A stretch of 61,098 nucleotides of DNA from an uncultured Bacteroidia bacterium (lineage in GTDB: Bacteria; Bacteroidota; Bacteroidia; Bacteroidales; F082), in the NCBI GenBank assembly GCA_902799345.1, contig CADBZW010000030.1, positions 1-61,098 on the forward strand, written 5' to 3'. Shown piece after piece: positions 1 to 61,098 of this stretch; positions within the stretch are counted from its first letter, which is position 1, and every line of letters begins with the position of its first letter. The notes under the pieces are model-generated. The model searched no databases. It had not been told where the DNA came from and saw only the letters and a program-made list of their open reading frames with translations. The position numbers and the translations under genes were made by a program.

Positions 1-630
1 GATGATGCGCATCGAGAACTCAGGCGGATAGATATAGGTGTTACGCACCATGAACTCCTTCAGGATGTCGTTCTGGATGGTGCCTTGCAACTCTTCGTAT
101 TTGGCTCCCTGCTCCAAGGCGGCGACGATGTAGAAGGCCAAAATCGGCAACACAGCACCGTTCATCGTCATGGAGACGGACATTTTGTTGAGCGGGATTT
201 GGTCGAACAGGACCTTCATGTCCTCGACGGAGCAGATGCTCACGCCGGCCTTACCCACGTCGCCCATGACGCGCTCGTGGTCGGCGTCGTAGCCACGGTG
301 GGTGGCCAAGTCGAAGGCCACGGACAGACCTTTCTGACCGGCAGCGATGTTACGGCGGTAGAAGGCGTTTGACTCCTCAGCGGTGGAGAAACCGGCGTAC
401 TGACGGATGGTCCAAGGACGCATCACGTACATGGTCGAGTAAGGTCCACGGAGGAAGGGGGCGATGCCAGCGGCATAGTTGAGGTGCTCCATGCCTTCGA
501 GGTCTTTCTCGGTGTAGGCAGGCTTCACCATGATGTGTTCAGAGGTCTCCCAAGGCTCGCCATTCGGCAGGATGAGGCCACTGTGCTTAGGTATAGCGTT
601 GATGTTGATGTCTTTATAGTTGGGTTTCAT
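1..630 (-). CDS. mutB: Methylmalonyl-CoA mutase large (B12-binding) subunit, 3'-truncated by the window edge
   Basis: This is the large subunit of the adenosylcobalamin-dependent mutase that interconverts succinyl-CoA and methylmalonyl-CoA, a step of the succinate-propionate route. Only the first 210 residues are inside the window; the C-terminal B12-binding domain lies beyond base 1. The visible N-terminus reads [14 protein letters not shown], followed by the conserved substrate-barrel segments [36 protein letters not shown] and [16 protein letters not shown], all typical of MutB. The ATG at 630 is preceded about 5 nt upstream by AAGGAG, a stronger ribosome site than most genes here show. 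It starts 15 nt after the mutA stop, so the two subunits form one operon transcribed from 2554-2583. Family assignment is firm; the completeness of the 3' half cannot be judged. Confidence 0.95.
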
Positions 631-645
631 CGTATTACTCCTTTC

Positions 646-2496
646 TTATTTCGTTATACCTAATTGCTTTTGGAACTCCGTTAAGGTCTCAAGCACGTTG
701 CTCTTGACGTGGATGAAATACTTCAGGCCAGCCTCTTTGAGGATGTCGGCGGTGCCTTCGGGGTTACCGGCCAGCACCACGATGGTGTCGTTCTTCAGCT
801 CCTCGTAGATCTTGAGGGCGTTGCCTTCGCCGTATTCCTCGTCTGACGAGCAGATGACCAGAATCTCGGGCTTCACCTCGCGGGCGGCGGCGATGCCTTC
901 GTCCAAGGTCTTGAAGCCTGGGTTGTCGACGACTTGGAAGCCGGCGCAGGCGAAGAAGTTGGAGGCGAAGTTGGCGCGGGCCTTACGCATGGCGAGGTTG
1001 CCGTAGGTGAACATCCAAGCCACAGGACGCTTGTGGTCTTGGGCATAGACGTCGGTGGCGAAGCGCAACTTCTCGAACTGCTGGGCAGCGCGGAAGGTGA
1101 CGATGGTCTCGACCTCGGCGTTGGCATCGCGGCGGTCGTCGGCCTCGAAGACCCAAGCCTCGGGCGTGAACTTCATCGTCTCGGTGAAGTTCGGGAACTG
1201 GTTGGTGCCCAGGATGGTCTCGCGGCGGGTGGCCACGTTGCTGAACTTCTTGGCGGCGCTCTCCTTGATGAGGCCTTGGATCATGCCCTTGCGGACGGCT
1301 TCGAGATAGCCGCCTTCGTCTTGGATCTTGTTGAACAAGTCCCAAGCGGCCACGGCCAGGCTCTCGGTGAGGTTCTCGATGTAGTAGGAACCTGCGGCGG
1401 GGTCGGCCACCTTGTCGAAGTGGGCCTCTTCCTTGAGGATGAGTTGCTGGTTGCGGGCGATACGGTCGGCGAAGTCGGTGGGGACCTCAAACGGCGTGTC
1501 GAACGGCATCACGGTGAACGAGTCGACGCCACCGAGGACGGCTGACATCGTGCCCGTGGTGGTGCGCAGCATGTTGACATACGCGTCGTAGAGGCTCATG
1601 CCCAGTTCGGCGTTGGTGGCATGGATGTGCATCTTGGCGTTCTCTTCCTTGCCGCCGTAAGCCTTCACGATGTTGGCCCACAGGAGTCGATAAGCTCTCA
1701 GCTTGGCCATCTCCATGAAGTAGTTCTGTCCGATGGCGAGGTTGAAACGCATCTTGGGTGCGATCTCGTCGATGGTCAGGCCTTTCTCGGTGAGTTTGTC
1801 GAGGTATTCGGCACCCACGGCGAGGCTGAAGGCCATCTCCTGCACGATGGTGGCACCGGCGTTGGTGAACACGTGGCCGTTGACGCCGATGGTGTCGAAG
1901 CCAGGCATCTCGGCTTTCACCATGATGTAGCCCAGCTCCATGTCGGCGCCCTCGTTGATGTACCACACGCCGCGACGCAGGTAACGCGTCAGCGGGTCGT
2001 AGTTCAACGAACCTTTGATACCCGGCACCTTCGACAGCATCTCAAGGAGCGGCAGATGATACTTGTTGTTGTAGAAGTTGATTTCCACTGCGTTCTGGTC
2101 GATGCCGTTGAGCAGCGTCGAGATGGCGATGGGGTCGTACGGCTTGTCGTACTCCAGCTTGAAGCCGATGCTGTTGGCACCGCGGCTGATGGCGTTGAGG
2201 GCGATCTTGTTGGCCTCATGCACGTCCTTGACGGTGATGTCCTGACGGACGAGCCATGCGTTGCCTTCGGCTTTGTTGCCACGGACGTAGGGGAACTCGT
2301 TGGGGTTTTGGCCCGTCCAAGGGATGTCGGCCAGGTTCTCGGCGCGGTAGTAGGGCCTCACGTTGAAGCCTTCGGCCGTGCGCCATACCAGCTTTTTGTT
2401 GTAATCTGCCCCTTTGAGGTCCTTCTCGATGACGGCTTCCCATTCTTCGGTCGTCACGGGTGGGAACTCCTCAAAGAGTCTCTTTTTTTCTTCCAT
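646..2496 (-). CDS. mutA: Methylmalonyl-CoA mutase small subunit
   Basis: The 616-residue protein pairs with MutB as the structural, catalytically silent subunit of methylmalonyl-CoA mutase. The N-terminal segment MEEKKRLFEEFPPVTTEEWE and motifs such as VMPFDTPFEVPTDFADRIARN and DPAAGSYYIENLT are characteristic. The C-terminal Rossmann-like region (EILVICSSDEEYGEGNALK, VVLAGNPEGT) is the degenerate B12-domain of small subunits and has no DxHxxG cobalamin motif. I place the start at 2496; the open frame extends 37 codons further upstream but would run through the promoter and lacks conserved residues. It is the first gene of the mutA-mutB operon and is divergent from map. Confidence 0.93.
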   Translation of the reverse strand: MEEKKRLFEEFPPVTTEEWEAVIEKDLKGADYNKKLVWRTAEGFNVRPYYRAENLADIPWTGQNPNEFPYVRGNKAEGNAWLVRQDITVKDVHEANKIALNAISRGANSIGFKLEYDKPYDPIAISTLLNGIDQNAVEINFYNNKYHLPLLEMLSKVPGIKGSLNYDPLTRYLRRGVWYINEGADMELGYIMVKAEMPGFDTIGVNGHVFTNAGATIVQEMAFSLAVGAEYLDKLTEKGLTIDEIAPKMRFNLAIGQNYFMEMAKLRAYRLLWANIVKAYGGKEENAKMHIHATNAELGMSLYDAYVNMLRTTTGTMSAVLGGVDSFTVMPFDTPFEVPTDFADRIARNQQLILKEEAHFDKVADPAAGSYYIENLTESLAVAAWDLFNKIQDEGGYLEAVRKGMIQGLIKESAAKKFSNVATRRETILGTNQFPNFTETMKFTPEAWVFEADDRRDANAEVETIVTFRAAQQFEKLRFATDVYAQDHKRPVAWMFTYGNLAMRKARANFASNFFACAGFQVVDNPGFKTLDEGIAAAREVKPEILVICSSDEEYGEGNALKIYEELKNDTIVVLAGNPEGTADILKEAGLKYFIHVKSNVLETLTEFQKQLGITK

Positions 2497-2553
2497 GTTG
2501 TTGTATTTAATTGATATGCTATGTTTGTTGACTTTTTGTGCTGAAACAATCTG

Positions 2554-2583
2554 CAAAAGTAAGAAATAAAGCGATTGGGCAAA
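2554..2583 (-). promoter_or_regulatory. Bacteroidota -33/-7 promoter of mutAB
   Basis: On the minus strand TACTTTTG (2554-2561) matches the -7 consensus TAnnTTTG, and TTTG at 2580-2583 sits 18 nt upstream as a -33 box. The leader to mutA is about 50 nt, too short for a cobalamin riboswitch. Confidence 0.7.
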
Positions 2584-2593
2584 CTTTTTTCCG

Positions 2594-2601
2594 TACTTTT
2601 G
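2594..2601 (+). promoter_or_regulatory. -7 element of map
   Basis: TACTTTTG followed by C fits the -7 consensus. The predicted transcript start is only about 10 nt before the map ATG. The upstream half overlaps the -33 region of the divergent mutAB promoter, so the two units may compete for polymerase. Confidence 0.6.
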
Positions 2602-2616
2602 CCGCAAAATTCAAGA

Positions 2617-3474
2617 ATGATGTTTACAAGGCGTAGAAAATGGCGTGTGCCGGCCGGAGAAGAGCCGACAGCATTGGACAAAAAAGTGATGGCATTGGAA
2701 GCCAAAGGCGCGATGGTGCCCAAGCGTACCCTCATCCGCACCCCCGAAGAGATTGAAGGCATCAAGAAGAGCGGCGTCATCAACACCGCCATCCTCGACC
2801 TCGTGGGCGAGAAGATACATGCTGGTATGAGCACATTGGAAATCAATGACTTGGTGCATAACTATACCATCGAACACGGTGCCATCCCTGCCACGTTGGG
2901 CTACGAAGGCTATCCGAAGAGTGTGTGCGTTTCCGTCAACGAGGTGGTCTGTCACGGCATCCCTTCCGCCAAGGAAATCCTGAAGGAGGGCGATATCGTC
3001 AACGTGGACTGCACGACCATTTTGGACGGCTATTATGCCGACGCCTCGCGCATGTTTGTCATCGGTAAGACCTCGGCGCGCAAGCAGAAGCTGGTCGACG
3101 TGGCCAAGGAATGTCTCTATGTCGGCATGGAGGCTGCCAAGCCTTTCGGCTATGTCGGCGACATCGGCAATGCCATCCAACAGCACGCCCACAAGAATGG
3201 TTTCAGCGTGGTGCGCGACCTCTGCGGACACGGTGTGGGCCTCAAGTTCCACGACGACCCCGAGGTGTTGCATTACGGTAAGAAGGGGACGGGCATGCTG
3301 CTTGTCCCGGGCATGGTGTTCACCATCGAGCCGATGATCAACATGGGGACGTGGAAGGTCTTCATCGACAAGGCCGACGGCTGGACCGTCATCACCGAGG
3401 ATGAGTTGCCCTCAGCCCAATGGGAGCACACCTTCCTGATGACCGAGACGGGTCTGGAGATTTTGACGCATTGA
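2617..3474 (+). CDS. map: Methionine aminopeptidase type I
   Basis: It removes the initiator methionine from nascent proteins in the cytoplasm. The 285-residue protein has a basic N-terminal extension of about 45 residues (MMFTRRRKWRVPAGEEPTAL) before the pita-bread fold. The metal ligands are visible: D in NVDCTTILDGYYADASRMF, H in CGHGVGLKFHDDPEV, E in FTIEPMINMG and E in AQWEHTFLMTE. The double ATG at 2617/2620 is chosen because the promoter lies at 2594-2601; an upstream in-frame ATG at 2575 would precede the promoter. The gene is monocistronic and followed by a palindromic repeat and a terminator belonging to the opposite strand. Confidence 0.93.
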   Translation: MMFTRRRKWRVPAGEEPTALDKKVMALEAKGAMVPKRTLIRTPEEIEGIKKSGVINTAILDLVGEKIHAGMSTLEINDLVHNYTIEHGAIPATLGYEGYPKSVCVSVNEVVCHGIPSAKEILKEGDIVNVDCTTILDGYYADASRMFVIGKTSARKQKLVDVAKECLYVGMEAAKPFGYVGDIGNAIQQHAHKNGFSVVRDLCGHGVGLKFHDDPEVLHYGKKGTGMLLVPGMVFTIEPMINMGTWKVFIDKADGWTVITEDELPSAQWEHTFLMTETGLEILTH

Positions 3475-3491
3475 TTTATTATTGGAACTTT

Positions 3492-3519
3492 GTAGAGACG
3501 TGCCATGGCGCGTCTCGAA
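3492..3519. repeat. 28-bp palindromic repeat, GTAGAGACG family, copy 1
   Basis: A diverged member of GTAGAGACG-N10-CGTCTCTAC lying just downstream of map. The right arm ends CGTCTCGAA, so this copy is decayed at its outer end. Confidence 0.75.
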
Positions 3520-3618
3520 AAACAACTAAGCCCAGCCGCAAGCGGCCTGGCCTTTATGTCATTCGCGCATGGCAAATGCTCATATTCACGCCTTCCGAAT
3601 TGCAAATTAGGAAGAACG

Positions 3619-3653
3619 GAAAAAAAAGACGGCCCAGCCACCACGGCTGGGCC
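3619..3653 (-). terminator. Rho-independent terminator of the fimbrillin-like lipoprotein gene
   Basis: On the minus strand a nine-base-pair stem GGCCCAGCC/GGCTGGGCC (3631-3653) is followed by GTC and a run of T, about 40 nt beyond the stop codon. Confidence 0.8.
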
Positions 3654-3692
3654 ATCCTTCAAGAATCAGATGAATTTTATTGTTTTTGGGTC

Positions 3693-5837
3693 TTAGTTGG
3701 CAGGATAGACGAGGCGCACTGATTCACCAATGTGACGAAGGTTGTTGGCACCTGGTGAGAAGTGCATAGAAGCGTAAGTACCGCCCTCTGAAATGTCCAC
3801 TCTAACTGCATTATCAGATATGACATGCGAAGCTGACCAATAGGCACAACCACCTTTATCACTTGCACCTATGCGAACACCAGTTCCATTATTTATGTCA
3901 CGAACGCCACAACATCCCGGCAAAAAGATTGCACCAGCCTGTTCGAGCAATGACCACTGCGACTCCGTAAGTGGATTATTTTTATAATATTGTCTACTAT
4001 AGTTACAGCGCTTCAAGTCCATTCTGGTGATAAGTTCGCTCGGGAAATCATCGGGAAAGAAAATCATGCCGCCTATCATCATGCCACAAGCCGTCTCGCC
4101 ATTCACTTGGCTAATCTCATCCGACGAAGTGCCACGCAAATACAATAGGACATGAGCGTACTTGTAATCACATGAACGCTCTTGACTCATGTATGCCCAC
4201 TCTTTTGTGTTGGTTTCGTTATTGAATGCTTGCAAGGTACGCCAACCCGAATTCTGGGTATTGTAGCTATTGGAGATGGCATTGTAGCCCCAATCGGCCG
4301 TACCTGATCCGTCGTTGAGGTTAGTATCGCCACTGCCGTAAGGGTTGTATTTCCTGTGTTCTGTACTAGTGCTCCATGGCTGGTAGTAAGTCGCACCATT
4401 GCGTATGCCGCTCGTTCCCCAGCCAAAGAGGTCGATCCAACCGCTGTAGTTCTGGGAAATAAGGCTGTTTTGGCATTTTACGCCTCCTTCATACACCAAA
4501 CCGTATTCGCCATCTCCGACAAACTCAAATTGGTAATCAGCGAAGCGCCATGTGTTGGTCGTTGCTTGGTATTGCAAATTACCCATCGCGAAGTACACTT
4601 GCGTGCCATCCTCGCGAACAGTGAACGGATGACGGCCCTTACCATAATTCAATCCATAGTAGTCGTAGCGCGTGGCGAAAAGCACAGGGTCGCCATAGTT
4701 CACCCTGCCTTCTTCGTCCACAGCATAAGCCCTCACATAATACTGGACATCAGAGACAAGACCTGTAAGGTTGGCATCGAAGCGGATGCCCGTCTCGTTG
4801 GTGACAGCACTTGATTGGAGGTCGGTCACATTGTTGCCGTCAATCACGAGTTCATCGGCAGGTACAGCCATGTCAGAAGCCAAGGCATAAAGAATGCCGC
4901 ACGATGCAGGTGTTTCGTCAACAATGCCCATGCCCAAAGCTGAGTTGGTGGTGATAAAGCTCGGGCTGATGGTAGTCACGGCCAAAGTAGGCACCACAAT
5001 CTCAAGATTATGGTTCACTTTCATGATCACGCTGCGGGGGATGAAGCTCTCGCCCAGGTTGGCATCGTTCGTCTTCTCGAAGATCTTCTCCTCGCCGTTG
5101 TAGGCCTCCAGCTTGAAGCCGTTGGCCAGCGAGCCTGCCGGCACCATAATGATGAAATCGGTGGCGGTGCTGCTGAGGGCCACGCCTGCGCCGCAGTCGA
5201 GGGTGATGCTGTTGCCGTTGCCTGTGGTGCAGGTCAAGGTGGGCTCACCGTTGTTGTAGTCGGCCGAGAACACGCCGCTGAGGTTGTCGGCAGTGTTGTT
5301 GGAGGTCAGCACGAGGCGCGTCACTGTCTGGCTACCCGTCATCGGGAAGCAGATGCCGCCCAGTGCGTTCTTGAATTCCAACGTCTGTTCGTCGGACACC
5401 GCCATCATCGGCATGGCGCCGTTGGCGAAGCTGTTGGCCACGTAGCTCTGCGTGGCAGGCAGGGTAATGGTGGCTGTGCCCTCGCCGGTGACGGTGTTGC
5501 CCGTGGCGGGATAGACGGCCGTGTAGGTGGGTTGGAAGAAGTCGTCGCCACTCTGGCTGCTGAGGAAGGTGCCTTCGGTGGTGTTCTCGCCAGCGCTCAG
5601 GCTGAAGGTCGCCGAGGTGCCGTTGCCGTTGCGCACCACGATCTGGTCGCCAGCGTTCCACTGCACTTCGGTGCCCACGAGGTGGGTGCGTCCGCCGTTG
5701 CCTTGGTTGGCCTCTACGGTGGCGAGGAAGCCGTTCTCGGGCACATTGGCTTGCGGTTTATTGTCTTTCTTGCACGAGGCCAGAGCCAAGACGGCCACGG
5801 TGCAGAGGGTCATGATTTTCAAGATGTTTCTTTTCAT
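3693..5837 (-). CDS. Fimbrillin-like surface lipoprotein with C-terminal paralogous domain
   Basis: The 714-residue product starts with a lipoprotein signal ending LALASC, so Cys21 should be lipidated and the protein anchored in the outer membrane. Residues about 35-280 resemble the fimbrillin-like (Mfa-like) N-terminal domain: the stretches WNAGDQIVVRNGNGTSATF and FQPTYTAVYPATG followed by LPATQSYV are typical. The middle has a fibronectin-type repeat (about 285-390). The last 320 residues carry the Bacteroidales repeat-rich module with FAMGNLQYQATTNTWRFA, YSGWIDLFGWGTSG, WGYNAIS, FLPGCCGVRD, YWSAS and a terminal SVRLVYP. It follows a 56-residue small gene by 35 nt and ends at a strong terminator. 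The role is probably surface adhesion or substrate contact; whether it polymerises is not shown. Confidence 0.8.
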   Translation of the reverse strand: MKRNILKIMTLCTVAVLALASCKKDNKPQANVPENGFLATVEANQGNGGRTHLVGTEVQWNAGDQIVVRNGNGTSATFSLSAGENTTEGTFLSSQSGDDFFQPTYTAVYPATGNTVTGEGTATITLPATQSYVANSFANGAMPMMAVSDEQTLEFKNALGGICFPMTGSQTVTRLVLTSNNTADNLSGVFSADYNNGEPTLTCTTGNGNSITLDCGAGVALSSTATDFIIMVPAGSLANGFKLEAYNGEEKIFEKTNDANLGESFIPRSVIMKVNHNLEIVVPTLAVTTISPSFITTNSALGMGIVDETPASCGILYALASDMAVPADELVIDGNNVTDLQSSAVTNETGIRFDANLTGLVSDVQYYVRAYAVDEEGRVNYGDPVLFATRYDYYGLNYGKGRHPFTVREDGTQVYFAMGNLQYQATTNTWRFADYQFEFVGDGEYGLVYEGGVKCQNSLISQNYSGWIDLFGWGTSGIRNGATYYQPWSTSTEHRKYNPYGSGDTNLNDGSGTADWGYNAISNSYNTQNSGWRTLQAFNNETNTKEWAYMSQERSCDYKYAHVLLYLRGTSSDEISQVNGETACGMMIGGMIFFPDDFPSELITRMDLKRCNYSRQYYKNNPLTESQWSLLEQAGAIFLPGCCGVRDINNGTGVRIGASDKGGCAYWSASHVISDNAVRVDISEGGTYASMHFSPGANNLRHIGESVRLVYPAN

Positions 5838-5872
5838 TGTCTGGTGATGTTTTGTTCGTTAAAAATAAAGAT

Positions 5873-6043
5873 TTACCAGTCGAAGCCTGTCGTGGTGACG
5901 CCTTCGGTGCTGTTGCCGCCCAAGGTGGAGACGCCGCCAGAGGCGCAGAGCACACCTTGCGTTTCAAGGATAATGAGTTCAGCCTTGGGGCTTTGGTAGG
6001 TCTTCCCCATGCGGGAGGCCAACGTGATGTTGCGTTTTGCCAT
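5873..6043 (-). CDS. Small 56-residue protein upstream of the fimbrillin-like gene
   Basis: Reading back from ATG at 6043 gives MAKRNITLASRMGKTYQSPK, then AELIILETQGVLCASGG and a Gly/Ser/Thr-rich tail ending TTTGFDW and a TAA stop. It resembles a large group of uncharacterised Bacteroidales short proteins with a conserved pattern: basic start, P-x-hydrophobic strand, LCASG or similar, then a glycine-rich acidic or aromatic end. These often lie next to fimbrillin-like lipoproteins. The function is unknown. It shares the transcript with the lipoprotein gene 35 nt downstream and lies behind a -7 box at 6096-6103. No signal peptide is visible. A secreted peptide or an assembly partner are both only guesses. 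Confidence 0.6.
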   Translation of the reverse strand: MAKRNITLASRMGKTYQSPKAELIILETQGVLCASGGVSTLGGNSTEGVTTTGFDW

Positions 6044-6095
6044 AATGATTTTGATGTTGTTTTTATAAATGTTTTTGCACTAAATTTTGAAGGTG

Positions 6096-6103
6096 CAAAA
6101 ATA
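6096..6103 (-). promoter_or_regulatory. -7 element of the small protein/fimbrillin operon
   Basis: TATTTTTG followed by C on the minus strand, 52 nt before the small gene. A second TATTTTTG lies further upstream near 6162-6169. No clear -33 TTTG is visible. Confidence 0.5.
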
Positions 6104-6191
6104 GTTTATTATGTTGTATTACAGGGGGTTGTAATATAACATAAGTGTTACGGAAGTGTAACAAAAATAGTACGGTTTTTAAGGGCGTAAA

Positions 6192-6464
6192 CTACGGTTT
6201 TAAGGCGTTTTCTCGTTCGGGGGGGGGGGGGGGTACGGCTTCGGCTTCGTCGCTTTCTAAGGCGTTGGAATAGAGCTTGAAGAAATCACGATGCAATATC
6301 TCACAGATGCGCTGCAGAAGACTCGTGTCGATACTGTAGTTGTTGAAGATACGATAGCAATACATACGATTGACGCCAAGATGTTGGCTAAACCAAGTCA
6401 CCGATCGCTCCGACCGGCGCAGCTCTTCGCGTATTTCATGACCTATGTTGATGAGTTCTTTCAC
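6192..6464 (-). CDS. Small HTH regulator with a poly-C tract in its coding sequence
   Basis: The 90-residue protein matches the short Bacteroidales XRE-like DNA-binding family: the core EELRRSERSVTWFSQHLGVN, then an IDTSLLQRICEILHRDFFKLYS tail, is the usual pattern. The reading frame starts at GTG 6464; the ATG one base upstream is closed by TGA. Near the C-terminus five prolines are encoded by fifteen consecutive C residues (G on the plus strand at 6219-6233). Loss or gain of one base would replace the last eight residues: one frame gives NEKTP then stop, the other a 23-residue basic tail starting RTRKRLKTVVYALK. It lies directly upstream of the small protein/fimbrillin operon on the same strand and may control it; that link is inference. 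Confidence 0.75.
   Translation of the reverse strand: MKELINIGHEIREELRRSERSVTWFSQHLGVNRMYCYRIFNNYSIDTSLLQRICEILHRDFFKLYSNALESDEAEAVPPPPPERENALKP
6219..6233. repeat. 15-base G/C homopolymer, possible slippage site
   Basis: Fifteen consecutive G on the plus strand inside the HTH gene. The length is in the range that allows slipped-strand phase variation. Sequencing error in the run length is also possible. Confidence 0.7.
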
Positions 6465-6530
6465 ATAAAATGGGTTCTTTCAAAAAAATTGGTCTTCGGT
6501 AATAAACAAAGGAGACAATATTTATTACCG

Positions 6531-6538
6531 CAAAGTTA
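6531..6538 (-). promoter_or_regulatory. -7 element of the HTH regulator gene
   Basis: TAACTTTG followed by C on the minus strand, about 65 nt before the GTG start. Confidence 0.5.
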
Positions 6539-6620
6539 TTAAATATCTCGGTTTTATTTAAGGGATGTGTTGTTGCAAAAAGAAATCATTAATGTAACAA
6601 AAATGTTACAAAACCGGGAA

Positions 6621-8486
6621 TCAGAACTGGAAATAGATAAACGACTGCAGGTCGGCCGTGATGAATTGGTAGATCACGAACACGATGAGGGCGCAGACCA
6701 CCACCATCAGCGGTACGGGTATCTTGGCGAACCAAATGCGGTAGCGCCGCTTGAAGTTCTCAGGCAGCCAGTGGATGATTAATCCTATCAATATGAGGAC
6801 GAACACGTTGCTGTAGTGCGTGATAATGGTGGGCACCTTGCTCCAGTCCCATGTGCTGCCCATCTGGTTGACCATGTTCTTGGCGGTGTTCCATGCCGTT
6901 TCGTTGGCCACGGCGGGGTCGAGGTTTGAGCCGCTGCGGAAGAACAGTCGCGTGAAGGTGATGAAGGTGAAGGTCTGGAAGATGGCCCAGGCGTCTTGCA
7001 GCCACTGCCATGCCTTCTTGCCGCCAAAGAGGTTGTAGAGCATCCGCACCATATTGCCCGCCAAGATGATCATACACCACACGAACAGCACGGTGAACAC
7101 AGGGCGCGGCACGAACACACACAGCAGACGTAGCAGGAAGGTGACGGCTAATATAAATAAGGTGCGACCATAGACGCTCCAGTCTCTCCAAAACTTGTAG
7201 AAGATCATGCCGATGCCATTCAAGCCGCCCCAAATCATGAAGTTCCACGAGGCGCCGTGCCACAGGCCGCCGAGCAGCATCGTGTCCATGGCGTTGATGT
7301 TGGTGGTGATGCTCTTGCGTTTCTCGGGCTTGAAGAGGGCCACCAAGGCCACGATGACGGCGACGACACCCACGCCCAAGCCTATCCACCAGCTGCCCGA
7401 GAGGAACACGGCGATGGCGGCAATCATGATGATGATGCAGAACGAGCCGAAGGTGGCGTTGCGGTTGCCGCCCAGCGGGATGTAGAGGTAGTCCTGCAGC
7501 CAACGCGACAGCGACATGTGCCAGCGTTTCCAGAACTCACCCGGGTTCTTGGCTTTGTAGGGCGAGTTGAAGTTCTTGGGCAGGTAGAAGCCCATCAGCA
7601 TGGCCACGCCGATGGCGATGTCGGTGTAGCCCGAGAAGTCGGCATACACCTGCAGCGAATAGCCGAACAAGGCCATGAGGTTCTCGAAGCCGGTGTAGAG
7701 CAGCGGCTGCTCAAACACACGGTCGATGAAGTTGACGGCGATGTAGTCGCTCAAGACGATTTTCTTCACCAAGCCGTTCATGATCCAGAACACGGCGATG
7801 CCGAACTGCTTGCGGCTGAGGAAGTATTTCTTGTGGAGCTGCGGGATGAACTCGTTGGCCCTCACGATGGGACCCGCCACCAGCTGCGGGAAGAAGCTCA
7901 CGTAGAAGCCGAAGTCGAAGACGTTGCGGACCGGCTCGATGCGCTTGCGGTACACGTCCATGATGTAGCTGATGGCCTGGAAGGTGTAGAACGAGATGCC
8001 CACCGGCAGCAGGATGGTGTCGACACTGAAGCGGTTGTCGCCCGTGATTTGGTTGCCCACCCACGAGAACACGTCGAACACGCGGAACTCCAAGCCCGTC
8101 AAGTCGTTGACGACGTCGGTGAGGAAATAGGCGTATTTGAAATAACACAGCGTCGACAGGTTGACGATGACACTCAGCGCCAACACGAAGTTACGGCTGC
8201 CGTCTTTCTTTCGCGAATGTAGCCACTTGCCTGCGAAGAAGTTATATAAAGCGGTGAAAATCAGGATTAAGACGAAAAGCCCGCTGGTCTTGTAGTAGAA
8301 GAACAAGCTGACGAAAAACAGGAAGGTGTTGCGCAGCAAGCACTTGTTTTTGAGCAGGCAGAAGAAGGCGAACACGATGGCGAAGAACGCCCAGAAATAG
8401 AACTGGGTGAACAGCAAGGGGTGGGCCTTGTCGAACGAGAAGATCCGGGTGAGGAAGTCCAATGCTATTTCGGGGTTGAAGGTCAT
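6621..8486 (-). CDS. MBOAT family O-acyltransferase (AlgI/DltB/PatA-like)
   Basis: A 621-residue polytopic membrane protein that should move acetyl groups across the inner membrane to an extracytoplasmic glycan. MBOAT hallmarks are clear: FFPQLVAGPIVRANEFIPQ, the PGEFWKRWHMSLSRWLQDY segment and the catalytic histidine in GGLWHGASWNFMIWGGLNG. About ten or more hydrophobic segments are present, and an extra pair of helices (around residues 330-380) interrupts the usual order. It starts 1 nt after the upstream SGNH gene stop and is the last gene of a four-gene operon with two SGNH hydrolases and a LysM protein. That partner set points to a cell-wall or surface-glycan O-acetylation system; peptidoglycan is my preferred substrate because of the LysM protein. 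Confidence 0.88.
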   Translation of the reverse strand: MTFNPEIALDFLTRIFSFDKAHPLLFTQFYFWAFFAIVFAFFCLLKNKCLLRNTFLFFVSLFFYYKTSGLFVLILIFTALYNFFAGKWLHSRKKDGSRNFVLALSVIVNLSTLCYFKYAYFLTDVVNDLTGLEFRVFDVFSWVGNQITGDNRFSVDTILLPVGISFYTFQAISYIMDVYRKRIEPVRNVFDFGFYVSFFPQLVAGPIVRANEFIPQLHKKYFLSRKQFGIAVFWIMNGLVKKIVLSDYIAVNFIDRVFEQPLLYTGFENLMALFGYSLQVYADFSGYTDIAIGVAMLMGFYLPKNFNSPYKAKNPGEFWKRWHMSLSRWLQDYLYIPLGGNRNATFGSFCIIIMIAAIAVFLSGSWWIGLGVGVVAVIVALVALFKPEKRKSITTNINAMDTMLLGGLWHGASWNFMIWGGLNGIGMIFYKFWRDWSVYGRTLFILAVTFLLRLLCVFVPRPVFTVLFVWCMIILAGNMVRMLYNLFGGKKAWQWLQDAWAIFQTFTFITFTRLFFRSGSNLDPAVANETAWNTAKNMVNQMGSTWDWSKVPTIITHYSNVFVLILIGLIIHWLPENFKRRYRIWFAKIPVPLMVVVCALIVFVIYQFITADLQSFIYFQF

Positions 8487-8487
8487 C

Positions 8488-9759
8488 TTATCGTTTGGTG
8501 TTCAGTCTAACGTGTTCTATATATTTGGTAATCAAAGCATTGTAAAGAAGGTCGCCCAGGAGCATGTAGCCTTCGTTGGTGAAGTGCACCTTGTCTTTTT
8601 TGGCGAGGCCGGCCTTTTCCCAGTCCTGCATCGACTTCAAGCCTCCCATGATGTCGAACTGGTCCCACACGGCGGCGTTGTATTGCCTGCCCATCTCCAT
8701 GAAGGCCTCTTCCACGATCAGGCCGTTCGTGTTGACCTCGTATCTTTTATAGCGTTTGCCTTTCACGCGCTTGAAGCTGTCGTTGTTGCTCATGAAGAGC
8801 AGGGCGCAGTCGGGGTTGACGCGCTTGATGATGCGGATAAGCTCGTCGAAGTTGCGCATGAAGACCTGTTTCTCGAAGTCTTTCTCTGCCGCGTCGTTGA
8901 TGCCGATGCCGAAGATGATGAGGTCGGGGCGGATGAGCTCGAGGTCGCGCTCGAAGTCGTCGCAGCGCAGGTACGACGGCACGCTGGCGCCGTTGACGCC
9001 GATGCCGTGCACGCTGATGCCTGGCATGCCGTTCTCAAGCAATACACCTGTCAGGGTGAACTCGCCTGGGACGGAGTCGAAGAGAATGCAGATGGAGTCG
9101 GTGAAGGAGGGCAACTCGAAGGTGTAGGTCGACTTCCACTCGTCGTATTGTCCTTGCAGCACTGTGCCGTCGTAGCTGACCACGGGCACCACGTTCTCGG
9201 TCTCCGAGAATCCGATGACGGTCACCTTGTTGAAGTCGAAGTCGGGGGTGAGGTCGGTGGGGTTCTTCTCACGTGTCATGATGCTCACCGTGGCGGTTGG
9301 GTCGGTGGTGGTGATGGCGGCGCCGGCCAGCCCCATGCGTTTGTCGGTCTCCTTGCGGACGGCGTTGCGGCAGAAAGCCCACATGCCCGTTGAGCGGACG
9401 ATGAAATGCGACGGGTTGTTGGTGCCGCCTGCGGTGAAGGGGAAGACGAAGTTTTGCCCGCCAATCAAGTCGGTACTGATACTCAATAGGTTATCGCGGA
9501 ATTGCTGAGTAAACACGCCCGCTTGCACGTGGGAGCCTCCGATGTGCATGATGCTCACGTTGCCTTCGCCGAGGAAGACCACAGAGTCCATCTTCTGGAA
9601 GAAGCGTTCCATGGCGAGACTGTCGCCAGGATATTGGATTTGGTTGCGCTCGAAGTGGGCAAAGGCGTGACTGGGCACGGGCTTCACCAAAGGCAGATCC
9701 TGCGCCACGAGTAGCCTGCTAAATAAGAATAATCCTATGAAAACCAGCCACTTCTTCAT
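8488..9759 (-). CDS. Secreted SGNH/GDSL-type hydrolase or acetyltransferase, second of a pair
   Basis: The 423-residue protein has a signal peptide (MKKWLVFIGLFLFSRLLVAQ). Its catalytic blocks are recognisable: a GGSHVQ block I near residue 75 (Ser nucleophile), an Asn block III in LIIFGIGINDA, and the Asp-His pair in KDKVHFTNEGYMLLGD near the C-terminus. SGNH proteins beside MBOAT acyltransferases usually accept acetyl groups from the membrane partner or remove them (PatB, AlgX/AlgJ). The start codon overlaps the stop of the preceding SGNH gene by four bases (ATGA), so translation is coupled. It is paralogous in layout to its upstream neighbour. Confidence 0.82.
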   Translation of the reverse strand: MKKWLVFIGLFLFSRLLVAQDLPLVKPVPSHAFAHFERNQIQYPGDSLAMERFFQKMDSVVFLGEGNVSIMHIGGSHVQAGVFTQQFRDNLLSISTDLIGGQNFVFPFTAGGTNNPSHFIVRSTGMWAFCRNAVRKETDKRMGLAGAAITTTDPTATVSIMTREKNPTDLTPDFDFNKVTVIGFSETENVVPVVSYDGTVLQGQYDEWKSTYTFELPSFTDSICILFDSVPGEFTLTGVLLENGMPGISVHGIGVNGASVPSYLRCDDFERDLELIRPDLIIFGIGINDAAEKDFEKQVFMRNFDELIRIIKRVNPDCALLFMSNNDSFKRVKGKRYKRYEVNTNGLIVEEAFMEMGRQYNAAVWDQFDIMGGLKSMQDWEKAGLAKKDKVHFTNEGYMLLGDLLYNALITKYIEHVRLNTKR

Positions 9760-11267
9760 TTTTTCTCATACGGGGGTTTGTAGAACGGCATTCTGATGCG
9801 GCCTGCCGTGCGGATGGAGTCCTCGCGTTGGTCGAGGTTGATGAACTCGATGACCTTCTCGCTGGGCACGTGTTGGCGGAGCTTGTAGAAGTCGTAGTAG
9901 GTAGTGAACGACTTGGCGAGGTCGGTGCCGATTTCTTGTGCGCCGCGGAAAGTGAAGTGCACGTAATCGGGGCCGGCCAAGGGTGGGTTGTGTTTCACCC
10001 ATTGTGCCATCGAGCCTTCGCCGCCCATCACGTTGAACATGTCCCAATAGGCCACGTGGTTGCGCAGCGCCATGACGCGGAGCGAGTCGTTCAGCTCGGG
10101 CAGGCCGTGCCAGGTGCCCATTTTGCCGCCGTAGCTCTTGCCCATGTCGGCAGGGCCGATGAAGAGCAGGGTGGCCTTGGGCGCGACGCGTTTCATGTAG
10201 TTGATTTGTTTCTCCAACTCGGCCATGTAAGGCGTGATGTTTTTCGACGAGCTGATGCTGGGCATGCGGTTGCCGCCGAACTGCATGATGATGAGTCGGG
10301 TGTTGAGCAGGTCGAACGACTGGCGCATGGTGGCTTCGTTGATGCGGGTGAAGATAGTGCCCGAGCAGCCGCGCAGGGCCACGTTGTCGATGGCCACGCC
10401 TGCCTCGCCGTCGAGGAGGACGGCATAGATCTCGGCGTTACCCACGAAGTTGATGGTGCCACGTTTCACGTCGTCGGGCAGGACCCAGGTGACGAGCGAC
10501 ACGCTGTCGTTGGCGGCCAGTACCTTGGTCTCGGGGGCAATGTTGTCACATTTCAGCGTCGCCGTGAAGCCTTGGCTGTTGCGTCCCAGCAGCACCGACA
10601 CCGTGGAGATCTCCTTGGCTTTCTCAAAGGCCTGTGAGTGGCTGGTTTGTGTGAAGCTGATGCTGCCCCCGCCCATCACTTGGCTGAACTGCGACATCAC
10701 GCCGTAGCGGTTATGGGAGGCACGGTTGGCGTCGCCATACACCATGTAACGGTGCAGGTTGTTGGAGTGCTGCGACACCGAGATGGTGGCCACGGGCTGT
10801 ATGGCAGGGATCATGTTGGGTCCCGAGCCGCCGAAGAACTCTTGCAGCTTCTGGCGCAGCACGGATGAGATGCGGTCCATCTCGATTTGCGAGTCGCCAT
10901 AGTGCATGATGCGGTAGGTCTTGCCCTCTTCGTCGGCGTTTTCAAGTTGTTTAAACAAGGGGTCGAAGAAGGTGTAGTCGTCGTTGGGCAGGTAGATACG
11001 GTTGGGGTTCTCCTTCAGGTAGCTGCGGTAATAACGCATGCTGTCCAGCAGGTTATCGGAGACGGTCATCTCAAAGCTCTTGTTCACCTTGTCGATGACG
11101 GCGTCGACGTCCACCTCCTCTTGGGCGGGCGCCATGTCCTCGGCGTAGGAGGGGAAACGCAAGGTATAGTTGCCAATGGCGAGGCCTTCGGCGGGGAAGA
11201 AATACCAGGCTACTCCAAGGATGAGTATCACGGAAAAGATGAATATGAGGGTGCGTATGGCTTTCAT
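9756..11267 (-). CDS. Membrane-anchored SGNH/GDSL-type hydrolase or acetyltransferase, first of a pair
   Basis: The 503-residue protein has an N-terminal membrane anchor ([20 protein letters not shown]) and a periplasmic SGNH domain. Block I is YGDSQIEMDRI (about residue 130), the Asn block is MQFGGNRMP and the Asp-His pair is in GPDYVHFTFRGAQE. I choose the ATG at 11267 because it overlaps the stop of the LysM gene as TAATG, a coupling signal, and begins the hydrophobic anchor; the longer frame adds 20 polar residues without support. It is probably an O-acetyl transfer or esterase partner of the MBOAT protein. Confidence 0.82.
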   Translation of the reverse strand: MKAIRTLIFIFSVILILGVAWYFFPAEGLAIGNYTLRFPSYAEDMAPAQEEVDVDAVIDKVNKSFEMTVSDNLLDSMRYYRSYLKENPNRIYLPNDDYTFFDPLFKQLENADEEGKTYRIMHYGDSQIEMDRISSVLRQKLQEFFGGSGPNMIPAIQPVATISVSQHSNNLHRYMVYGDANRASHNRYGVMSQFSQVMGGGSISFTQTSHSQAFEKAKEISTVSVLLGRNSQGFTATLKCDNIAPETKVLAANDSVSLVTWVLPDDVKRGTINFVGNAEIYAVLLDGEAGVAIDNVALRGCSGTIFTRINEATMRQSFDLLNTRLIIMQFGGNRMPSISSSKNITPYMAELEKQINYMKRVAPKATLLFIGPADMGKSYGGKMGTWHGLPELNDSLRVMALRNHVAYWDMFNVMGGEGSMAQWVKHNPPLAGPDYVHFTFRGAQEIGTDLAKSFTTYYDFYKLRQHVPSEKVIEFINLDQREDSIRTAGRIRMPFYKPPYEKK

Positions 11268-12169
11268 TACTTCTTGATTATCAAGGTTTGTCCTATTTGG
11301 ATCTTGTCGGATTTCAGGTTGTTCCACTTCTTCAGGTTGGCCACGCTGACATGGTATTTGGCCGCGATGCCCGAGAGGGTGTCGCCTTTTTTGACTTTAT
11401 GTTTGGTGGTCACTGAGCCTGTCGAAGGGACCTTCTTTGGCTCAGTGATGGTTTTTTTATCCGGCCCTTCGACAAGCTCAGGAGCCGAGACTTTCTTGGG
11501 TTTGCCGACCGAAGGCTCCGTGTCTTTCGCGCTGAACTTGAGTCGGCCTTGGCTGCCGAGGTAGACGCAGGCGATGAAGTCGGGGATGACCTTGATGTCG
11601 GGCATCAGGTCTTGCTCGTAGAAGTCCCACAAGGCAGGCTCGTCGCCGTGGTGTATCAGGGCGTGACTCAGCGAGGTGGGGCTGTTGGCGAAGGCCAGGA
11701 TGCTGTACCACCAGTCGTTGTACTTGTCGTGCAGGTCGTTGAGGTAATCCAAGGCGACCAGGGTGGAGGCTTCCACCGACCAGCGCTCGTCGCGGTTTTC
11801 GTCGACGGCGAGGCCGTAATGCATCGCCACCAAGGAGGGGAGGGCCCAGTAGCCACGGCGGTCGCCGTAGCTGAAGTTGGCTTTCATGCCGCTGAGGGCG
11901 TAGGGTAAAAACCTCAGTTCCAGAGGCATGCCACGTTGCACCAAGGCCGTGTCGATGAAGGCCTCGTATTTCGTGAACGTCGTGGGGAGGCTTTTGCCCG
12001 ACAGCTGTTTCACCGTCTTGTCCAAGGCGTCGTGGTAGGGCAGGGGGATGTCTTTTTCAAGGCTTTTCAGCTCTCTGGCGAGGCTATCGCTGCCCGACGA
12101 CACGCAACAATTGTTTGCCGCGAGGCAAAAGATGCACGACCATAATATGAGTAACGCCTTGAATTTCAT
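11267..12169 (-). CDS. LysM protein with a degenerate lytic-transglycosylase domain
   Basis: The 300-residue secreted protein starts with [19 protein letters not shown]. Residues about 45-205 follow the MltD-like lytic transglycosylase plan ([20 protein letters not shown], then [15 protein letters not shown]), but where active enzymes have the catalytic Glu of the ES motif this protein reads ALS, so it is probably not a cleaving enzyme. A LysM domain ([25 protein letters not shown]) closes the C-terminus and should bind peptidoglycan. The linker between them contains two inverted palindromic repeats translated as PELVEGP and VPSTGSV. It heads the operon with two SGNH proteins and an MBOAT acyltransferase and may direct them to the wall. 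Start at 12169 by signal peptide. Confidence 0.8.
11410..11484. repeat. Inverted pair of CCCTTCGACaGGCTCAG-type elements inside a coding sequence
   Basis: Two copies in opposite orientation, separated by about 30 bp, both translated in the linker of the LysM protein. Confidence 0.8.
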
Positions 12170-12220
12170 TGTTTTATGATAATCTGCGAACCGCCGAAGG
12201 CGGTTCACCGAAACGAGCGG

Positions 12221-12228
12221 CAAAGATA
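12221..12228 (-). promoter_or_regulatory. -7 element of the LysM/SGNH/MBOAT operon
   Basis: TATCTTTG followed by C on the minus strand. The roughly 50-nt leader contains a small hairpin, ACCGCC/GGCGGT, at 12190-12204. Confidence 0.6.
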
Positions 12229-12279
12229 CGAAAAATCCTTTTATAAAGAGGTAATGGAAGCTGAACGCACTTTTTTTGC

Positions 12280-12287
12280 TATTTTTG
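12280..12287 (+). promoter_or_regulatory. -7 element of the MATE gene
   Basis: TATTTTTG followed by C, 21 nt before the ATG at 12309. Confidence 0.6.
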
Positions 12288-12308
12288 CACCTTCATATCG
12301 CCCCCACT

Positions 12309-13676
12309 ATGCCAGTTATCGACAGGACAAAGGAATTAGAGACACTGAAAATCAGTAAGTTGTTGTGGATGTATGCTTTGCCGAGCATCGTCAGCCACGT
12401 CATTGCCTCGGTTTATAACATCGTCGACCGTGTCTTCTTGGGTCAGTATGTGGGTGCGCTTGCCATCGCGGGATTGGCCATCACCATGCCCATCATGAAC
12501 ATCATCCATGCCTTCGGATCGTTGGTGGGAGCGGGGTCGGCGGCGCGTATGTCCATCATCTTAGGCAAGAAAGACTACAAATGGGCCGAGGACATCTTGG
12601 GCAACAGCCTCTTGCTGACTTTCTTCTTCGGTTTCCTCTTCGTCACTGGCGGCTACCTCTTCATGGACAAAATCCTTACGGCGTTTGGCGCTTCTGACGA
12701 CACCATCGCCTACGCCAGGGAGTATATGGACATTGTGTTGCCGGGTATGTTTATGACCACGCTGTCGTTCAACCTCACCGGCTTGATGCGTGCCACGGGC
12801 TATCCCAAGAAGTCGATGTGGATTATGGCAGGTGGTGCCATCCTCAACATCTTTTTAGATGCACTGTTTATCTATGTCTTGGACTGGGGCATCGCCGGTG
12901 CGGCTTGGGCCACCACCATTTCGATGTCGTGTACGGGCGTACTTGCCGTATGGCATTTCCTTCAAAAGTCGTCGTTTATCCGTTTCCGTCGCCATGCTTG
13001 GAAACCAAAACTATACATTTTCAAAAACATCCTGATGATCGGCTTGAGTCCATTCTCGATGAACTTGGCGGCATCGGCTGTAGTGGCGTTGCTCAACAAC
13101 CAGCTGCTCCGCTATGGAGGCGACTTGGCTGTTGGCGCCTACGGTCTCGTCAACACTTTCGGTAGCCTTAGCGTGATGCTCATGGTGGGCCTCTGCCAAG
13201 GTATGCAGCCTATTGCCGGCTACAACTATGGCGCCGGTCATCCTTTACGGCTGAAGGAAGTCTACACACTCACCATGAAATACAATGTGCTTATTGGCTT
13301 TGTTGGGGCCTTGTTAGCCTTGATATTGCCCCATGCCATGCTGCGCCTTTTCACCAAGGAGGAGGAACTCATTCAAATTGGCATACCTGCCATGCGTTTC
13401 ATGATGGTGATGTTCCCTTTGGTGGGCTTCACCATCACCAATTCCAACTTCTTCCAGAGCATCGACAAGCCTTGGATTGCCATCGTCACCAGCCTCTCGC
13501 GCCAGGTGCTTTTCCTCACCCCGATGATTTACCTCATCCCGCCCATCTTCATCAATGCCGGCGGCAACGGCCTGACGGGTGTCTGGGCTTCGATGACCAT
13601 CTCCGATGTGCTGGGAGCGGTGCTTGCCTTCTTGCTTATGCTCAACCAACGCCATGTCTTTAAACCAACAGAATAA
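12309..13676 (+). CDS. MATE family multidrug exporter
   Basis: A 455-residue inner-membrane protein with about twelve hydrophobic helices in two similar halves. The opening KLLWMYALPSIVSHVIASVYNIVDRVFLGQYVGALAIAGLAIT is typical of NorM/MepA-type transporters, as are GLMRATGYPKK in helix four and LCQGMQPIAGYNYGAG in the second half. It should extrude cationic or amphipathic compounds in exchange for Na+ or H+. The start at 12309 follows a promoter at 12280-12287; an upstream in-frame ATG at 12276 lies before that promoter. A palindromic repeat lies directly after the stop. Confidence 0.92.
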   Translation: MPVIDRTKELETLKISKLLWMYALPSIVSHVIASVYNIVDRVFLGQYVGALAIAGLAITMPIMNIIHAFGSLVGAGSAARMSIILGKKDYKWAEDILGNSLLLTFFFGFLFVTGGYLFMDKILTAFGASDDTIAYAREYMDIVLPGMFMTTLSFNLTGLMRATGYPKKSMWIMAGGAILNIFLDALFIYVLDWGIAGAAWATTISMSCTGVLAVWHFLQKSSFIRFRRHAWKPKLYIFKNILMIGLSPFSMNLAASAVVALLNNQLLRYGGDLAVGAYGLVNTFGSLSVMLMVGLCQGMQPIAGYNYGAGHPLRLKEVYTLTMKYNVLIGFVGALLALILPHAMLRLFTKEEELIQIGIPAMRFMMVMFPLVGFTITNSNFFQSIDKPWIAIVTSLSRQVLFLTPMIYLIPPIFINAGGNGLTGVWASMTISDVLGAVLAFLLMLNQRHVFKPTE

Positions 13677-13680
13677 CTAA

Positions 13681-13716
13681 GGTCCCTGAGCCCTGAGCTT
13701 GTCGAAGGGAAGGGCC
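13681..13716. repeat. Intergenic CCTGAGC/GTCGAAGGG repeat
   Basis: An intergenic copy of the element that is translated as PELVEGP or PSTGSG elsewhere, 5 nt after the MATE stop. Confidence 0.7.
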
Positions 13717-13727
13717 GACATACTACA

Positions 13728-14027
13728 ATGGATCCTACCAACGCCACAACTACCCCTACCAACACCCACATCGTTGACTCGTGTCTTGTCACGAGCAAGG
13801 AGGACATACGAGCCTATCTGCAGAAATTGAGAGATACGTCGTCTCCAGAAATGGCTGTCAACCAGCGTGATATGGAGTCGCAGGTGCGCGAATGGCGCTC
13901 GCATAACTTCTTCTATAAGTTTCATGTATTTCGCAGCCGCACCAAAGACGTCGACCTCGAATTGAGGCAGAGTTGGCTTCGTGAGTTGTTCTGCCGTGTG
14001 GTCAGTTTCTTCTATTTTTGGGATTAA
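13728..14027 (+). CDS. Conserved small protein of unknown function
   Basis: A 99-residue product with a polar N-terminus and a conserved-looking core MESQVREWRSHNFFYKFHVF, then RSRTKDVDLE and a hydrophobic, aromatic end VSFFYFWD. I have a general impression of similar short Bacteroidales proteins with an EWR-HNF...RTKDVDL pattern, but know no function. There is no signal peptide. The start at 13728 lies 12 nt after a palindromic repeat, so the N-terminal 15 low-complexity residues (TNATTTPTNT) may have been added by local rearrangement. It may be cotranscribed with the MATE gene. Confidence 0.55.
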   Translation: MDPTNATTTPTNTHIVDSCLVTSKEDIRAYLQKLRDTSSPEMAVNQRDMESQVREWRSHNFFYKFHVFRSRTKDVDLELRQSWLRELFCRVVSFFYFWD

Positions 14028-14031
14028 AGTT

Positions 14032-14061
14032 TTTGTTTTTCAAAAAAAGGCATTACTTTTG
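14032..14061 (+). promoter_or_regulatory. -33/-7 promoter of the secreted protein gene at 14119
   Basis: TTTG at 14032-14035 and TACTTTTG followed by C at 14054-14061, spacing 18 nt. Confidence 0.7.
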
Positions 14062-14118
14062 CAAGGTAAAACATCTTGTAAACAAGTCATCATTATTAAT
14101 AATCTAAAACGTAATGCT

Positions 14119-14820
14119 ATGAAAAAGACCAACATCCTTATTTTGGCTTTGGCACTGTTGCTGAGCGAAACGGCTTTTGCCCAATGGGGCAGCATCGGCA
14201 GAGCTATCAAACAAGAAGTCAAGCAAGAAGTCAAAAAAGAAGTGAAACAAGGGGTGAATAATTCAACGGCGTTTTCCGACAAGGTGAGCATTGAGAAAAT
14301 CCCCGCCTCGTTGGAGGAATTTCAAGCCTTGCAGGCTGAACTCGGCACCACGCCCGAAGGCTGCATCATGCTGCAGCTGGTGGCCATGGAGATGTACCGC
14401 CGCGACAGAAACGTGGGCCTCGAGTGCCTCACCCTCAACAACACCGAGACCAACCTCAGTTTTGTCACCAGCCGACTGAAGGAGATCTTCCGTGAGGGCG
14501 ACAGCTATGCGCGTCCTTATCTGGTGTCGACCTATTTCAAAGGTGCCAAGCCTTCCAACGGCTACAACCCCGAGAAGCCTTACACCATCAGGGTGCGCCG
14601 CAATCCCGCCTATCCCAACGACGAACGCTCACAATCCCTGAAAGGCTATGTGAAGTATTTCCAGGTGTATAGCGACGGCTACGACACACCTTGGCGTGGC
14701 ATCGAGGTGGTGCAGCAGAAAGGCGACCCCTACTATCGCGTGTCGAACTGCCCCAACATCTACGTCCAATGCAAGGAGGTCGATTTTGACGCCACCGACG
14801 ACTGGCACGGACTGGATTAA
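14119..14820 (+). CDS. Secreted protein of unknown function
   Basis: The 233-residue protein has a clear signal peptide (MKKTNILILALALLLSETAFAQ). It is followed by an unusual run of alternating basic and acidic short repeats, KQEVKQEVKKEVKQGV, likely an amphipathic helix. The rest is a soluble domain with MEMYRRDRNVGLECLTLNN in its first half and a Tyr/Pro-rich second half (YNPEKPYTIRVRRNPAYPN, GYVKYFQVYSDG). I do not recognise the family. It has its own promoter and is followed by a 28-bp palindrome, then the DPP11 gene. Confidence 0.7.
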   Translation: MKKTNILILALALLLSETAFAQWGSIGRAIKQEVKQEVKKEVKQGVNNSTAFSDKVSIEKIPASLEEFQALQAELGTTPEGCIMLQLVAMEMYRRDRNVGLECLTLNNTETNLSFVTSRLKEIFREGDSYARPYLVSTYFKGAKPSNGYNPEKPYTIRVRRNPAYPNDERSQSLKGYVKYFQVYSDGYDTPWRGIEVVQQKGDPYYRVSNCPNIYVQCKEVDFDATDDWHGLD

Positions 14821-14839
14821 AAAGAAGAAACAACCACAT

Positions 14840-14867
14840 GTAGAGACGTAGCGCGCTGCGTCTCTAC
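14840..14867. repeat. 28-bp palindromic repeat, GTAGAGACG family, copy 2
   Basis: GTAGAGACG-TAGCGCGCTG-CGTCTCTAC: perfect outer arms with a centre different from the other copies. It may also act as a transcription pause or terminator before DPP11. Confidence 0.85.
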
Positions 14868-14886
14868 ATTTTTAATGTACCCAATC

Positions 14887-17022
14887 ATGAAACGATTCCA
14901 TTTATTGACGACCCTTTTGGTCCTTATCCCAGCCTTCCTCTTCGCTGGCGAAGGCATGTGGATTCCCATGTTGCTGCAATACAACGAGAAAGAGATGCAG
15001 GAGATGGGCATGAAAATCACCGCTGACGACATCTACAGCATCAACCACAGCAGCCTGAAAGACGCCATCGTCCTCTTTGGCGGCGGCTGCACCGGCGAAA
15101 TCGTCAGCGACCAAGGCCTGCTGCTTACCAACCATCACTGCGGTTACGACTACATACAGAAACACAGCTCTGTGGAGCACGACTACCTCACCAACGGCTT
15201 CTGGGCCATGAACAGGGGCGAGGAGCTGCCTTGCCCGGGCCTCAGCGTCATCTTCTTGCGTGAGATGCGCGACGTGACGGCACAGGTGCTGGACGGCGTC
15301 ACCGACGACATGGCTGAAGCCGACCGTCAGGCCAAAGTCGACGCCAACATCAAGAAGATCGTTGCCGACGTCGAGAAGGAGACGAAATATAAAGTCAGCA
15401 TCAAGCCCTTCTTCTTGGGCAACGAATACTACCTGCTGCTCAACGAGGTCTACACCGATGTGCGCCTCGTGGGCTGTCCTCCGAGCAACATTGGCAAGTT
15501 CGGCGGCGACACCGACAACTGGGTGTGGCCCCGCCACACGGGCGACTTCAGCATCTTCCGCGTCTATGCCGACAAGGACGGTCATCCGGCGGTGTACGAC
15601 AAGGACAACGTGCCCTACAAGCCCGCCAAGCACCTCGACATCTCGTTGAAAGGTGCCGAAGAAGGCGACTTCGCCTTCGTGTTCGGCTATCCCGCCCGCA
15701 CCAACGAATACCTGCCCGCCGTGGCCGTCGACCAGGAAGCCAATCTCATCGACCCCATCACCGTCGACCTGCGTGGTAAGGTGCTCGACATCTACAACAA
15801 ATACCAGGAACAAGACCCCAAGGTGCGTATCCAATATGCCTCCAAGCACGCCGGTCTTGGCAACGGCTGGAAGAAGTGGATGGGTGTCACCGAGGGCATC
15901 AACCACTTCCACGGCGTGGAGAAGAAACATGCCTTCGAACGCGACTTCCAGGAATGGGTCTTGGGCGCCCGCAGCCGTTACATGTATATCGACCTGTTGA
16001 AAGACTTCAAGAAAAACTATAAGGAACTGGAGCCTTACGAGTTGGCATACACTTACATGGCCGAAGCCGGCTTACGTATTGAACTCGTCAGCTTCGCGGG
16101 ACGTTTTGTTCGTCTGTTGGATGTGACCAAGGACACGCCTCAGGACCAAATCGACCGCATTTTGAACCAGCTGAAAGGCACCTCCGCCAGCTTCTTCAAG
16201 GACTACTACGAGCCTATCGACCGCGAGGTGGCCGTTATGGCCCTCAACGAATACCTGAAGGCACAGCCTGCCGACTTCCGTCCTGCGTTTTTGAACGACA
16301 TCAAGGACGTGAACGAGTTCGTCGACAAGCTCTTCGACAAGTCAATGTTTACGGACGAAGCCAAGGTGAACGAATTGTTGAACGACTTCAAGCCCAGCAA
16401 GGTCAAGAAACTGTCCAACGACCCCGCTTTGAAGGTTTATCAGAGTTTGATAGGTTTTTATCACGACAACGTCTATGAGCACATCTCAAGCCTCACCAAG
16501 GACAACGACCGTTTGCGTCGCATCTACATGAAAGGCCAGATGGAGATGCAGTCCGAGAAGCGACTCTTCCCCGATGCCAACTTCACGCTGCGTGTCACCT
16601 ACGGTAAGGTGGAGGGCTTCAAGCCGCAGGACGGCAAGACCTTCCGTCACTTCACCACGCTCGAAGGTATCATGCAGAAGGAGAACCCCGACATCTACGA
16701 CTATGTGGTGGAGCCGCGCCTGAAGGAGTTATATAATAACAAGGACTATGGTCGCTATGCCGACAAGGACGGCACCATGCATGTGGCCTTCACCGCCAGC
16801 GTCCACACCACGGGTGGCAACTCGGGTAGCCCGATATTGAATGCCGAAGGCCAGCTCCTCGGCCTCAACTTCGACCGTTGCTGGGAGGGTACGATGAGCG
16901 ACCTCATCTATGACCCTGCCATCTGCCGCAACATCAGCGTCGACATCCGCTACGTGCTCTTCATCATCGACAAGTTCGCCGGAGCCGGCCACTTGATTGA
17001 CGAGATGACGATAGTGGAATGA
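14887..17022 (+). CDS. dpp11: S46 family dipeptidyl-peptidase, DPP11-type (acidic P1 specificity)
   Basis: A 711-residue periplasmic serine peptidase that releases dipeptides from oligopeptide N-termini, used by amino-acid-fermenting Bacteroidales. The signal peptide MKRFHLLTTLLVLIPAFLFA precedes the mature start GEGMWIP. Catalytic residues are visible: His in LLLTNHHCGYD (about residue 84), Asp in WPRHTGDFSIFR and Ser in TTGGNSGSPILN. The substrate-pocket segment reads GLNFDRCWEGTMSD; an Arg at this place marks DPP11, which cuts after Asp or Glu, while DPP7 has Gly. The ATG at 14887 is preferred over one four codons earlier because it starts the signal peptide. A second S46 gene begins at the far end of this window. 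Confidence 0.92.
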   Translation: MKRFHLLTTLLVLIPAFLFAGEGMWIPMLLQYNEKEMQEMGMKITADDIYSINHSSLKDAIVLFGGGCTGEIVSDQGLLLTNHHCGYDYIQKHSSVEHDYLTNGFWAMNRGEELPCPGLSVIFLREMRDVTAQVLDGVTDDMAEADRQAKVDANIKKIVADVEKETKYKVSIKPFFLGNEYYLLLNEVYTDVRLVGCPPSNIGKFGGDTDNWVWPRHTGDFSIFRVYADKDGHPAVYDKDNVPYKPAKHLDISLKGAEEGDFAFVFGYPARTNEYLPAVAVDQEANLIDPITVDLRGKVLDIYNKYQEQDPKVRIQYASKHAGLGNGWKKWMGVTEGINHFHGVEKKHAFERDFQEWVLGARSRYMYIDLLKDFKKNYKELEPYELAYTYMAEAGLRIELVSFAGRFVRLLDVTKDTPQDQIDRILNQLKGTSASFFKDYYEPIDREVAVMALNEYLKAQPADFRPAFLNDIKDVNEFVDKLFDKSMFTDEAKVNELLNDFKPSKVKKLSNDPALKVYQSLIGFYHDNVYEHISSLTKDNDRLRRIYMKGQMEMQSEKRLFPDANFTLRVTYGKVEGFKPQDGKTFRHFTTLEGIMQKENPDIYDYVVEPRLKELYNNKDYGRYADKDGTMHVAFTASVHTTGGNSGSPILNAEGQLLGLNFDRCWEGTMSDLIYDPAICRNISVDIRYVLFIIDKFAGAGHLIDEMTIVE

Positions 17023-17046
17023 CGGTTTACAGCCCAGATGAAAAAA

Positions 17047-17073
17047 GGAGGCACCATCGATGCCTCCTTTTTT
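17047..17073. terminator. Bidirectional terminator between dpp11 and tRNA-Arg
   Basis: GGAGGCA/TGCCTCC stem with an A run on the left and a T run on the right, so it can stop transcription from both convergent units. Confidence 0.85.
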
Positions 17074-17074
17074 G

Positions 17075-17146
17075 TAGCCCAACTAGGACTCGAACCTAGA
17101 TTTAAAGTTTAGGAAACTTCCGTTCTATCCCTTGAACTATTAGGCC
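17075..17146 (-). tRNA. tRNA-Arg (CCT)
   Basis: On the minus strand all arms fold: acceptor GGCCTAA/TTGGGCT, D-arm GTTC/GAAC, anticodon stem GAAGT/ACTTT with loop TTCCTAA (anticodon CCT), T-arm CTAGG/CCTAG with TTCGAGT. The discriminator is A and the CCA end is not encoded. It lies downstream of a -7 box at 17166-17173. Confidence 0.93.
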
Positions 17147-17165
17147 TTAGGATTAAAATTCGCTG

Positions 17166-17173
17166 CAAAGGTA
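17166..17173 (-). promoter_or_regulatory. -7 element of tRNA-Arg
   Basis: TACCTTTG followed by C on the minus strand, 20 nt before the mature tRNA. Confidence 0.6.
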
Positions 17174-17224
17174 CAACAATTTCTGGAATGGAGGCAAGTG
17201 TTTTTGAAAAAGGTTGTTTACAAG

Positions 17225-17290
17225 CCTCAACAGGTATGTCATCCCTGCGTTGGCATGTGGGTAAAGGCCTGGGATCTATGCCTGTTGAGG
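17225..17290. repeat. 66-bp inverted repeat with GTCATCCC...GGGATCTAT core
   Basis: The arms CCTCAACAGG and CCTGTTGAGG bracket a core containing ATGTCATCCCTGCG and GGGATCTATGCC. It is related by core words to the elements at 17323, 20142 and 41829. Confidence 0.65.
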
Positions 17291-17322
17291 CCGTTGTGTT
17301 GGGTTTCATCTTTTTTGTAACA

Positions 17323-17371
17323 CCTCCCATAGATACGCTCCCTCCTTCGTCGGTCGGTATGACATGGGAGG
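17323..17371. repeat. 49-bp inverted repeat, ATAGATACGCTCCCTC...GTCGGTATGACAT
   Basis: The arms CCTCCCAT and ATGGGAGG flank a core shared with the element at 41829-41935. It lies just beyond the exonuclease III stop codon. Confidence 0.7.
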
Positions 17372-17378
17372 CTGACTG

Positions 17379-18140
17379 CTACTTCAACTCCAACACGATA
17401 GGGCAGTGGTCGGACTGCATCACTTCGGGCAGGATGTCGACGCCGGCGATGCGGTCCTTCATGTTGTCGGTCACCATGTGGTAGTCGATGCGCCAGCCGA
17501 GGTTTTTCTGTCGGGCGCCGGCGCGGAAGCTCCACCAACTGTAATGGTTGGGCTCCTTCACCAGGTGACGGAACGTGTCGATGTAGCCGTCGCTGAGGAA
17601 GTTGGTCATCCACTGGCGCTCCTCAGGTAGGAAGCCCGATGCGGTGTCGTGCTTCCTCGGGTTGTTGATGTCGATGTCCTCGTGGCAGATGTTGTAGTCG
17701 CCCGAAAGCACGAGGTTAGGACGTTCTTTCCTCAACGCGTTGACGTAGTTGCGGAAGAAGTCGAGCCACACCATCTTGAAGGCCTGGCGCTCGTCGCCCG
17801 TGGTGCCTGAGGGGTGGTAGACACTTACCACCGACAGGTCACCGAAGTCGGCACGGAGGAAGCGCCCTTCGTTGTCGTACAATGGCTCGTTCATGCCATA
17901 GACCACGTTGTCAGGCTCCTGCTTCGTGATGAGGCCTACGCCGCTGTAGCCTTTCTTCTGCGCTGGGAACCAATAGTGGTGGTAGCCCATCATCTCGAAG
18001 TCCATCAAGGGGATTTGGTCGGGTGTGGCTTTCAGCTCTTGGAAGCAGAGCACGTCGGGTTGGTAGTCGTTGATCCATTGCAGCAGGCCCTTGTTGATGG
18101 CCGCGCGGATGCCGTTCACGTTATAGCTGACAATCTTCAT
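17379..18140 (-). CDS. xthA: Exodeoxyribonuclease III (AP endonuclease)
   Basis: The 253-residue DNA repair nuclease cleaves at abasic sites. Family motifs are complete: MKIVSYNVNGIRAA, the metal-binding Glu in VLCFQELKA, Tyr/His around VVSVYHPSG, GDYNICHEDIDI and the terminal SDHCPIVLEL with the catalytic Asp-His. The start at 18140 is the conserved MKIVSYN; the upstream ten codons run into a palindromic repeat. A weak -7-like TAATTTCG lies at 18274-18281, which would put the whole repeat pair in the leader. Confidence 0.93.
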   Translation of the reverse strand: MKIVSYNVNGIRAAINKGLLQWINDYQPDVLCFQELKATPDQIPLMDFEMMGYHHYWFPAQKKGYSGVGLITKQEPDNVVYGMNEPLYDNEGRFLRADFGDLSVVSVYHPSGTTGDERQAFKMVWLDFFRNYVNALRKERPNLVLSGDYNICHEDIDINNPRKHDTASGFLPEERQWMTNFLSDGYIDTFRHLVKEPNHYSWWSFRAGARQKNLGWRIDYHMVTDNMKDRIAGVDILPEVMQSDHCPIVLELK

Positions 18141-18163
18141 TGTGTTCTTTTTTGACGCGCTCT

Positions 18164-18245
18164 GCGTCATTGCGAGGAGGAACGACGAAGCAATCTAGGG
18201 ATGAAGTCGATTGTCTAGATTGCTTCGTTCCTCGCAATGACGCGA
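18164..18245. repeat. Inverted pair of GTCATTGCGAGGAGgAACGACGAAGCAATC elements
   Basis: Two copies of a 30-bp element face each other across about 20 bp and form a long hairpin between xthA and the ClC gene. Other copies are at 43341 and 59479. Confidence 0.85.
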
Positions 18246-18341
18246 AGCGACCTCTATGTTCTTTAATTCGCTGCGAAATTAGTGAAAAACTCATTTCTTT
18301 TTTCGTTGCGCGTTACTTTTTCCTATTTTAGCGGCCGCAAA

Positions 18342-20132
18342 ATGGCAAAGATGACCTTCAAGGATAAAATCAACGGAAAGATTGACCAGTTCAACACGTG
18401 GCGTGTGACCCACATGTCGGACCGTCGTTTCATGATTTTGCTCAGCATCCCGACGGGATTCCTCGCCGGTGCCGCCGCCGTCATCATCAAGAAGCTGGCC
18501 CACGGCATCCGCGACTTGGTCATCAACGCACAGTTCCAGTATTCTTTCCTGCTCTATTTCATCTGCCCCGCCATCGGTATCTTGCTGACCATCCTGTTCT
18601 GCAAGTATATCCTGAAGAAAGACGTCGGCCACGGCATCCCGGGCATCCTGTATGCCATCTCGAAAAACAAGGGCAAGGTCAGCCGCAGCAGCACCTGGTC
18701 GAGCATCGTCACCAGCGCCTTGACGGTCGGCTTCGGCGGCTCGGTGGGATTGGAAGGTCCCAGCGTGTCGACGGGCGGCAGCATCGGCTCCAACATTGCC
18801 CAAGCCTTGAAACTCGACTACAAGCACACCATACAGCTCATCGGCATGGGTGGCGCCGCTGCACTAGCCGCTATCTTCCAGGCGCCCATCACGGGCATCG
18901 TCTTCTCCCTTGAGGTGTTTATGATCGACCTGTCGCTCAACGCCTTGGTGCCTATCATCTGCTCCTCGTTTGTCGCCATCCTGACGGCGTATTATTTCCT
19001 CGGTCAGACGGTGGAATATCCCGCCGCCATCGCTGAGGGCTTCATCCCGAGCAACGCCTTGTATTATGTGCTGCTGGGTCTCTTTGCAGGCTTGGTATCG
19101 GCTTATTTCCTCAAAGTGACCTTTACCGTTGAGAAGCGCTTCAAACGGGTGGAGTCGCCCTGGGTGCGGTTCCTTGTCGGTGGCACGCTGTTGGGCATCC
19201 TGATCTTCTTGTTCCCGGCGCTTTACGGCGAGGGCTATGAAGCCATCAACTCGGCCTTGCGTGGTGACTACAGTCCTGTGTTCGCCAATGCCTGGCTTGC
19301 CCAGTTCAAGAACTACGACTTGGTGGTCATCATCCTCTTTGCAGGGATGATACTCTTGAAAGCCTTTGCCACGGCCTTCACCTTCGGTGCGGGCGGTGTG
19401 GGTGGCACCTTTGCCCCGGCCTTGTTCATCGGCGCCTTCACGGGCTTGTTCTTCGCCACTTTGGTAAACTATCTTGGCATTGCCCAACTCGACCCCGCCA
19501 AGTTCGCCCTCGTCGGCATGAGTGGCTTGGTTGCGGGCATGCTCCATGCCCCGCTGACGGGCATCTTCCTCATCGCCGAAATCACCAATGGCTACGCCCT
19601 CATCGTGCCGTTGATGATCGTCTCGGCCTTGGCCTATGCCATCAACAGGCTGTTTTTCAGCCATTCCATCTATACCAATGCGGTCGCTGAGAAAGGCGTT
19701 GAGGTGACGCACAACAAAGACAAGAGCATCCTCAATATGATGGCTATCAACCAGTTGATAGAGACCAACTTCAGCCCCATCCATCCCGACGCCACCTTCC
19801 GCGACCTGCTGCCGCTGGTGGCCTCGTCGAAGCGCAACATCTTCCCCGTCGTCGACAAGGAAGGCTTCTTCTGCGGTCATGTGTTGTTCGACGACGTGCG
19901 AGGCATCCTCTTCGACGCGACCTATTACGACCAGTCAATACAGAACTTCGCCGTCCTTCCCGACTACGTCATCCACCCCGAGGAGCCGATGGAGGAGATT
20001 GTGCACAAGTTCCAGAAGTCGGGCAAATACAACATCCCTGTCATCCAAGGAGGGAAGTATCTGGGTTACATCTCGCGCGCCAATGTGTTCTCGGCTTACC
20101 GTGCCATGATGAGTGAGATCTCGGAGGATTGA
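18342..20132 (+). CDS. ClC-type chloride channel/antiporter with two C-terminal CBS domains
   Basis: A 596-residue membrane protein. Residues about 30-440 hold the ClC core: DVGHGIPGIL (position of GSGIP), GSVGLEGPSVS with the gating glutamate of G-x-EGP, and GVGGTFAPALFIGA (GxFxP). The last 130 residues form a CBS pair (FSPIHPDATFRDLLPLVAS and YVIHPEEPMEEIVHKF) that may sense nucleotides. The central Ser of GSGIP is replaced by His, as I recall in many CBS-bearing bacterial members, so anion preference cannot be inferred with confidence. The start MAKMTFKDK at 18342 is chosen because the earlier in-frame ATG would add a hydrophobic segment out of step with the family. Confidence 0.9.
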   Translation: MAKMTFKDKINGKIDQFNTWRVTHMSDRRFMILLSIPTGFLAGAAAVIIKKLAHGIRDLVINAQFQYSFLLYFICPAIGILLTILFCKYILKKDVGHGIPGILYAISKNKGKVSRSSTWSSIVTSALTVGFGGSVGLEGPSVSTGGSIGSNIAQALKLDYKHTIQLIGMGGAAALAAIFQAPITGIVFSLEVFMIDLSLNALVPIICSSFVAILTAYYFLGQTVEYPAAIAEGFIPSNALYYVLLGLFAGLVSAYFLKVTFTVEKRFKRVESPWVRFLVGGTLLGILIFLFPALYGEGYEAINSALRGDYSPVFANAWLAQFKNYDLVVIILFAGMILLKAFATAFTFGAGGVGGTFAPALFIGAFTGLFFATLVNYLGIAQLDPAKFALVGMSGLVAGMLHAPLTGIFLIAEITNGYALIVPLMIVSALAYAINRLFFSHSIYTNAVAEKGVEVTHNKDKSILNMMAINQLIETNFSPIHPDATFRDLLPLVASSKRNIFPVVDKEGFFCGHVLFDDVRGILFDATYYDQSIQNFAVLPDYVIHPEEPMEEIVHKFQKSGKYNIPVIQGGKYLGYISRANVFSAYRAMMSEISED

Positions 20133-20141
20133 GCCGCCTAT

Positions 20142-20262
20142 GTCATTCCAGCGTGGGAAAGTGTGTAGGCGGGAATCTATAGGCGGCGGGATTTACGGCC
20201 GTCTTTTAAATGCATAGATTTCAACCACCGCTTAGTCCAACGCGGGAATGACATGCATTTAA
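20142..20262. repeat. Intergenic repeat pair, GTCATTCC...GGGAATCTATAG type
   Basis: The region between the ClC and tadA genes has ATGTCATTCCAGCGTGG near its left end and ACGCGGGAATGACAT near its right end as inverted arms, with GGGAATCTATAGG inside. TTTAAATGCAT and ATGCATTTAAA form an additional inner pair. Confidence 0.65.
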
Positions 20263-20270
20263 AAGCCTAG

Positions 20271-20711
20271 TTATCTTCTCTTCTTAAAGAAATCCGTCAG
20301 CAAGACGAGACATTCGTCATGCATGACACCTGTGTCGGTTTTCGTCTTTGGATGCAGCATTTTACCGAAGCGTGAGAAGCCGTTTTTGGGGTCGTCGGCT
20401 GCCCAGACGACCTTGCCGATATGGGAATGGCAGAGGGCTCCGGCGCACATCGGGCAAGGCTCAAGGGTGACATAGAGCGTGCATTCGTCCAAGTATTTGG
20501 CGCCCAAGGCGTTGGCAGCAGCGGTGATGGCCAGCATCTCGGCGTGGGCGGTCACGTCGTTGAGGGTCTCGGTTTGGTTGTGGGCGCGGGCGATGATTTT
20601 GTTGTTGCACACCACCACGGCCCCGATGGGGATTTCATCGGCCTCAAGAGCCTTTTGGGCCTCCTGGTAGGCCTGTTTCATGTAGTATTCGTCAGAGAAA
20701 ACCGAAATCAT
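20271..20711 (-). CDS. tadA: tRNA-specific adenosine deaminase
   Basis: This 146-residue enzyme converts A34 to inosine in the tRNA-Arg(ACG) anticodon. The zinc-dependent deaminase motifs are intact: VTAHAEMLAI (HAE) and TLEPCPMCAGAL (PCxxC). The length and the C-terminal FKKRR are usual. It is the third gene of a probable operon with the zinc-ribbon and amidase genes, separated from the amidase by 43 nt occupied by a 28-bp palindrome. Confidence 0.93.
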   Translation of the reverse strand: MISVFSDEYYMKQAYQEAQKALEADEIPIGAVVVCNNKIIARAHNQTETLNDVTAHAEMLAITAAANALGAKYLDECTLYVTLEPCPMCAGALCHSHIGKVVWAADDPKNGFSRFGKMLHPKTKTDTGVMHDECLVLLTDFFKKRR

Positions 20712-20722
20712 TTTGTTCGTTT

Positions 20723-20750
20723 GTAGAGACGCGATTCATCGCGTCTCTAA
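20723..20750. repeat. 28-bp palindromic repeat, GTAGAGACG family, copy 3
   Basis: GTAGAGACG-CGATTCATCG-CGTCTCTAA between the amidase stop and the tadA start, inside the presumed operon. Confidence 0.85.
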
Positions 20751-20754
20751 ATAA

Positions 20755-21549
20755 TTACAATTTAATATCAAACCCATCCCAATCTGGTCCCAAAGGGAAT
20801 TTCTCCCTGAACCGTTGCAGCTTCTCGTAATCCAGGGTGCAGTGCAGCACGGCCTCTTGGTAAGGCTCGGCCTTGGAGATGACTTCGCCGCGGGCGTTGA
20901 TGACTTGCGACTCGCCGCTGTAGTGCAGTCCATGGGCATCGTCGCCCACGCGGTTCACGCCGATCCAGTAGGCTTGGTTCTCGATGGCACGGGCCACGAG
21001 GAGCGTGCGCCACACCACCATCCTCGAGTCGGGGAAGTTGGCGAGATAGAAGGCCAGGTCGTATTCATATTGTCCGTCCTTGTAGCGGTTGCGCGCCCAC
21101 ACGGGGAAGCGGATGTCGTAGCACACCATCGGGCGGATACGCCAGCCGTTGAGTTCCACAACCAGTTGACGTTCACCGCGTTCCACAAGCTTGTCCTCGC
21201 CACCCATGGTGAAGGTGTGGCGCTTGAAATAGAGTTTGTAGCTGCCGTCGGGGCGCATCCAGACGAGGCTATTGAAGTAATGTCCGTCCTTCTCGATAGG
21301 GAAGGTGGTGGCGATGACTGCGTTTTTTGCCTTGGCTTGTTCACGCAGCCAGGCCATCGTGGGGCCGTCTTCCTTTTCGGCGAACTGTTTCGGGTCGACG
21401 GGGAAGGCGGTGGTGAAGGTCTCGGGCATGAGGATGAGGTCTGTGCTGGGTTGCACCTGTTGCAGCAAATCGCTGAAATGCTGTAGGTTGGCATCTTTAT
21501 CCTCCCAGACGAGGTCGGCTTGTATGTAGGCGAGATGAAGGGGTTCCAT
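20755..21549 (-). CDS. Carbon-nitrogen hydrolase, omega-amidase (YafV/Nit2-like)
   Basis: The 264-residue nitrilase-fold enzyme probably hydrolyses alpha-ketoglutaramate or related omega-amides in metabolite repair. The catalytic triad is visible: Glu in LILMPETFTTAF, Lys in KLYFKRHTF and Cys in RPMVCYDIRFPVW, with YWIGVNRVGDD and HYSGESQVI later. These segments are those of YafV-like members rather than cyanide nitrilases. It starts 17 nt after the zinc-ribbon gene stop. Confidence 0.88.
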   Translation of the reverse strand: MEPLHLAYIQADLVWEDKDANLQHFSDLLQQVQPSTDLILMPETFTTAFPVDPKQFAEKEDGPTMAWLREQAKAKNAVIATTFPIEKDGHYFNSLVWMRPDGSYKLYFKRHTFTMGGEDKLVERGERQLVVELNGWRIRPMVCYDIRFPVWARNRYKDGQYEYDLAFYLANFPDSRMVVWRTLLVARAIENQAYWIGVNRVGDDAHGLHYSGESQVINARGEVISKAEPYQEAVLHCTLDYEKLQRFREKFPLGPDWDGFDIKL

Positions 21550-21566
21550 GGGTGCTTTGTTTTTCG

Positions 21567-22355
21567 TTACCAGTCAGAGTCCCAGTCGGTGCTGCCGCTG
21601 TCCCATGAGTCGCTGCCGCTGTCCCAGTCGCTGTCGTTGTCCCAGCTGGAGTCGTCGCTGTGGCTACCCGAGTTGTACCAGCAGGACTCTTCGAAGGATT
21701 TACCCGTCTGGTGGTAGGTTTTGTAGTCCTTGGCATTTTTGTCCGTGATGTCGGGGTCATCATAGGATTTGAGCCAATCGTCTTGTTCTTTGTCGTAGTA
21801 ATACCACGAAGAGCCTTGTCGGTAATACTCCGTGCCTTTGTAGTTGTAGTAGCCGTTAGGAGCCGAGTGGTCGAAAATGGCGGTTAACATGGCCAAGACG
21901 ACGAAGATGATGATGGCTATGAGGCAGCCTTTCTTCTTTTTTGACTTCTTTTGTTGGGGTTGCTGGTAGGCGTTGCTCACGGGACGGTTGCCTTTTTGGT
22001 CGGCGATCTCGGCCTTCAGGCGTTGGTACAGCTCGTTGACGGCATATTTTTCATCTGCGCCTTTGTAGCGTACGGCGCGTTCGCCGCTGGCTTTGTTCTT
22101 GTAGACCACAAAGTCGCCGTTGCCGTCACGGTAGATGCCGAAGGCCATCGGTTCGGTGATGTTCTTGCCGATAAAGAATCGGGTTATCTCCTCGGGCGGC
22201 AGATGGTGGGCGATGTACCATGCCTTAAGTTCTTCGATGGTCTTGGGTTGTTCGTTGGCTGTACGATTGGCTCCCGAAAGCGGAGCGCCGCAACTGGGGC
22301 AGCGCTCGTTTGTTTCGTCAATCATCGCGCCGCAGTAATCGCATTTTATCTTCAT
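21567..22355 (-). CDS. Zinc-ribbon membrane protein with a W/D/S repeat tail
   Basis: The 262-residue protein begins with a four-cysteine zinc ribbon (MKIKCDYCGAMIDE, RCPSCGAPL). A domain with the segment EELKAWYIAHHLPPEEITRF follows, then a basic stretch (KKSKKKKG) and one transmembrane helix (CLIAIIIFVVLAMLTAIF). The extracytoplasmic part is Tyr-rich and ends in an extreme Ser/Asp/Trp repeat (DWDSGSDSWDSGS). The function is unknown; the ribbon should be cytoplasmic and the tail outside. Start at 22355 because the Cys pair follows at once. First gene of the operon with the amidase and tadA. Confidence 0.75.
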   Translation of the reverse strand: MKIKCDYCGAMIDETNERCPSCGAPLSGANRTANEQPKTIEELKAWYIAHHLPPEEITRFFIGKNITEPMAFGIYRDGNGDFVVYKNKASGERAVRYKGADEKYAVNELYQRLKAEIADQKGNRPVSNAYQQPQQKKSKKKKGCLIAIIIFVVLAMLTAIFDHSAPNGYYNYKGTEYYRQGSSWYYYDKEQDDWLKSYDDPDITDKNAKDYKTYHQTGKSFEESCWYNSGSHSDDSSWDNDSDWDSGSDSWDSGSTDWDSDW

Positions 22356-22373
22356 TACGCTATTATTTTGCGG

Positions 22374-22381
22374 CAAAGATA
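22374..22381 (-). promoter_or_regulatory. -7 element of the zinc-ribbon/amidase/tadA operon
   Basis: TATCTTTG followed by C on the minus strand, 18 nt before the ATG. Confidence 0.6.
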
Positions 22382-22442
22382 AAAAATTGTAAGATATGTG
22401 GTGTGGATTATTGCATCTACATTTCTCGACACCCCAAAAAAA

Positions 22443-23792
22443 TCAAAATTCATTAATGATCTCCTCAAAACTCCGCTCGTCTTCCAACCCATTCATCTTC
22501 TCCTGCTTGATGCGCGATTTGCGGCGGGCGTAGCTGTTGGTTTGCAGGTTCATCAGGATGGAGATGACTTGGTTGCTGAAGCCTTGTTTGGTGAGGCAGC
22601 AGATTTGCAGGTCGCTCTTGGTGAGGGTGGGGTATTTTTCCGTCAGTCTTTTCGTGAAGTCGCCGTAGACTTTGTCAATGAGTTCCACGAAGTCGTCCCA
22701 TTCGTTTTCCTTCAGGTCGAAGTCGAGGGTGGAGGCCGTGATTTGCTCGGTGAGGGCGAGGGCGGTCACGTACACCTTGTTTTTCTTCAGTTCCATCTCA
22801 AGTTGGTTCTTCATCTCTTCGGCTTTCAGCTGAGCATTCAGCGTTTTTTGGCGCAGCAGCAGCAAAACGATGACCAAAGCGAGGACCAGGCCGCCAAGGA
22901 TGAGGTAGAGATAGAGGCTTTTCAGCTTCTGCTCGGCTTCGAGGTTGTTTTTCTGCATTTGCAGGTCATATTCCGCCTTGATGCGTTGCACTTGTTCGCT
23001 GCGGTGCTCGCGGTCGGCCTGCATCATGTTCTCGTTGAAAAGTTCGAGGCATTTGAGGGCTTTTGGGTAGTCGCCGGCAAATTGGTGGAGGTAATAGAGG
23101 CTCTGGTAGGCCGACATGCGGACGCCCGCCTTGTCGCTGTGGGTGGCTTCGTTGAGGTGGACGATGGCGAGGCTGTCGTGCGACAGATAGTAATGTGCCA
23201 AGCCCAAGGTCAAGTGGCAAGCGTCGGCATCGGCGCCTTGGGCCAAAGCTTGGCCGACACGTTCTATCACCTGCCCATAGTCTTCTTTTGCCATCAGCAC
23301 ATCAAGGCTCGAGTCCAATAGCAGTTCGCGCTCCATCGTTTTGTCGTTCAGTTTTTGGGCGAGTTGCAAGGCTTCGTCGTAGTGCTGTTGTGCCTCGTCG
23401 ATGTTGCCCATCGAGGCGGCAGTGCGACCGCAATTGCGCAGCGCGTTCATCAACAAGGTGTCGTTGCCCAAGGCGCGAAACAGCTGTGCGGCGTCGGTGT
23501 GGAGGGGCAGGGCTTCGTCGAACAGCTCGTGTTTCCAATAGGCGAAGCCGAGGTTGTCCTCGATTAGGCCTTTCAGGCGTTGCACCTTGGGCTTCGTCGG
23601 GTCGCAGCGGTCGATGGCGATGAGCGCTTGGCTCAAGCTTTGTGCTGCGGCCTCCGTCTGCTTGTCGGCGATGTGCTGGCGCCCTTGTTCAAGGCCAGCC
23701 TCCGCCTCTCGGAAGTAGCCAGTCTCGTCATGGCAGGCCGTGAGGATTACCAACGACAAAAACACACTGATGATTATGGTTTTTGTTTTCAT
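22443..23792 (-). CDS. Membrane-anchored TPR protein with C-terminal HTH, putative transcription regulator
   Basis: The 449-residue protein starts with a lipoprotein-like signal (LVILTAC at residue 20). It has about six TPR-type helical repeats (residues 30-270), a transmembrane helix (LYLYLILGGLVLALVIVLLLL), a coiled coil and a C-terminal helix-turn-helix (SDLQICCLTKQGFSNQVISILMN). This is the Bacteroidota arrangement of TPR, membrane helix and LuxR-like HTH. The start codon overlaps the stop of the T9SS cargo gene by four bases (ATGA), so it is translated with it. A role in sensing envelope state and regulating the adjacent surface genes is inference. Confidence 0.8.
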   Translation of the reverse strand: MKTKTIIISVFLSLVILTACHDETGYFREAEAGLEQGRQHIADKQTEAAAQSLSQALIAIDRCDPTKPKVQRLKGLIEDNLGFAYWKHELFDEALPLHTDAAQLFRALGNDTLLMNALRNCGRTAASMGNIDEAQQHYDEALQLAQKLNDKTMERELLLDSSLDVLMAKEDYGQVIERVGQALAQGADADACHLTLGLAHYYLSHDSLAIVHLNEATHSDKAGVRMSAYQSLYYLHQFAGDYPKALKCLELFNENMMQADREHRSEQVQRIKAEYDLQMQKNNLEAEQKLKSLYLYLILGGLVLALVIVLLLLRQKTLNAQLKAEEMKNQLEMELKKNKVYVTALALTEQITASTLDFDLKENEWDDFVELIDKVYGDFTKRLTEKYPTLTKSDLQICCLTKQGFSNQVISILMNLQTNSYARRKSRIKQEKMNGLEDERSFEEIINEF

Positions 23793-25609
23793 CGTTTCAC
23801 GAATTTTTGTGTCGTTTCGCCCACGCTGATGAAATACATGCCCGAGGGCAATGTTGAAATGTCAATCTGTTGGGTCTCTGCCGAAATGTTACCAGTGAGC
23901 AAGGTTTGTCCCATGAGGTTAGTGATGCGGTAGGTCTGGTCTGGTAGAGACGCGATTAATCGCGTCTCTACAAACAAAATACCGTTTGTTGGATTAGGAT
24001 AGACCGTGAAGGTCCCTGAGCCCGTCGAAGGGCCGTCCTCATTAATGCCATTGTGCAATTCGGCATAGATGGCATCGCAGTCCTCATCGCCATCGTGATA
24101 CACCAGTTCGTCCCCAATCCAATAGCATCGCAGACCTTCCACGCGATAGCCTTTGCCTCGGTTCATCAGTTTTTCGGGGAAGAAGCTGGTCAAGTGGCCA
24201 TAGCCAACCACGATGTCGCCGCTAAAGAGGCCTCCAGCATCGCTGATGTGCAGCATCTTGCGGGTGTCGCCATCGTATTCAAACACGCCCACACTGTCGA
24301 CATGCACCAGAATGCTCTCCGTCCCCACCTTGATTTCCCATTCGTCGCCGGCTTCGGCGTCGTAGTCGTAAAGCACCGTAAAGTCCTCCAAGTCCTTGTT
24401 CCACCAATAAACGAGGCCGTTTTCTTCATATACATATTCGTGTGTCACCTCGGTATGTTCGTTTCTGTCGTAGATGGTGTTGGTGCGCACGATGATTTTG
24501 GGCCTTTCGGTGCCGATAGTGGTGTCCGCAGCACATTCCAAATGCTGGTAAGTGATGGTGCCGTCGTCGTTGAGAATTTCGTAGTACCATTCGGAATGAG
24601 GCTCAAAGAACGGGTCGAACACACACATATCGTATAGGGCATTGCAATTTTCGATTTGGCATTGCTTTTCGAAGTTTTTCCAAACGTAGAATTTATTGTC
24701 AAAGTCTTTGCCTAGCACATAAATGTCAGTGAAAGTCGATTGGATGCAGTAGGCGTATTCTAATTGTAATACTTCAGAATTATAATCTTTTAATATTGCG
24801 TCATAGTATTGCCAACGACTTGTATATCCATAATAATAGGAGTCATCAAAAGCGCAAATGCAGTGCAGGACATCGAAATAAGGCTGAACATAACGTACCA
24901 ATACATTGTCTTTCCATAATGCAGGAATGGGAAAACCTTGTTGTTCAAACTCGCCAATCGTATATACATGACCATTTTCGACAGCAATTTGGGATGCGTA
25001 TGAAGATGTTATCGGTGCTTCATAAATCGAGTCTTGTTCAAATGTGGAAAGCAATTCTTGCGCTTTCCAAATGGCGGCGCGTTTCTTGTCGTCAATGATA
25101 TAGCCACAAAAATAAGGAATGCCGGTCCGTTTGTCAATATCAGAAAAGGCAATGGAGCTCGGATGAACACCGTCACCCATAACCCAATGTGTCTCAAAGT
25201 TGCTTCCTTTCCATACTGTAGCCATCAACACAGAGTCTTCATTGTATTGATAACCAGCATAGTATATGGTGTCTTTGAGACAGTACATATCGGCAATATG
25301 AACTTCTCTATGGTTTTCGGTCGAGGCATAGACATGGTCGTTTAAGCGTATTTCCGTATGGTTGTAGGTGCCATCCGGATAATCGTAAAAGTTGACCAAC
25401 CAAAAGGCATCGCCTTGTGAGTTGCAGGTTACCCTTGTCGCCTTTGAAGTTTGACTTGAATATTGTGCTGTGTAAAGTCTGTTGCCGTTTTTGTAAAGTG
25501 CAGCAACAGTTCCGTTGGTTTCATCGTAATAGCCTACGGAATAAACATCTTGCGCATTGGTGGGCATGGCCAAAGCCATCAATAATACAATTGCGAATAA
25601 CTTTTTCAT
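23789..25609 (-). CDS. Secreted protein with T9SS C-terminal sorting domain
   Basis: The 606-residue protein has a signal peptide (MKKLFAIVLLMALAMPTNAQ), a propeller-like N-terminal half of unknown function (repeats around YSVGYYDETNGTVAALYKNG and YYAGYQYNEDSVLMATVWKG), and a C-terminal Por-type sorting tail: YPNPTNGILFVE, then ITNLMGQTLLTG and LPSGMYFISV. The last 260 residues are close to identical to those of the neighbouring broken gene, so one is a tandem duplicate. Two palindromic repeats are translated just before and inside the sorting tail, as DGPSTGSGTF and [10 protein letters not shown]. It is exported through Sec and then T9SS. Confidence 0.8.
   Translation of the reverse strand: MKKLFAIVLLMALAMPTNAQDVYSVGYYDETNGTVAALYKNGNRLYTAQYSSQTSKATRVTCNSQGDAFWLVNFYDYPDGTYNHTEIRLNDHVYASTENHREVHIADMYCLKDTIYYAGYQYNEDSVLMATVWKGSNFETHWVMGDGVHPSSIAFSDIDKRTGIPYFCGYIIDDKKRAAIWKAQELLSTFEQDSIYEAPITSSYASQIAVENGHVYTIGEFEQQGFPIPALWKDNVLVRYVQPYFDVLHCICAFDDSYYYGYTSRWQYYDAILKDYNSEVLQLEYAYCIQSTFTDIYVLGKDFDNKFYVWKNFEKQCQIENCNALYDMCVFDPFFEPHSEWYYEILNDDGTITYQHLECAADTTIGTERPKIIVRTNTIYDRNEHTEVTHEYVYEENGLVYWWNKDLEDFTVLYDYDAEAGDEWEIKVGTESILVHVDSVGVFEYDGDTRKMLHISDAGGLFSGDIVVGYGHLTSFFPEKLMNRGKGYRVEGLRCYWIGDELVYHDGDEDCDAIYAELHNGINEDGPSTGSGTFTVYPNPTNGILFVETRLIASLPDQTYRITNLMGQTLLTGNISAETQQIDISTLPSGMYFISVGETTQKFVKR
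23944..23971. repeat. 28-bp palindromic repeat, GTAGAGACG family, copy 4 (coding)
   Basis: A perfect palindrome GTAGAGACG-CGATTAATCG-CGTCTCTAC, translated as VETRLIASL inside the T9SS sorting tail. Confidence 0.9.
24012..24035. repeat. GGTCCCTGAGCCcGTCGAAGGGCC element, coding copy
   Basis: Translated as GPSTGSGT in the 23789-25609 gene, directly before the sorting domain. Confidence 0.85.
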
Positions 25610-25783
25610 GGCATTATGTTTTAATGGTTCATTTTACAACAAATTTCACGGTCTGTGCGTCAACGCTGATGAAATACATTCCCGCAGGCAGGTTGGTTAT
25701 GTCAATCTGTTGGGTCTCTGCCGAAATGTTACCAGTGAGCAAGGTTTGTCCCATGAGGTTGGTGATGTGGTAGGTCTGGTCTG

Positions 25784-25811
25784 GCAGAGACGCGATTAAT
25801 CGCGTCTCTAC
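25784..25811. repeat. 28-bp palindromic repeat, GTAGAGACG family, copy 5 (coding)
   Basis: One mismatch (GCAGAGACG at the left arm). It is at the same place in the sorting tail as copy 4, so it was duplicated with it. Confidence 0.88.
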
Positions 25812-25850
25812 AAACAGGATGTTATTTGTAGGATTAGGATAGACCGTGAA

Positions 25851-25874
25851 GGTCCCTGAGCCCGTTGAAGGGCC
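25851..25874. repeat. GGTCCCTGAGCCcGTtGAAGGGCC element, coding copy
   Basis: The counterpart of 24012-24035 in the tandem paralogue, one base different, also read as GPSTGSGT. Confidence 0.85.
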
Positions 25875-28297
25875 GTCCCCATCAATGCCATTGTGCAGTT
25901 CGGCATAGATGGCGTCGCAGTCCTGGTCGCCATTGTGGTAGAGCAGGGCGTCGCCCACCCAATAGCATCTAAGACCCTCCACGCGGTAGCCTTTGCCTCG
26001 GTTCATCAGTCTTTCGGGGAAGAAGCTGGTCAAGTGGCCGTAGCCTACGACGATGTCGCCATTAAAGATGTTTCCAGCATCGCTGATGTGCAGCATTTTG
26101 CGGGTGTTGCCTTCGTATTCAAACACGCCCACACTGTCGACATGCACCAGAATGCTTTCCGTGCCCACCTTGATTTCCCATTCGTCGCCAGCTTCGGCAT
26201 TGTAGTCATAGAGCGTCGTGAACTCCTCCAAGTCCTTGTTCCACCAATACACTACATTGCCTTCCTCAAGGATATATTCATGAGTTATCTCGGTAAATTC
26301 GTCGCGGTCGTAGATGGTGTTGGTGCGGACGATGATTTTGGGCCTTTTGTTGCCGATGGTCGTGTCGGCAGCGTATTCCAAGTGTTGGTAAGTGATGTTG
26401 CCGTTTTCCCATTCGAGTTCATAGTACCATTCGGATAAAATCGGGAATTGTTGCTCGAGGGTATTATAATGCAAACTGATTTCAAACTGATTGACCCCAC
26501 TATATGTGGATTCTAATTGCCTTTGCCATTCATACAATTGTGAATCATTGAATAAGGATTGTCCCGAAAAGACATCCCACACCCAGTCATTGTTGTTTTT
26601 CTTCCGGAAGGAAATGGTCACAATTTGTGTCTCATCATTGAACTCATAGAGAACTTTCTTGGTGATGTTCCATTCGGAAGCTTCGGCAGACCAAGAACCT
26701 GTCTGGTATTCAATCACGCGATTCTTGAAATCGTATATATAATGCGCAATTCCTGAGTTCACCCATGTACCATCGTTGAGTACTTGTGTAACGATGCTAT
26801 CTGTTTTGTTGCTGTCAGTGTAAGTATAGGTTTTCAATGACCTGGATGTCATGGCTCCAGTATTGTCATAGTTGTCTGTTTGGGAAGTCAACACTTGTTG
26901 TTGCTCATTATAATGATTGGTAGTCACAGAAGAGAGTATCGTAGTACCCGAATAAGTGGAATCAATTCGGGTCCTGTTTCCGTTTTCATACGCATAATTG
27001 TTACGCCGCCATATCACTGTCTGAGATTCATCAGTGCTGCTTGAGTCTTTCCGAAACAATCTGTGGTTGGTGTAATAATAGTCGTAATGATTATTGATAT
27101 CGTAATAATAATCATTTCCCCGAGTATGATCGGAATGTTTTATTTGGTGATCGGTTTCGTATGTAAAGTTTAATGTTTCAAATTCTGCTGGATGGCCTCC
27201 TAAATAACTATGAATTCTTGACGGCTTGGAAGGAAACTCGAAAAACGTAAAATAACTAGTGCGGCTCTGAGACGTGAAATTAGTTAGCACACCGTTTGGG
27301 TCATAATTGAAATCAGAATGCTCCTCAGCCGTTACTTGGCCTGCGGCATCGTACGTTCGAGTAATGACATGGTCAGGGTATGCTATAGAATCATATACCG
27401 TTATGGAGCAGTCGAAACAAGCAGTCATGACGCAATCGCGATCCAGCGTAAAAGTATATTCTTGAGAATAGGATACAACGGCACCATTTCTTTTCCAATA
27501 ACCAAAAACATGGCCAAGATTCGGGGTGGCACGAACGGTGGCAGTCGTATGCTCACAGTCTTCGGGTATCGAAACCACTTCGGCAGTGCCGTACTGAGGG
27601 TTGTTGACACTAACGGTCAATGCAGGAGCGCCAAGGAATACGCCTCCTTCCATGTTGACGAACCTACTCCAATCCCAATTCAAAAGGAATTGGTCGAAAG
27701 TCAAGCAGTTGACATAGACTGGAATATCCGTGGGAACATTATTGAAAATGCTTCGGTCCTCGTAATAGGGACTGCTTGGAAGATGTTCGCTGAACGGTGG
27801 TGTTGGGGTATTGCAGTGGATGGATTGTAAACCTATACAATCTTCAAAAGCACTATATTGTATAGTATCAACGGAAGCACCGATGGTTAAGGAAGAAAGT
27901 GCCGTGCAATCCGTGAAGGCATAACCGCCGATGAAAGTGCATTGGTCGGGGATGACGAAACTACTGGAAAGACCTATGCAATCCATAAAAGCTTCTGCCT
28001 CAATTCTTCGAATGGTATTAGGCAGTTCAACAGATGTGATTCCATCACAAGCAAAGAACGCATTAAAGCCAATGGAAACCACAGTATAGGTGATTCCTTC
28101 ATATTCGACAGTTTCAGGAATAATCAAGTCGCCTTCAGGCTTGGTACAAGGTTTGGCCAGTTTCGCACACGGCAGAGAAGTGATAGGGGTAGGCTTTGGC
28201 ACTCGTTGCGAGCACCATCATTGTTAGAATTGCGAATAACTTTTTCATGGCATTATGTTTTTTAATTGTTATTGTCTCGTTTTTGAGGTTTGCAATG

Positions 28298-28305
28298 CAA
28301 AAGTA
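28298..28305 (-). promoter_or_regulatory. -7 element of the T9SS cargo/TPR regulator operon
   Basis: TACTTTTG followed by C on the minus strand, about 50 nt before the signal peptide ATG at 28248. Confidence 0.55.
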
Positions 28306-28372
28306 TAGCATTTCTCAAAACGAAAAACAACTTGTCAAGCCCTTTCGGGGCCTTGTCTATCATGTCGCAAAG

Positions 28373-28428
28373 ATACAAAAAAAATAAACGGCTGGATTTC
28401 AATTTGTTGCAAAATCGAAATCCAACCG
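28373..28428 (-). terminator. Rho-independent terminator of glyS
   Basis: The minus-strand stem CGGTTGGATTTC/GAAATCCAGCCG, with one G-T pair, is followed by TTTATTTTTTTT. The repeat copy lies between the glyS stop and this hairpin. Confidence 0.75.
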
Positions 28429-28457
28429 TTGTCTATGGTGTTGTCTATGTGTTGTGG

Positions 28458-28571
28458 TATTGCTTCGCAAGAAATCTTTCAAAAATCAAAACAAAAAATC
28501 TCCCAAAATTTGATTTTTGAGAGATTTTAAAACAAGATTTTTGATCAATTTCTGCCCTTTAGGGCATCCCA
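28458..28571. repeat. Hairpin-ended 102-123-bp repeat, copy A
   Basis: Starts with the mini-hairpin TTGCTTCGCAA and ends with GCCCTTTAGGGC. Inside, AAATCTTTCAAAAATCA is mirrored by TGATTTTTGAGAGATTT. Copies B and C are at 39638 and 58781. Confidence 0.8.
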
Positions 28572-30095
28572 TCACTTCTTCGGCTTCAATTCGTCGAAAA
28601 TCATGTTCCTCAGGTTGTCAATCGGGACGCGCACCTGCTGCATCGTGTCGCGGTCGCGCACGGTGACGCAGTTGTCAACCAAGGTGTCGTTGTCGACGGT
28701 GACGCACATCGGCGTGCCGATGGCATCTTGTCTACGGTAGCGCTTGCCGATGGAGTCTTTTTCTTCATATTGGCACATGAAGTCGGTCTTCAGCGAGTCG
28801 ATGATCTCGCGAGCCTTCTCCGGCAGACCGTCTTTCTTGACCAAGGGCAGCACGGCGACTTTGTAAGGTGCCAAAATGGCCGGCAGTTTCAGCACCACGC
28901 GCTCCGAGCCGTCTTCCAGCTTCTCCTCGGTGAAGGCATTGCTGAACATGGCGAGGAACATGCGGTCGAGGCCGATGGAGGTCTCGATGACGTAGGGCGT
29001 GTAGCTCTCGTTGGTGTCGGGGTCGAAGTATTGGAGCTTCTTGCCCGAGTATTTGGCGTGGGCCGAGAGGTCGAAGTCGGTGCGGCTGTGGATGCCTTCC
29101 AGCTCCTTGAAGCCGAAGGGGAAGTCGAACTCGATGTCGGTGGCGGCGTTGGCGTAGTGGGCCAGCTTCTCGTGGTCGTGGAAGCGGTATTTCTCGGCGG
29201 GCAGACCCAGCGAGAGGTGCCAAGCGAGGCGTTCCTGCTTCCAGTGTTGGAACCATTCGAGTTCCGTGCCAGGACGCACGAAGAACTGCATCTCCATCTG
29301 CTCGAACTCGCGCATGCGGAAGATGAACTGACGGGCCACGATCTCATTGCGGAAGGCCTTGCCAGTCTGGGCGATGCCGAACGGGATCTTCATGCGGCCG
29401 GTCTTCTGCACGTTGAGGTAGTTGACGAAGATGCCCTGTGCCGTCTCGGGACGTAGGTAAATCGTGTCGGAGCCGTCGGCCACGCTACCCATCTTGGTGG
29501 CAAACATCAGGTTGAACTGACGCACGTCGGTCCAGTTGCGGGTGCCGCTGATGGGGCAGACGATCTCCAGGTCAAGGATGAGCTGCTTGATGGCGTCTAG
29601 GTCGTTCTTCTCCATGGCACCATAGAGGCGGTGACTGATTTCCTCAATCTTGGCTTTGTGTTCGAGGACGCGCGGGTTGGTGGTCACAAACTGTTCCTCG
29701 TTGAAGGCGTCGCCGAAGCGCTTGCGGGCTTTCTCCACCTCTTTATTAATCTTCTCCTCGATTTTGGCCATATAGTCTTCGACGAGCACATCGGCGCGGT
29801 AGCGTTTCTTGCTGTCGCGGTTGTCGATGAGCGGGTCGTTGAAGGCGTCCAAGTGGCCAGAGGCCTTCCAAGTGGTGGGGTGCATGAAGATGGCTGCGTC
29901 GATGCCGACGATGTTCTCGTGCATCTGCACCATGGCCTTCCACCAGTATTCGCGGATGTTTTTCTTCAGTTCCACGCCATTTTGGCCGTAGTCATACACA
30001 GCCGAAAGTCCGTCGTAAATCTCGCTCGAAGGGAAGATGAAACCATATTCCTTGGCATGAGCGGTTATCTTCTTAAAGAAATCTTCTTGGTTCAT
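28572..30095 (-). CDS. glyS: Glycyl-tRNA synthetase, dimeric eukaryote/archaea-like type
   Basis: The 507-residue class II synthetase charges tRNA-Gly. The N-terminal FFKKITAHAKEYGFIFPSSE, motif 2 region (AFRNEIVARQFIFRMREFEQ), TAQGIFVNYLNV and motif 3 (IGLDRMFLAM) are those of the alpha2 enzyme, not of the alpha2-beta2 GlyQ/GlyS form. The C-terminal anticodon-binding domain starts near APYKVAVLPLVKK. Start at 30095 (MNQEDFFKK) because the upstream extension crosses the promoter at 30119-30126. Confidence 0.95.
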   Translation of the reverse strand: MNQEDFFKKITAHAKEYGFIFPSSEIYDGLSAVYDYGQNGVELKKNIREYWWKAMVQMHENIVGIDAAIFMHPTTWKASGHLDAFNDPLIDNRDSKKRYRADVLVEDYMAKIEEKINKEVEKARKRFGDAFNEEQFVTTNPRVLEHKAKIEEISHRLYGAMEKNDLDAIKQLILDLEIVCPISGTRNWTDVRQFNLMFATKMGSVADGSDTIYLRPETAQGIFVNYLNVQKTGRMKIPFGIAQTGKAFRNEIVARQFIFRMREFEQMEMQFFVRPGTELEWFQHWKQERLAWHLSLGLPAEKYRFHDHEKLAHYANAATDIEFDFPFGFKELEGIHSRTDFDLSAHAKYSGKKLQYFDPDTNESYTPYVIETSIGLDRMFLAMFSNAFTEEKLEDGSERVVLKLPAILAPYKVAVLPLVKKDGLPEKAREIIDSLKTDFMCQYEEKDSIGKRYRRQDAIGTPMCVTVDNDTLVDNCVTVRDRDTMQQVRVPIDNLRNMIFDELKPKK

Positions 30096-30118
30096 AGTGT
30101 TTGTTTTGAATTTGAGCG

Positions 30119-30126
30119 CAAAAATA
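30119..30126 (-). promoter_or_regulatory. -7 element of glyS
   Basis: TATTTTTG followed by C on the minus strand, 23 nt before the ATG. Confidence 0.6.
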
Positions 30127-30179
30127 CGTTTTTTTGATGTTGAAAGCGGCAAAAGCCATCAAATAATGGGGAAAATGTC

Positions 30180-30187
30180 TACTTTTG
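30180..30187 (+). promoter_or_regulatory. -7 element of the L,D-transpeptidase gene
   Basis: TACTTTTG followed by C, 18 nt before the ATG at 30206. Confidence 0.6.
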
Positions 30188-30205
30188 CAGGAAATAAAGG
30201 CTCAA

Positions 30206-30829
30206 ATGAAAGGAAAGATGAACATACTTTATATTTTGGCGGCTTTCTTCGCCATGACCTCGTGCGGCTCGGGCAACGCGACCGAAACTGTTGAACCCGT
30301 TAATGAAACGATAGAGATGCAACAAGATACGGTGGAAGTGGTCGCCGCCGACACCGCGACCATCTATTCCGATGTCGTGAACCAAAAGAACTGCTTCATC
30401 GTGATTTCCAAACCTGAATACCGCTTGTATGTCTGCGAGGTGGTGGATGGCGACACGGTGAAACGTGCCCATTTCCCCGTCTGTGTGGGCAAAGCCAAGG
30501 GCCAGAAGCAGAAGAAAGGCGACATGAAGACCCCAGAGTGTACGGTTGAGAATCCGTTTACCATCACCGAGATTGTGGATGCCTCCAATTGGCATCACGA
30601 CTTTGGCGACGGCCGCGGTAGCATCCTTTCCTACGGCCATTGGTTCATGCGTCTCAAGACGCCAGGTCATTCGGGTATCGGCATCCATGGCAGCACCAAC
30701 AACGAAAGCTCGGTGCCGGGACGTGGCAGCGAGGGTTGCATCCGTCTGCGCGACAATGACTTGATTCAGCTGAAAGAGAAATATGCCTTCGTCGGGATGC
30801 GGGTGGTCATCCTGCCCGACGAGGAATGA
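30206..30829 (+). CDS. L,D-transpeptidase (YkuD) lipoprotein
   Basis: The 207-residue lipoprotein (lipobox AMTSC about residue 20) should act in the periplasm on peptidoglycan, forming 3-3 crosslinks or attaching proteins. The YkuD domain spans about residues 60-205. The active-site motif reads GIHGSTNNESSVPGRGSEGC followed by IRL, matching HGx(n)SxGCIR with the catalytic Cys. The start may be 30206 or the second ATG at 30218, whose AAAGGAAAG leader is also good. It converges with the glycosyltransferase gene, with 4 nt between the stops. Confidence 0.9.
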   Translation: MKGKMNILYILAAFFAMTSCGSGNATETVEPVNETIEMQQDTVEVVAADTATIYSDVVNQKNCFIVISKPEYRLYVCEVVDGDTVKRAHFPVCVGKAKGQKQKKGDMKTPECTVENPFTITEIVDASNWHHDFGDGRGSILSYGHWFMRLKTPGHSGIGIHGSTNNESSVPGRGSEGCIRLRDNDLIQLKEKYAFVGMRVVILPDEE

Positions 30830-30833
30830 CGGT

Positions 30834-32435
30834 TTATTCAATAGGACAGTAGAACTGCCAGTCGGCTTGATAAACCCAGTTGTTGGTAGGAGTGCAGACG
30901 CTGAAATGTTGGTTGCCTCCAATCTTTTTCAGGCGTGAGAGCAATTCACGGTTTTTGTCGAGATGTTCAGAGAACTTGCCGTTTTCGATGACGATATAGT
31001 CATAATCCCAAGAGAGGGCAGTCTCAAGCCATCCCTCTTCGTCCCACATCATCGTATATCCCTTGCGCCCCATCTGGATGAAGGGGCCGTTTTGGGCATA
31101 GCCGTAGAGGCATAGGATTTTGGCGTCGCGCGAGATGCCGAGTGAGTCAAGTACCTTGTCGGCGTCTTTGAAGCGTTCGTATGAATAAACCCCGTCGTAT
31201 TCCATGGTGCGCCGCACTTCTTGCATCGTCTTTGCACCTCGAATCCAAAAGATACACAAGACAACGACAGCTGTGGCTCCAATGATTCTTGTTGACAGCC
31301 GCTGGGCTTGGATTTGCCGTAGTAGTAGCGCGACAGCGAAAATGAAGGGAAGGAAGAATGTGTCCAAGAGGTAATAGTCGTGGTTGGGCATCTGCTGCAT
31401 CATGGCCACGGCAAACAGCAGGCATCCGAAGACCTCGATGAGCACCAGCCACCATAGGGAGAGCGGGGTAGGGCTGTTGCTGGGTTTAGTGTCGTTGGTC
31501 TTGAGGGTCTTCTTTTGAATAAGGGTCACCACCAAGGCCGTTAAAGCCAAGGCAGCGACGGCAATATATTGAAGCCTTTGGAAGTAATGGAATGTCCATT
31601 GATGATAGGTGTCAGCGACGAGTTCCTTGGCGTCTTGCCAGTCTTCGGGCGGCACCAGTTGGCTGAGGAAAATCGTCCCGTGCAGCTCACGCAAGTGCTT
31701 GTTCCAAAGGAAATAAGCCAAAAACGATGCCGCAGAAACGAGCACGCTGGGCAACTTGTCGAGCAAAGAGGATTCCTTACGGAAAACGCGGAGCAGCTCA
31801 AAGCAGAGGATGGCGATAAGCTCAATGGCGAAGGTGGTGCGCATCAGCATGGCCAGGGTGAGGAAGGCGATGCTGAGGTGGAAATGCCGGCGAGCCTGGC
31901 TTTTGTAATATCTCAGATAGAACCAGAGCCCGATGATGCCCATGGTGAGGGCAGGGATGCTGGGGAGGAAGCCGTTGCTGTAGTACAAAAACACGGGTGA
32001 GCAAAGGGTCAAGAAGCAGACAAACAAGGATCGGGTGAATCTCTTGGTCACGAAAAACGCAATTCGGTAGACGAACAACAACCCGATGGTGGCCCAAAAG
32101 AGCGTCCAAAGCCGAAACACCCAAGGCGAGGTGGTGCCGAACAACTTCATCAGAAGGGCGGCGAGGTATTCGTGGATGGGGAAGTCGGCAGAGGTGATGG
32201 TGGTGGCGGAAGGCTCTTGCCACCAGCCTGGGAATTGTTTGTTGTACACCATCGTCTCAGGATGAAACAGGTCAAAGCCGTTGTTGAAGAAGCCAAGGGC
32301 GAGGGCGTAGTGGTCTTGTTCGGCCCATGCATGGATGTGCACAGGATATTCGTCCATGTATTGGCGCTGAAGGAAAAACATAGTCAGCCCGATGAGAATC
32401 AATGGGATGGGTAGGAAGATCCGTATGCGTTTCAT
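30834..32435 (-). CDS. GT-C type membrane glycosyltransferase (ArnT/PMT-like)
   Basis: A 533-residue polytopic protein with about eleven helices. After the first helix comes a periplasmic loop with YMDEYPVHIHAWAEQDHYAL and NNGFDLFHPE, the acidic first-loop signature of polyprenol-phosphate-sugar dependent GT-C enzymes. The C-terminal soluble part (about residues 430-533) includes ISRDAKILCLYGYAQNGPF. It probably transfers a sugar to a lipid or surface polymer in the periplasm. The start MKRIRIFLPIPLILIGL at 32435 is the first membrane segment; the long upstream extension is translated from the next gene's region and is not credible. Confidence 0.8.
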   Translation of the reverse strand: MKRIRIFLPIPLILIGLTMFFLQRQYMDEYPVHIHAWAEQDHYALALGFFNNGFDLFHPETMVYNKQFPGWWQEPSATTITSADFPIHEYLAALLMKLFGTTSPWVFRLWTLFWATIGLLFVYRIAFFVTKRFTRSLFVCFLTLCSPVFLYYSNGFLPSIPALTMGIIGLWFYLRYYKSQARRHFHLSIAFLTLAMLMRTTFAIELIAILCFELLRVFRKESSLLDKLPSVLVSAASFLAYFLWNKHLRELHGTIFLSQLVPPEDWQDAKELVADTYHQWTFHYFQRLQYIAVAALALTALVVTLIQKKTLKTNDTKPSNSPTPLSLWWLVLIEVFGCLLFAVAMMQQMPNHDYYLLDTFFLPFIFAVALLLRQIQAQRLSTRIIGATAVVVLCIFWIRGAKTMQEVRRTMEYDGVYSYERFKDADKVLDSLGISRDAKILCLYGYAQNGPFIQMGRKGYTMMWDEEGWLETALSWDYDYIVIENGKFSEHLDKNRELLSRLKKIGGNQHFSVCTPTNNWVYQADWQFYCPIE

Positions 32436-32446
32436 GGCTGCATGGC

Positions 32447-34102
32447 TTAGAGTTCCCAAGGATCGGAAAGGTCGATGTCCCAGCCGGCTTTCAGGTCGAG
32501 GACGTTTATGTAGTCGATGATGGTCTCGGGAAGGGTGTGGCGGTGGTAGTTGCCCGTGCTCCACTTGCCGTTGCCGTCGGCGTCAAGGATGGCGCGAAGC
32601 TTGTATTTGGCGGGCATGAGGTAGTCGAACATCACTTCGCTGTTTTTTGTAATCACCTGTTCCTTAACCACTTTACCGCTCTCGTTGGTAAGTTGCACCA
32701 CGACTTGTTTCATGCCTTTGGGCGGCATCACGGTGATGTAGATGTTGCCATATTCATCGTCGTTCACCACATGGAAGTCCAGCTTGATGGCTTCGTTGGT
32801 GCGGTTGCGGATGCCGAAGAACACCGAGTCGGGGATTTCGATGTGGTAACTCATATCGGCAGCGACGGGGTTGACGAGGCGGTATTTCATGCCTTGTTCG
32901 TCGGCAGGCTCGAAGGCGAGGGTGTCGTAGAAGACAAGGGTGTCGCACTTGAAGACGGCTGAGTCGCGCATGGCATAGCGCACGATAGGCTCGGAGAAGG
33001 TCAAAGTCAAGGTGTCGTCGTGAACCAAGGCGCCGCGCCCGATGAGGTTGTTTTTGACCTTCAGTGGCTCGGGTTTTTTGTTTCTGCCCTTTTTGTCCTT
33101 GAATTTCAGGCTGTAGCGCGATGAGTCGTTGATGACAGTGTCGTATTTCACCTGTACCCACAGGCTGTCCTTGACATTGGGCGTGAAGTACCACCAAACG
33201 GTGTCGTAGGCGGCGGAGTGTGTCGTGACGAGGTTGAAGGTGTCGGGCAGCATCTCGGGTGTCATGATGACGGCGTCTTTGGCGGGATGGCGAAACACGA
33301 AGCGCAACAGGCCTTCTTCGATGAGCTTCTTTTCCAAAAGCACCTGGGTGGAGTCCACCTCGGTGAACATACGCAAGGTGATGGGTTTTAATGTTGAGTC
33401 GGAAGGTGTGACCAGCATGTCAAGAAATGCGGATGCCTCGTTGGCCAGGTCGAAATAGAGGTTGGCGTTGGCGTCCTTGAGGGCGAAGACGCGGTAGCTC
33501 TTGTCGGCCAGCCCGTTGAGGCTGAATTGGCCTTCCTTGTCGGTTTTGCTGATGTAGTTGGGTGCCGTGGTCATCGGTAGCGAGTCGAGGTTGTCGCGGT
33601 CGGCGGCATAGAGGCCGACATAGACATTCTCAATGGGTTTCATGGTCTCCGCGTCGACCACCTTGCCTGTGATGCTGAGGGTGTCGATATGGTCGCCCGT
33701 TGAGAAGCTGTAGGCATAGTCCTTGAAGGGGTTGCCCTCGTGCAGGTCCTTGATGGCTGAGCCGAAGTTGATGGTGTAGGTGGTGTTGGGTACCAAGTTC
33801 TCCTTGAACTTGACGACGACGGTCTTGTTTTTCAGCTTGATGTCGAGTTTTTCCTTCAACGGCGGCGAAATCATCACGTTTTGGTTGGCGTTTTCAAGGG
33901 TGATGAATTCATCGAAGGTGATTTCTATCTTCTTGCCGATGAAGTGAGTGCTTTGGTTTTCGGGCACGGCGGCCACCACTACTGGCGGCGTGGTGTCCTT
34001 GGGACCGCCCGTAGGCGCCACGGCGTTGGCGCAACGCTGGGCGAGGAAGGCCGTGAGGAGCAGCCCGAGGCAGAAAATTAGGTGTTTCTGTTTAGAAATC
34101 AT
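32447..34102 (-). CDS. Ig-like domain lipoprotein (SbsA/Big_5 type)
   Basis: The 551-residue protein carries a signal peptide ending FLAQRC and then ANAVAPTGGPKDTTPPVV. The CAN-PTGGPKD start is a pattern I recall from Bacteroidota envelope lipoproteins, although Arg before the Cys is not a textbook lipobox. Residues 35-135 form a bacterial Ig-like domain (KKIEITFDEFITLENA, LVPNTTYTINFGSAIKD), followed by a carboxypeptidase-regulatory-like repeat (ITGKVVDAETMKPIENVYVG) and beta-rich modules. The function is unknown. It lies 11 nt upstream of the glycosyltransferase gene in one operon. The -7 box ends only 4 nt before the ATG, so the mRNA may be leaderless. Confidence 0.78.
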   Translation of the reverse strand: MISKQKHLIFCLGLLLTAFLAQRCANAVAPTGGPKDTTPPVVVAAVPENQSTHFIGKKIEITFDEFITLENANQNVMISPPLKEKLDIKLKNKTVVVKFKENLVPNTTYTINFGSAIKDLHEGNPFKDYAYSFSTGDHIDTLSITGKVVDAETMKPIENVYVGLYAADRDNLDSLPMTTAPNYISKTDKEGQFSLNGLADKSYRVFALKDANANLYFDLANEASAFLDMLVTPSDSTLKPITLRMFTEVDSTQVLLEKKLIEEGLLRFVFRHPAKDAVIMTPEMLPDTFNLVTTHSAAYDTVWWYFTPNVKDSLWVQVKYDTVINDSSRYSLKFKDKKGRNKKPEPLKVKNNLIGRGALVHDDTLTLTFSEPIVRYAMRDSAVFKCDTLVFYDTLAFEPADEQGMKYRLVNPVAADMSYHIEIPDSVFFGIRNRTNEAIKLDFHVVNDDEYGNIYITVMPPKGMKQVVVQLTNESGKVVKEQVITKNSEVMFDYLMPAKYKLRAILDADGNGKWSTGNYHRHTLPETIIDYINVLDLKAGWDIDLSDPWEL

Positions 34103-34106
34103 GGTG

Positions 34107-34114
34107 CAAAATTA
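34107..34114 (-). promoter_or_regulatory. -7 element placed directly before an ATG
   Basis: TAATTTTG followed by C on the minus strand, ending 4 nt upstream of the lipoprotein start codon. Confidence 0.5.
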
Positions 34115-34145
34115 GTCATTTTTATTGTAATTTCAGAAAAAGTAT

Positions 34146-34153
34146 TATTTTTG
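34146..34153 (+). promoter_or_regulatory. -7 element of hicAB
   Basis: TATTTTTG followed by C, 21 nt before the hicA ATG. Confidence 0.65.
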
Positions 34154-34174
34154 CAACCGAAAAATAGTTGCAAT

Positions 34175-34432
34175 ATGACGAAAAAGGAAAAACTAATTGA
34201 AAGGATGCGCCATTTACCCAAAGATTTTACTTTTGCGGAATTGGAAACCATTCTCTTTCAACTCGGTTTTGAGAAGGATGACAAAGGGAAAACATCGGGA
34301 TCAAGAATAAGATTTTATAACAAAGACAAGCAAATGCAGTATTTGGCACACAAGCCGCACCCATCAAATATTATCAAGGAAAAAGCATTGAAAGACATCG
34401 TGAATTATCTTACAGAAAACAAACTCATATAA
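34175..34432 (+). CDS. hicA: HicA-family mRNA interferase toxin
   Basis: The 85-residue toxin should cleave translated mRNAs. It has the double-stranded-RNA-binding-like fold: MTKKEKLIERMRHLPKDFTF, then FQLGFEKDDKGKTSGSRIRF and LAHKPHPSN. In classical HicA the GSH motif supplies the catalytic His; here it is GSR, with the His in HKPHPSN, which I recall as usual for this Bacteroidota subfamily. Start at 34175, just after the promoter; the longer frame begins upstream of it. The antitoxin gene follows after 2 nt. Confidence 0.88.
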   Translation: MTKKEKLIERMRHLPKDFTFAELETILFQLGFEKDDKGKTSGSRIRFYNKDKQMQYLAHKPHPSNIIKEKALKDIVNYLTENKLI

Positions 34433-34434
34433 TA

Positions 34435-34770
34435 ATGGATACACTGAAATATAAAGGATTTATCGGAAGCATCGAAGCCGAATTGGACGATGACACGCTT
34501 TATGGAAAAGTTCTTGGTTTAGACAAAGGCACTTTGGTGACATACGAAGGCAAGACCCTTGCTGAGTTGAAGGAAGATTTTATCAATGCCGTGGAAGACT
34601 ACATTGCCTCTTGCAAGGAAAAAGGTCTGCCATTGCATAAGTCATACACTGGCAGTTTCAATATCCGCATCCCAATCGAACTCCATGCAAAAGCTGCAGC
34701 CAAGGCTCAAGAAGAAGGCATTTCTCTTAATGCTTTCGTAAAAGAAAGTTTAATGCAAGCGGTGATTTAA
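34435..34770 (+). CDS. hicB: HicB-family antitoxin
   Basis: The 111-residue partner neutralises HicA and probably represses the operon. The N-terminal partial RNase H-like domain (LKYKGFIGSIEAELDDDTLYGKVLG) and the C-terminal ribbon-helix-helix (FNIRIPIELHAKAAAKAQEE, then GISLNAFVKESL) are both complete. The order toxin first, antitoxin second is usual for hicAB. Confidence 0.9.
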   Translation: MDTLKYKGFIGSIEAELDDDTLYGKVLGLDKGTLVTYEGKTLAELKEDFINAVEDYIASCKEKGLPLHKSYTGSFNIRIPIELHAKAAAKAQEEGISLNAFVKESLMQAVI

Positions 34771-34787
34771 TCTATACAACATTTTAC

Positions 34788-34795
34788 TATTTTTG
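34788..34795 (+). promoter_or_regulatory. -7 element of glnS
   Basis: TATTTTTG followed by C, 26 nt before the ATG and clear of the hicB stop. Confidence 0.65.
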
Positions 34796-34821
34796 CATTT
34801 TGATACAAACTTAATTGACTT

Positions 34822-36567
34822 ATGACAAACCCTGAAGAAGAAAAAGTAACGGAAAAGAAGTCGCTCAATTTCATTGAAGCGAAAGTGGAAGAAGATTTGG
34901 CCAACGGCAAGAATGGCGGTCGCGTGCAAACACGCTTTCCCCCAGAGCCTAACGGCTACCTCCACATCGGCCACGCCAAGGCCATATGTCTCGACTTCGG
35001 CATTGCGGCTGCGCACGGCGGCGTGTGCAACCTACGCTTCGACGACACCAACCCCACCAAGGAGAACATGGAGTATGTCGACGCCATCAAAGAAGATATC
35101 CAATGGCTTGGCTACCAGTGGGGTAACGAATACTATGCCTCCGACTATTTCCAGCAACTTTGGGATTTTGCCATAGAACTGATTAAAAGAGGTAAGGCCT
35201 ACATCGACGAGCAAAGCTCTGAAGAGATTGCCGCACAAAAGGGTACACCTACGCAGCCTGGTATCGAAAGCCCCTACCGCAACCGTCCCGTCGAGGAGTC
35301 GCTCGACCTGTTCAACAAGATGAACAACGGCGAGATTGGCGAGGGCAAGATGGTGCTTCGCGCCAAAATCGACATGGCCAACCCGAACATGCACTTCCGT
35401 GACCCGATCATCTACCGCGTGGTCGACACGCCGCACCACCGCACGGGCACCAAGTGGCACGCCTACCCGATGTACGACTTCGCCCACGGACAAAGCGACT
35501 ACTTCGAAGGCGTCACCCACTCGCTCTGCACACTGGAGTTTGTGGTGCACCGTCCGCTCTATGACCTCTTCGTCGACTGGCTCAAGGAAATCCGTGGCGA
35601 AGGCGACAACATGGACGACAATCGTCCGCGTCAGACCGAGTTCAACAAGCTGAACCTCAACTATATCCTGCTGAGTAAGCGTAACCTGCTCGTCCTCGTC
35701 AACGAGGGCCTGGTGAGCGGCTGGGACGACCCACGTATGCCCACGATTTGCGGCTTCCGTCGCCGTGGCTACACGCCGACAGGTATCCACAAGTTCATCG
35801 ACAAGATCGGCTACACTACCTACGATGCCTTGAACGACTTCGCCTTGATGGAGAGCGCCATCCGCGAGGACCTCAACGCCACCGCCAACCGCGTGGCTGC
35901 CGTGGTCAACCCGGTGAAGCTCGTCATCACGAACTATCCCGAAGGACAGATTGAGGAGATGGAAGCCATCAACAACCCCGAGGACGAAACGGCAGGCAGC
36001 CACAAAATCGCCTTCAGCCGCGAGTTGTGGATTGAGAAAGAGGACTTCATGGAAGACGCGCCAAAGAAATACTTCCGCATGACGCCGGGCAACGAGGTGC
36101 GCCTCAAGAACGCCTACATCGTGAAATGCACGGGCTGCAAGAAAGACGAGAACGGCGAGGTCGTGGAGGTCTATGCCGAATACGACCCCGACACCAAGAG
36201 CGGCATGCCGGGTGCCAACCGCAAGGTGAAGGGCACCATCCACTGGGTGAGCTGCGAGCGTTGCCTCGAAGCCGAGGTGCGTATGTACGACCGCCTCTGG
36301 AAGGTGGAGAACCCGCGCGACGAGCTGGCCCGCCTGCAAGGCGAAGGCAAGAGCGCCCTCGAGGCCATGAAGGAGATGATGAACCCCAACTCGTTGGAGG
36401 TGCGTCCCGTGTGCTACGTGGAGGAATATCTGGCCGACGCCAAGCCGCTCGACCACTTCCAGTTCCAGCGCATCGGCTACTTCACCGTCGACAAGGACAG
36501 TACGCCAAATCATCTGGTCTTCAACCGCACCGTGGCGTTGAAGGACACATGGGCTAAGACAATGTAA
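34822..36567 (+). CDS. glnS: Glutaminyl-tRNA synthetase
   Basis: This 581-residue class I synthetase charges tRNA-Gln directly. The motifs are present: RFPPEPNGYLHIGHAKAICL with HIGH near residue 48, and ILLSKRNLLVLV as the KMSKS equivalent. The DDTNP and HRTGTKWHAYPMYDFAH segments separate GlnRS from GluRS. The C-terminal beta-barrel anticodon-binding region runs from about residue 350. It has its own promoter and no coupled neighbour. Confidence 0.96.
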   Translation: MTNPEEEKVTEKKSLNFIEAKVEEDLANGKNGGRVQTRFPPEPNGYLHIGHAKAICLDFGIAAAHGGVCNLRFDDTNPTKENMEYVDAIKEDIQWLGYQWGNEYYASDYFQQLWDFAIELIKRGKAYIDEQSSEEIAAQKGTPTQPGIESPYRNRPVEESLDLFNKMNNGEIGEGKMVLRAKIDMANPNMHFRDPIIYRVVDTPHHRTGTKWHAYPMYDFAHGQSDYFEGVTHSLCTLEFVVHRPLYDLFVDWLKEIRGEGDNMDDNRPRQTEFNKLNLNYILLSKRNLLVLVNEGLVSGWDDPRMPTICGFRRRGYTPTGIHKFIDKIGYTTYDALNDFALMESAIREDLNATANRVAAVVNPVKLVITNYPEGQIEEMEAINNPEDETAGSHKIAFSRELWIEKEDFMEDAPKKYFRMTPGNEVRLKNAYIVKCTGCKKDENGEVVEVYAEYDPDTKSGMPGANRKVKGTIHWVSCERCLEAEVRMYDRLWKVENPRDELARLQGEGKSALEAMKEMMNPNSLEVRPVCYVEEYLADAKPLDHFQFQRIGYFTVDKDSTPNHLVFNRTVALKDTWAKTM

Positions 36568-36595
36568 TTTGTAATCATCTTGAATTCATTGTTTT

Positions 36596-36623
36596 GTGGA
36601 GACGGAGTGCACACCGTCTCCAC
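36596..36623. repeat. 28-bp palindromic repeat, GTAGAGACG family, copy 6
   Basis: A variant with compensatory changes: GTGGAGACG-GAGTGCACAC-CGTCTCCAC. The paired change in both arms suggests that the hairpin, not the exact sequence, is kept. Confidence 0.75.
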
Positions 36624-36629
36624 ATCTTT

Positions 36630-36661
36630 TTTGCCCAGTTCGGACAATAATCGTACATTTG
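36630..36661 (+). promoter_or_regulatory. -33/-7 promoter of the OstA-like gene
   Basis: TTTG at 36630-36633 and TACATTTG followed by C at 36654-36661, spacing 20 nt: one of the best matches in the window. Confidence 0.75.
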
Positions 36662-36678
36662 CACGTTATTTCATCACG

Positions 36679-38328
36679 ATGAAAGCCAAATTGTTGCTCA
36701 TAGTGTCTGTTTTCTTCTTGTTGTCGCAATTTGTTGTGGCACAGGAACAGGACACTGTGCAACGCAAGAAAACGCGTATCCACATCGAGCATTACGACGT
36801 GGCTACCTACTCAAAAAGCATGGGTGACATGCAGCGGCTCATCGGCCATGTGAAGATGCGCCACGACTCGGCTTATTTCTTCTGCGACTCGGCTTATTTC
36901 TTCCAGAAGACCAACAGCTTCAAGGCTTTTCAGAATGTCCACATCATCGTTAACGACAGCGTGGAGGTCTTCAGCGACTTGCTGGACTACGACGGCAACA
37001 CCCGCTTTGCCGAGTTCTTCGACAACGTGAAGCTCATGGATGACTCCACGACATTGCTCACAGAATACCTCACCTACGACCGTAACCTGCATCTGGCCTG
37101 TTATCCTGATAGTGCAACCACCTATCGCGGCGACAAGACCTTGATCAGTTGCATCGGCTATTACCGCGACAACATCAAGGAGTTTTCGTTCTTTGAGAAT
37201 GTGGAGGTCCTCAGCCCCAAATACCAGATGTACACTGATACCTTATATTATAATACGGACATTGAAAAGATGTGGTTTGAGGGGCCGACGACCATTCTTG
37301 ACAAGGAAAACACCCTTGTAGGTCGGCATGGCTATTATCTTGTGGATGAAGATGTTGCATTTTTGGACAAACGACCATTGATGTACAACGAGACGCAACG
37401 GATGCAGTCGGATTCGATTTATTACAACCGCGATGTCGGTTTGGCGAAGGCCTTCGACCACGTGGACATGATTGACACCTCGTATAAAATTGTCATGCGA
37501 GGCAATTACTTTGAGATGTGGGAGGACAGCGGCTTCAGCTTTGCCACCGACAGCGCATACGCCATCAGCTACGAAGGCAGCGACTCGTTATATATCCACG
37601 GCGACACATTGTTCGTGCATATTGACAAGGAAAAGGAAGAGGTCGAAAAACTCATCGCCCGCCGTAACGTGCGTTTCTTCAAGAGCGACATGCAAGGCAA
37701 ATGCGACACCTTGACCTACCTTATGGCCGACTCCACCATCAGGATGCGCGTGGCCCCTATCCTTTGGGCCGAGGACAGTCAGTTGAGTGGCATCGACATC
37801 GACATCAAGCTCAAAGACCAGAAAGTGGAGTGGGTATTGCAGAAGGGCAACGCCTTTATCATCTCGCAGGACACGATCGAGGGCTTCAACCAAATCAAGG
37901 GCGCAGACATCACTTCGAGGTTCATGGATGGCAACATACACCGTGTCAACGTGGATGGCACCAAGGCCGAAACCATCTATTGGATTCGCGACAACGACGG
38001 CTCGCTTATTGGCATCGACGTGTCAGATTCGGAGACCATGGCTATCGAGATTGAAAACCAAAGCGTTTCCATTATCAAGTCGTTCAAGGACATCCATGAG
38101 ACGATGTATCCCGAGGAAGACCTGAAAGAAAGTGACCGTTACCTCTCGGGCTTCAAGTGGCACGACGAGGCGCGTCCCACCGACAAGGACGACATCTTCC
38201 GCCGCATTGAGGCCGAGATGCCTCAAGCTGAGGTCACGCCACAGGAGGCTCCAACAGAATCGGTAGCCGTAGAGGAAGTCCAGGAAGAACAGCCGAAACG
38301 GCACAGACAAAGAAAGAATTTGGAATGA
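36679..38328 (+). CDS. OstA-like (LptA/LptD N-terminal domain) protein
   Basis: The 549-residue periplasmic protein has a signal peptide (MKAKLLLIVSVFFLLSQFVVAQ) and repeated beta-jellyroll OstA units, for example MQRLIGHVKMRHDSAYFFCD and FKAFQNVHIIVNDSVEVFSD. This is the fold of LPS-transport periplasmic bridges. The last 60 residues are acidic, Pro/Glu-rich and end in basic RHRQRKNLE. It probably helps move lipopolysaccharide to the outer membrane; no lpt partner is adjacent. Start at 36679 because the promoter lies at 36630-36661. Confidence 0.82.
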   Translation: MKAKLLLIVSVFFLLSQFVVAQEQDTVQRKKTRIHIEHYDVATYSKSMGDMQRLIGHVKMRHDSAYFFCDSAYFFQKTNSFKAFQNVHIIVNDSVEVFSDLLDYDGNTRFAEFFDNVKLMDDSTTLLTEYLTYDRNLHLACYPDSATTYRGDKTLISCIGYYRDNIKEFSFFENVEVLSPKYQMYTDTLYYNTDIEKMWFEGPTTILDKENTLVGRHGYYLVDEDVAFLDKRPLMYNETQRMQSDSIYYNRDVGLAKAFDHVDMIDTSYKIVMRGNYFEMWEDSGFSFATDSAYAISYEGSDSLYIHGDTLFVHIDKEKEEVEKLIARRNVRFFKSDMQGKCDTLTYLMADSTIRMRVAPILWAEDSQLSGIDIDIKLKDQKVEWVLQKGNAFIISQDTIEGFNQIKGADITSRFMDGNIHRVNVDGTKAETIYWIRDNDGSLIGIDVSDSETMAIEIENQSVSIIKSFKDIHETMYPEEDLKESDRYLSGFKWHDEARPTDKDDIFRRIEAEMPQAEVTPQEAPTESVAVEEVQEEQPKRHRQRKNLE

Positions 38329-38351
38329 TGCCTCAAATACAAAAAAGTTTG

Positions 38352-38359
38352 TAATTTTG
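38352..38359 (+). promoter_or_regulatory. -7 element of the ParE-type toxin-antitoxin pair
   Basis: TAATTTTG followed by C, 18 nt before the antitoxin ATG. Confidence 0.6.
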
Positions 38360-38377
38360 CACTAAATAATATGGACT

Positions 38378-38545
38378 ATGGCAACTACAGCGACAAAGAA
38401 AATCAATTGGCTTTTCCCAGACCCTGATGTGGAGGTGACTTTGGAAGATTATCGTGAAAAGATTAATGAAGACGAACATTCAGGGGATATGAGTTATAGT
38501 GAGTTCAAGCGTAGATTGGAAGCATGGATGGCAGAAAACATATAG
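38378..38545 (+). CDS. Short antitoxin of a ParE-type pair
   Basis: ATG at 38378 opens a 55-residue frame: MATTATKKINWLFPDPDVEV, then TLEDYREKINEDEHSGDMSY and SEFKRRLEAWMAENI. It is acidic and helical in the middle, the size and charge of RelE/ParE antitoxins, and the toxin gene starts inside it with a 22-nt overlap. An ATG seven bases upstream (38371) is in another frame and soon closes. No DNA-binding domain is obvious, so regulation may rely on the pair. The antitoxin call rests mainly on position. Confidence 0.65.
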   Translation: MATTATKKINWLFPDPDVEVTLEDYREKINEDEHSGDMSYSEFKRRLEAWMAENI

Positions 38546-38874
38546 CTCAAAAGCGTCAACAAAAGTATAAGTTGGTTGTTACAGAAAATTTCTTTGATGA
38601 GTTAAAAACCATATTGATTTATGGGCAAACAGTTTTTGGTGAGAATACAGCTGAAAAATTCAAAAATGGTGTAATAAGCCATATTAATGCCCTGCCTCAT
38701 TTTCCTCATGCCAATCCTAAGAATCGATTTGTTGAAAGCACAGAAAGAAAGGTTTATAGGAACATTATTTACGAAAAGTATTATGTGGTCTATTCTGTTA
38801 CAAAAACCACAATACGAGTGATTTCAATTGTTCATCAAGCCACAAATCCTAAGAAACTAAGTAAAATCAAATAA
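38524..38874 (+). CDS. RelE/ParE superfamily toxin
   Basis: The 116-residue product has the ParE core: KYKLVVTENFFDELKTILIY, RFVESTERKVYRNIIYEKYY and VVYSVTKTTIRVISIVHQAT. It should poison gyrase (ParE-like) or cut ribosomal mRNA (RelE-like); the residues visible do not decide. About 14 polar residues precede the conserved start and no internal ATG is available, so the extension is probably real because of the overlap with the antitoxin gene. A+T-rich composition relative to its neighbours suggests acquisition. Confidence 0.8.
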   Translation: MDGRKHIAQKRQQKYKLVVTENFFDELKTILIYGQTVFGENTAEKFKNGVISHINALPHFPHANPKNRFVESTERKVYRNIIYEKYYVVYSVTKTTIRVISIVHQATNPKKLSKIK

Positions 38875-38884
38875 AAAGAATCAA

Positions 38885-39631
38885 ATGAAAAAACTAATCC
38901 TAATCCGTCACGGAGAAAGTGAATGGAACAAATTAAACCTCTTTACGGGGTGGACCAACGTCGACCTTTCGGAGAAAGGCGTTCAAGAAGCCATTGAGGC
39001 TGGTAAAGTATTGAAAGAGAATGGATACCGTCCAGAAATCTGCTTCACCTCCTATCTGAAACGCGCCATCAAGACCTTGAACCTCGCCCTTGAGGCCATG
39101 GACATGGACTGGCTGCCGGTGTACAAGTCGTGGAGACTGAACGAAAAGTCGTATGGCCAGCTGCAAGGCCTCGACAAGAAGATGACCGCCGAGAAATACG
39201 GCGACGAGCAAGTGCGCCTGTGGCGCCGCGCCTTCGACGTGCGTCCGCCCGCGCTCGACATGAACGACCCCAGGAGCCCTCGCATGGACCCGCGCTATGC
39301 CGAGCTCACTGATGAGCAAATTCCGCTCACCGAGGCGCTTTGCGACACCATTGAGCGTGTGATGCCTTACTATGAAAACAACATCATGAAGGCCTTCGAG
39401 ACCCACGACCAGGTGTTGGTTGTCGCCCACGGCAATAGCTTGCGCGGTGTTGTCAAAGTGCTGAAAGGCATGAGCAACGACGAAATCATCGCTTTCAACA
39501 TCCCGACAGGCATCCCGTATGTCTTCGAGTTCGATGACAACATGAAGCTCCAGAAGGACTTCTTCCTCGGCGACCCCGAGAAGGTGGCCGCGCTGATGGC
39601 TGCCGTCGCCAATCAAGGCAAAGCGAAGTAA
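38885..39631 (+). CDS. gpmA: 2,3-bisphosphoglycerate-dependent phosphoglycerate mutase
   Basis: This 248-residue glycolytic enzyme interconverts 3- and 2-phosphoglycerate. The phosphohistidine motif LILIRHGESEWNKLNLFTGW, the second catalytic segment RLNEKSYGQLQGLDK and the later VVAHGNSLRGVVKVL are complete. It begins 10 nt after the toxin stop and may share the end of that transcript, though no separate promoter is clear. A hairpin-ended repeat follows directly. Confidence 0.94.
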   Translation: MKKLILIRHGESEWNKLNLFTGWTNVDLSEKGVQEAIEAGKVLKENGYRPEICFTSYLKRAIKTLNLALEAMDMDWLPVYKSWRLNEKSYGQLQGLDKKMTAEKYGDEQVRLWRRAFDVRPPALDMNDPRSPRMDPRYAELTDEQIPLTEALCDTIERVMPYYENNIMKAFETHDQVLVVAHGNSLRGVVKVLKGMSNDEIIAFNIPTGIPYVFEFDDNMKLQKDFFLGDPEKVAALMAAVANQGKAK

Positions 39632-39637
39632 TTGGTA

Positions 39638-39760
39638 TTTGCTTCGCAAAGAAATCTGTCAAAAATCATAATAAAATCTATAGAAAATCATAGAAATAGA
39701 TTTTGAAAGATTTTAAAAAAACAGATTTTTGACAGATTTCTTGCCCATAGGGCAATCCCA
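39638..39760. repeat. Hairpin-ended repeat, copy B
   Basis: Begins TTTGCTTCGCAAA and ends GCCCATAGGGC then AATCCCA. The long inner arms AAATCTGTCAAAAATCA and GATTTTTGACAGATTT are an excellent inverted repeat. It fills the space between the gpmA and beta-barrel gene stops. Confidence 0.85.
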
Positions 39761-41179
39761 TTAGAAAATGTAATTAAACCCGACAAACGTCTTCAGTTTC
39801 TTGCCGTCGCGGTTGTCCAAGGCTTTGCCCAAGTCGACAGAAACCACCAAATTGCGGTTCATGATGAGCTTGAGACCTGCGCCGGCACTCATGTGGACGC
39901 TTTCTTTATTGCCACTGTAGTAGATGGGCATCATTTCTGTGGTGGGAGTTTCTGCTGCGATCATCTCTTCCTCGCGGAACTTTTGCGTCACCATGCCCGC
40001 ATCGAAGAAAGGAGTCAGGGCCACAGTCCAGTTTTGGTTGATGAATTGGAAACCTATGATGCGCCAGCGCAACTCCACATTGGCGAAAGCGAAGCCCTCG
40101 CCGATTACGCCATTGCGATTCACACCACGCATGGTTACGGCACCGCCCAGGCCCTCAGTGTACATCTTTTGGAAAAACATTGTGTTCAGATTGTTGATCA
40201 TGTACCAAGGCGTGTGACCTGCGAGGCGGTTTTGGGCGCCGAGACGATAGGCCAACGTCAGCTTGTCCTTATATAATGGGATGAAATGTCTCCATAAGAA
40301 GGTGAAAGAGAGGTTGTAGTTGGTACGGTCTTTTATCGGATACTGTTTGTCGTTGTCGATGTTGAACGCACCGACGAGGGTTCCTTCGGCATAGATGCCT
40401 CGGGTCGGATCGCTGTTGTGGTCACGGCTGTCGTAAATCATGCCAAGCCGGAGCTGACCTGTGTGGCCGCCTTTGGCCTCTTCTTTCTTGATGATGCCGG
40501 AATTCACATAGTTTTCAAATAGTGTAGCAGGTTGGTCGACATAGTTGTGCATCTTCACCGTGTCGATTGGGGAGGTGGTGGTGTAGAAGTAGCCAAGGCC
40601 AGCGGACCAGTTGAGGTGAGGCACGCCGAAGAACGACCTTTGCATGCTACCCACGAAACGCAGCTGGTTGCGGTCAATGAAGTGATAGCCGCTCTTGATC
40701 TTTTTATCCAACGTATCAGGGTTGATGAGGTGCGCTTGTTCTACTACGGGGTCGTAGGTGCTGGCCTGGTAGCCGTTGAAGCCGAAGAACTCGTATTTGT
40801 TGGCATAGAAATAAGTCAAGTCGAAGAAAAGTTTGGTGTCTTTCACGACATAGGGCAGGTCGCTATAGAAACGGAACACGCCCGAGCCTTTGGTATAGCG
40901 CGAGGCCTCCACGTTGAACTTGTAGTTGTAGCGGGGATAACGTGAGCCATCGCCATAGTTGAAGATGTCGCAGCATAGGCCATATTGGAAGCCCAGGTCG
41001 GCGTCGTAACCCACCACGGGCAGGGGACCGAAGTTCCAGCCTTGCTTGATGATTTCACCTTTTTCGTTGTAGATCTTTTCCTTTTTGGCTTTCTTTGGTT
41101 TCTTGGGCGTTTGTTCGTCTTGTGCGAAGCAGCTCACTGCCAATAGCAGGGCGAGCATTAGGAGTAGTGTTTTTTTCAT
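39761..41179 (-). CDS. BamA/D15-type outer-membrane beta-barrel protein
   Basis: The 472-residue protein has a signal peptide ending LAVSCFAQ, then a Lys-rich stretch (PKKPKKAKKEKIYNEKGEI). The rest is a beta-barrel with the surface-antigen pattern: WNFGPLPVVGYDADLGFQYG, many alternating aromatic strands (RYPRYNYKFNVEASRYTKG), and a terminal strand KTFVGFNYIF ending in Phe for Bam recognition. No POTRA domains precede the barrel, so it is not BamA itself. The function is unknown; similar stand-alone barrels may export lipids or proteins. Start at 41179 by signal peptide. Confidence 0.8.
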   Translation of the reverse strand: MKKTLLLMLALLLAVSCFAQDEQTPKKPKKAKKEKIYNEKGEIIKQGWNFGPLPVVGYDADLGFQYGLCCDIFNYGDGSRYPRYNYKFNVEASRYTKGSGVFRFYSDLPYVVKDTKLFFDLTYFYANKYEFFGFNGYQASTYDPVVEQAHLINPDTLDKKIKSGYHFIDRNQLRFVGSMQRSFFGVPHLNWSAGLGYFYTTTSPIDTVKMHNYVDQPATLFENYVNSGIIKKEEAKGGHTGQLRLGMIYDSRDHNSDPTRGIYAEGTLVGAFNIDNDKQYPIKDRTNYNLSFTFLWRHFIPLYKDKLTLAYRLGAQNRLAGHTPWYMINNLNTMFFQKMYTEGLGGAVTMRGVNRNGVIGEGFAFANVELRWRIIGFQFINQNWTVALTPFFDAGMVTQKFREEEMIAAETPTTEMMPIYYSGNKESVHMSAGAGLKLIMNRNLVVSVDLGKALDNRDGKKLKTFVGFNYIF

Positions 41180-41202
41180 AGTTGGATCGGATTTGCTGTT
41201 TG

Positions 41203-41235
41203 CAAAAATATGCTTTTTATCAATAAAAGGGCAAA
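41203..41235 (-). promoter_or_regulatory. -33/-7 promoter of the beta-barrel gene
   Basis: TATTTTTG (41203-41210) and TTTG (41232-41235) on the minus strand, spacing 21 nt. A second TATTTTTG lies at 41232-41239. Confidence 0.65.
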
Positions 41236-41242
41236 AATATGC

Positions 41243-41250
41243 TATTTTTG
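41243..41250 (+). promoter_or_regulatory. -7 element of mntP
   Basis: TATTTTTG followed by C, 19 nt before the mntP ATG. It is back to back with the beta-barrel promoter. Confidence 0.65.
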
Positions 41251-41268
41251 CGCCATAAATCATTCGAA

Positions 41269-41835
41269 ATGACCTTCATCGAATTGTTGTTGATAGCCAT
41301 TGGCCTTTCCATGGATGCCTTCTCGGTATCCATCTGTAAGGGACTGACCACCAAGAAATTCTCTTGGCGTATGGCCTTGGTCTGTGGCCTATGGTTCGGC
41401 TTTTTCCAGGCCTTGATGCCTATCATCGGCTATTTTTTGGGCGCACAATTCCAGGAGATGATTGAGGCTTATGACCATTGGATTGCTTTCGGTTTGCTCT
41501 TCCTCATCGGTGCCAACATGATTCGTGAGGCGGTTTGGGGCAAGGAGGAAAGTCAAGATGGGTCCATGGGATTCAAGACTATGCTTTTGCTTGCCATCGC
41601 CACCAGCATCGATGCCTTGGCAGTGGGCGTTTCGTTTGCTTGCATTAGGGTAAAGCTATGGTCGTCGGTGATTGTTATCGGCTTGACCACTTTCGCTTTC
41701 TCGGTCTTGGGCGTGAAAATCGGCAATGTGTTTGGCTCCAAGTACGAGAAGTCTGCGGAAATTATTGGTGGTATCATGCTGATTCTCATAGGATTGAAGA
41801 TTCTTTTGGAGCATTTGGGTGTGATAGCTTTTTGA
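41269..41835 (+). CDS. mntP: Manganese efflux pump MntP
   Basis: A 188-residue inner-membrane protein with six helices in two related halves, exporting Mn2+. The two conserved Asp motifs are GLSMDAFSVSICKGL and ATSIDALAVGVSF, one per half. Start at 41269 (MTFIELLLIAIG); the frame upstream crosses the promoter. No yybP-ykoY-type riboswitch fits in the 19-nt leader. Confidence 0.93.
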   Translation: MTFIELLLIAIGLSMDAFSVSICKGLTTKKFSWRMALVCGLWFGFFQALMPIIGYFLGAQFQEMIEAYDHWIAFGLLFLIGANMIREAVWGKEESQDGSMGFKTMLLLAIATSIDALAVGVSFACIRVKLWSSVIVIGLTTFAFSVLGVKIGNVFGSKYEKSAEIIGGIMLILIGLKILLEHLGVIAF

Positions 41836-41935
41836 AGGGATAGATACGCTCTCTACGCAGCCCATGTCATACCGACCGAGGAACGAGGGAGTGTATCTAT
41901 GGGCTGCTCCGTTCGGTATGACATCCCTTCAAAAA
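41829..41935. repeat. Inverted repeat with nested GTCATACCGACCGAGG core, possible terminator
   Basis: Outer arms TTTTTGAAGGGAT and ATCCCTTCAAAAA enclose GATACGCTC, GTCATACCGACCGAGG, GAGTGTATC and CGGTATGAC. The left arm overlaps the end of mntP and codes its last residues. The core resembles 17323-17371. A following TTTTTCTTTATTTTTC could make it a terminator. Confidence 0.7.
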
Positions 41936-41999
41936 GCGGTTTTTCTTTATTTTTCAAAAAAACTAGTGCATTAATAGTTCACCATAATTAAAAAATGTG

Positions 42000-42007
42000 T
42001 AATTTTG
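42000..42007 (+). promoter_or_regulatory. -7 element of the tRNA-Pro/U32 peptidase unit
   Basis: TAATTTTG followed by C, 15 nt before the tRNA. Confidence 0.6.
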
Positions 42008-42022
42008 CAGCGCAAAACGGTT

Positions 42023-42096
42023 CGGGATGTAGCGCAGCCCGGTAGCGCGCTTCGTTCGGGACGAAGAGGCCGCAAGTTCGAATCTTGTCATCCCCT
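42023..42096 (+). tRNA. tRNA-Pro (CGG) with a non-standard acceptor end
   Basis: The D, anticodon and T arms are normal: anticodon stem CTTCG/CGAAG with loop TTCGGGA (anticodon CGG), T-arm GCAAG/CTTGT with TTCGAAT. Six acceptor pairs form (GGGATG/CATCCC), but position 1 C faces C at position 72, and the discriminator is T where Pro tRNAs carry G72 and A73. The U32 peptidase ATG follows at once at 42097. It could be a functional variant or a tRNA whose 3' end was altered by the junction. Confidence 0.8.
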
Positions 42097-43332
42097 ATGA
42101 AGAAACACATCGAAATCATGGCCCCCGTGGGCTCTTACGAAGCCCTGTCAGCCGCCATACAAGCCGGCGCCGGAAGCGTCTATTTTGGCATCGGCAAACT
42201 TAACATGCGCTCGCGCTCGGCGAAGAATTTCACCCTTGATGACTTGCACCAATTGGCTGAAACTTGCAAAGAACACAATGTGAAGAGCTATGTTACAGTC
42301 AATACCATCATCTACGACGAGGAGATGGAGGAGATGCACCAGCTGCTTGATGCCATCAAGGCCAACGGCATCTCGGCCATCATCGCCTCCGACCAGAGCG
42401 TCATCCAATATGCCCGTCAGATTGGCGTCGAGGTACACATGTCGACGCAATGCAACATCACCAACCTGGAGGCCGTGCGTTATTATTCCCAGTTTGCCGA
42501 TGTGATGGTGACTGCCCGCGAGCTGAACGTCGACCAGGTGCGCCACATCACCGAAGAAATTGAACGCCAAAAAATTCGCGGCCCTCATGGCAACTTGGTG
42601 CGTATCGAGGTGTTTTGTCACGGCGCCTTGTGCATGGCCATCTCGGGCAAGTGCAACCTGAGCCAGGACATCTACAACTCGTCTTCGAATCGTGGTGCCT
42701 GCATGCAGCTCTGCCGTCGTGGCTACGACGTGCGCGAGCGCGAGGAAGGCTACGAATTGATGCTTGACAATGAATACATCATGTCGCCAAAAGACCTCTG
42801 CACTTTGCCTTTCCTGGACAGGGTGTTGGATGCCGGTGTCGAAGTGCTGAAAATAGAAGGCCGAGGTCGTTCTCCGGAATACACCAAGCTGACGGTGTCG
42901 GTGTATAGCGAGGCAGTGAAAGCCATTCAGGCAGGCACCTTCACTCAAGAGAAGATTGACGCCTGGATGGAGCGGTTGAAGAGTGTTTACAACCGTGGTT
43001 TCTGGGATGGCTATTATCTGGGTCGCAGGACCTTTGAGTGGTCGAAACAGTATGGCTCACATGCCACGCAAAGCAAGGAGTATATCGGGCTGATTACCAA
43101 CTATTACAGCAAGTTGGGCGTGGCCGAAATCCGTATGGACAGCCACGACCTCAAACTCGGTGAACAAATCATGATCATCGGGCCGACCACAGGCGTCTAT
43201 GAAGACACGCTCAGCGAGATTCGTGTGGACTTGGGCAATGTACAGCAGACCGTGAAGGGAGAGTATTGCTCCATTCCCGTTAAGTCGTTGGTACGGCGCG
43301 GCGACAAAGTCTATAAGGTAATCAATAATTGA
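42097..43332 (+). CDS. U32 family peptidase-like protein (TrhP/YegQ-like)
   Basis: The 411-residue protein has the U32 signature EVFCHGALCMAISGKCNLS near residue 170 and the typical start IEIMAPVGSYEALSAAIQAG. Members near this length (YegQ/TrhP) act in 5-hydroxyuridine formation at wobble U34 of tRNAs, including tRNA-Pro(UGG), rather than as collagenases. Two further cysteines (GACMQLCRRGY) fit an iron-sulfur role. The ATG at 42097 starts exactly where the tRNA ends, so RNase cleavage of the tRNA would leave a leaderless mRNA. The tRNA here has C34 and is not itself a U34 substrate. Confidence 0.85.
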   Translation: MKKHIEIMAPVGSYEALSAAIQAGAGSVYFGIGKLNMRSRSAKNFTLDDLHQLAETCKEHNVKSYVTVNTIIYDEEMEEMHQLLDAIKANGISAIIASDQSVIQYARQIGVEVHMSTQCNITNLEAVRYYSQFADVMVTARELNVDQVRHITEEIERQKIRGPHGNLVRIEVFCHGALCMAISGKCNLSQDIYNSSSNRGACMQLCRRGYDVREREEGYELMLDNEYIMSPKDLCTLPFLDRVLDAGVEVLKIEGRGRSPEYTKLTVSVYSEAVKAIQAGTFTQEKIDAWMERLKSVYNRGFWDGYYLGRRTFEWSKQYGSHATQSKEYIGLITNYYSKLGVAEIRMDSHDLKLGEQIMIIGPTTGVYEDTLSEIRVDLGNVQQTVKGEYCSIPVKSLVRRGDKVYKVINN

Positions 43333-43340
43333 CACGCTTC

Positions 43341-43373
43341 GCGTCATTGCGAGGAGGAACGACGAAGCAATCA
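43341..43373. repeat. Single GTCATTGCGAGGAGgAACGACGAAGCAATC element
   Basis: One copy without its inverted partner, between the U32 and PHP genes. Confidence 0.8.
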
Positions 43374-43384
43374 GAGATTAAATT

Positions 43385-44272
43385 ATGCAAAACTTCAATC
43401 TACATACCCACAGCATTTATTCCGACGGCAAGTCGCAGCCTCGCGAAATCGTGGAAGAGGCCGTCCGTCAGGGCTTGACCACGCTTGGCTTTTCGGAGCA
43501 CAGCCCCCTGCCTTTCGACAATACTTTTTCGGTGAAATCAGCCGACATGCCGAATTATGTAGCTGAAATTGCCCAACTTAAAGAAGAGTTCAAGGACAAA
43601 ATCGACATCTATTGCGGGTTGGAGGCCGATTACCTCACGGGCGTTTCCGAGCCTTTTGCCGTGACCAAAGAGAAGTATCATCTTGATTATCTGATTGGTG
43701 GAGTCCATCTTGTTATTAATCCGGCCCTTCGCGTCCTTCGACAGGCTCAGGAACCAGCTCAGGGACCTCTTGCCGAACAAATCTGGTTCATCGATGGCCC
43801 CAAGTGGGAAGTCTATGACGAAGGCTTGCAGAAGTTCTTCGATGGCGACATCCGCCGTGCCGTGCGCCGATTCTTTGAGCAGTCGAATGAAATGATAGAA
43901 AACGAGCAGTTCGACATCATCGCGCACTTCGACAAAAACAAGATGCACAACCGCGACCGCTATTTCCACGAAGACGAGCCTTGGTATCGCAAACTTGCTC
44001 TTGAGACTCTCGACCTCATCCGCGAGAAAGGCTTGGTGATGGAAATCAACACACGTGGCATCTACAAGAAACGCTACAACGGCTTCTATCCCTCGCCATG
44101 GCTGATGGAGGAGGCCTTCAAAATGGGCGTTCCCGCCATCATCTCCGCCGACGCGCACCATTTCAGTGAAATCACACTTGAATTTGAAGCCGCTGAGGAA
44201 GCCTTGAAGAAAGCGGGGTATCGAAGTGTGGTGAATTTCAAGGATGGGCAATGGATTGAAGTGGCGATTTGA
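43385..44272 (+). CDS. PHP-domain phosphatase, histidinol-phosphatase (HisJ)-like
   Basis: The 295-residue metal-dependent hydrolase has PHP motifs NLHTHSIYSDGKSQPREIV (HxH), GFSEHSPLPF, GLEADY, IGGVHLV and the C-terminal ISADAHHFSE. HisJ dephosphorylates histidinol phosphate; other PHP substrates are possible and no his gene is nearby. Between IGGVHLV and WFIDGPKW an insertion of about 20 residues (NPALRVLRQAQEPAQGPL) is encoded by a palindromic repeat; related enzymes go from the His directly to a W-x-D. The insert sits beside a metal ligand, so activity might be affected. Confidence 0.85.
   Translation: MQNFNLHTHSIYSDGKSQPREIVEEAVRQGLTTLGFSEHSPLPFDNTFSVKSADMPNYVAEIAQLKEEFKDKIDIYCGLEADYLTGVSEPFAVTKEKYHLDYLIGGVHLVINPALRVLRQAQEPAQGPLAEQIWFIDGPKWEVYDEGLQKFFDGDIRRAVRRFFEQSNEMIENEQFDIIAHFDKNKMHNRDRYFHEDEPWYRKLALETLDLIREKGLVMEINTRGIYKKRYNGFYPSPWLMEEAFKMGVPAIISADAHHFSEITLEFEAAEEALKKAGYRSVVNFKDGQWIEVAI
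43722..43768. repeat. CCTTCGACAGGCTCAGG element, coding copy in the PHP gene
   Basis: Translated as RQAQEPAQGP, a third reading frame of the same repeat family seen at 11410, 24012 and 25851. Confidence 0.8.
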
Positions 44273-44336
44273 TGAAAAATATGCAAATCCGCTTCAAAAT
44301 AGTACCAAAAAATCTGCATTATTTTTGCAGATTTTT
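44273..44336. repeat. Left direct repeat of the ATPase cassette
   Basis: Starts TGAAAAATATGCAAATCC, then GCTTCAAAATAGT, and closes with the hairpin AAAAATCTGCA/TGCAGATTTTT. It starts at the base after the PHP stop codon. Confidence 0.8.
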
Positions 44337-44337
44337 C

Positions 44338-44345
44338 TAATTTTG
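44338..44345 (+). promoter_or_regulatory. -7 element of the ATPase gene
   Basis: TAATTTTG followed by C, just after the left repeat and 20 nt before the ATG. Confidence 0.6.
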
Positions 44346-44365
44346 CAGTCTCTCAATACTTTAAG

Positions 44366-45670
44366 ATGATGCTGAAAAGAAAGATGACAGACCGCCTTTT
44401 GGAGTGGAAAAACACTAAGGACAAGGAATGCTTGCTCGTCAAAGGGGCGAGGCAAATCGGGAAAACCTTTATCATTGAGGACTTTGCGCAAAAGCATTAC
44501 AAGCATTTCGTGGAAATCAACTTCGAGCAGCATCCCGAGATGAAGGCCATTTTCGACGGCAGCCTCTCCGTTCCCGAGCTGATTCAAAGGATTACTTTGT
44601 TTATGCCCGATGCCGAGTTCGCGCCTCACGAGACTTTGCTTTTCTTGGATGAAATCCAATCTTGTCCTCAGGCACGTACCTCGCTGAAATTCTGGGCGAT
44701 AGACAACCAATATGATGTGATTGCCACAGGCTCGTTGTTGGGCATCAATTATAAAGAGGTGTCGTCTTATCCAGTTGGCTATGAGCGTCAGATAGATATG
44801 TATGCGATTGATTTTGAGGAGTTTTTGTGGGCATTGGGCGTCAAAGAGAGTTTGATTGACGATTTGAGGCGGCATTTCGCTTCAGGCGAACCCATTGATG
44901 CCGTCATCCACGACAAGATGATGACTTATTTACGTCAGTATATGGTCGTTGGTGGTATGCCAGCGGTGGTCAACAAGTTCATCGAAACAAATAATTACAA
45001 TTTGGTTCACGCCGAACAGACTAAGATTTTGGCTGACTATATGAACGATATTGCCAAATACGCTCCCACCGCCGACAAGCCGAAGGCACGGAGTTGCTAT
45101 CTTTCCATCCCTTCGCAATTGGCCAAGGAAAACACGAAGTTCCAGTATTCGGTAGTCGAGAAGAAAGGTACGGCGCGTAAATTTGCCAATAGCCTTGACT
45201 GGCTACGTGATGCCCACTTGATTGCCTTTTGCCACAATGTTTCCACCATTGAGTTTCCTTTGGCAGCTTATGCAAAAGAGGATCAGTTCAGGATTTATGT
45301 CACCGACATTGGTCTGCTGATTGCGATGTATAGTTTTGAGATGAAACGCGCCATTATTGACGACACGCTTGCAAGTCACGCCAAAGGCGGAATTTATGAG
45401 AACTTGATGGCTGACTTTCTGCTCAAAAAAGGCTTGGCGCTGTACTATTATTGCAAAGAAAACAACTCAGTGGAAGTTGAGTTTCTCATCGAGCGCAACG
45501 CGAAACCTGTACCCATCGAAGTGAAAGCCAAACGCGGAACGGCCACTTCGTTGAACACTGTTTTGGACAAGTCTAATATCGAAATGGGCTATAAATTCGG
45601 TGCGGGCAATGTGGGTGTTGAAGGCAAAAAAACAACATTGCCACTGTTCATGGCAATGTTTGTTTCGTGA
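44366..45670 (+). CDS. AAA ATPase with DUF4143 nuclease-like C-terminus
   Basis: The 434-residue protein has Walker A GARQIGKT (residues 27-34) and Walker B LLFLDEIQ (91-98) in an AAA_14 domain, then a DUF4143 region ending in VEVEFLIERNAKPVPIEVKA, which has the D/E...ExK spacing of PD-(D/E)xK nucleases. Members are abundant in Bacteroidota and archaea with no firm role; defence and mobile-element functions have been suggested. The gene lies exactly between two direct repeats, and its stop codon is the first triplet of the right one. It separates the PHP gene from the convergent purC. Confidence 0.85.
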   Translation: MMLKRKMTDRLLEWKNTKDKECLLVKGARQIGKTFIIEDFAQKHYKHFVEINFEQHPEMKAIFDGSLSVPELIQRITLFMPDAEFAPHETLLFLDEIQSCPQARTSLKFWAIDNQYDVIATGSLLGINYKEVSSYPVGYERQIDMYAIDFEEFLWALGVKESLIDDLRRHFASGEPIDAVIHDKMMTYLRQYMVVGGMPAVVNKFIETNNYNLVHAEQTKILADYMNDIAKYAPTADKPKARSCYLSIPSQLAKENTKFQYSVVEKKGTARKFANSLDWLRDAHLIAFCHNVSTIEFPLAAYAKEDQFRIYVTDIGLLIAMYSFEMKRAIIDDTLASHAKGGIYENLMADFLLKKGLALYYYCKENNSVEVEFLIERNAKPVPIEVKAKRGTATSLNTVLDKSNIEMGYKFGAGNVGVEGKKTTLPLFMAMFVS

Positions 45671-45733
45671 AAAATATGCAAATCCACTTCAAAAAAGTGT
45701 AGAAAAATATGCAAAATTATTGCATATTTTTCA
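45668..45733. repeat. Right direct repeat of the ATPase cassette
   Basis: Starts TGAAAAATATGCAAATCC, then ACTTCAAAAAAGT, and ends TTGCATATTTTTCA. The first TGA is the ATPase stop and the last TCA is the purC stop on the other strand. It can fold as a terminator for both convergent genes. Confidence 0.8.
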
Positions 45734-46675
45734 TAACCTCAAGTAAATCAACACATTATTCTCAATTCGCTTGACAAGGTCTTCCGAATCGGGAGCCTTC
45801 TCGAATTTGTGTCCTGTAACTTTCTCATAAAGTTCGATGTAACGCTCCGAAACGCTGTTGACGTATTCGGGTGTCATTTCGGGCACTTGCTGTCCTTCCT
45901 TGCCTTGGAAGCCGTTGGCCATCAGCCACTCACGGACGAATTCCTTCGAGAGCTGCACCTGTGGCTCGCCCTTGGCGAAACGTTCCTCGTACTGGTCGGC
46001 GATGAAGTAACGCGACGAATCGGGCGTGTGGATTTCGTCCATCAGCACGATTTGGTCGCCGATTTTGCCGAACTCGTACTTGGTATCGACGAGAATCAAG
46101 CCCTGCTTGGCTGCGATTTCCGTACCGCGCTGGAACAGCTTGCGGGTGATGTCTTCAATCTGCACATAATCGTTCTTGCTGATGAGTCCACGGCTGATGA
46201 TTTCCTCGCGTGAGATGTCCTCGTCGTGGCCTTCCTCAGCCTTGGTGGTCGGTGTGATGATAGGCTCGGCGAAACGCTGGTGTTCCTTCATGCCGTCAGG
46301 GATCTGCACGCCGCAGATGGTGTGTTGTCCGCTCTTGTAGGTGCGCCACGAACTGCCAGTGAGGTAGCCACGGATGATCATCTCAATCGGGAAGGGCTTG
46401 CAGAGGCGGCCTACGGTGACCATCGGGTCGGGGGTGGCGAGCTTCCAGTTGGGGACGATGTCGGCGGTGGCGTCGAGGAACATGGCGGCAATCTGGTTGA
46501 GCACCTGTCCCTTATAGGGAATGCCCTTGGGCAGGATGACGTCGAAAGCCGAGATGCGGTCGGTGGCGACCATCACCATGTATTCGTCGTTGATGAAATA
46601 ACAATCGCGGACCTTGCCGTGATAGACCTTGGTCTGGCCAGGGAATTGATAATCTGTTCTGGTTAATGCGTTCAT
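45731..46675 (-). CDS. purC: Phosphoribosylaminoimidazole-succinocarboxamide synthase
   Basis: The 314-residue SAICAR synthetase of purine synthesis joins aspartate to CAIR. Motifs include [50 protein letters not shown] and [20 protein letters not shown] followed by HTPDSSRY. The longer yeast/Bacteroidota form is recognised by its C-terminal extension. Its ATG overlaps the phoH stop as TAATG, so translation is coupled. The stop lies in the repeat 45668-45733. Confidence 0.95.
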
Positions 46676-47703
46676 TATTGTTGATTGTTGATTGTTGAAT
46701 CGTTTAATTGTTGTTCGGTCGGTAGAGACGCGATTAATCGCGTCTCTACAGGTCCGTCAATATTGTGCTTCTTATATGCATTGATGATATCCGTCACCAA
46801 TTTGTGCCTCACCACATCCTTGTCATCCAAATAGATGAATTCAATGCCTTTGACGTCTTTCAGCACCTCCATGGCTTGTGGCAAGCCTGATGGTGTCTTG
46901 GGCGGCAGGTCGATTTGGGTGATGTCGCCGGTGACGATGAACTTGGCCGAGCGTCCCATCCGGGTGAGGAACATCTTTAGCTGGCTGCGCGTGGCGTTTT
47001 GCGCCTCGTCGAGGATGACGAAGGCATGGTCCAAGGTGCGGCCGCGCATGAAGGCCAGAGGCGCAATCTCGATTGTATGGTCTTCGAGGTAACCCTCCAG
47101 TTTGGTGCCCGGTATCATGTCGCGCAAGGCATCATAAAGCGGTTGCAGATATGGGTCGAGCTTGTCTTTGAGGTCGCCGGGGAGGAAGCCTAAGTGTTCA
47201 TCGGCTTCGACGGCGGGACGGGTGAGGATGATTCTTCGTACCTCTTTGGCTTTCAAGGCCCTGACAGCCAATGCCACGGCGGTGTAGGTCTTACCGGTGC
47301 CCGCAGGACCGATGGCGAAGATTAAGTCCTTTTGTTCCGATGCTGTCACCATGCGTTTCTGGTTGGCGGTGATGGCCTTGACGGGGACGCCGTTGCGCCC
47401 GAAGACCAACACGTCGCTTTCCGACATCTTGCGTTGCAGTTCGCTGTCGGTGCTGGCCATCATGACGTCTTCAACGGTTTGGGCTGTGAGTTTGCCGAAA
47501 CGCTCAAGTTGCACCATCAAGGTCTCGTAGCGGTTGGTGAAATACTCTATCTCCTCATCGTCGCCGATGACCTTCACGAAGTCGCCACGCGCGATGATTT
47601 TCAGCTTAGGGAACATGCTTTTCACTAGTTCCAGGTACTTGTCGTTGGGGCCGTGAAGGTCCTTGGGGTCAACATTTTCTATCTGAAGGATCTGTTCTGC
47701 CAT
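46675..47703 (-). CDS. phoH: PhoH-like ATPase with a repeat-derived C-terminus
   Basis: The 342-residue protein is a PhoH/YbeZ-type RNA-associated ATPase. Walker [16 protein letters not shown], the [20 protein letters not shown] segment, Walker [16 protein letters not shown] and [10 protein letters not shown] are complete. The conserved domain ends near [10 protein letters not shown]. The last 27 residues, [20 protein letters not shown] and STINNQQ, are translated from a 28-bp palindrome followed by a TTGATTGTTG-type spacer repeat, and supply the stop that overlaps purC. The tail is probably not functional but is tolerated. Confidence 0.92.
46679..46712. repeat. TTGATTGTTGAATCGTTTAATTG-type spacer repeat
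   Basis: An A+T-rich tandem-like repeat, translated as the PhoH end. Similar stretches are at 58099-58141 and 60783-60830. Confidence 0.6.
46715..46742. repeat. 28-bp palindromic repeat, GTAGAGACG family, copy 7 (coding)
   Basis: Identical in sequence to copy 4 (23944), perfect palindrome, translated as VETRLIASL in the PhoH tail. Confidence 0.9.
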
Positions 47704-47720
47704 GTCGTTTTATTAAACTG

Positions 47721-47728
47721 CAAAGATA
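47721..47728 (-). promoter_or_regulatory. -7 element of phoH-purC
   Basis: TATCTTTG followed by C on the minus strand, 17 nt before the phoH ATG. Confidence 0.6.
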
Positions 47729-47773
47729 GATTATTTTTTAAAATGAAAAAAATGTAGTTTTTTTAAAAAACTA

Positions 47774-47805
47774 TTGGCGAGATTGACATAAATGATATAC
47801 CTTTG
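47774..47805 (+). promoter_or_regulatory. -33/-7 promoter of the SAM hydrolase gene
   Basis: TTGG at 47774-47777 and TACCTTTG followed by C at 47798-47805, spacing 20 nt. Confidence 0.65.
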
Positions 47806-47846
47806 CAATTCCGATTTCACGGGAACAAATAGCACTACTCAAAGCG

Positions 47847-48662
47847 ATGGCAATTATCACAATAACAAGCGATTGGGGTACAAAGGATTATTATGCTGCC
47901 GCGGTTAAAGGCACCATTCTATCCATGTTGCCTACGGCGACCATCGTTGACGTCACTCATGAAATCGAGCCTTTCAATGTAGCGCAGGCTGGTTTCACGC
48001 TGAAAAACTGCTACCGTTGCTTTCCTCCCGGTACGATTCATATCATTGCTGTCGATACGATCGAGTCGATGGAATGTCCCCACGTGGTGGTGAAGGCCGA
48101 GGGCCAGTATTTTATTTCCACCGACAACGGCATTTTCAGCCATATCCTTGACGGCAAATTCGATGAGGCGGCTTGTATCGATGTGATGCAGGACTCTGAC
48201 TTCTTCACCTTTGCCTCGCGCGACCGTTTTGCCAAGGTGGCCGTTATGCTGGCCAATGGCGAGCCGCTCTCCAGCATCGGCGAGCCGCGCCCGAAGCTGA
48301 ACCCTGGTGGTGCTTTCTGTGCCGTGGCTCGCGACAACACCATCGAAGGCGTGGTGATGCACATCGACTCCTACGACAACCTGATTACCAATATCTCCAA
48401 AGAACTCTTCGAACAGGAGCGTCGTGGCCGTGACTTCACCATCCAGGTCAAGGGCGACCTCTACACCGTCGATGAGATTTCGGACAGCTATTTGGATGTC
48501 GATGTGGTGGATCTCGTTGCCATCTTCGGCACGCACGGCTACCTCGAACTCGCTTTGAACAAAGCCAAGTTAGCCTCACTTTGCGGCATCGAGCTTAAGT
48601 CGACCATCAAGGTGATTTTCGATGACGGCAAACAGAACATTACGACCGACTCATTGTTTTGA
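47847..48662 (+). CDS. S-adenosyl-L-methionine hydrolase (adenosine-forming), DUF62
   Basis: The 271-residue enzyme splits SAM into adenosine and methionine using water; chlorinases and fluorinases share the fold. The start IITITSDWGTKDYYAAAVKG holds the SAM-binding Asp. The rest follows the DUF62 plan: FPPGTIHIIAVD, FISTDNGIFSHIL and YDNLITNISKELF. The lack of a halogenase-type loop favours the hydrolase. It overlaps the stop of the PAP2 gene on the other strand by 12 nt. Confidence 0.88.
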   Translation: MAIITITSDWGTKDYYAAAVKGTILSMLPTATIVDVTHEIEPFNVAQAGFTLKNCYRCFPPGTIHIIAVDTIESMECPHVVVKAEGQYFISTDNGIFSHILDGKFDEAACIDVMQDSDFFTFASRDRFAKVAVMLANGEPLSSIGEPRPKLNPGGAFCAVARDNTIEGVVMHIDSYDNLITNISKELFEQERRGRDFTIQVKGDLYTVDEISDSYLDVDVVDLVAIFGTHGYLELALNKAKLASLCGIELKSTIKVIFDDGKQNITTDSLF

Positions 48663-49226
48663 TTTCCAGACTTTTCGTTGAATGATTTGGAATAGCTTCC
48701 AAATAATCATCCCTACCAGTAGGCCTAGGATGGCACCGCAAATGATGTCGCCAGGGTAATGGTAGCCGATGTAGATGCGGCTGTAGCTGGAGATGAAGGC
48801 CCATAGATACAACGTTATGGCAGGCCAGGGACGGTAGTTGCATAATGCTGGCGTGAGAAAAGCCGCAATGGCGAAAGTATTGGCGGCATGGGATGAGACA
48901 AAGCCGTATCGTCCGCCCGCCATGCCTTTTGGGAGATATATCAACTCTTGTAAATCAGGGTTATAACAAGGTCTAAGGCGCTGAAACAAGGGCTTGCAGA
49001 CATGGGCGGAAAGTTGGTCGGAGCAAAGCACTACAATCCCGATGGCCAAGAAAACCCACCAACAGCGTTTGCCATATTGTTTCACCACCCAATATATTAA
49101 TAATAGGTAGAAAGGCATCCAAACCCACATGTCGGTGATGAGAGTCATCACCTTATCCAACCAAGCGGCATGCAGGCCGTTGAGGAAAAGGAAGAGGTCG
49201 GAGTCGATGGTGGAGAGGGATTCCAT
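48651..49226 (-). CDS. PAP2 family membrane phosphatase
   Basis: The 191-residue protein has about five helices and the three acid-phosphatase motifs: KPLFQRLRPC, YGFVSSHAANTFAIA and SRIYIGYHYPGDIICG. It may dephosphorylate undecaprenyl pyrophosphate or lipid A; substrates cannot be told apart here. It is the last gene of the psp1-gldH-pbp1A-obg operon, 11 nt after obg, a context that fits undecaprenyl-phosphate recycling for wall synthesis. Confidence 0.9.
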   Translation of the reverse strand: MESLSTIDSDLFLFLNGLHAAWLDKVMTLITDMWVWMPFYLLLIYWVVKQYGKRCWWVFLAIGIVVLCSDQLSAHVCKPLFQRLRPCYNPDLQELIYLPKGMAGGRYGFVSSHAANTFAIAAFLTPALCNYRPWPAITLYLWAFISSYSRIYIGYHYPGDIICGAILGLLVGMIIWKLFQIIQRKVWKSKQ

Positions 49227-49237
49227 GGGCCTTGTGT

Positions 49238-50248
49238 TTACCAGTCTTCCTCCTCGTCATTCTTGTTCAGCGTCAGCCAGATCAGGTCTTTCAGTTCGGT
49301 GATGCCTTGGTTGGCGACGGAGCTGATGAAGACATGCGGCACCTTCTTGGGCAGGTGTTTCTTGATGTCCTTGATGGTGTCGCTGTCCACGAGGTCGCAC
49401 TTCGTGATGGCCAGGATGCGGTCCTTGTCCATCAGTTCGGGGTTGTATTTCTTCAACTCGTTGAGGAGGATGTCGTATTCTGCCTTCACGTTCTCGGTGT
49501 TGGCGGGCACCATGAAGAGCAGGGTGGAGTTTCTTTCGATATGACGCAAGAATCTGATTCCAAGACCTTTTCCTTCTGCTGCGCCTTCGATGATGCCGGG
49601 GATGTCGGCCATGACGAAGCTCTTATGGCCGCGATAGCTGACGATGCCGAGGTTGGGTACCAAAGTGGTGAAGGGGTAGTCGGCGATTTCGGGTTTGGCC
49701 GCCGAGACGACGGAGAGTAGGGTGGACTTGCCCGCATTGGGGAAGCCGACCAACCCGACATCTGCCAACAATTTCAGCTCCAAGGTAATCCATTCCTCTT
49801 GGTTGGGTTCGCCGGGTTGGGCGAACTTAGGTGCCTGAAGCGTTGCCGTCTTGAAGAAGGCATTGCCCTTGCCGCCTCGACCGCCTTTGAGCAGCACGAC
49901 TTCTTGTCCGTCCTCGGTGATCTCACCTATCTGTGTATGGTCTTCGGCGTGAAAGGCCACGGTGCCCAGTGGGACATCGATGTAGACATCATCGCCAGCG
50001 GCACCGGTGAGTTGGTTTTTGCCACCAGGAACCCCGTCGCCAGCGAAGATATGCTTCGTGTAACGCAGGTGGAGCAAGGTCCACAGCTGTGCATTGCCAC
50101 GCAGGATGACATCACCGCCGCGACCGCCGTCGCCGCCGTCGGGACCGCCTTTTGGGATGTATTTCTCCCTACGGAAGTGCAACGAACCTGCACCGCCTTT
50201 GCCCGAGCGGCAGAATATCTTTACGTAATCTACAAAGTTTGAAGTCAT
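49238..50248 (-). CDS. obgE: Obg GTPase
   Basis: The 336-residue ribosome-assembly GTPase. The glycine-rich Obg fold is clear ([37 protein letters not shown]). The G domain has G1 [10 protein letters not shown]2 [12 protein letters not shown]3 [10 protein letters not shown]4 TKCDLV and G5 SSVANQG. There is no OCT extension beyond the G domain. It follows the PBP gene by 8 nt. Confidence 0.95.
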
Positions 50249-50256
50249 GTCTTTAA

Positions 50257-52512
50257 TTAAAATTCATCTATATATTCGATGCTTTCTTCATCGTCATAAT
50301 GGTTGCAGTCGAAGTTCAAATCAACACCAGGGATATTAGGCTTGGTGAAGTCGCCCTTGCTAATGCCTAAATTCTTGTCGGCGTAAACTTTTTTCATGTA
50401 TAATGCCCAAATGGGTAATGCCGTATGTGAGCCTTGGCCCAGCTTAGTGGAGCGGAAATGTACGCTACGGTCTTCGGCTCCCACCCAGACGCCTGTGGTG
50501 AGGTCGGGAGTGATACCCATAAAATAACCATCACTATTCTTCTGTGTGGTTCCGGTCTTGCCGGCAATGGGATTGTTGAAGCCGTACAAAGAACGCAGAC
50601 GGATACCCGTGCCACTTTGCACTACGCCCTTCATCAGCTCAATCATCTTGTATGCCGTCAGCTCGCTCATGGCCTCCGACTCCTCTGGGCTGAAGCGTTG
50701 GATGACGTTGCCGTTCTTGTCTTCGATACGGGTGATGAACATAGGCTTGATGTAAACGCCTTGGTTGGCAAAGGTGCTCATGGCGCCGACCATCTCGATG
50801 AGCTTCAGGTCGCAGACACCCAAGCAGATGGCAGGTACGGCGTCGATGGGTGATTCCACACCCATGCGGCGGGCTTGTGCGATGACGGCATTGGGGCCGA
50901 ATTGGTTCATCAAGTAGGCAGAAATCCAGTTGTTGGACTGGGCCAAAGCATACTTTAAGGTGATTTCTTCGCCGACGCGGCCACCCGAGTTGCCTGGTGA
51001 CCAAACCTTTCCATCTTCCAGCTGGATGTTGTATTGGATGTTAGGAATCTTGGTGCAAGGCGTGTATTCGCCTTCTTGCATCGCCAAGGAATACAGGAAG
51101 GGCTTGAAGGTGGAACCCACCTGACGGCGTGCTTGCGTGACGTGGTCGTATTTGAAGAAACGATAGTCTAGACCGCCCACATAAGCCTTCACATGGCCTG
51201 TGTGTGATTCGATGGAGATGAGGCTGGCTTGCAGGAACCACTTGTAATAGCGGATGGAATCCATGGGCGACATGACGGTGTCAATGGGGCCATCCCAAGA
51301 GAAGATGGTCATCGGGACGGGACGGTCGAACTCAGCCTTGATGGAATCCATAGGCATACCGGCGTTTTTGAGGATGCGATAACGGTCGCTACGTTTCATC
51401 GAGGTCTCAAGGATGTGGTCGATCTCGTCGGCGGTCACATTGGAGAAAGGCGCGTTTTTCTGTCCTTTCCAGTGTTTGTAGAACATGGGTTGCAGTTCGC
51501 CTCCCATAAACTCCCTGACAGCTTCTTCCGCATAGCGCTGCATGCGTGAATCGATGGTGGTGTAGATGCGCAGGCCATCGCGATAGATGTTATATGGCTG
51601 ACCGTCGGCGCGGGTGGTGTTTTTGGCCCATTCGTTCAGCTCGCCACGTAGGAACTCGCGAAAGTAGGTGGCTTGGCCGCTGTTGTGGTCCCTGATGCTA
51701 AAATGCGACATGTCGATGGGGATCAATGAGATGGAGTCGCATTCGGCTTGGGTGATATAGCCTTTTTCGGCCATCTTTGTGAGTACGAGGTTACGGCGGC
51801 TCAAGGCGTTGTTGGGATTACGAACGGGGCTGTAGCGTGTGGGCGCGTTGACGACGCCGGCCATCAAGGCGCATTCTTCGATGTTCATCTCGCTGGGTTT
51901 CTTGTCGAAGAAGGTGCTGGCAGCGGAGCGGATGCCGTAGGCGTTGTGGCCGAAAGCCACGGTGTTGAGGTACATGGCGATGATCTCTTCTTTCGAGTAG
52001 TTGTGCTCCAGCTTGGTGGCGGTGATCCATTCTTGGAACTTACGCAGCACGAGTTTGCCGGTGCTGAGGTTCTCGCCACGGGGGAAGAGGTTTTTGGCCA
52101 ACTGCTGAGTGATGGTTGAGCCGCCGCCTTTCTTGTTGCCTGTCAGCACGCCGAAAGCCACGCGGAACAAGGCCCGTTCGTCGATGCCGGAGTGCTCCGT
52201 GAAGCGTTCGTCTTCAATGCTGATGAGGGCTTCGGGCATGTAGTGCGACAACTCGGAATAGCGCACGTTGGAACGATTTTCGATATAGTAGGTGCCCAAC
52301 ACCTTGCCATCGGCGGAGATGATTTCGGTGGCTAAATTGGTGCGTGGGTTTTCTAATTCATCGAAGGTGGGCATGGTGCCAAACACGCCTTTGGCAACGC
52401 AGAAGAAGAACAAAATGATAAGCAGTAGGAACGACCCGAAGACAATCCATAGGTTGCGGATGGCCTTCGGACTGCCGTTTTGTTGCTTTTCTTTTTTCTT
52501 ATTATCGCTCAT
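50257..52512 (-). CDS. Class A penicillin-binding protein (PBP1A-like)
   Basis: The 751-residue bifunctional enzyme builds and crosslinks peptidoglycan. One N-terminal helix ([20 protein letters not shown]) is followed by a GT51 domain ([17 protein letters not shown], with the catalytic Glu, and [14 protein letters not shown]), a linker domain and a transpeptidase with [11 protein letters not shown] (SxxK), QSNNW (SxN) and GKTGTTQ (KTG). The C-terminus is Asp/Glu-rich ([13 protein letters not shown]). It starts 3 nt after the gldH stop. Confidence 0.95.
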
Positions 52513-52515
52513 ATC

Positions 52516-53073
52516 TTATTGTTTTTCAATGTATAAACCAATATCTGAGATGCCTTTCAACACAGGCTCGCGCATGGCTTGCTCGATTTCGAAGTGGTAG
52601 GTGCCATTCATGGGGAAGAGCAGGTTGTCGTTGAGGGGGACGACACGGTCTCTCATGCTGCCGCTGCTTTTGCCGATCCAACGTCCTTCGGGTGTGGCCA
52701 GCGTACATTCGATGGTGTCGTGCGTGACGTTGCCGTTGGGCATGCGAGTGTGGAGAAACACGAAGAGGTTGCTGTAGCGGTAGTTCTCCAAATGACGTAA
52801 GCCGATGCCGAAACGGTAAAGGCTGACGGTGTCGTTGATGTCGACGTCGAAGGCCACACGGTCCTCTTGTCGCCACTCGGCTTCGGGGATGACGGTGCGT
52901 TTGTTGAACGACTCGCTGGTGCAGCTCGCAAAAAACAATAAAACTAACAGAAAAGCCGTCATTGCGGGCTTGACCCGCAATCTCCCGTGCAGAAGAGGTT
53001 GTACTAATGCACGGGTGATGGCGGATGTTCCTCCGCCATGACGGCTTTTTGTAATGGTTATGTTTTTATTCAT
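52516..53073 (-). CDS. gldH: Gliding-motility/T9SS lipoprotein GldH with a repeat inserted in its signal peptide
   Basis: GldH is an outer-membrane lipoprotein associated with type IX secretion. The mature part is typical (NKRTVIPEAEWRQEDRVAF, RYSNLFVFLHTRMPNG, GIGLRHLENYRYSN). The lipobox is LLVLLFFASC at about residue 51, much later than normal. Residues 9-41 (from KSRHGGGTSAITRA to RLRVKPAMTA) are encoded by a 100-bp palindromic element, between the basic start MNKNITIT and the hydrophobic core. Either the long n-region RLRVKPAMT still works, or translation starts inside at the Met before TAFLLV. It lies between the psp1 and pbp1A genes. Confidence 0.85.
   Translation of the reverse strand: MNKNITITKSRHGGGTSAITRALVQPLLHGRLRVKPAMTAFLLVLLFFASCTSESFNKRTVIPEAEWRQEDRVAFDVDINDTVSLYRFGIGLRHLENYRYSNLFVFLHTRMPNGNVTHDTIECTLATPEGRWIGKSSGSMRDRVVPLNDNLLFPMNGTYHFEIEQAMREPVLKGISDIGLYIEKQ
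52951..53050. repeat. 100-bp palindromic element within the gldH signal sequence
   Basis: Outer arms AAAAGCCGTCAT and ATGACGGCTTTT; inside, ATTGCGGGCTTGACCCGCAAT and GGCGGATGTTCCTCCGCC are two further hairpins, plus CCCGTGC/GCACGGG. Confidence 0.85.
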
Positions 53074-53088
53074 ATAATGTTTCTTTAA

Positions 53089-54207
53089 TCAGTCACTCAT
53101 TTTCTTAAGGTCGGCCTCTCTGTAGCCTTCGTTGGTGTTGGTCTGGGCTTCCTTCGTAACGGCATAGTCTTCCAGTTTCGCAGGTTTCTGCCCCTTCTTG
53201 TTCATGGCGATGATGTCCTTCACCTTGGCTACGGGAATGGCCATGATGTTATTCTTGTCCGTGGTATAGGAATACCACATGATGCCTTTGAAGACGTCGT
53301 TTTTCTGGTGCACGGCGTCGCCACTCTCGAAGTGCAGCACGATGTTGGGGTCGGAGAAGGCTTTCAAGGCTTCCACATAGGCTTCATATTCGTAGTTGAG
53401 GCAGCACTTCAGTTTGCCGCACATGCCAGCCAGTTTCTGGGGGTTGGGAGAAAGCTGCTGCACGCGGGCCACATTGGTGGTCACCGATTGGAAGTCGGTA
53501 ATCCAAGAGGCGCAGCACAACTCGCGTCCGCAAGAGCCGAGGCCGCCGAGCTTGGCCGACTCCTGGCGCACGCCGATTTGTCGCATCTCGATGCGGATGT
53601 GGAACTCTTCGGCCAGTTTTTTGATGAGTTCGCGGAAGTCGACGCGGCCATCGGCGGTGTAGTAGAAGATGGCCTTGGTCTTGTCGCCTTGGTACTCCAC
53701 GTCGTTGAGTTTCATCTCCAGTCCGAGGTTGTCGATGATGGTACGGGTACGTGCCAAAGTGCTGTCTTCCAATTGGATGGCCGACAAAAACTTCTCCACG
53801 TCGTTCACTCTGGCGCGGCGGTAAATCTTCTTCATCTCCTCCAAAGGAGTGCGGAAGCGTTTGCGCTTCATCTGGCGTTTCACAATCTCGCCCAACAGGG
53901 TGACGATGCCGATGTCGTGCCCGATGGCGGTCTCCACGGCGACAAACTCGCCCACTTCCAACTCCAAATCTTCAGGATAGGTAAAATAGTCCTTCCTGTC
54001 GTTCTTGAAACGCACCTCGGCCAGACGTACCTCGCCTTTCACCTCTTGGTTTTCGTAGTCTTTCAACCAGTCGAACTGGCTCAGCTTGCAACGGCCGCAT
54101 GAGAGCACCTTTTGACCAGTATTGTAGGTCGTTCCAAGGGTACATCCGCGGTTGAGTAGTTGTCCGTCAATGCTTTTAATATCGTTTTTCGGTTGATTTT
54201 CAGTCAT
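53089..54207 (-). CDS. PSP1-domain protein (RicT/YaaT-like)
   Basis: The 372-residue cytoplasmic protein carries the PSP1 C-terminal domain. Cysteine motifs VLSCGRCKL, LGSCGRELCCASW and AGMCGKLKCCLNYE fit the iron-sulfur cluster ligands of the Bacillus RicT (YaaT), which helps mRNA maturation. Start at 54207 (MTENQPKND) as the extended frame would cross the promoter. First gene of the gldH-pbp1A-obg-pap2 operon. Confidence 0.88.
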   Translation of the reverse strand: MTENQPKNDIKSIDGQLLNRGCTLGTTYNTGQKVLSCGRCKLSQFDWLKDYENQEVKGEVRLAEVRFKNDRKDYFTYPEDLELEVGEFVAVETAIGHDIGIVTLLGEIVKRQMKRKRFRTPLEEMKKIYRRARVNDVEKFLSAIQLEDSTLARTRTIIDNLGLEMKLNDVEYQGDKTKAIFYYTADGRVDFRELIKKLAEEFHIRIEMRQIGVRQESAKLGGLGSCGRELCCASWITDFQSVTTNVARVQQLSPNPQKLAGMCGKLKCCLNYEYEAYVEALKAFSDPNIVLHFESGDAVHQKNDVFKGIMWYSYTTDKNNIMAIPVAKVKDIIAMNKKGQKPAKLEDYAVTKEAQTNTNEGYREADLKKMSD

Positions 54208-54242
54208 TTGATAAAATGGATTAGGTAAATATGTATAAATTG

Positions 54243-54250
54243 CAAAAATA
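54243..54250 (-). promoter_or_regulatory. -7 element of the psp1-gldH-pbp1A-obg-pap2 operon
   Basis: TATTTTTG followed by C on the minus strand, 35 nt before the ATG. Confidence 0.6.
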
Positions 54251-54264
54251 CAAAAAATATTGTT

Positions 54265-54272
54265 TACCTTTG
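54265..54272 (+). promoter_or_regulatory. -7 element of lemA
   Basis: TACCTTTG followed by C, divergent from the psp1 promoter 14 nt away. Confidence 0.6.
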
Positions 54273-54327
54273 CACTCTGATATAACATCGCTGAAAATCA
54301 TATTATTGTCCAATAAAAATTAGAAAA

Positions 54328-54918
54328 ATGAAAAAAGGTATTATCGTCATCCTCGCCCTCGTCGTCCTTGCGGTCGTATGGGGTGTTAGCATTTACAACG
54401 GATTGGTTACCAAGCAAGAAGGCGTTGAAAAAGCCATCGGTAACGTGCAGACGGCATTCCAGAAACGCGCCGACCTGATCCCGAACCTCGTCGCCACGGT
54501 GAAGAACTACGCCGAGTATGAGCAAGGCACCTTGACGGCTGTCGTCGAAGCTCGCGCCAAGGCCACTTCGGTCACCCTTGACCCGAGCAACCTCACCGAG
54601 GAAAGCGTGAAAGCCTACATGAACGCCCAGAACGAGTTGTCGGGCGCCCTGTCGCGCTTGCTTGTCACGGTGGAGCAGTACCCCGACCTGAAAGCCAACC
54701 AGAACTACCTCGACCTGCAGTCGCAACTGGAAGGCTGCGAAAACGGCATCGCCAACGCGAGACGCGAATGGCAGGAAGCCGTGAGGGTCTACAACACCTC
54801 TGTGCGCCGCTTCCCCGCCAACGTCATCGCAGGCATGTTCGGCTTCGAGAAGTCGCCTTATTTTGAGGCTTCCGAAGGTGCCGAGAAGGCTCCCGACGTG
54901 AAAGGGCTGTTTGAATAA
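54328..54918 (+). CDS. lemA: LemA family protein
   Basis: The 196-residue membrane-anchored protein (one N-terminal helix, IIVILALVVLAVVWGVSIYN) is followed by the helical LemA domain: GVEKAIGNVQTAFQKRADLI, PNLVATVKNYAEYEQGTL and RREWQEAVRVYNTSVRRFP. The molecular role is unclear; LemA has been linked to the envelope stress response in other phyla. No TPM-domain partner follows, unlike the usual lemA-TPM pairing. Confidence 0.92.
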   Translation: MKKGIIVILALVVLAVVWGVSIYNGLVTKQEGVEKAIGNVQTAFQKRADLIPNLVATVKNYAEYEQGTLTAVVEARAKATSVTLDPSNLTEESVKAYMNAQNELSGALSRLLVTVEQYPDLKANQNYLDLQSQLEGCENGIANARREWQEAVRVYNTSVRRFPANVIAGMFGFEKSPYFEASEGAEKAPDVKGLFE

Positions 54919-54931
54919 AAATCAAAAAATT

Positions 54932-54963
54932 CTTGCGTCGTTTTTTCCAAACGCATATTTTTG
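54932..54963 (+). promoter_or_regulatory. -33/-7 promoter of glmS
   Basis: CTTG at 54932-54935 and TATTTTTG at 54956-54963, spacing 20 nt. The leader is under 20 nt, so there is no glmS ribozyme. Confidence 0.6.
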
Positions 54964-54984
54964 TGCCTTTTAATTGACGCAAAT

Positions 54985-56829
54985 ATGTGTGGAATAGTTG
55001 CTTACGTAGGCCGGCAAGAGGCCTATCCCATTCTCATCGAGGGCTTGAAGCGCCTCGAATATCGTGGCTACGACAGCGCCGGCGTGGCGCTGCTCAACGA
55101 GGCTAACGAACTCAACGTTTATAAAGCAAAAGGAAAGGTCTCCGACTTGGAGGCCTTTGCTTCTTCCAAGGATGTCAGCGGTCATATCGGCATCGCCCAC
55201 ACCCGTTGGGCCACCCACGGCGAGCCCAACCAGGTGAACGCCCACCCGCATATGTCGCAATCGGGTCGCATCGCCTTGATTCACAACGGCATCATCGAAA
55301 ACTACCTTAGCCTCCGTAAGGAACTGGAGAAACGTGGTTTCACCTTCAAGTCGTCGACTGACACGGAGGTGCTCACCAACCTCATTGAAGACGTGCAGCA
55401 GAGCGAGCATGTCGACCTCTTCGAGGCCGTGCGCATCGCCCTTAACCACGTGGTGGGTGCCTATGCCATTGCTATCGTGGAGAAAGGTCACCCCGACGAA
55501 CTGATTGCCGCCCGTAAGGGCAGTCCCATGGTCATCGGCATCGGCGAGGATGAGTATTACATCGCCTCCGACGCCACGCCCATCGTGGGTCGCACACAAA
55601 AAGTGGTCTACCTTGAAGATGAGCAAGTGGTCCGTATCAAGTTAGGCGAGGAGCTGCACATCAAGACCATCCAGGACGTGGAGGCCATGCCTTACGTGCA
55701 AGAGCTGAAGATGAACCTCGACAGCATCGAGAAGGCCGGCTTCGACCACTTCATGATGAAGGAGATCTACGAGCAGCCCACCATCGTGCGCGACACCATG
55801 CGTGGCCGTCTGCATCCCGAGAGCAACACAGTGCGTCTCGGCGGCATCGCACAATACGAGAAGCAGCTGCTCTATGCCGACAATATCGTCTTCGTGGCTT
55901 GTGGTACTTCGTGGCACGCCAGCCTTGTAGGTAGCTATCTTATAGAGAAACTAGCCAAGATTCGCGTCAAGGTGGAGTATGCCTCTGAGTTCCGTTACCG
56001 CGACCCCGTGGTCACGCCGCACGACGTGGTGATTGCCGTGTCGCAGTCGGGTGAGACCGCCGACACGCTGGCCGCTATCCAATTAGCGAAAGAGAAAGGC
56101 GCCGTGGTGTTAGGCATCTGCAACGTCATCGGCTCGTCCATCTCGAGAGCCACCGATGCGGGCATTTACACTCACGCAGGCCCAGAAATCGGCGTGGCAT
56201 CCACCAAAGCCTTCACCTCGCAGGTGACGGTGATGGCCATGCTGGCCTTGCGTCTCGCCGAGCTGAAAGGCTCGATGAAAGACGAGGAACGTCTTGAATT
56301 CATACAAGAGCTGGACCGCATTCCCGATAAGATACAATGGACCCTCGACCACAGCGGCCATGTGAAGGACATCGCCGAGAAATATAAGGATGTGCATAAC
56401 ATGTTGTATCTCGGCCGTCTGCAGAACTATCCCGTGGCCCTCGAAGGCGCCTTGAAGCTGAAGGAAATCTCCTACATCCATGCCGAAGGTTATCCTGCCG
56501 CTGAGATGAAACACGGTCCCATCGCCTTGATTGACAAGGATATGCCAGTGGTCTTCATCGCCACCAACCACAGCACCTACGAGAAGGTGTTGAGCAACAT
56601 CCAGGAGGTGAAAGCGCGCGACGGCAAGATCATTGCCATCGTTAGTGAGAAGGACGTGTTGGCCCGCAAGATGGCAGATTATGTCATCGAGATTCCTGAG
56701 ACGGAGTGCCTCTATTCGCCGTTGTTGGCGACGGTGCCCTTGCAGATATTGGCCTACCACATCGCCGTGATGCGAGGTTGTAACGTCGACCAGCCGCGCA
56801 ATCTGGCGAAGTCGGTGACGGTGGAATAA
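54985..56829 (+). CDS. glmS: Glutamine-fructose-6-phosphate aminotransferase
   Basis: The 614-residue enzyme makes glucosamine-6-phosphate for wall and LPS precursors. Processing would expose Cys2 of MCGIVAYVG as the glutaminase nucleophile. HTRWATHGEPNQVNAHPH, the linker LGGIAQYE, and SIS domains (ACGTSWHASLVGSYLIEKLA, SQSGETADTLAA, GPEIGVASTKAFTSQ) follow, with the C-terminal NLAKSVTVE. Start at 54985 because the Cys must be residue 2; an eight-codon upstream extension overlaps the promoter. Confidence 0.97.
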   Translation: MCGIVAYVGRQEAYPILIEGLKRLEYRGYDSAGVALLNEANELNVYKAKGKVSDLEAFASSKDVSGHIGIAHTRWATHGEPNQVNAHPHMSQSGRIALIHNGIIENYLSLRKELEKRGFTFKSSTDTEVLTNLIEDVQQSEHVDLFEAVRIALNHVVGAYAIAIVEKGHPDELIAARKGSPMVIGIGEDEYYIASDATPIVGRTQKVVYLEDEQVVRIKLGEELHIKTIQDVEAMPYVQELKMNLDSIEKAGFDHFMMKEIYEQPTIVRDTMRGRLHPESNTVRLGGIAQYEKQLLYADNIVFVACGTSWHASLVGSYLIEKLAKIRVKVEYASEFRYRDPVVTPHDVVIAVSQSGETADTLAAIQLAKEKGAVVLGICNVIGSSISRATDAGIYTHAGPEIGVASTKAFTSQVTVMAMLALRLAELKGSMKDEERLEFIQELDRIPDKIQWTLDHSGHVKDIAEKYKDVHNMLYLGRLQNYPVALEGALKLKEISYIHAEGYPAAEMKHGPIALIDKDMPVVFIATNHSTYEKVLSNIQEVKARDGKIIAIVSEKDVLARKMADYVIEIPETECLYSPLLATVPLQILAYHIAVMRGCNVDQPRNLAKSVTVE

Positions 56830-56837
56830 ACAGAAAA

Positions 56838-56864
56838 AGAGCAGCTCAACGAGCTGCTCTTTTT
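56838..56864. terminator. Bidirectional terminator between glmS and tRNA-Leu
   Basis: A ten-base-pair stem AGAGCAGCTC/GAGCTGCTCT with a three-base loop, A run to the left and T run to the right. Confidence 0.88.
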
Positions 56865-56869
56865 CTTCG

Positions 56870-56953
56870 TACCGAAGGCCGGGATCGAACCGGCACGAGT
56901 GTTACCTCATCGGTTTTTGAGACCGACGCGTCTACCGATTCCGCCACTTCGGC
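56870..56953 (-). tRNA. tRNA-Leu (CAA)
   Basis: The minus strand folds as a class II tRNA: acceptor GCCGAAG/CTTCGGT, anticodon stem TCGGT/ACCGA with loop CTCAAAA (anticodon CAA), long variable arm and T-arm GCCGG/CCGGC. Discriminator A; CCA not encoded. Convergent with glmS. Confidence 0.93.
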
Positions 56954-56981
56954 ATGTGCTTCATCGCGTCAAACGCGGCTG

Positions 56982-56989
56982 CAAAAATA
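56982..56989 (-). promoter_or_regulatory. -7 element of tRNA-Leu
   Basis: TATTTTTG followed by C on the minus strand, 28 nt before the tRNA. Confidence 0.55.
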
Positions 56990-57020
56990 CGGGTGAGTAA
57001 AATTTTCTCTTTTTTGTCTT

Positions 57021-57050
57021 GTCCGCTCGAAGAAAATCCCTAATTTTGCA
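57021..57050 (+). promoter_or_regulatory. -33/-7 promoter of prs
   Basis: TTGT at 57021-57024 and TAATTTTG followed by C at 57043-57050, spacing 18 nt. Confidence 0.6.
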
Positions 57051-57080
57051 GCCCGAAAATCACTCTAAAACGCCTTCAAA

Positions 57081-58016
57081 ATGTCAGGAAAATTCGTTTC
57101 CATTTTCGCCGGTAGAGCCACCAAGGACTTGGGCTCCAAGATAGCCGAAGCCTATGGCACTCAACTAGGTAAGTCGCAAGTCGTCGTCTTCTCCGACGGC
57201 GAGTTCCAACCTTCTTACGAGGAGAGCATCCGTGGCCATCACGTGTTTATCGTTCAGTCCACCATGCCCTCTACTGACAACCTGATGGAGCTTTTGCTCA
57301 TGATTGACGCCGCCAAGCGTGCCTCGGCACACAAGGTCATCGCTGTGATACCCTATTTCGGATGGGCCCGTCAGGACCGTAAGGACCAGCCCCGCGTGAG
57401 CATCGGATCTAAGTTGGTAGCCAATATGCTGACCGCCGCTGGCGTGAACCGCATCATTACCCTCGACCTCCATGCCGACCAAATCCAAGGCTTCTTCGAC
57501 ATTCCCGTGGATGCCCTCTATGCCTCCAGTCTCTTCATCGACTACATCCAAAAGATGCAAATCGACGACTTGATGATGGCTTCGCCTGATGTCGGGGGCT
57601 CCAAGCGTGCTTCGGCATACGCCAAGCGTCTCGGCTGCGACCTCGCCATCTGCCACAAGCAACGCTCACGTGCCAACGTGGTGGATAGCATGACCCTCAT
57701 TGGCGATGTGAAGGACAAAAACGTCATCCTTGTCGACGACATCATCGACACGGCTGGCACCATCGTCAAGGCAGGTCAGGTTTTGATGGACAACGGCGCC
57801 AAGAGCGTCCGCGCCTTCGCCACCCATGCCGTTTGCAGCGGTCCCGCCATGGAACGACTCGACAACTCGGTGTTCAGCGAGGTGGTGGTCACTGACTCCA
57901 TCCCGTTGCCCGCCAACGCTTCCAAAAAAATCCACGTGGTGAGCACGGCTCCCTTGTTTGCCGATGTCATACACCGTGTGGAATCATACGAATCCATCAG
58001 TTCGTTGTTCAAATAG
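57081..58016 (+). CDS. prs: Ribose-phosphate pyrophosphokinase
   Basis: The 311-residue enzyme makes PRPP for nucleotide, His and Trp synthesis. Motifs: KSQVVVFSDGEFQPSYEESI, YFGWARQDRKDQPRVSIGSK, the PRPP loop VDDIIDTAGTIVKAG and TLDLHADQIQGFFD. The length is standard. The 125-nt spacer to rplY contains GTCCTAAGTCC-type short repeats and an AACAATTAAACAA stretch. Confidence 0.95.
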   Translation: MSGKFVSIFAGRATKDLGSKIAEAYGTQLGKSQVVVFSDGEFQPSYEESIRGHHVFIVQSTMPSTDNLMELLLMIDAAKRASAHKVIAVIPYFGWARQDRKDQPRVSIGSKLVANMLTAAGVNRIITLDLHADQIQGFFDIPVDALYASSLFIDYIQKMQIDDLMMASPDVGGSKRASAYAKRLGCDLAICHKQRSRANVVDSMTLIGDVKDKNVILVDDIIDTAGTIVKAGQVLMDNGAKSVRAFATHAVCSGPAMERLDNSVFSEVVVTDSIPLPANASKKIHVVSTAPLFADVIHRVESYESISSLFK

Positions 58017-58098
58017 GAAAATAGACACGGGACAATATGACGAAAGACGTGTGACAATAAAAGTCCTAAGTCCCCAGTCCTAAAGTCCTCTGTCAAAC

Positions 58099-58141
58099 TT
58101 AATAAACAATTAAACAAATCAACAATTAAACAATCAACACA
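58099..58141. repeat. AACAATTAAACAATCAACA-type spacer repeat
   Basis: The reverse orientation of the A+T-rich repeat seen at 46679 and 60783. It forms the immediate leader of rplY. Confidence 0.55.
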
Positions 58142-58720
58142 ATGAAAACTGTATCATTGAGCGGTTCTCTTCGCGAGAACGTAGGGAAAAAGGATACTAA
58201 GGCATTGCGTAATGCCGAAATGGTTCCATGTGTCATGTACGGTGCCGGTGAAGAACAAATCCACTTCGCCACTGCCGAGAAGAACTTCACCAAGATCCTC
58301 TTTACCCCTGAGACTTACATCATCGAATTCGATGTCAATGGCAAGACCTACAAGACCATCCTGCAAGACATTCAGTATCACCCTGTGACCGACAAGGTGT
58401 TGCACGCTGACTTCCTCATCGTGAAGGAAGACAAGCCGATCACCGTCACCCTGCCTATCGCCCTCGAAGGCTCGGCTACCGGTGTCATGCGTGGTGGCAA
58501 ACCCAAGATGGGCATCAAGAAGGTGAAGGTCGCCGGTCTCATCAAAGACCTGCCTGACTACGTGAAGGTCAACATCAGCAACGTGAACATCAACGAAGCC
58601 ATCAAGGTGAAGGACCTCGCTATCGAGAATGTCACGCCCGTTACCCCTGGCTACACCGTCATCTTCGCTGTCAACGCCTCCCGTGGCGCCGCCGCTGCCG
58701 AAGAAGAAGCCGCAGAATAA
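58142..58720 (+). CDS. rplY: 50S ribosomal protein L25/general stress protein Ctc
   Basis: The 192-residue long-form L25 has an N-terminal 5S rRNA-binding domain (SLSGSLRENVGKKDTKALRN, YGAGEEQIHF) and the C-terminal TL5/Ctc domain (LPIALEGSATGVMRGGK). The Ala/Glu-rich end (RGAAAAEEEAAE) is usual. It probably shares the prs transcript and ends at a terminator. rplY-pth adjacency is common in bacteria. Confidence 0.93.
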   Translation: MKTVSLSGSLRENVGKKDTKALRNAEMVPCVMYGAGEEQIHFATAEKNFTKILFTPETYIIEFDVNGKTYKTILQDIQYHPVTDKVLHADFLIVKEDKPITVTLPIALEGSATGVMRGGKPKMGIKKVKVAGLIKDLPDYVKVNISNVNINEAIKVKDLAIENVTPVTPGYTVIFAVNASRGAAAAEEEAAE

Positions 58721-58738
58721 TCATTTATTCACCCATAC

Positions 58739-58769
58739 GAATAGGCCGTCTTCGGGCGGCCTATTTTTT
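58739..58769 (+). terminator. Rho-independent terminator of rplY
   Basis: Stem AATAGGCCG/CGGCCTATT with a TCTTCGGG loop, followed by TTTT. Confidence 0.85.
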
Positions 58770-58780
58770 AGTTTTTGGAA

Positions 58781-58882
58781 TTTGCTTCGCAAAGGAATCA
58801 ATCAAAAATCAATCAAAATACTCAAAGAAATATGTGCTTAAGAAAGATTTTTGAACGATTTCTTGGCCGTAGGCCAATCCCA
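58781..58882. repeat. Hairpin-ended repeat, copy C
   Basis: Begins TTTGCTTCGCAAA and ends GGCCGTAGGCC then AATCCCA. The internal arms are partly decayed (AATCAATCAAAAATC / AGATTTTTGAACGATTT). The pth start is 24 nt beyond. Confidence 0.8.
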
Positions 58883-58906
58883 AATAAGGAAACCAAAGAA
58901 GAAAAC

Positions 58907-59470
58907 ATGAAATACCTGATTGCCTGTTTGGGAAATATCGGCGCCGAGTACGACAACACCCGCCATAATATCGGCTTCAAGATTGCCGACCGCCTGGCGA
59001 AGGACCTGGAAGGCTCCTTCACCACAGGACGTTTGGCCCAGACCGCAGAAATGAAGTTCAAGGGTAAGACTTTGCTCGTCATCAAGCCGACCACCTATAT
59101 GAACCTGAGCGGCAAGGCGGTGAAATACTGGCTGCAACAGGAGAAGATCCCGATAGAGAACCTGCTGGTCGTCAATGACGACATCGCACTGCCTCTGGGT
59201 ACGTTGCGTCTCCGCAAACAGGGTGCCGATGGCGGCCACAACGGCTTGACCGACATCATCGAGAAGTTGGGTACCAATGTGTTTTGTCGTTTGCGTTTCG
59301 GCTTGGGCGATGACTTCCCGCGTGGCCGTCAGGTGGATTTCGTGCTGGGACAATGGAAGCCCTCAGAAGAGCCTATCGTCGACGAAAAAGTGGATCAAGC
59401 CGTCGAGATCATCAAGAGTTTTGTCACCCAAGGGGTGGACAGAACGATGAACCAGTATAATAAGAAGTGA
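58907..59470 (+). CDS. pth: Peptidyl-tRNA hydrolase
   Basis: The 187-residue enzyme recycles tRNA from stalled peptidyl-tRNA. Motifs: MKYLIACLGNIGAEYDNTRH with the catalytic His, KPTTYMNLSGKAV, VVNDDIALPLGTLRLRKQGA and GGHNGLTDI. The upstream open frame (from 58775) is translated repeat sequence, so the start at 58907 is chosen; it follows AAGAAGAAAAC, a weak ribosome site. Confidence 0.95.
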   Translation: MKYLIACLGNIGAEYDNTRHNIGFKIADRLAKDLEGSFTTGRLAQTAEMKFKGKTLLVIKPTTYMNLSGKAVKYWLQQEKIPIENLLVVNDDIALPLGTLRLRKQGADGGHNGLTDIIEKLGTNVFCRLRFGLGDDFPRGRQVDFVLGQWKPSEEPIVDEKVDQAVEIIKSFVTQGVDRTMNQYNKK

Positions 59471-59478
59471 TGACTTTA

Positions 59479-59567
59479 CGTCATTGCGAGGAGGAACGAC
59501 GAAGCAATCTAGGGATGATACTTAATAATATAATGCCCCTAGACTGCTTCGTTCCTCGCAGTGACGT
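59479..59567. repeat. Inverted pair of GTCATTGCGAGGAGgAACGACGAAGCAATC elements, second locus
   Basis: The same arrangement as 18164-18245, with about 30 bp between the two copies. It lies between convergent pth and the methyltransferase gene and may act as a transcription stop. Confidence 0.85.
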
Positions 59568-59578
59568 TAAACGTGGTG

Positions 59579-60754
59579 TTAAGCTTGGTCCTCCGCCTCC
59601 CTCGCCTTCTTTTCCTTCAAAGATCCTTCAAAAATATCGAAGCAGACGAATCTGCACTCCAACGGTCCGTTCCAAATCGGGATTTTGGCCGTGGGCTTCA
59701 GTCCCACATGGCGTAGCGCCACTGCGTCGTCGGTGATGAGCCAGCATTGGAAGCCTTGGAAGTTGTGCTTCAACGTGCTGCCGATTTCCTCATACAGTTT
59801 GTCGATGTCGTCTTCCTCCAGACGGTCGCCGTAGGGCGGGTTGATGATGACGATGCCACCGCCTTCGGGTGGGGTGAGGTCGTGCATGTCTTTCTTCATC
59901 AGGTGGATGTCGTGCTGCAAGTGGGCGTAATTAATGTTGCCCTCGGCGATGGCCACGGCCTTCGGTGAGCGGTCGGAAGCCCAGATCTCGTAGTCGAAAT
60001 CACAAATCTTTTCATCGGCTTCTTGACGGATGCGTTGCCAAAGCTCGGCGTCGTAGTCGTCCCATTTCATGAAGCCCCACTGCTTGCGATAATAGCCCGG
60101 CGGTATCTTCATCGCGTACATCGCTGCCTCGATGGGAAGGGTGCCCGAGCCGCACATGCAGTCGAGGAAGTTGCAGTCGGCTTTCCAGCCCGAGAGTTGG
60201 ATGAGGCCTGCCGCCAGCACCTCGTTCATCGGCGCCTTGTCGACTTGTTTGCGGTAGCCACGGTGGTGCAGGCTCTCGCCCGAGCTGTCGAAGAGGAGGG
60301 TCACCTTGTCCTCACGGATGTGAAGGCTGATGCGCAGGTCGGGGTTCAAGGTGTTGATGCTCGGACGGATGCCGTAGACGTCGCGAAACTGGTCGACGAT
60401 GGCGTCTTTCATGCGTAGGCTGGCATATTGTGAGTGGGTGAAGAAGCGGCCACTCGTCACCGCGTCGATGCAGAAGGTCTGGTCGGTGCGGATGAGTTCG
60501 CACCAGTTGATTTCCTGCACTTTCTTGTATAGCTCGTCGTCATTTTTGGCGAAGAAGGTCTTGAATGGCTTCAGCACCTTGAGGGCGGTGCGCACCTCGT
60601 AGTTGATGCGGTACATCAGTTCCTTGTTGCCTTCGCAGATGACGGCGCGGTGCATGGGGCGCACGTTCTTGGCTCCCAAAGCCTTGATTTCCTTGACCAG
60701 CACGTCTTCGAGTCCGGCGGCGGTTTTGGTTATTAATTGGTAGTTGTCTTCCAT
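59579..60754 (-). CDS. THUMP-domain class I RNA methyltransferase (RlmL N-terminal-like)
   Basis: The 391-residue protein has an N-terminal ferredoxin-like/THUMP region (residues 1-160: TAAGLEDVLVKEIKALGAKN, DLRISLHIREDKVTLLFDSS) and a UPF0020 methylase domain with FLDCMCGSGTLPIEAAMYA (SAM site) and IVIINPPYGDRLEEDD (the NPPY catalytic motif). It corresponds to the m2G part of RlmL; a target in 23S rRNA is likely but not proven. The C-terminal Lys/Glu-rich end (LKEKKAREAEDQA) runs close to the repeat at 59479. Confidence 0.88.
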   Translation of the reverse strand: MEDNYQLITKTAAGLEDVLVKEIKALGAKNVRPMHRAVICEGNKELMYRINYEVRTALKVLKPFKTFFAKNDDELYKKVQEINWCELIRTDQTFCIDAVTSGRFFTHSQYASLRMKDAIVDQFRDVYGIRPSINTLNPDLRISLHIREDKVTLLFDSSGESLHHRGYRKQVDKAPMNEVLAAGLIQLSGWKADCNFLDCMCGSGTLPIEAAMYAMKIPPGYYRKQWGFMKWDDYDAELWQRIRQEADEKICDFDYEIWASDRSPKAVAIAEGNINYAHLQHDIHLMKKDMHDLTPPEGGGIVIINPPYGDRLEEDDIDKLYEEIGSTLKHNFQGFQCWLITDDAVALRHVGLKPTAKIPIWNGPLECRFVCFDIFEGSLKEKKAREAEDQA

Positions 60755-60771
60755 GAGGGATAAATTTGTGG

Positions 60772-60779
60772 CAAAGATA
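60772..60779 (-). promoter_or_regulatory. -7 element of the methyltransferase gene
   Basis: TATCTTTG followed by C on the minus strand, 17 nt before the ATG. Confidence 0.6.
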
Positions 60780-60782
60780 ATG

Positions 60783-60830
60783 TTTATTGTTGAATCGTTG
60801 CGCTGTTGAACCGTTTAATTGTTGGATCGA
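60783..60830. repeat. TTGTTGAATCGTT...GTTTAATTGTTGG spacer repeat
   Basis: Third copy of the A+T-rich spacer repeat, between two divergent promoters. Confidence 0.5.
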
Positions 60831-60864
60831 TTAGAATTTCGTGGGGTGATACGGAAAATTTTAC

Positions 60865-60872
60865 TAAATTTG
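60865..60872 (+). promoter_or_regulatory. -7 element of the second S46 peptidase gene
   Basis: TAAATTTG followed by C, 53 nt before the ATG. Confidence 0.55.
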
Positions 60873-60925
60873 CCGCCGCTTTATGCGAATCTTGAAATTT
60901 TTAAATTTTAAATCTTTAAATTTAT

Positions 60926-61098
60926 ATGAAGAAAGTATTAGGAATCATCGCGATGGCCATCATGGTTTCGGTGGGTCGCGTGTATGCCGATGAAGGCATG
61001 TGGCTCCCGATGTTCGTCGAGCGCCTGAACTATGTTGACATGCAGAAGATGGGGCTGCAACTGACCCCTGAAGAGCTTTACAGCATCAACCACAGCAG
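60926..61098 (+). CDS. S46 family dipeptidyl-peptidase, N-terminus only
   Basis: The window ends after 57 codons. A signal peptide (MKKVLGIIAMAIMVSVGRVY) leads to DEGMWLPMFVERLNYVDMQK and LTPEELYSINHS, closely parallel to the DPP11 N-terminus (GEGMWIPMLLQ, DIYSINHSS). It is thus a DPP7/DPP11 paralogue; the specificity residue and catalytic Ser lie outside the window. The two S46 genes are about 46 kb apart. Confidence 0.88.
   Translation, partial: MKKVLGIIAMAIMVSVGRVYADEGMWLPMFVERLNYVDMQKMGLQLTPEELYSINHS

Follow-up and report, generated by a model that had tools for sequence, protein, structure and literature searches.

The window analysed here, the whole 61,098-nucleotide stretch, is a carrier of REP-like (repetitive extragenic palindrome) elements of three families, F1, F2 and F3. 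F1 is a palindromic repeat, GTAG…CTAC, F2 is a 24-nt hairpin unit (GG-NNNT-TCGACARGCTC-ANNN-A-CC) with a conserved 11-nt loop, and F3 is a CGTC-tagged repeat. Across the whole genome, F1 gives 67 strand-hits, corresponding to 34 loci (up to 3 mismatches), F3 gives 23 matches (up to 3 mismatches), and the F2 core gives 45 (up to 1 mismatch), with 0 matches to the reversed-pattern control of each family. Within the window, the repeat word CCTTCGACANGCTCAGG has 6 matches at up to 3 mismatches (shuffle mean 0.56, with 6 reached in 0 of 100 shuffles), and AGAGACGCGATTNATCGCGTCTCT is found at 4 places, or 8 strand-hits, against a shuffle mean of 0. Shuffles and reversed-pattern controls thus place the words named in the original prediction beyond chance. 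Rfam, at gathering threshold, detected three tRNAs only in the window.

The encoded peptides PSTGSG and PEPVEG resemble ordinary linkers, and the words could be imagined to reflect nothing but codon usage or low-complexity linker sequence with no repeat origin. We consider this extremely improbable, given 45 exact or one-mismatch F2 cores against 0 for the reversed pattern, the presence of the same DNA between genes in either orientation and its reading in different frames, and the covariation of F2 stems. Chance or codon usage as the source of the words is refuted by the intergenic copies together with the shuffles and reversed controls. Both inner stem pairs are complementary in 75 of 83 F2 units (mean 47.3 and maximum 57 in 2000 shuffles), and 16 of the 24 units other than CC/GG are complementary at both inner pairs (shuffle mean 4.1, maximum 11).

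F2 occurs as single units, as nested units with one inside the loop of the other, and as inverted dimers; among 18 close pairs, 12 run + then - and three - then +. A unit equals eight codons and is stop-free in five of six frames, composites span ~32-78 nt, and the peptide encoded by a unit or a composite has about 8 to 26 residues. Spans that are multiples of three were found for 7/8 intergenic composites in a first sample and 6/10 in a second (pooled 13/18, p 0.0015). We do not claim that composites are built in multiples of three outside genes too: nested forms recur, and inverted dimers alone give 7/12 (p 0.12). Inside genes, 4/17 composites of a first sample and 3/10 of a second have spans that are not multiples of three, so the frame depends on flanking sequence as well. 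F1 has GTAG on the left and/or CTAC on the right in 33 of 34 loci; in 17 copies GTAG and a matching CTAC are both present, such that the tag can pair, and the other 17 have one or neither. F3 appears to combine its CGTC tag with ATTGC/GCAAT ends and a longer middle, rather than the 8-9 bp stem and 4-5 nt loop of CGTC-tagged REPs.

Intergenic elements in the window include an F2 core inside a nested F2 form (13692..13708, - strand), an F1 palindrome (20725..20748, +) and F3 repeats at 18167..18195 (+) and 43344..43372 (+), the latter between the upstream gene and the PHP gene. At the position of a further F3 repeat (59481..59509, +), three related genomes (G002, G021 and G032) are shorter by 112 nt. 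Repeat-free alleles are known for one intergenic F1 site and one F3 site, and a possible target duplication, GACMATGTAA, was seen at one intergenic F1 site only. The F2 word is shared exactly among rumen Bacteroidales, Microbacterium, Treponema, Fibrobacter and others, and lies inside genes of Actinobacteria and Treponema as well. Viral stretches also carry F2 (21) and F1 (19).

Six genes of the window had been proposed to carry an in-frame palindromic element, and five of them do: the SLT-LysM, PHP and phoH genes, all Pfam-supported, and two T9SS genes. The SLT-LysM protein gene (11267..12103, -; Pfam SLT and LysM) has one F2 core at 11466..11482 (+), whose opposite strand encodes the linker residues PELVEGP, and a second, with 1 mismatch, at 11412..11428 (-), read as PSTGSV (VPSTGSV with the preceding residue) in the same linker. 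The first T9SS-sorted protein gene (23789..25609, -; Por_Secre_tail at 536-605) has an F2 core (24015..24031, -) that encodes PSTGSG directly ahead of the sorting domain, and an F1 palindrome (23946..23969, no strand assigned) that encodes a 10-residue peptide in that domain. Its tandem paralogue (25629..28202, -; given a later start by our home-made caller) has the corresponding F1 palindrome and 10-residue peptide (25786..25809, no strand assigned), and an F2 core with 2 mismatches that encodes PSTGSG (25855..25871, -). The two genes share a 300-bp end with 85% identity. Since they are tandem paralogues with this shared end, we count their insertions as one set copied once; both genes carry repeats, as predicted, but not independently.

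For the sixth gene, gldH, an element does overlap the N-terminus or 5´ region (52956..53043, -), and it is a different element, an inverted CGTC-type REP dimer whose two CGTC tags lie at the outer ends. One arm, CGTC-ATTGCGGG-CTTGA-CCCGCAAT, agrees with the definition of a CGTC-REP (tag, 8-9 bp stem starting AT, loop of 4-5 nt); the other, CGTC-ATGGCGGA-GGAACA-TCCGCCAT, has a loop of 6 nt. The gldH ORF is open through the dimer in G000 and G003. Translation of the dimer is unproven because the start called by the home-made caller coincides with its end (52962).

The PHP-domain phosphatase gene (43385..44272, +; PF02811) contains a 45-nt nested F2 element (43723..43767, +) read as ALRVLRQAQEPAQGP within the PHP domain, including the RQAQEPAQGP named previously. 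PSTGSG, PELVEG and RQAQ are three frames of one element, as the original prediction stated. In an alignment of 30 PHP orthologue loci (30 of the 46 genomes with a match), F2 is present in 11, where the loop has 15-31 residues, and the loop has 6-8 residues where F2 is absent; one locus (L008) looks like an eroded F2 form that our label script missed. The diphosphomevalonate decarboxylase orthologues (30 of 39 genomes with a match) give a similar picture, with 16-31 residues at the 11 loci that have F2 and 7-13 at 15 others. Many species of the same genus therefore have a shorter, repeat-free loop at PHP and decarboxylase sites that are filled by in-frame F2 elsewhere. The proposal that the repeats were inserted is supported at both sites: repeat-free orthologues are shorter and lack the residues in question, and carriers have in-frame inserts made of the repeat. 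Coding-site inserts do not correspond to one clean unit, because the flanks have also diverged.

At other sites, the comparison showed replaced content between species and no clean-cut increase in length. The SLT-LysM linker differs in content across the 12 loci aligned. The U32 peptidase segment (30 of 57 genomes with a match) contains F1 at eight loci, F3 at three, an AT-rich repeat at four, and no labelled repeat at 15; one locus (L469) looks like an eroded F1 form missed by the script. Unlabelled U32 segments in more distant species, at 13-20 residues, overlap in size with those of F1 carriers (19-20), so the carriers are not cleanly longer at this site. In the phoH gene (46675..47703, -; PF02562), an F1 palindrome (46724..46747, no strand assigned) encodes a 10-residue peptide in the variable C-terminal tail. 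Depending on the species, this tail has F1, F2, an F3-type repeat or none (30 of 39 genomes with a match; the F3 label, at L107, is weak, resting on a nine-base word). All orthologue segments were labelled by script; L121 is truncated, and L101 continues beyond a stop in the alignment. Different repeat families thus occupy one protein segment in different species. As had been proposed, the alignments suggest that the elements sit in variable loops, linkers and tails.

Instead of fresh insertions, interspecies recombination or in-place repair templated by the hairpin could underlie such diversity. Between related species, both stem arms have changed at the same site in the PhoH tail, the U32 segment and one intergenic site, as this explanation would predict, and some carriers and non-carriers differ little in the length of the U32 segment. 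The nested F2 form of the PHP gene is also present at an unrelated intergenic locus in one congener (G002), which implies that copies convert or move. However, repair of a single element in place cannot give F1, F2, F3 and an AT-rich repeat at one site, although recombination between species could still shuffle different families there. We regard this explanation as rather unlikely, if far from negligible, and favor insertion.

The coding copies that the original prediction asked to have counted make up 30 of 45 F2, 13 of 34 F1 and 3 of 23 F3 elements in the source genome, by the gene calls of a home-made Markov caller. With the same caller, 27/52 F2 copies lie inside genes in G003 (52 of its 55 copies) and 12/23 in G012 (23 of its 47), such that the genic share of F2 is about half to two thirds in three species of the genus. 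Among 40 scanned repeat-carrying proteins (from 42 distinct carrier genes), 37 have Pfam matches; these include topoisomerase, TilS, an Epimerase_2 protein, RuvX, the U32 peptidase and diphosphomevalonate decarboxylase. Elsewhere in the genome, F1 is read in a second frame, RDAINRVST, which had escaped the original prediction.

Of 69 F2 copies inside genes, 66 use three of the five open frames, and the same three frames account for 24/24 genic copies in a separate set of loci (71 of 80 named loci, leaving out two Fibrobacter and seven mixed loci). This strong bias, along with the recurrence of F2 beside T9SS sorting domains in several proteins, could mean that the inserts are active additions, with PSTGSG, PEPVEG and LRQAQG kept by selection as linkers or for protein tuning and the repeats serving as a ready supply of linkers. 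Yet related species have unrelated peptides, or none, in the same segments, the SLSLSKG frame is also accepted in 3/30 decarboxylase orthologues, and purging of bad peptides predicts the frame bias equally. Active addition therefore seems to us quite unlikely, and the repeat-encoded peptides are probably tolerated rather than useful.

Three Y1_Tnp (RAYT-type transposase) genes are present in the source genome, the GTAG of F1 is also the tag of RAYT-associated REPs (PMC3733652), and RAYT number is correlated with F2 number across 36 genomes of the genus (Spearman 0.53). These observations would fit mobilization in trans by RAYT (TnpA-REP) enzymes, as in classical REPtrons. The correlation, however, is confounded by ancestry and gives way to no tracking among the 14 F2-rich genomes (Spearman 0.06), and two genomes have Y1_Tnp matches without any F2 (G033 with 4 and G008 with 5). 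None of the three RAYT genes of the source genome has F1-F3 at its flanks; two have other palindromes there. Within 1.2 kb of 58 Y1_Tnp loci, a subset of the Y1_Tnp matches of the genus in which two loci are the same gene, we found only 4 F2 cores, no F1 and no F3. The suggested RAYT link thus failed in that F1-F3 do not regularly flank the RAYT-type genes at these 58 loci, and we consider mobilization by these enzymes doubtful, though with an appreciable chance of being right. The F2 word common to distant phyla has no known mobilizer.

We suggest that several REP-like hairpin families (F1 of GTAG type, F2, and F3 of CGTC type) multiply and insert across the chromosome in this Bacteroidales genus, probably by transposition in trans. 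Copies that land in genes would survive only if they are in frame, free of stops and placed in tolerant loops, linkers or tails, the loops presumably at the protein surface, and their translation would give the protein additional, mostly flexible residues. Once inserted, copies would keep changing, with loss of arms, gain of nested or inverted-dimer forms by F2, and changes on both sides of stems. We place the probability of this account as a whole at roughly 0.8.

In-frame palindromic inserts are already known from the Rickettsia palindromic elements (RPEs) and from intragenic REPs of other bacteria (PMC3733652). Among the matches listed, our literature search returned no description of in-frame REP inserts for Bacteroidales, and the four papers found in PMC text to contain the exact repeat words are, by title and the start of the abstract, not about repeats. 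The novel features are a family that lies largely in genes, protein segments on which repeats land recurrently, and an F2 word common to several phyla. It is a more tentative proposal, for which we would give somewhat less than even odds, that F2 has genes as a main habitat, with 24 nt fitting eight codons, and that certain protein segments are landing pads where unrelated families replace one another. If the landing-pad reading is true, new protein linkers are in constant supply from short mobile hairpins. The data set allows insertion, tolerance and turnover of mobile hairpins in conserved enzymes to be traced over some 35 related genomes, and offers a direct test of a long-standing question, whether selfish palindromes are a source of new protein segments.

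A close parallel in mode of action, aptly drawn in the original prediction, is with the RPEs (RPE-1 and others), for which insertion in frame into many unrelated genes is described (PMC10969869, PMC3733652). The likeness is that both enter, in frame, a wide range of unrelated genes that are otherwise conserved. RPEs are about 150 bp according to a review, whereas F2 units and composites are far shorter and the host is a member of the Bacteroidales. Di Nocera et al. (2013, PMC3733652) describe GTAG- and CGTC-tagged REPs as tagged hairpins that form inverted dimers, often of unlike units; most are intergenic, and intragenic copies and REP-supplied stop codons are reported, with loops and linkers argued for. 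F1 shares GTAG with these elements, and F3 and the gldH element share CGTC. Unlike them, F2 has neither tag and, in the examined genomes, has about half to two thirds of its copies inside genes, the F1 tag is not reliably unpaired outside the stem (GTAG faces CTAC in 17/34 copies), F1 has no RAYT association within 1.2 kb of the 58 Y1_Tnp loci, and a single protein segment can hold unrelated families in different species. In a REPIN, two REP units lie close together in inverted orientation, and 15 of the 18 close F2 pairs are likewise inverted; in contrast to REPIN/RAYT systems, no RAYT among the 58 loci is regularly flanked by F2, and single and nested F2 units are common. PARCELs, described in PMC2996958 as coding palindromic DNA patchily shared by distant microbes, are tandem 25-residue amphipathic domains, whereas F2 inserts are short, at about 8 to 26 residues, and form no 25-residue arrays. 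Finally, the enterobacterial RU (MITE-like) elements, small mobile sequences with open frames in annotated genes (PMC2759123), are set apart from the elements of this genus by their described length of 103-168 bp.

The 3.13-Mb genome of the window (51 contigs, of which the window is contig 30) carries three families of short repeats: F1, a GTAG…CTAC palindrome (AGAGACGCGATTNATCGCGTCTCT); F2, a 24-nt hairpin unit with a conserved 11-nt loop (CCTTCGACANGCTCAGG); and F3, a CGTC-tagged repeat. Six matches to F2 and four places with F1 were found in the window, against near-zero expectations, and genome-wide searches gave 45 F2 matches, 67 F1 strand-hits and 23 F3 matches, with zero for the reversed-pattern controls. 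The original observation, that repeat words are read in frame within genes, was borne out by the translations of the LysM, PHP phosphatase, PhoH and both T9SS-sorted genes. The two T9SS genes do contain the words, but they are not two independent cases, because they have a duplicated 300-bp end in common. There is also a repeat at gldH, as noted, but it is of a different kind: an inverted dimer of CGTC type (52956-53043) that has relatives at other places in the genome, and translation of its codons would depend on a putative start. Two more GTAG-type palindromes with other stems (GAGACGTGCCATGGCGCGTCTC, GAGACGTAGCGCGCTGCGTCTC) lie between or near genes at 3495 and 14843, and a further 43-nt family (CCCATGTCATACCGACC...TATCTATGGG) is present in inverted orientation at 17326-17368 and 41861-41903; in the congener G003, a copy akin to it occupies the place of a window F3 repeat.

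Genes were called with a purpose-built Markov caller on the surroundings of the listed copies (84% of those bases coding). In the window genome, 30/45 F2 copies lie wholly within genes, compared with 13/34 for F1 (plus two on edges) and 3/23 for F3; the F2 share differs from that of F3 (Fisher p 3e-5) and, less so, from that of F1 (p 0.02). All three families are rarer in genes than expected from random placement, with F2 the least depleted. In the stretches examined, genic F2 copies numbered 27/52 in G003 and 12/23 in another congener, G012 (55 and 47 copies, respectively, in the whole genomes). A Pfam match (E<=1e-4) was obtained for 37 of the 40 carrier proteins scanned, although for two of these the match stayed below the curated cut-off. 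Among the carriers are a topoisomerase, TilS, an Epimerase_2 protein, diphosphomevalonate decarboxylase, a Mur ligase, RuvX, Vsr, a U32 peptidase, a Dus protein (with F3) and several T9SS-sorted proteins.

Comparison with orthologues supports the proposed insertion. Among 30 PHP loci aligned, from 46 genomes with a match, the loop is 6-8 residues long in the 18 without the repeat (resembling GQSANPDE, or shorter), and those of the window's subclade have longer loops, of 15-31 residues, built of F2 arms that may be single, nested, arranged as inverted dimers or eroded. Set against the G022 allele, which lacks the repeat, the differences come to 21, 24, 42, 60, 63 and 69 nt, all divisible by three, as they must be to keep the reading frame; among the differences at intergenic sites of the same families are 29, 38, 56, 67, 100 and 112 nt, none divisible by three, and also 54, 75 and 84 nt, which are. 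In the decarboxylase (30 loci), F2 is found in 11 loops of 16-31 residues, 15 loops are 7-13 residues long, one has an F3-like element and three are of other sequence (15-19 residues). As a separate observation, two 96-nt direct repeats (44268-44363 and 45663-45758; 74% identical) surround a single gene (44366-45670) that drops out when G002, G003 and G032 are aligned to the window and whose G022 counterpart lies ~8 kb from the PHP gene of that genome; it may be a small mobile or variable unit.

In the U32 peptidase segment (30 loci), F1 is present in eight, with several differing stems, F3 in three and an AT-rich repeat in four, and 15 have no labelled repeat, one of these being an eroded F1 form. 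The alignment shows a replacement of content and not a clean gain of length, because repeat-free segments in more distant species (13-20 residues) overlap F1 carriers in length. The AT-rich repeats (L472, L475, L479 and L485), which read SIINYQFSI or QLAVDSGQLAV, take up the stretch of protein that F1 fills in the species of the window; thus, simple repeats also use this landing segment. The PhoH tail is variable in all species compared, with F1 of differing stems in G000 (the window genome), G002 and G032, an F2 dimer in G018 and no repeat in G021. An F3-type repeat encodes the final residues, NPGLLRSSQ, in G012 and G007 (L104, L105), and supplies the stop codon in G012. In the LysM linker (12 loci), F2 words occur in several species and are absent from others.

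Five of the six frames of F2 are open. Genic copies pooled from three genomes use the PSTGSG-type frame 31 times, PEPVEG 23, LRQAQG 12, LSLSK 2 and FDKLR once, counts that take in orthologous and paralogous sites and are not fully independent; the LSLSK frame is used in the decarboxylase of three species. This bias against poor peptides is consistent with a filter on what is tolerated.

The F2 unit follows the pattern GG-NNNT-TCGACARGCTC-ANNN-A-CC, and nine paired stem types occur. Complementarity at both inner stem pairs holds for 75/83 units, where 2000 shuffles averaged 47.3 and never exceeded 57, and for 16/24 units other than CC/GG (shuffle average 4.1, maximum 11), a comparison that gives no strict probability, the copies being related. 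Close F2 pairs are inverted in 15 of 18 cases, 12 of these in the order + then -, and one unit can be nested within the loop of another; one 48-nt nested form has five copies in the window genome, four of them genic. At F1 sites, both stem arms differ between related species, and GTAG and/or CTAC is kept in 33/34 copies in the window genome (both in 17). At one F1 site, G000 and G030 have an allele that lacks the repeat, and the insert that G028 has there is surrounded by a ten-base direct repeat. At one F3 site of the window, three relatives are shorter by 112 nt.

The suggested search for a RAYT-type (REP-associated Y1_Tnp) transposase found three Y1_Tnp genes in the window genome, but F1-F3 are not the regular flanking repeats of such genes: none lies beside the three genes, and, across 58 Y1_Tnp loci of the genus, the 1.2 kb around the match start never contains F1 or F3 and contains F2 in only four cases. 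Two of the three genes (L001 1247-2372 on G000 contig 20; L002 1281-2038 on contig 10) have arrays of their own palindromes on both sides (TACCCCGTAGGGGTT and CAGGGACTTACGTCGCCTGC); these palindromes, unrelated to F1-F3, are candidates for the cognate REPs. Over 36 genomes, the number of RAYT genes correlates with that of F2 copies (0.53), but within the 14 F2-rich ones it does not (0.06).

The exact 21-mer CCTTCGACARGCTCAGGRACC occurs in at least 119 stretches in named genomes, the matches listed including Bacteroidota, Microbacterium and other Actinobacteria, Treponema, Fibrobacter, Desulfobacterales, Lachnospiraceae and Gemmatimonadota. Units pair in 79/85 cases in 41 high-GC loci and in 64/67 in the other 39 (Bacteroidota included), most pairing units being the CCC/GGG word that had been the query. 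In 71 of these 80 listed loci, genic copies make up 11/55 in Actinobacteria, where F2 is therefore mostly intergenic, 10/26 in Bacteroidota and 3/8 in Treponema, all in the PSTGSG-type, PEPVEG or LRQAQG frame.

Palindromic inserts read in frame have been described in Rickettsia (PMC10969869, PMC3733652) and REPs inside genes in several phyla (PMC3733652); the 2013 survey argues that inserts may persist where a linker or loop is flexible, and it lists Bacteroidetes as hosts of CGTC REPs (PMC3733652). Earlier descriptions of three features were not found, by title or abstract start, among the papers listed in the literature searches, some of whose listings were cut short. As far as that literature goes, what is new is F2 as a REP-like family with neither the GTAG nor the CGTC tag, largely genic in this genus; the replacement of unrelated repeats by one another, species by species, in one protein segment; and an F2 word common to several phyla.
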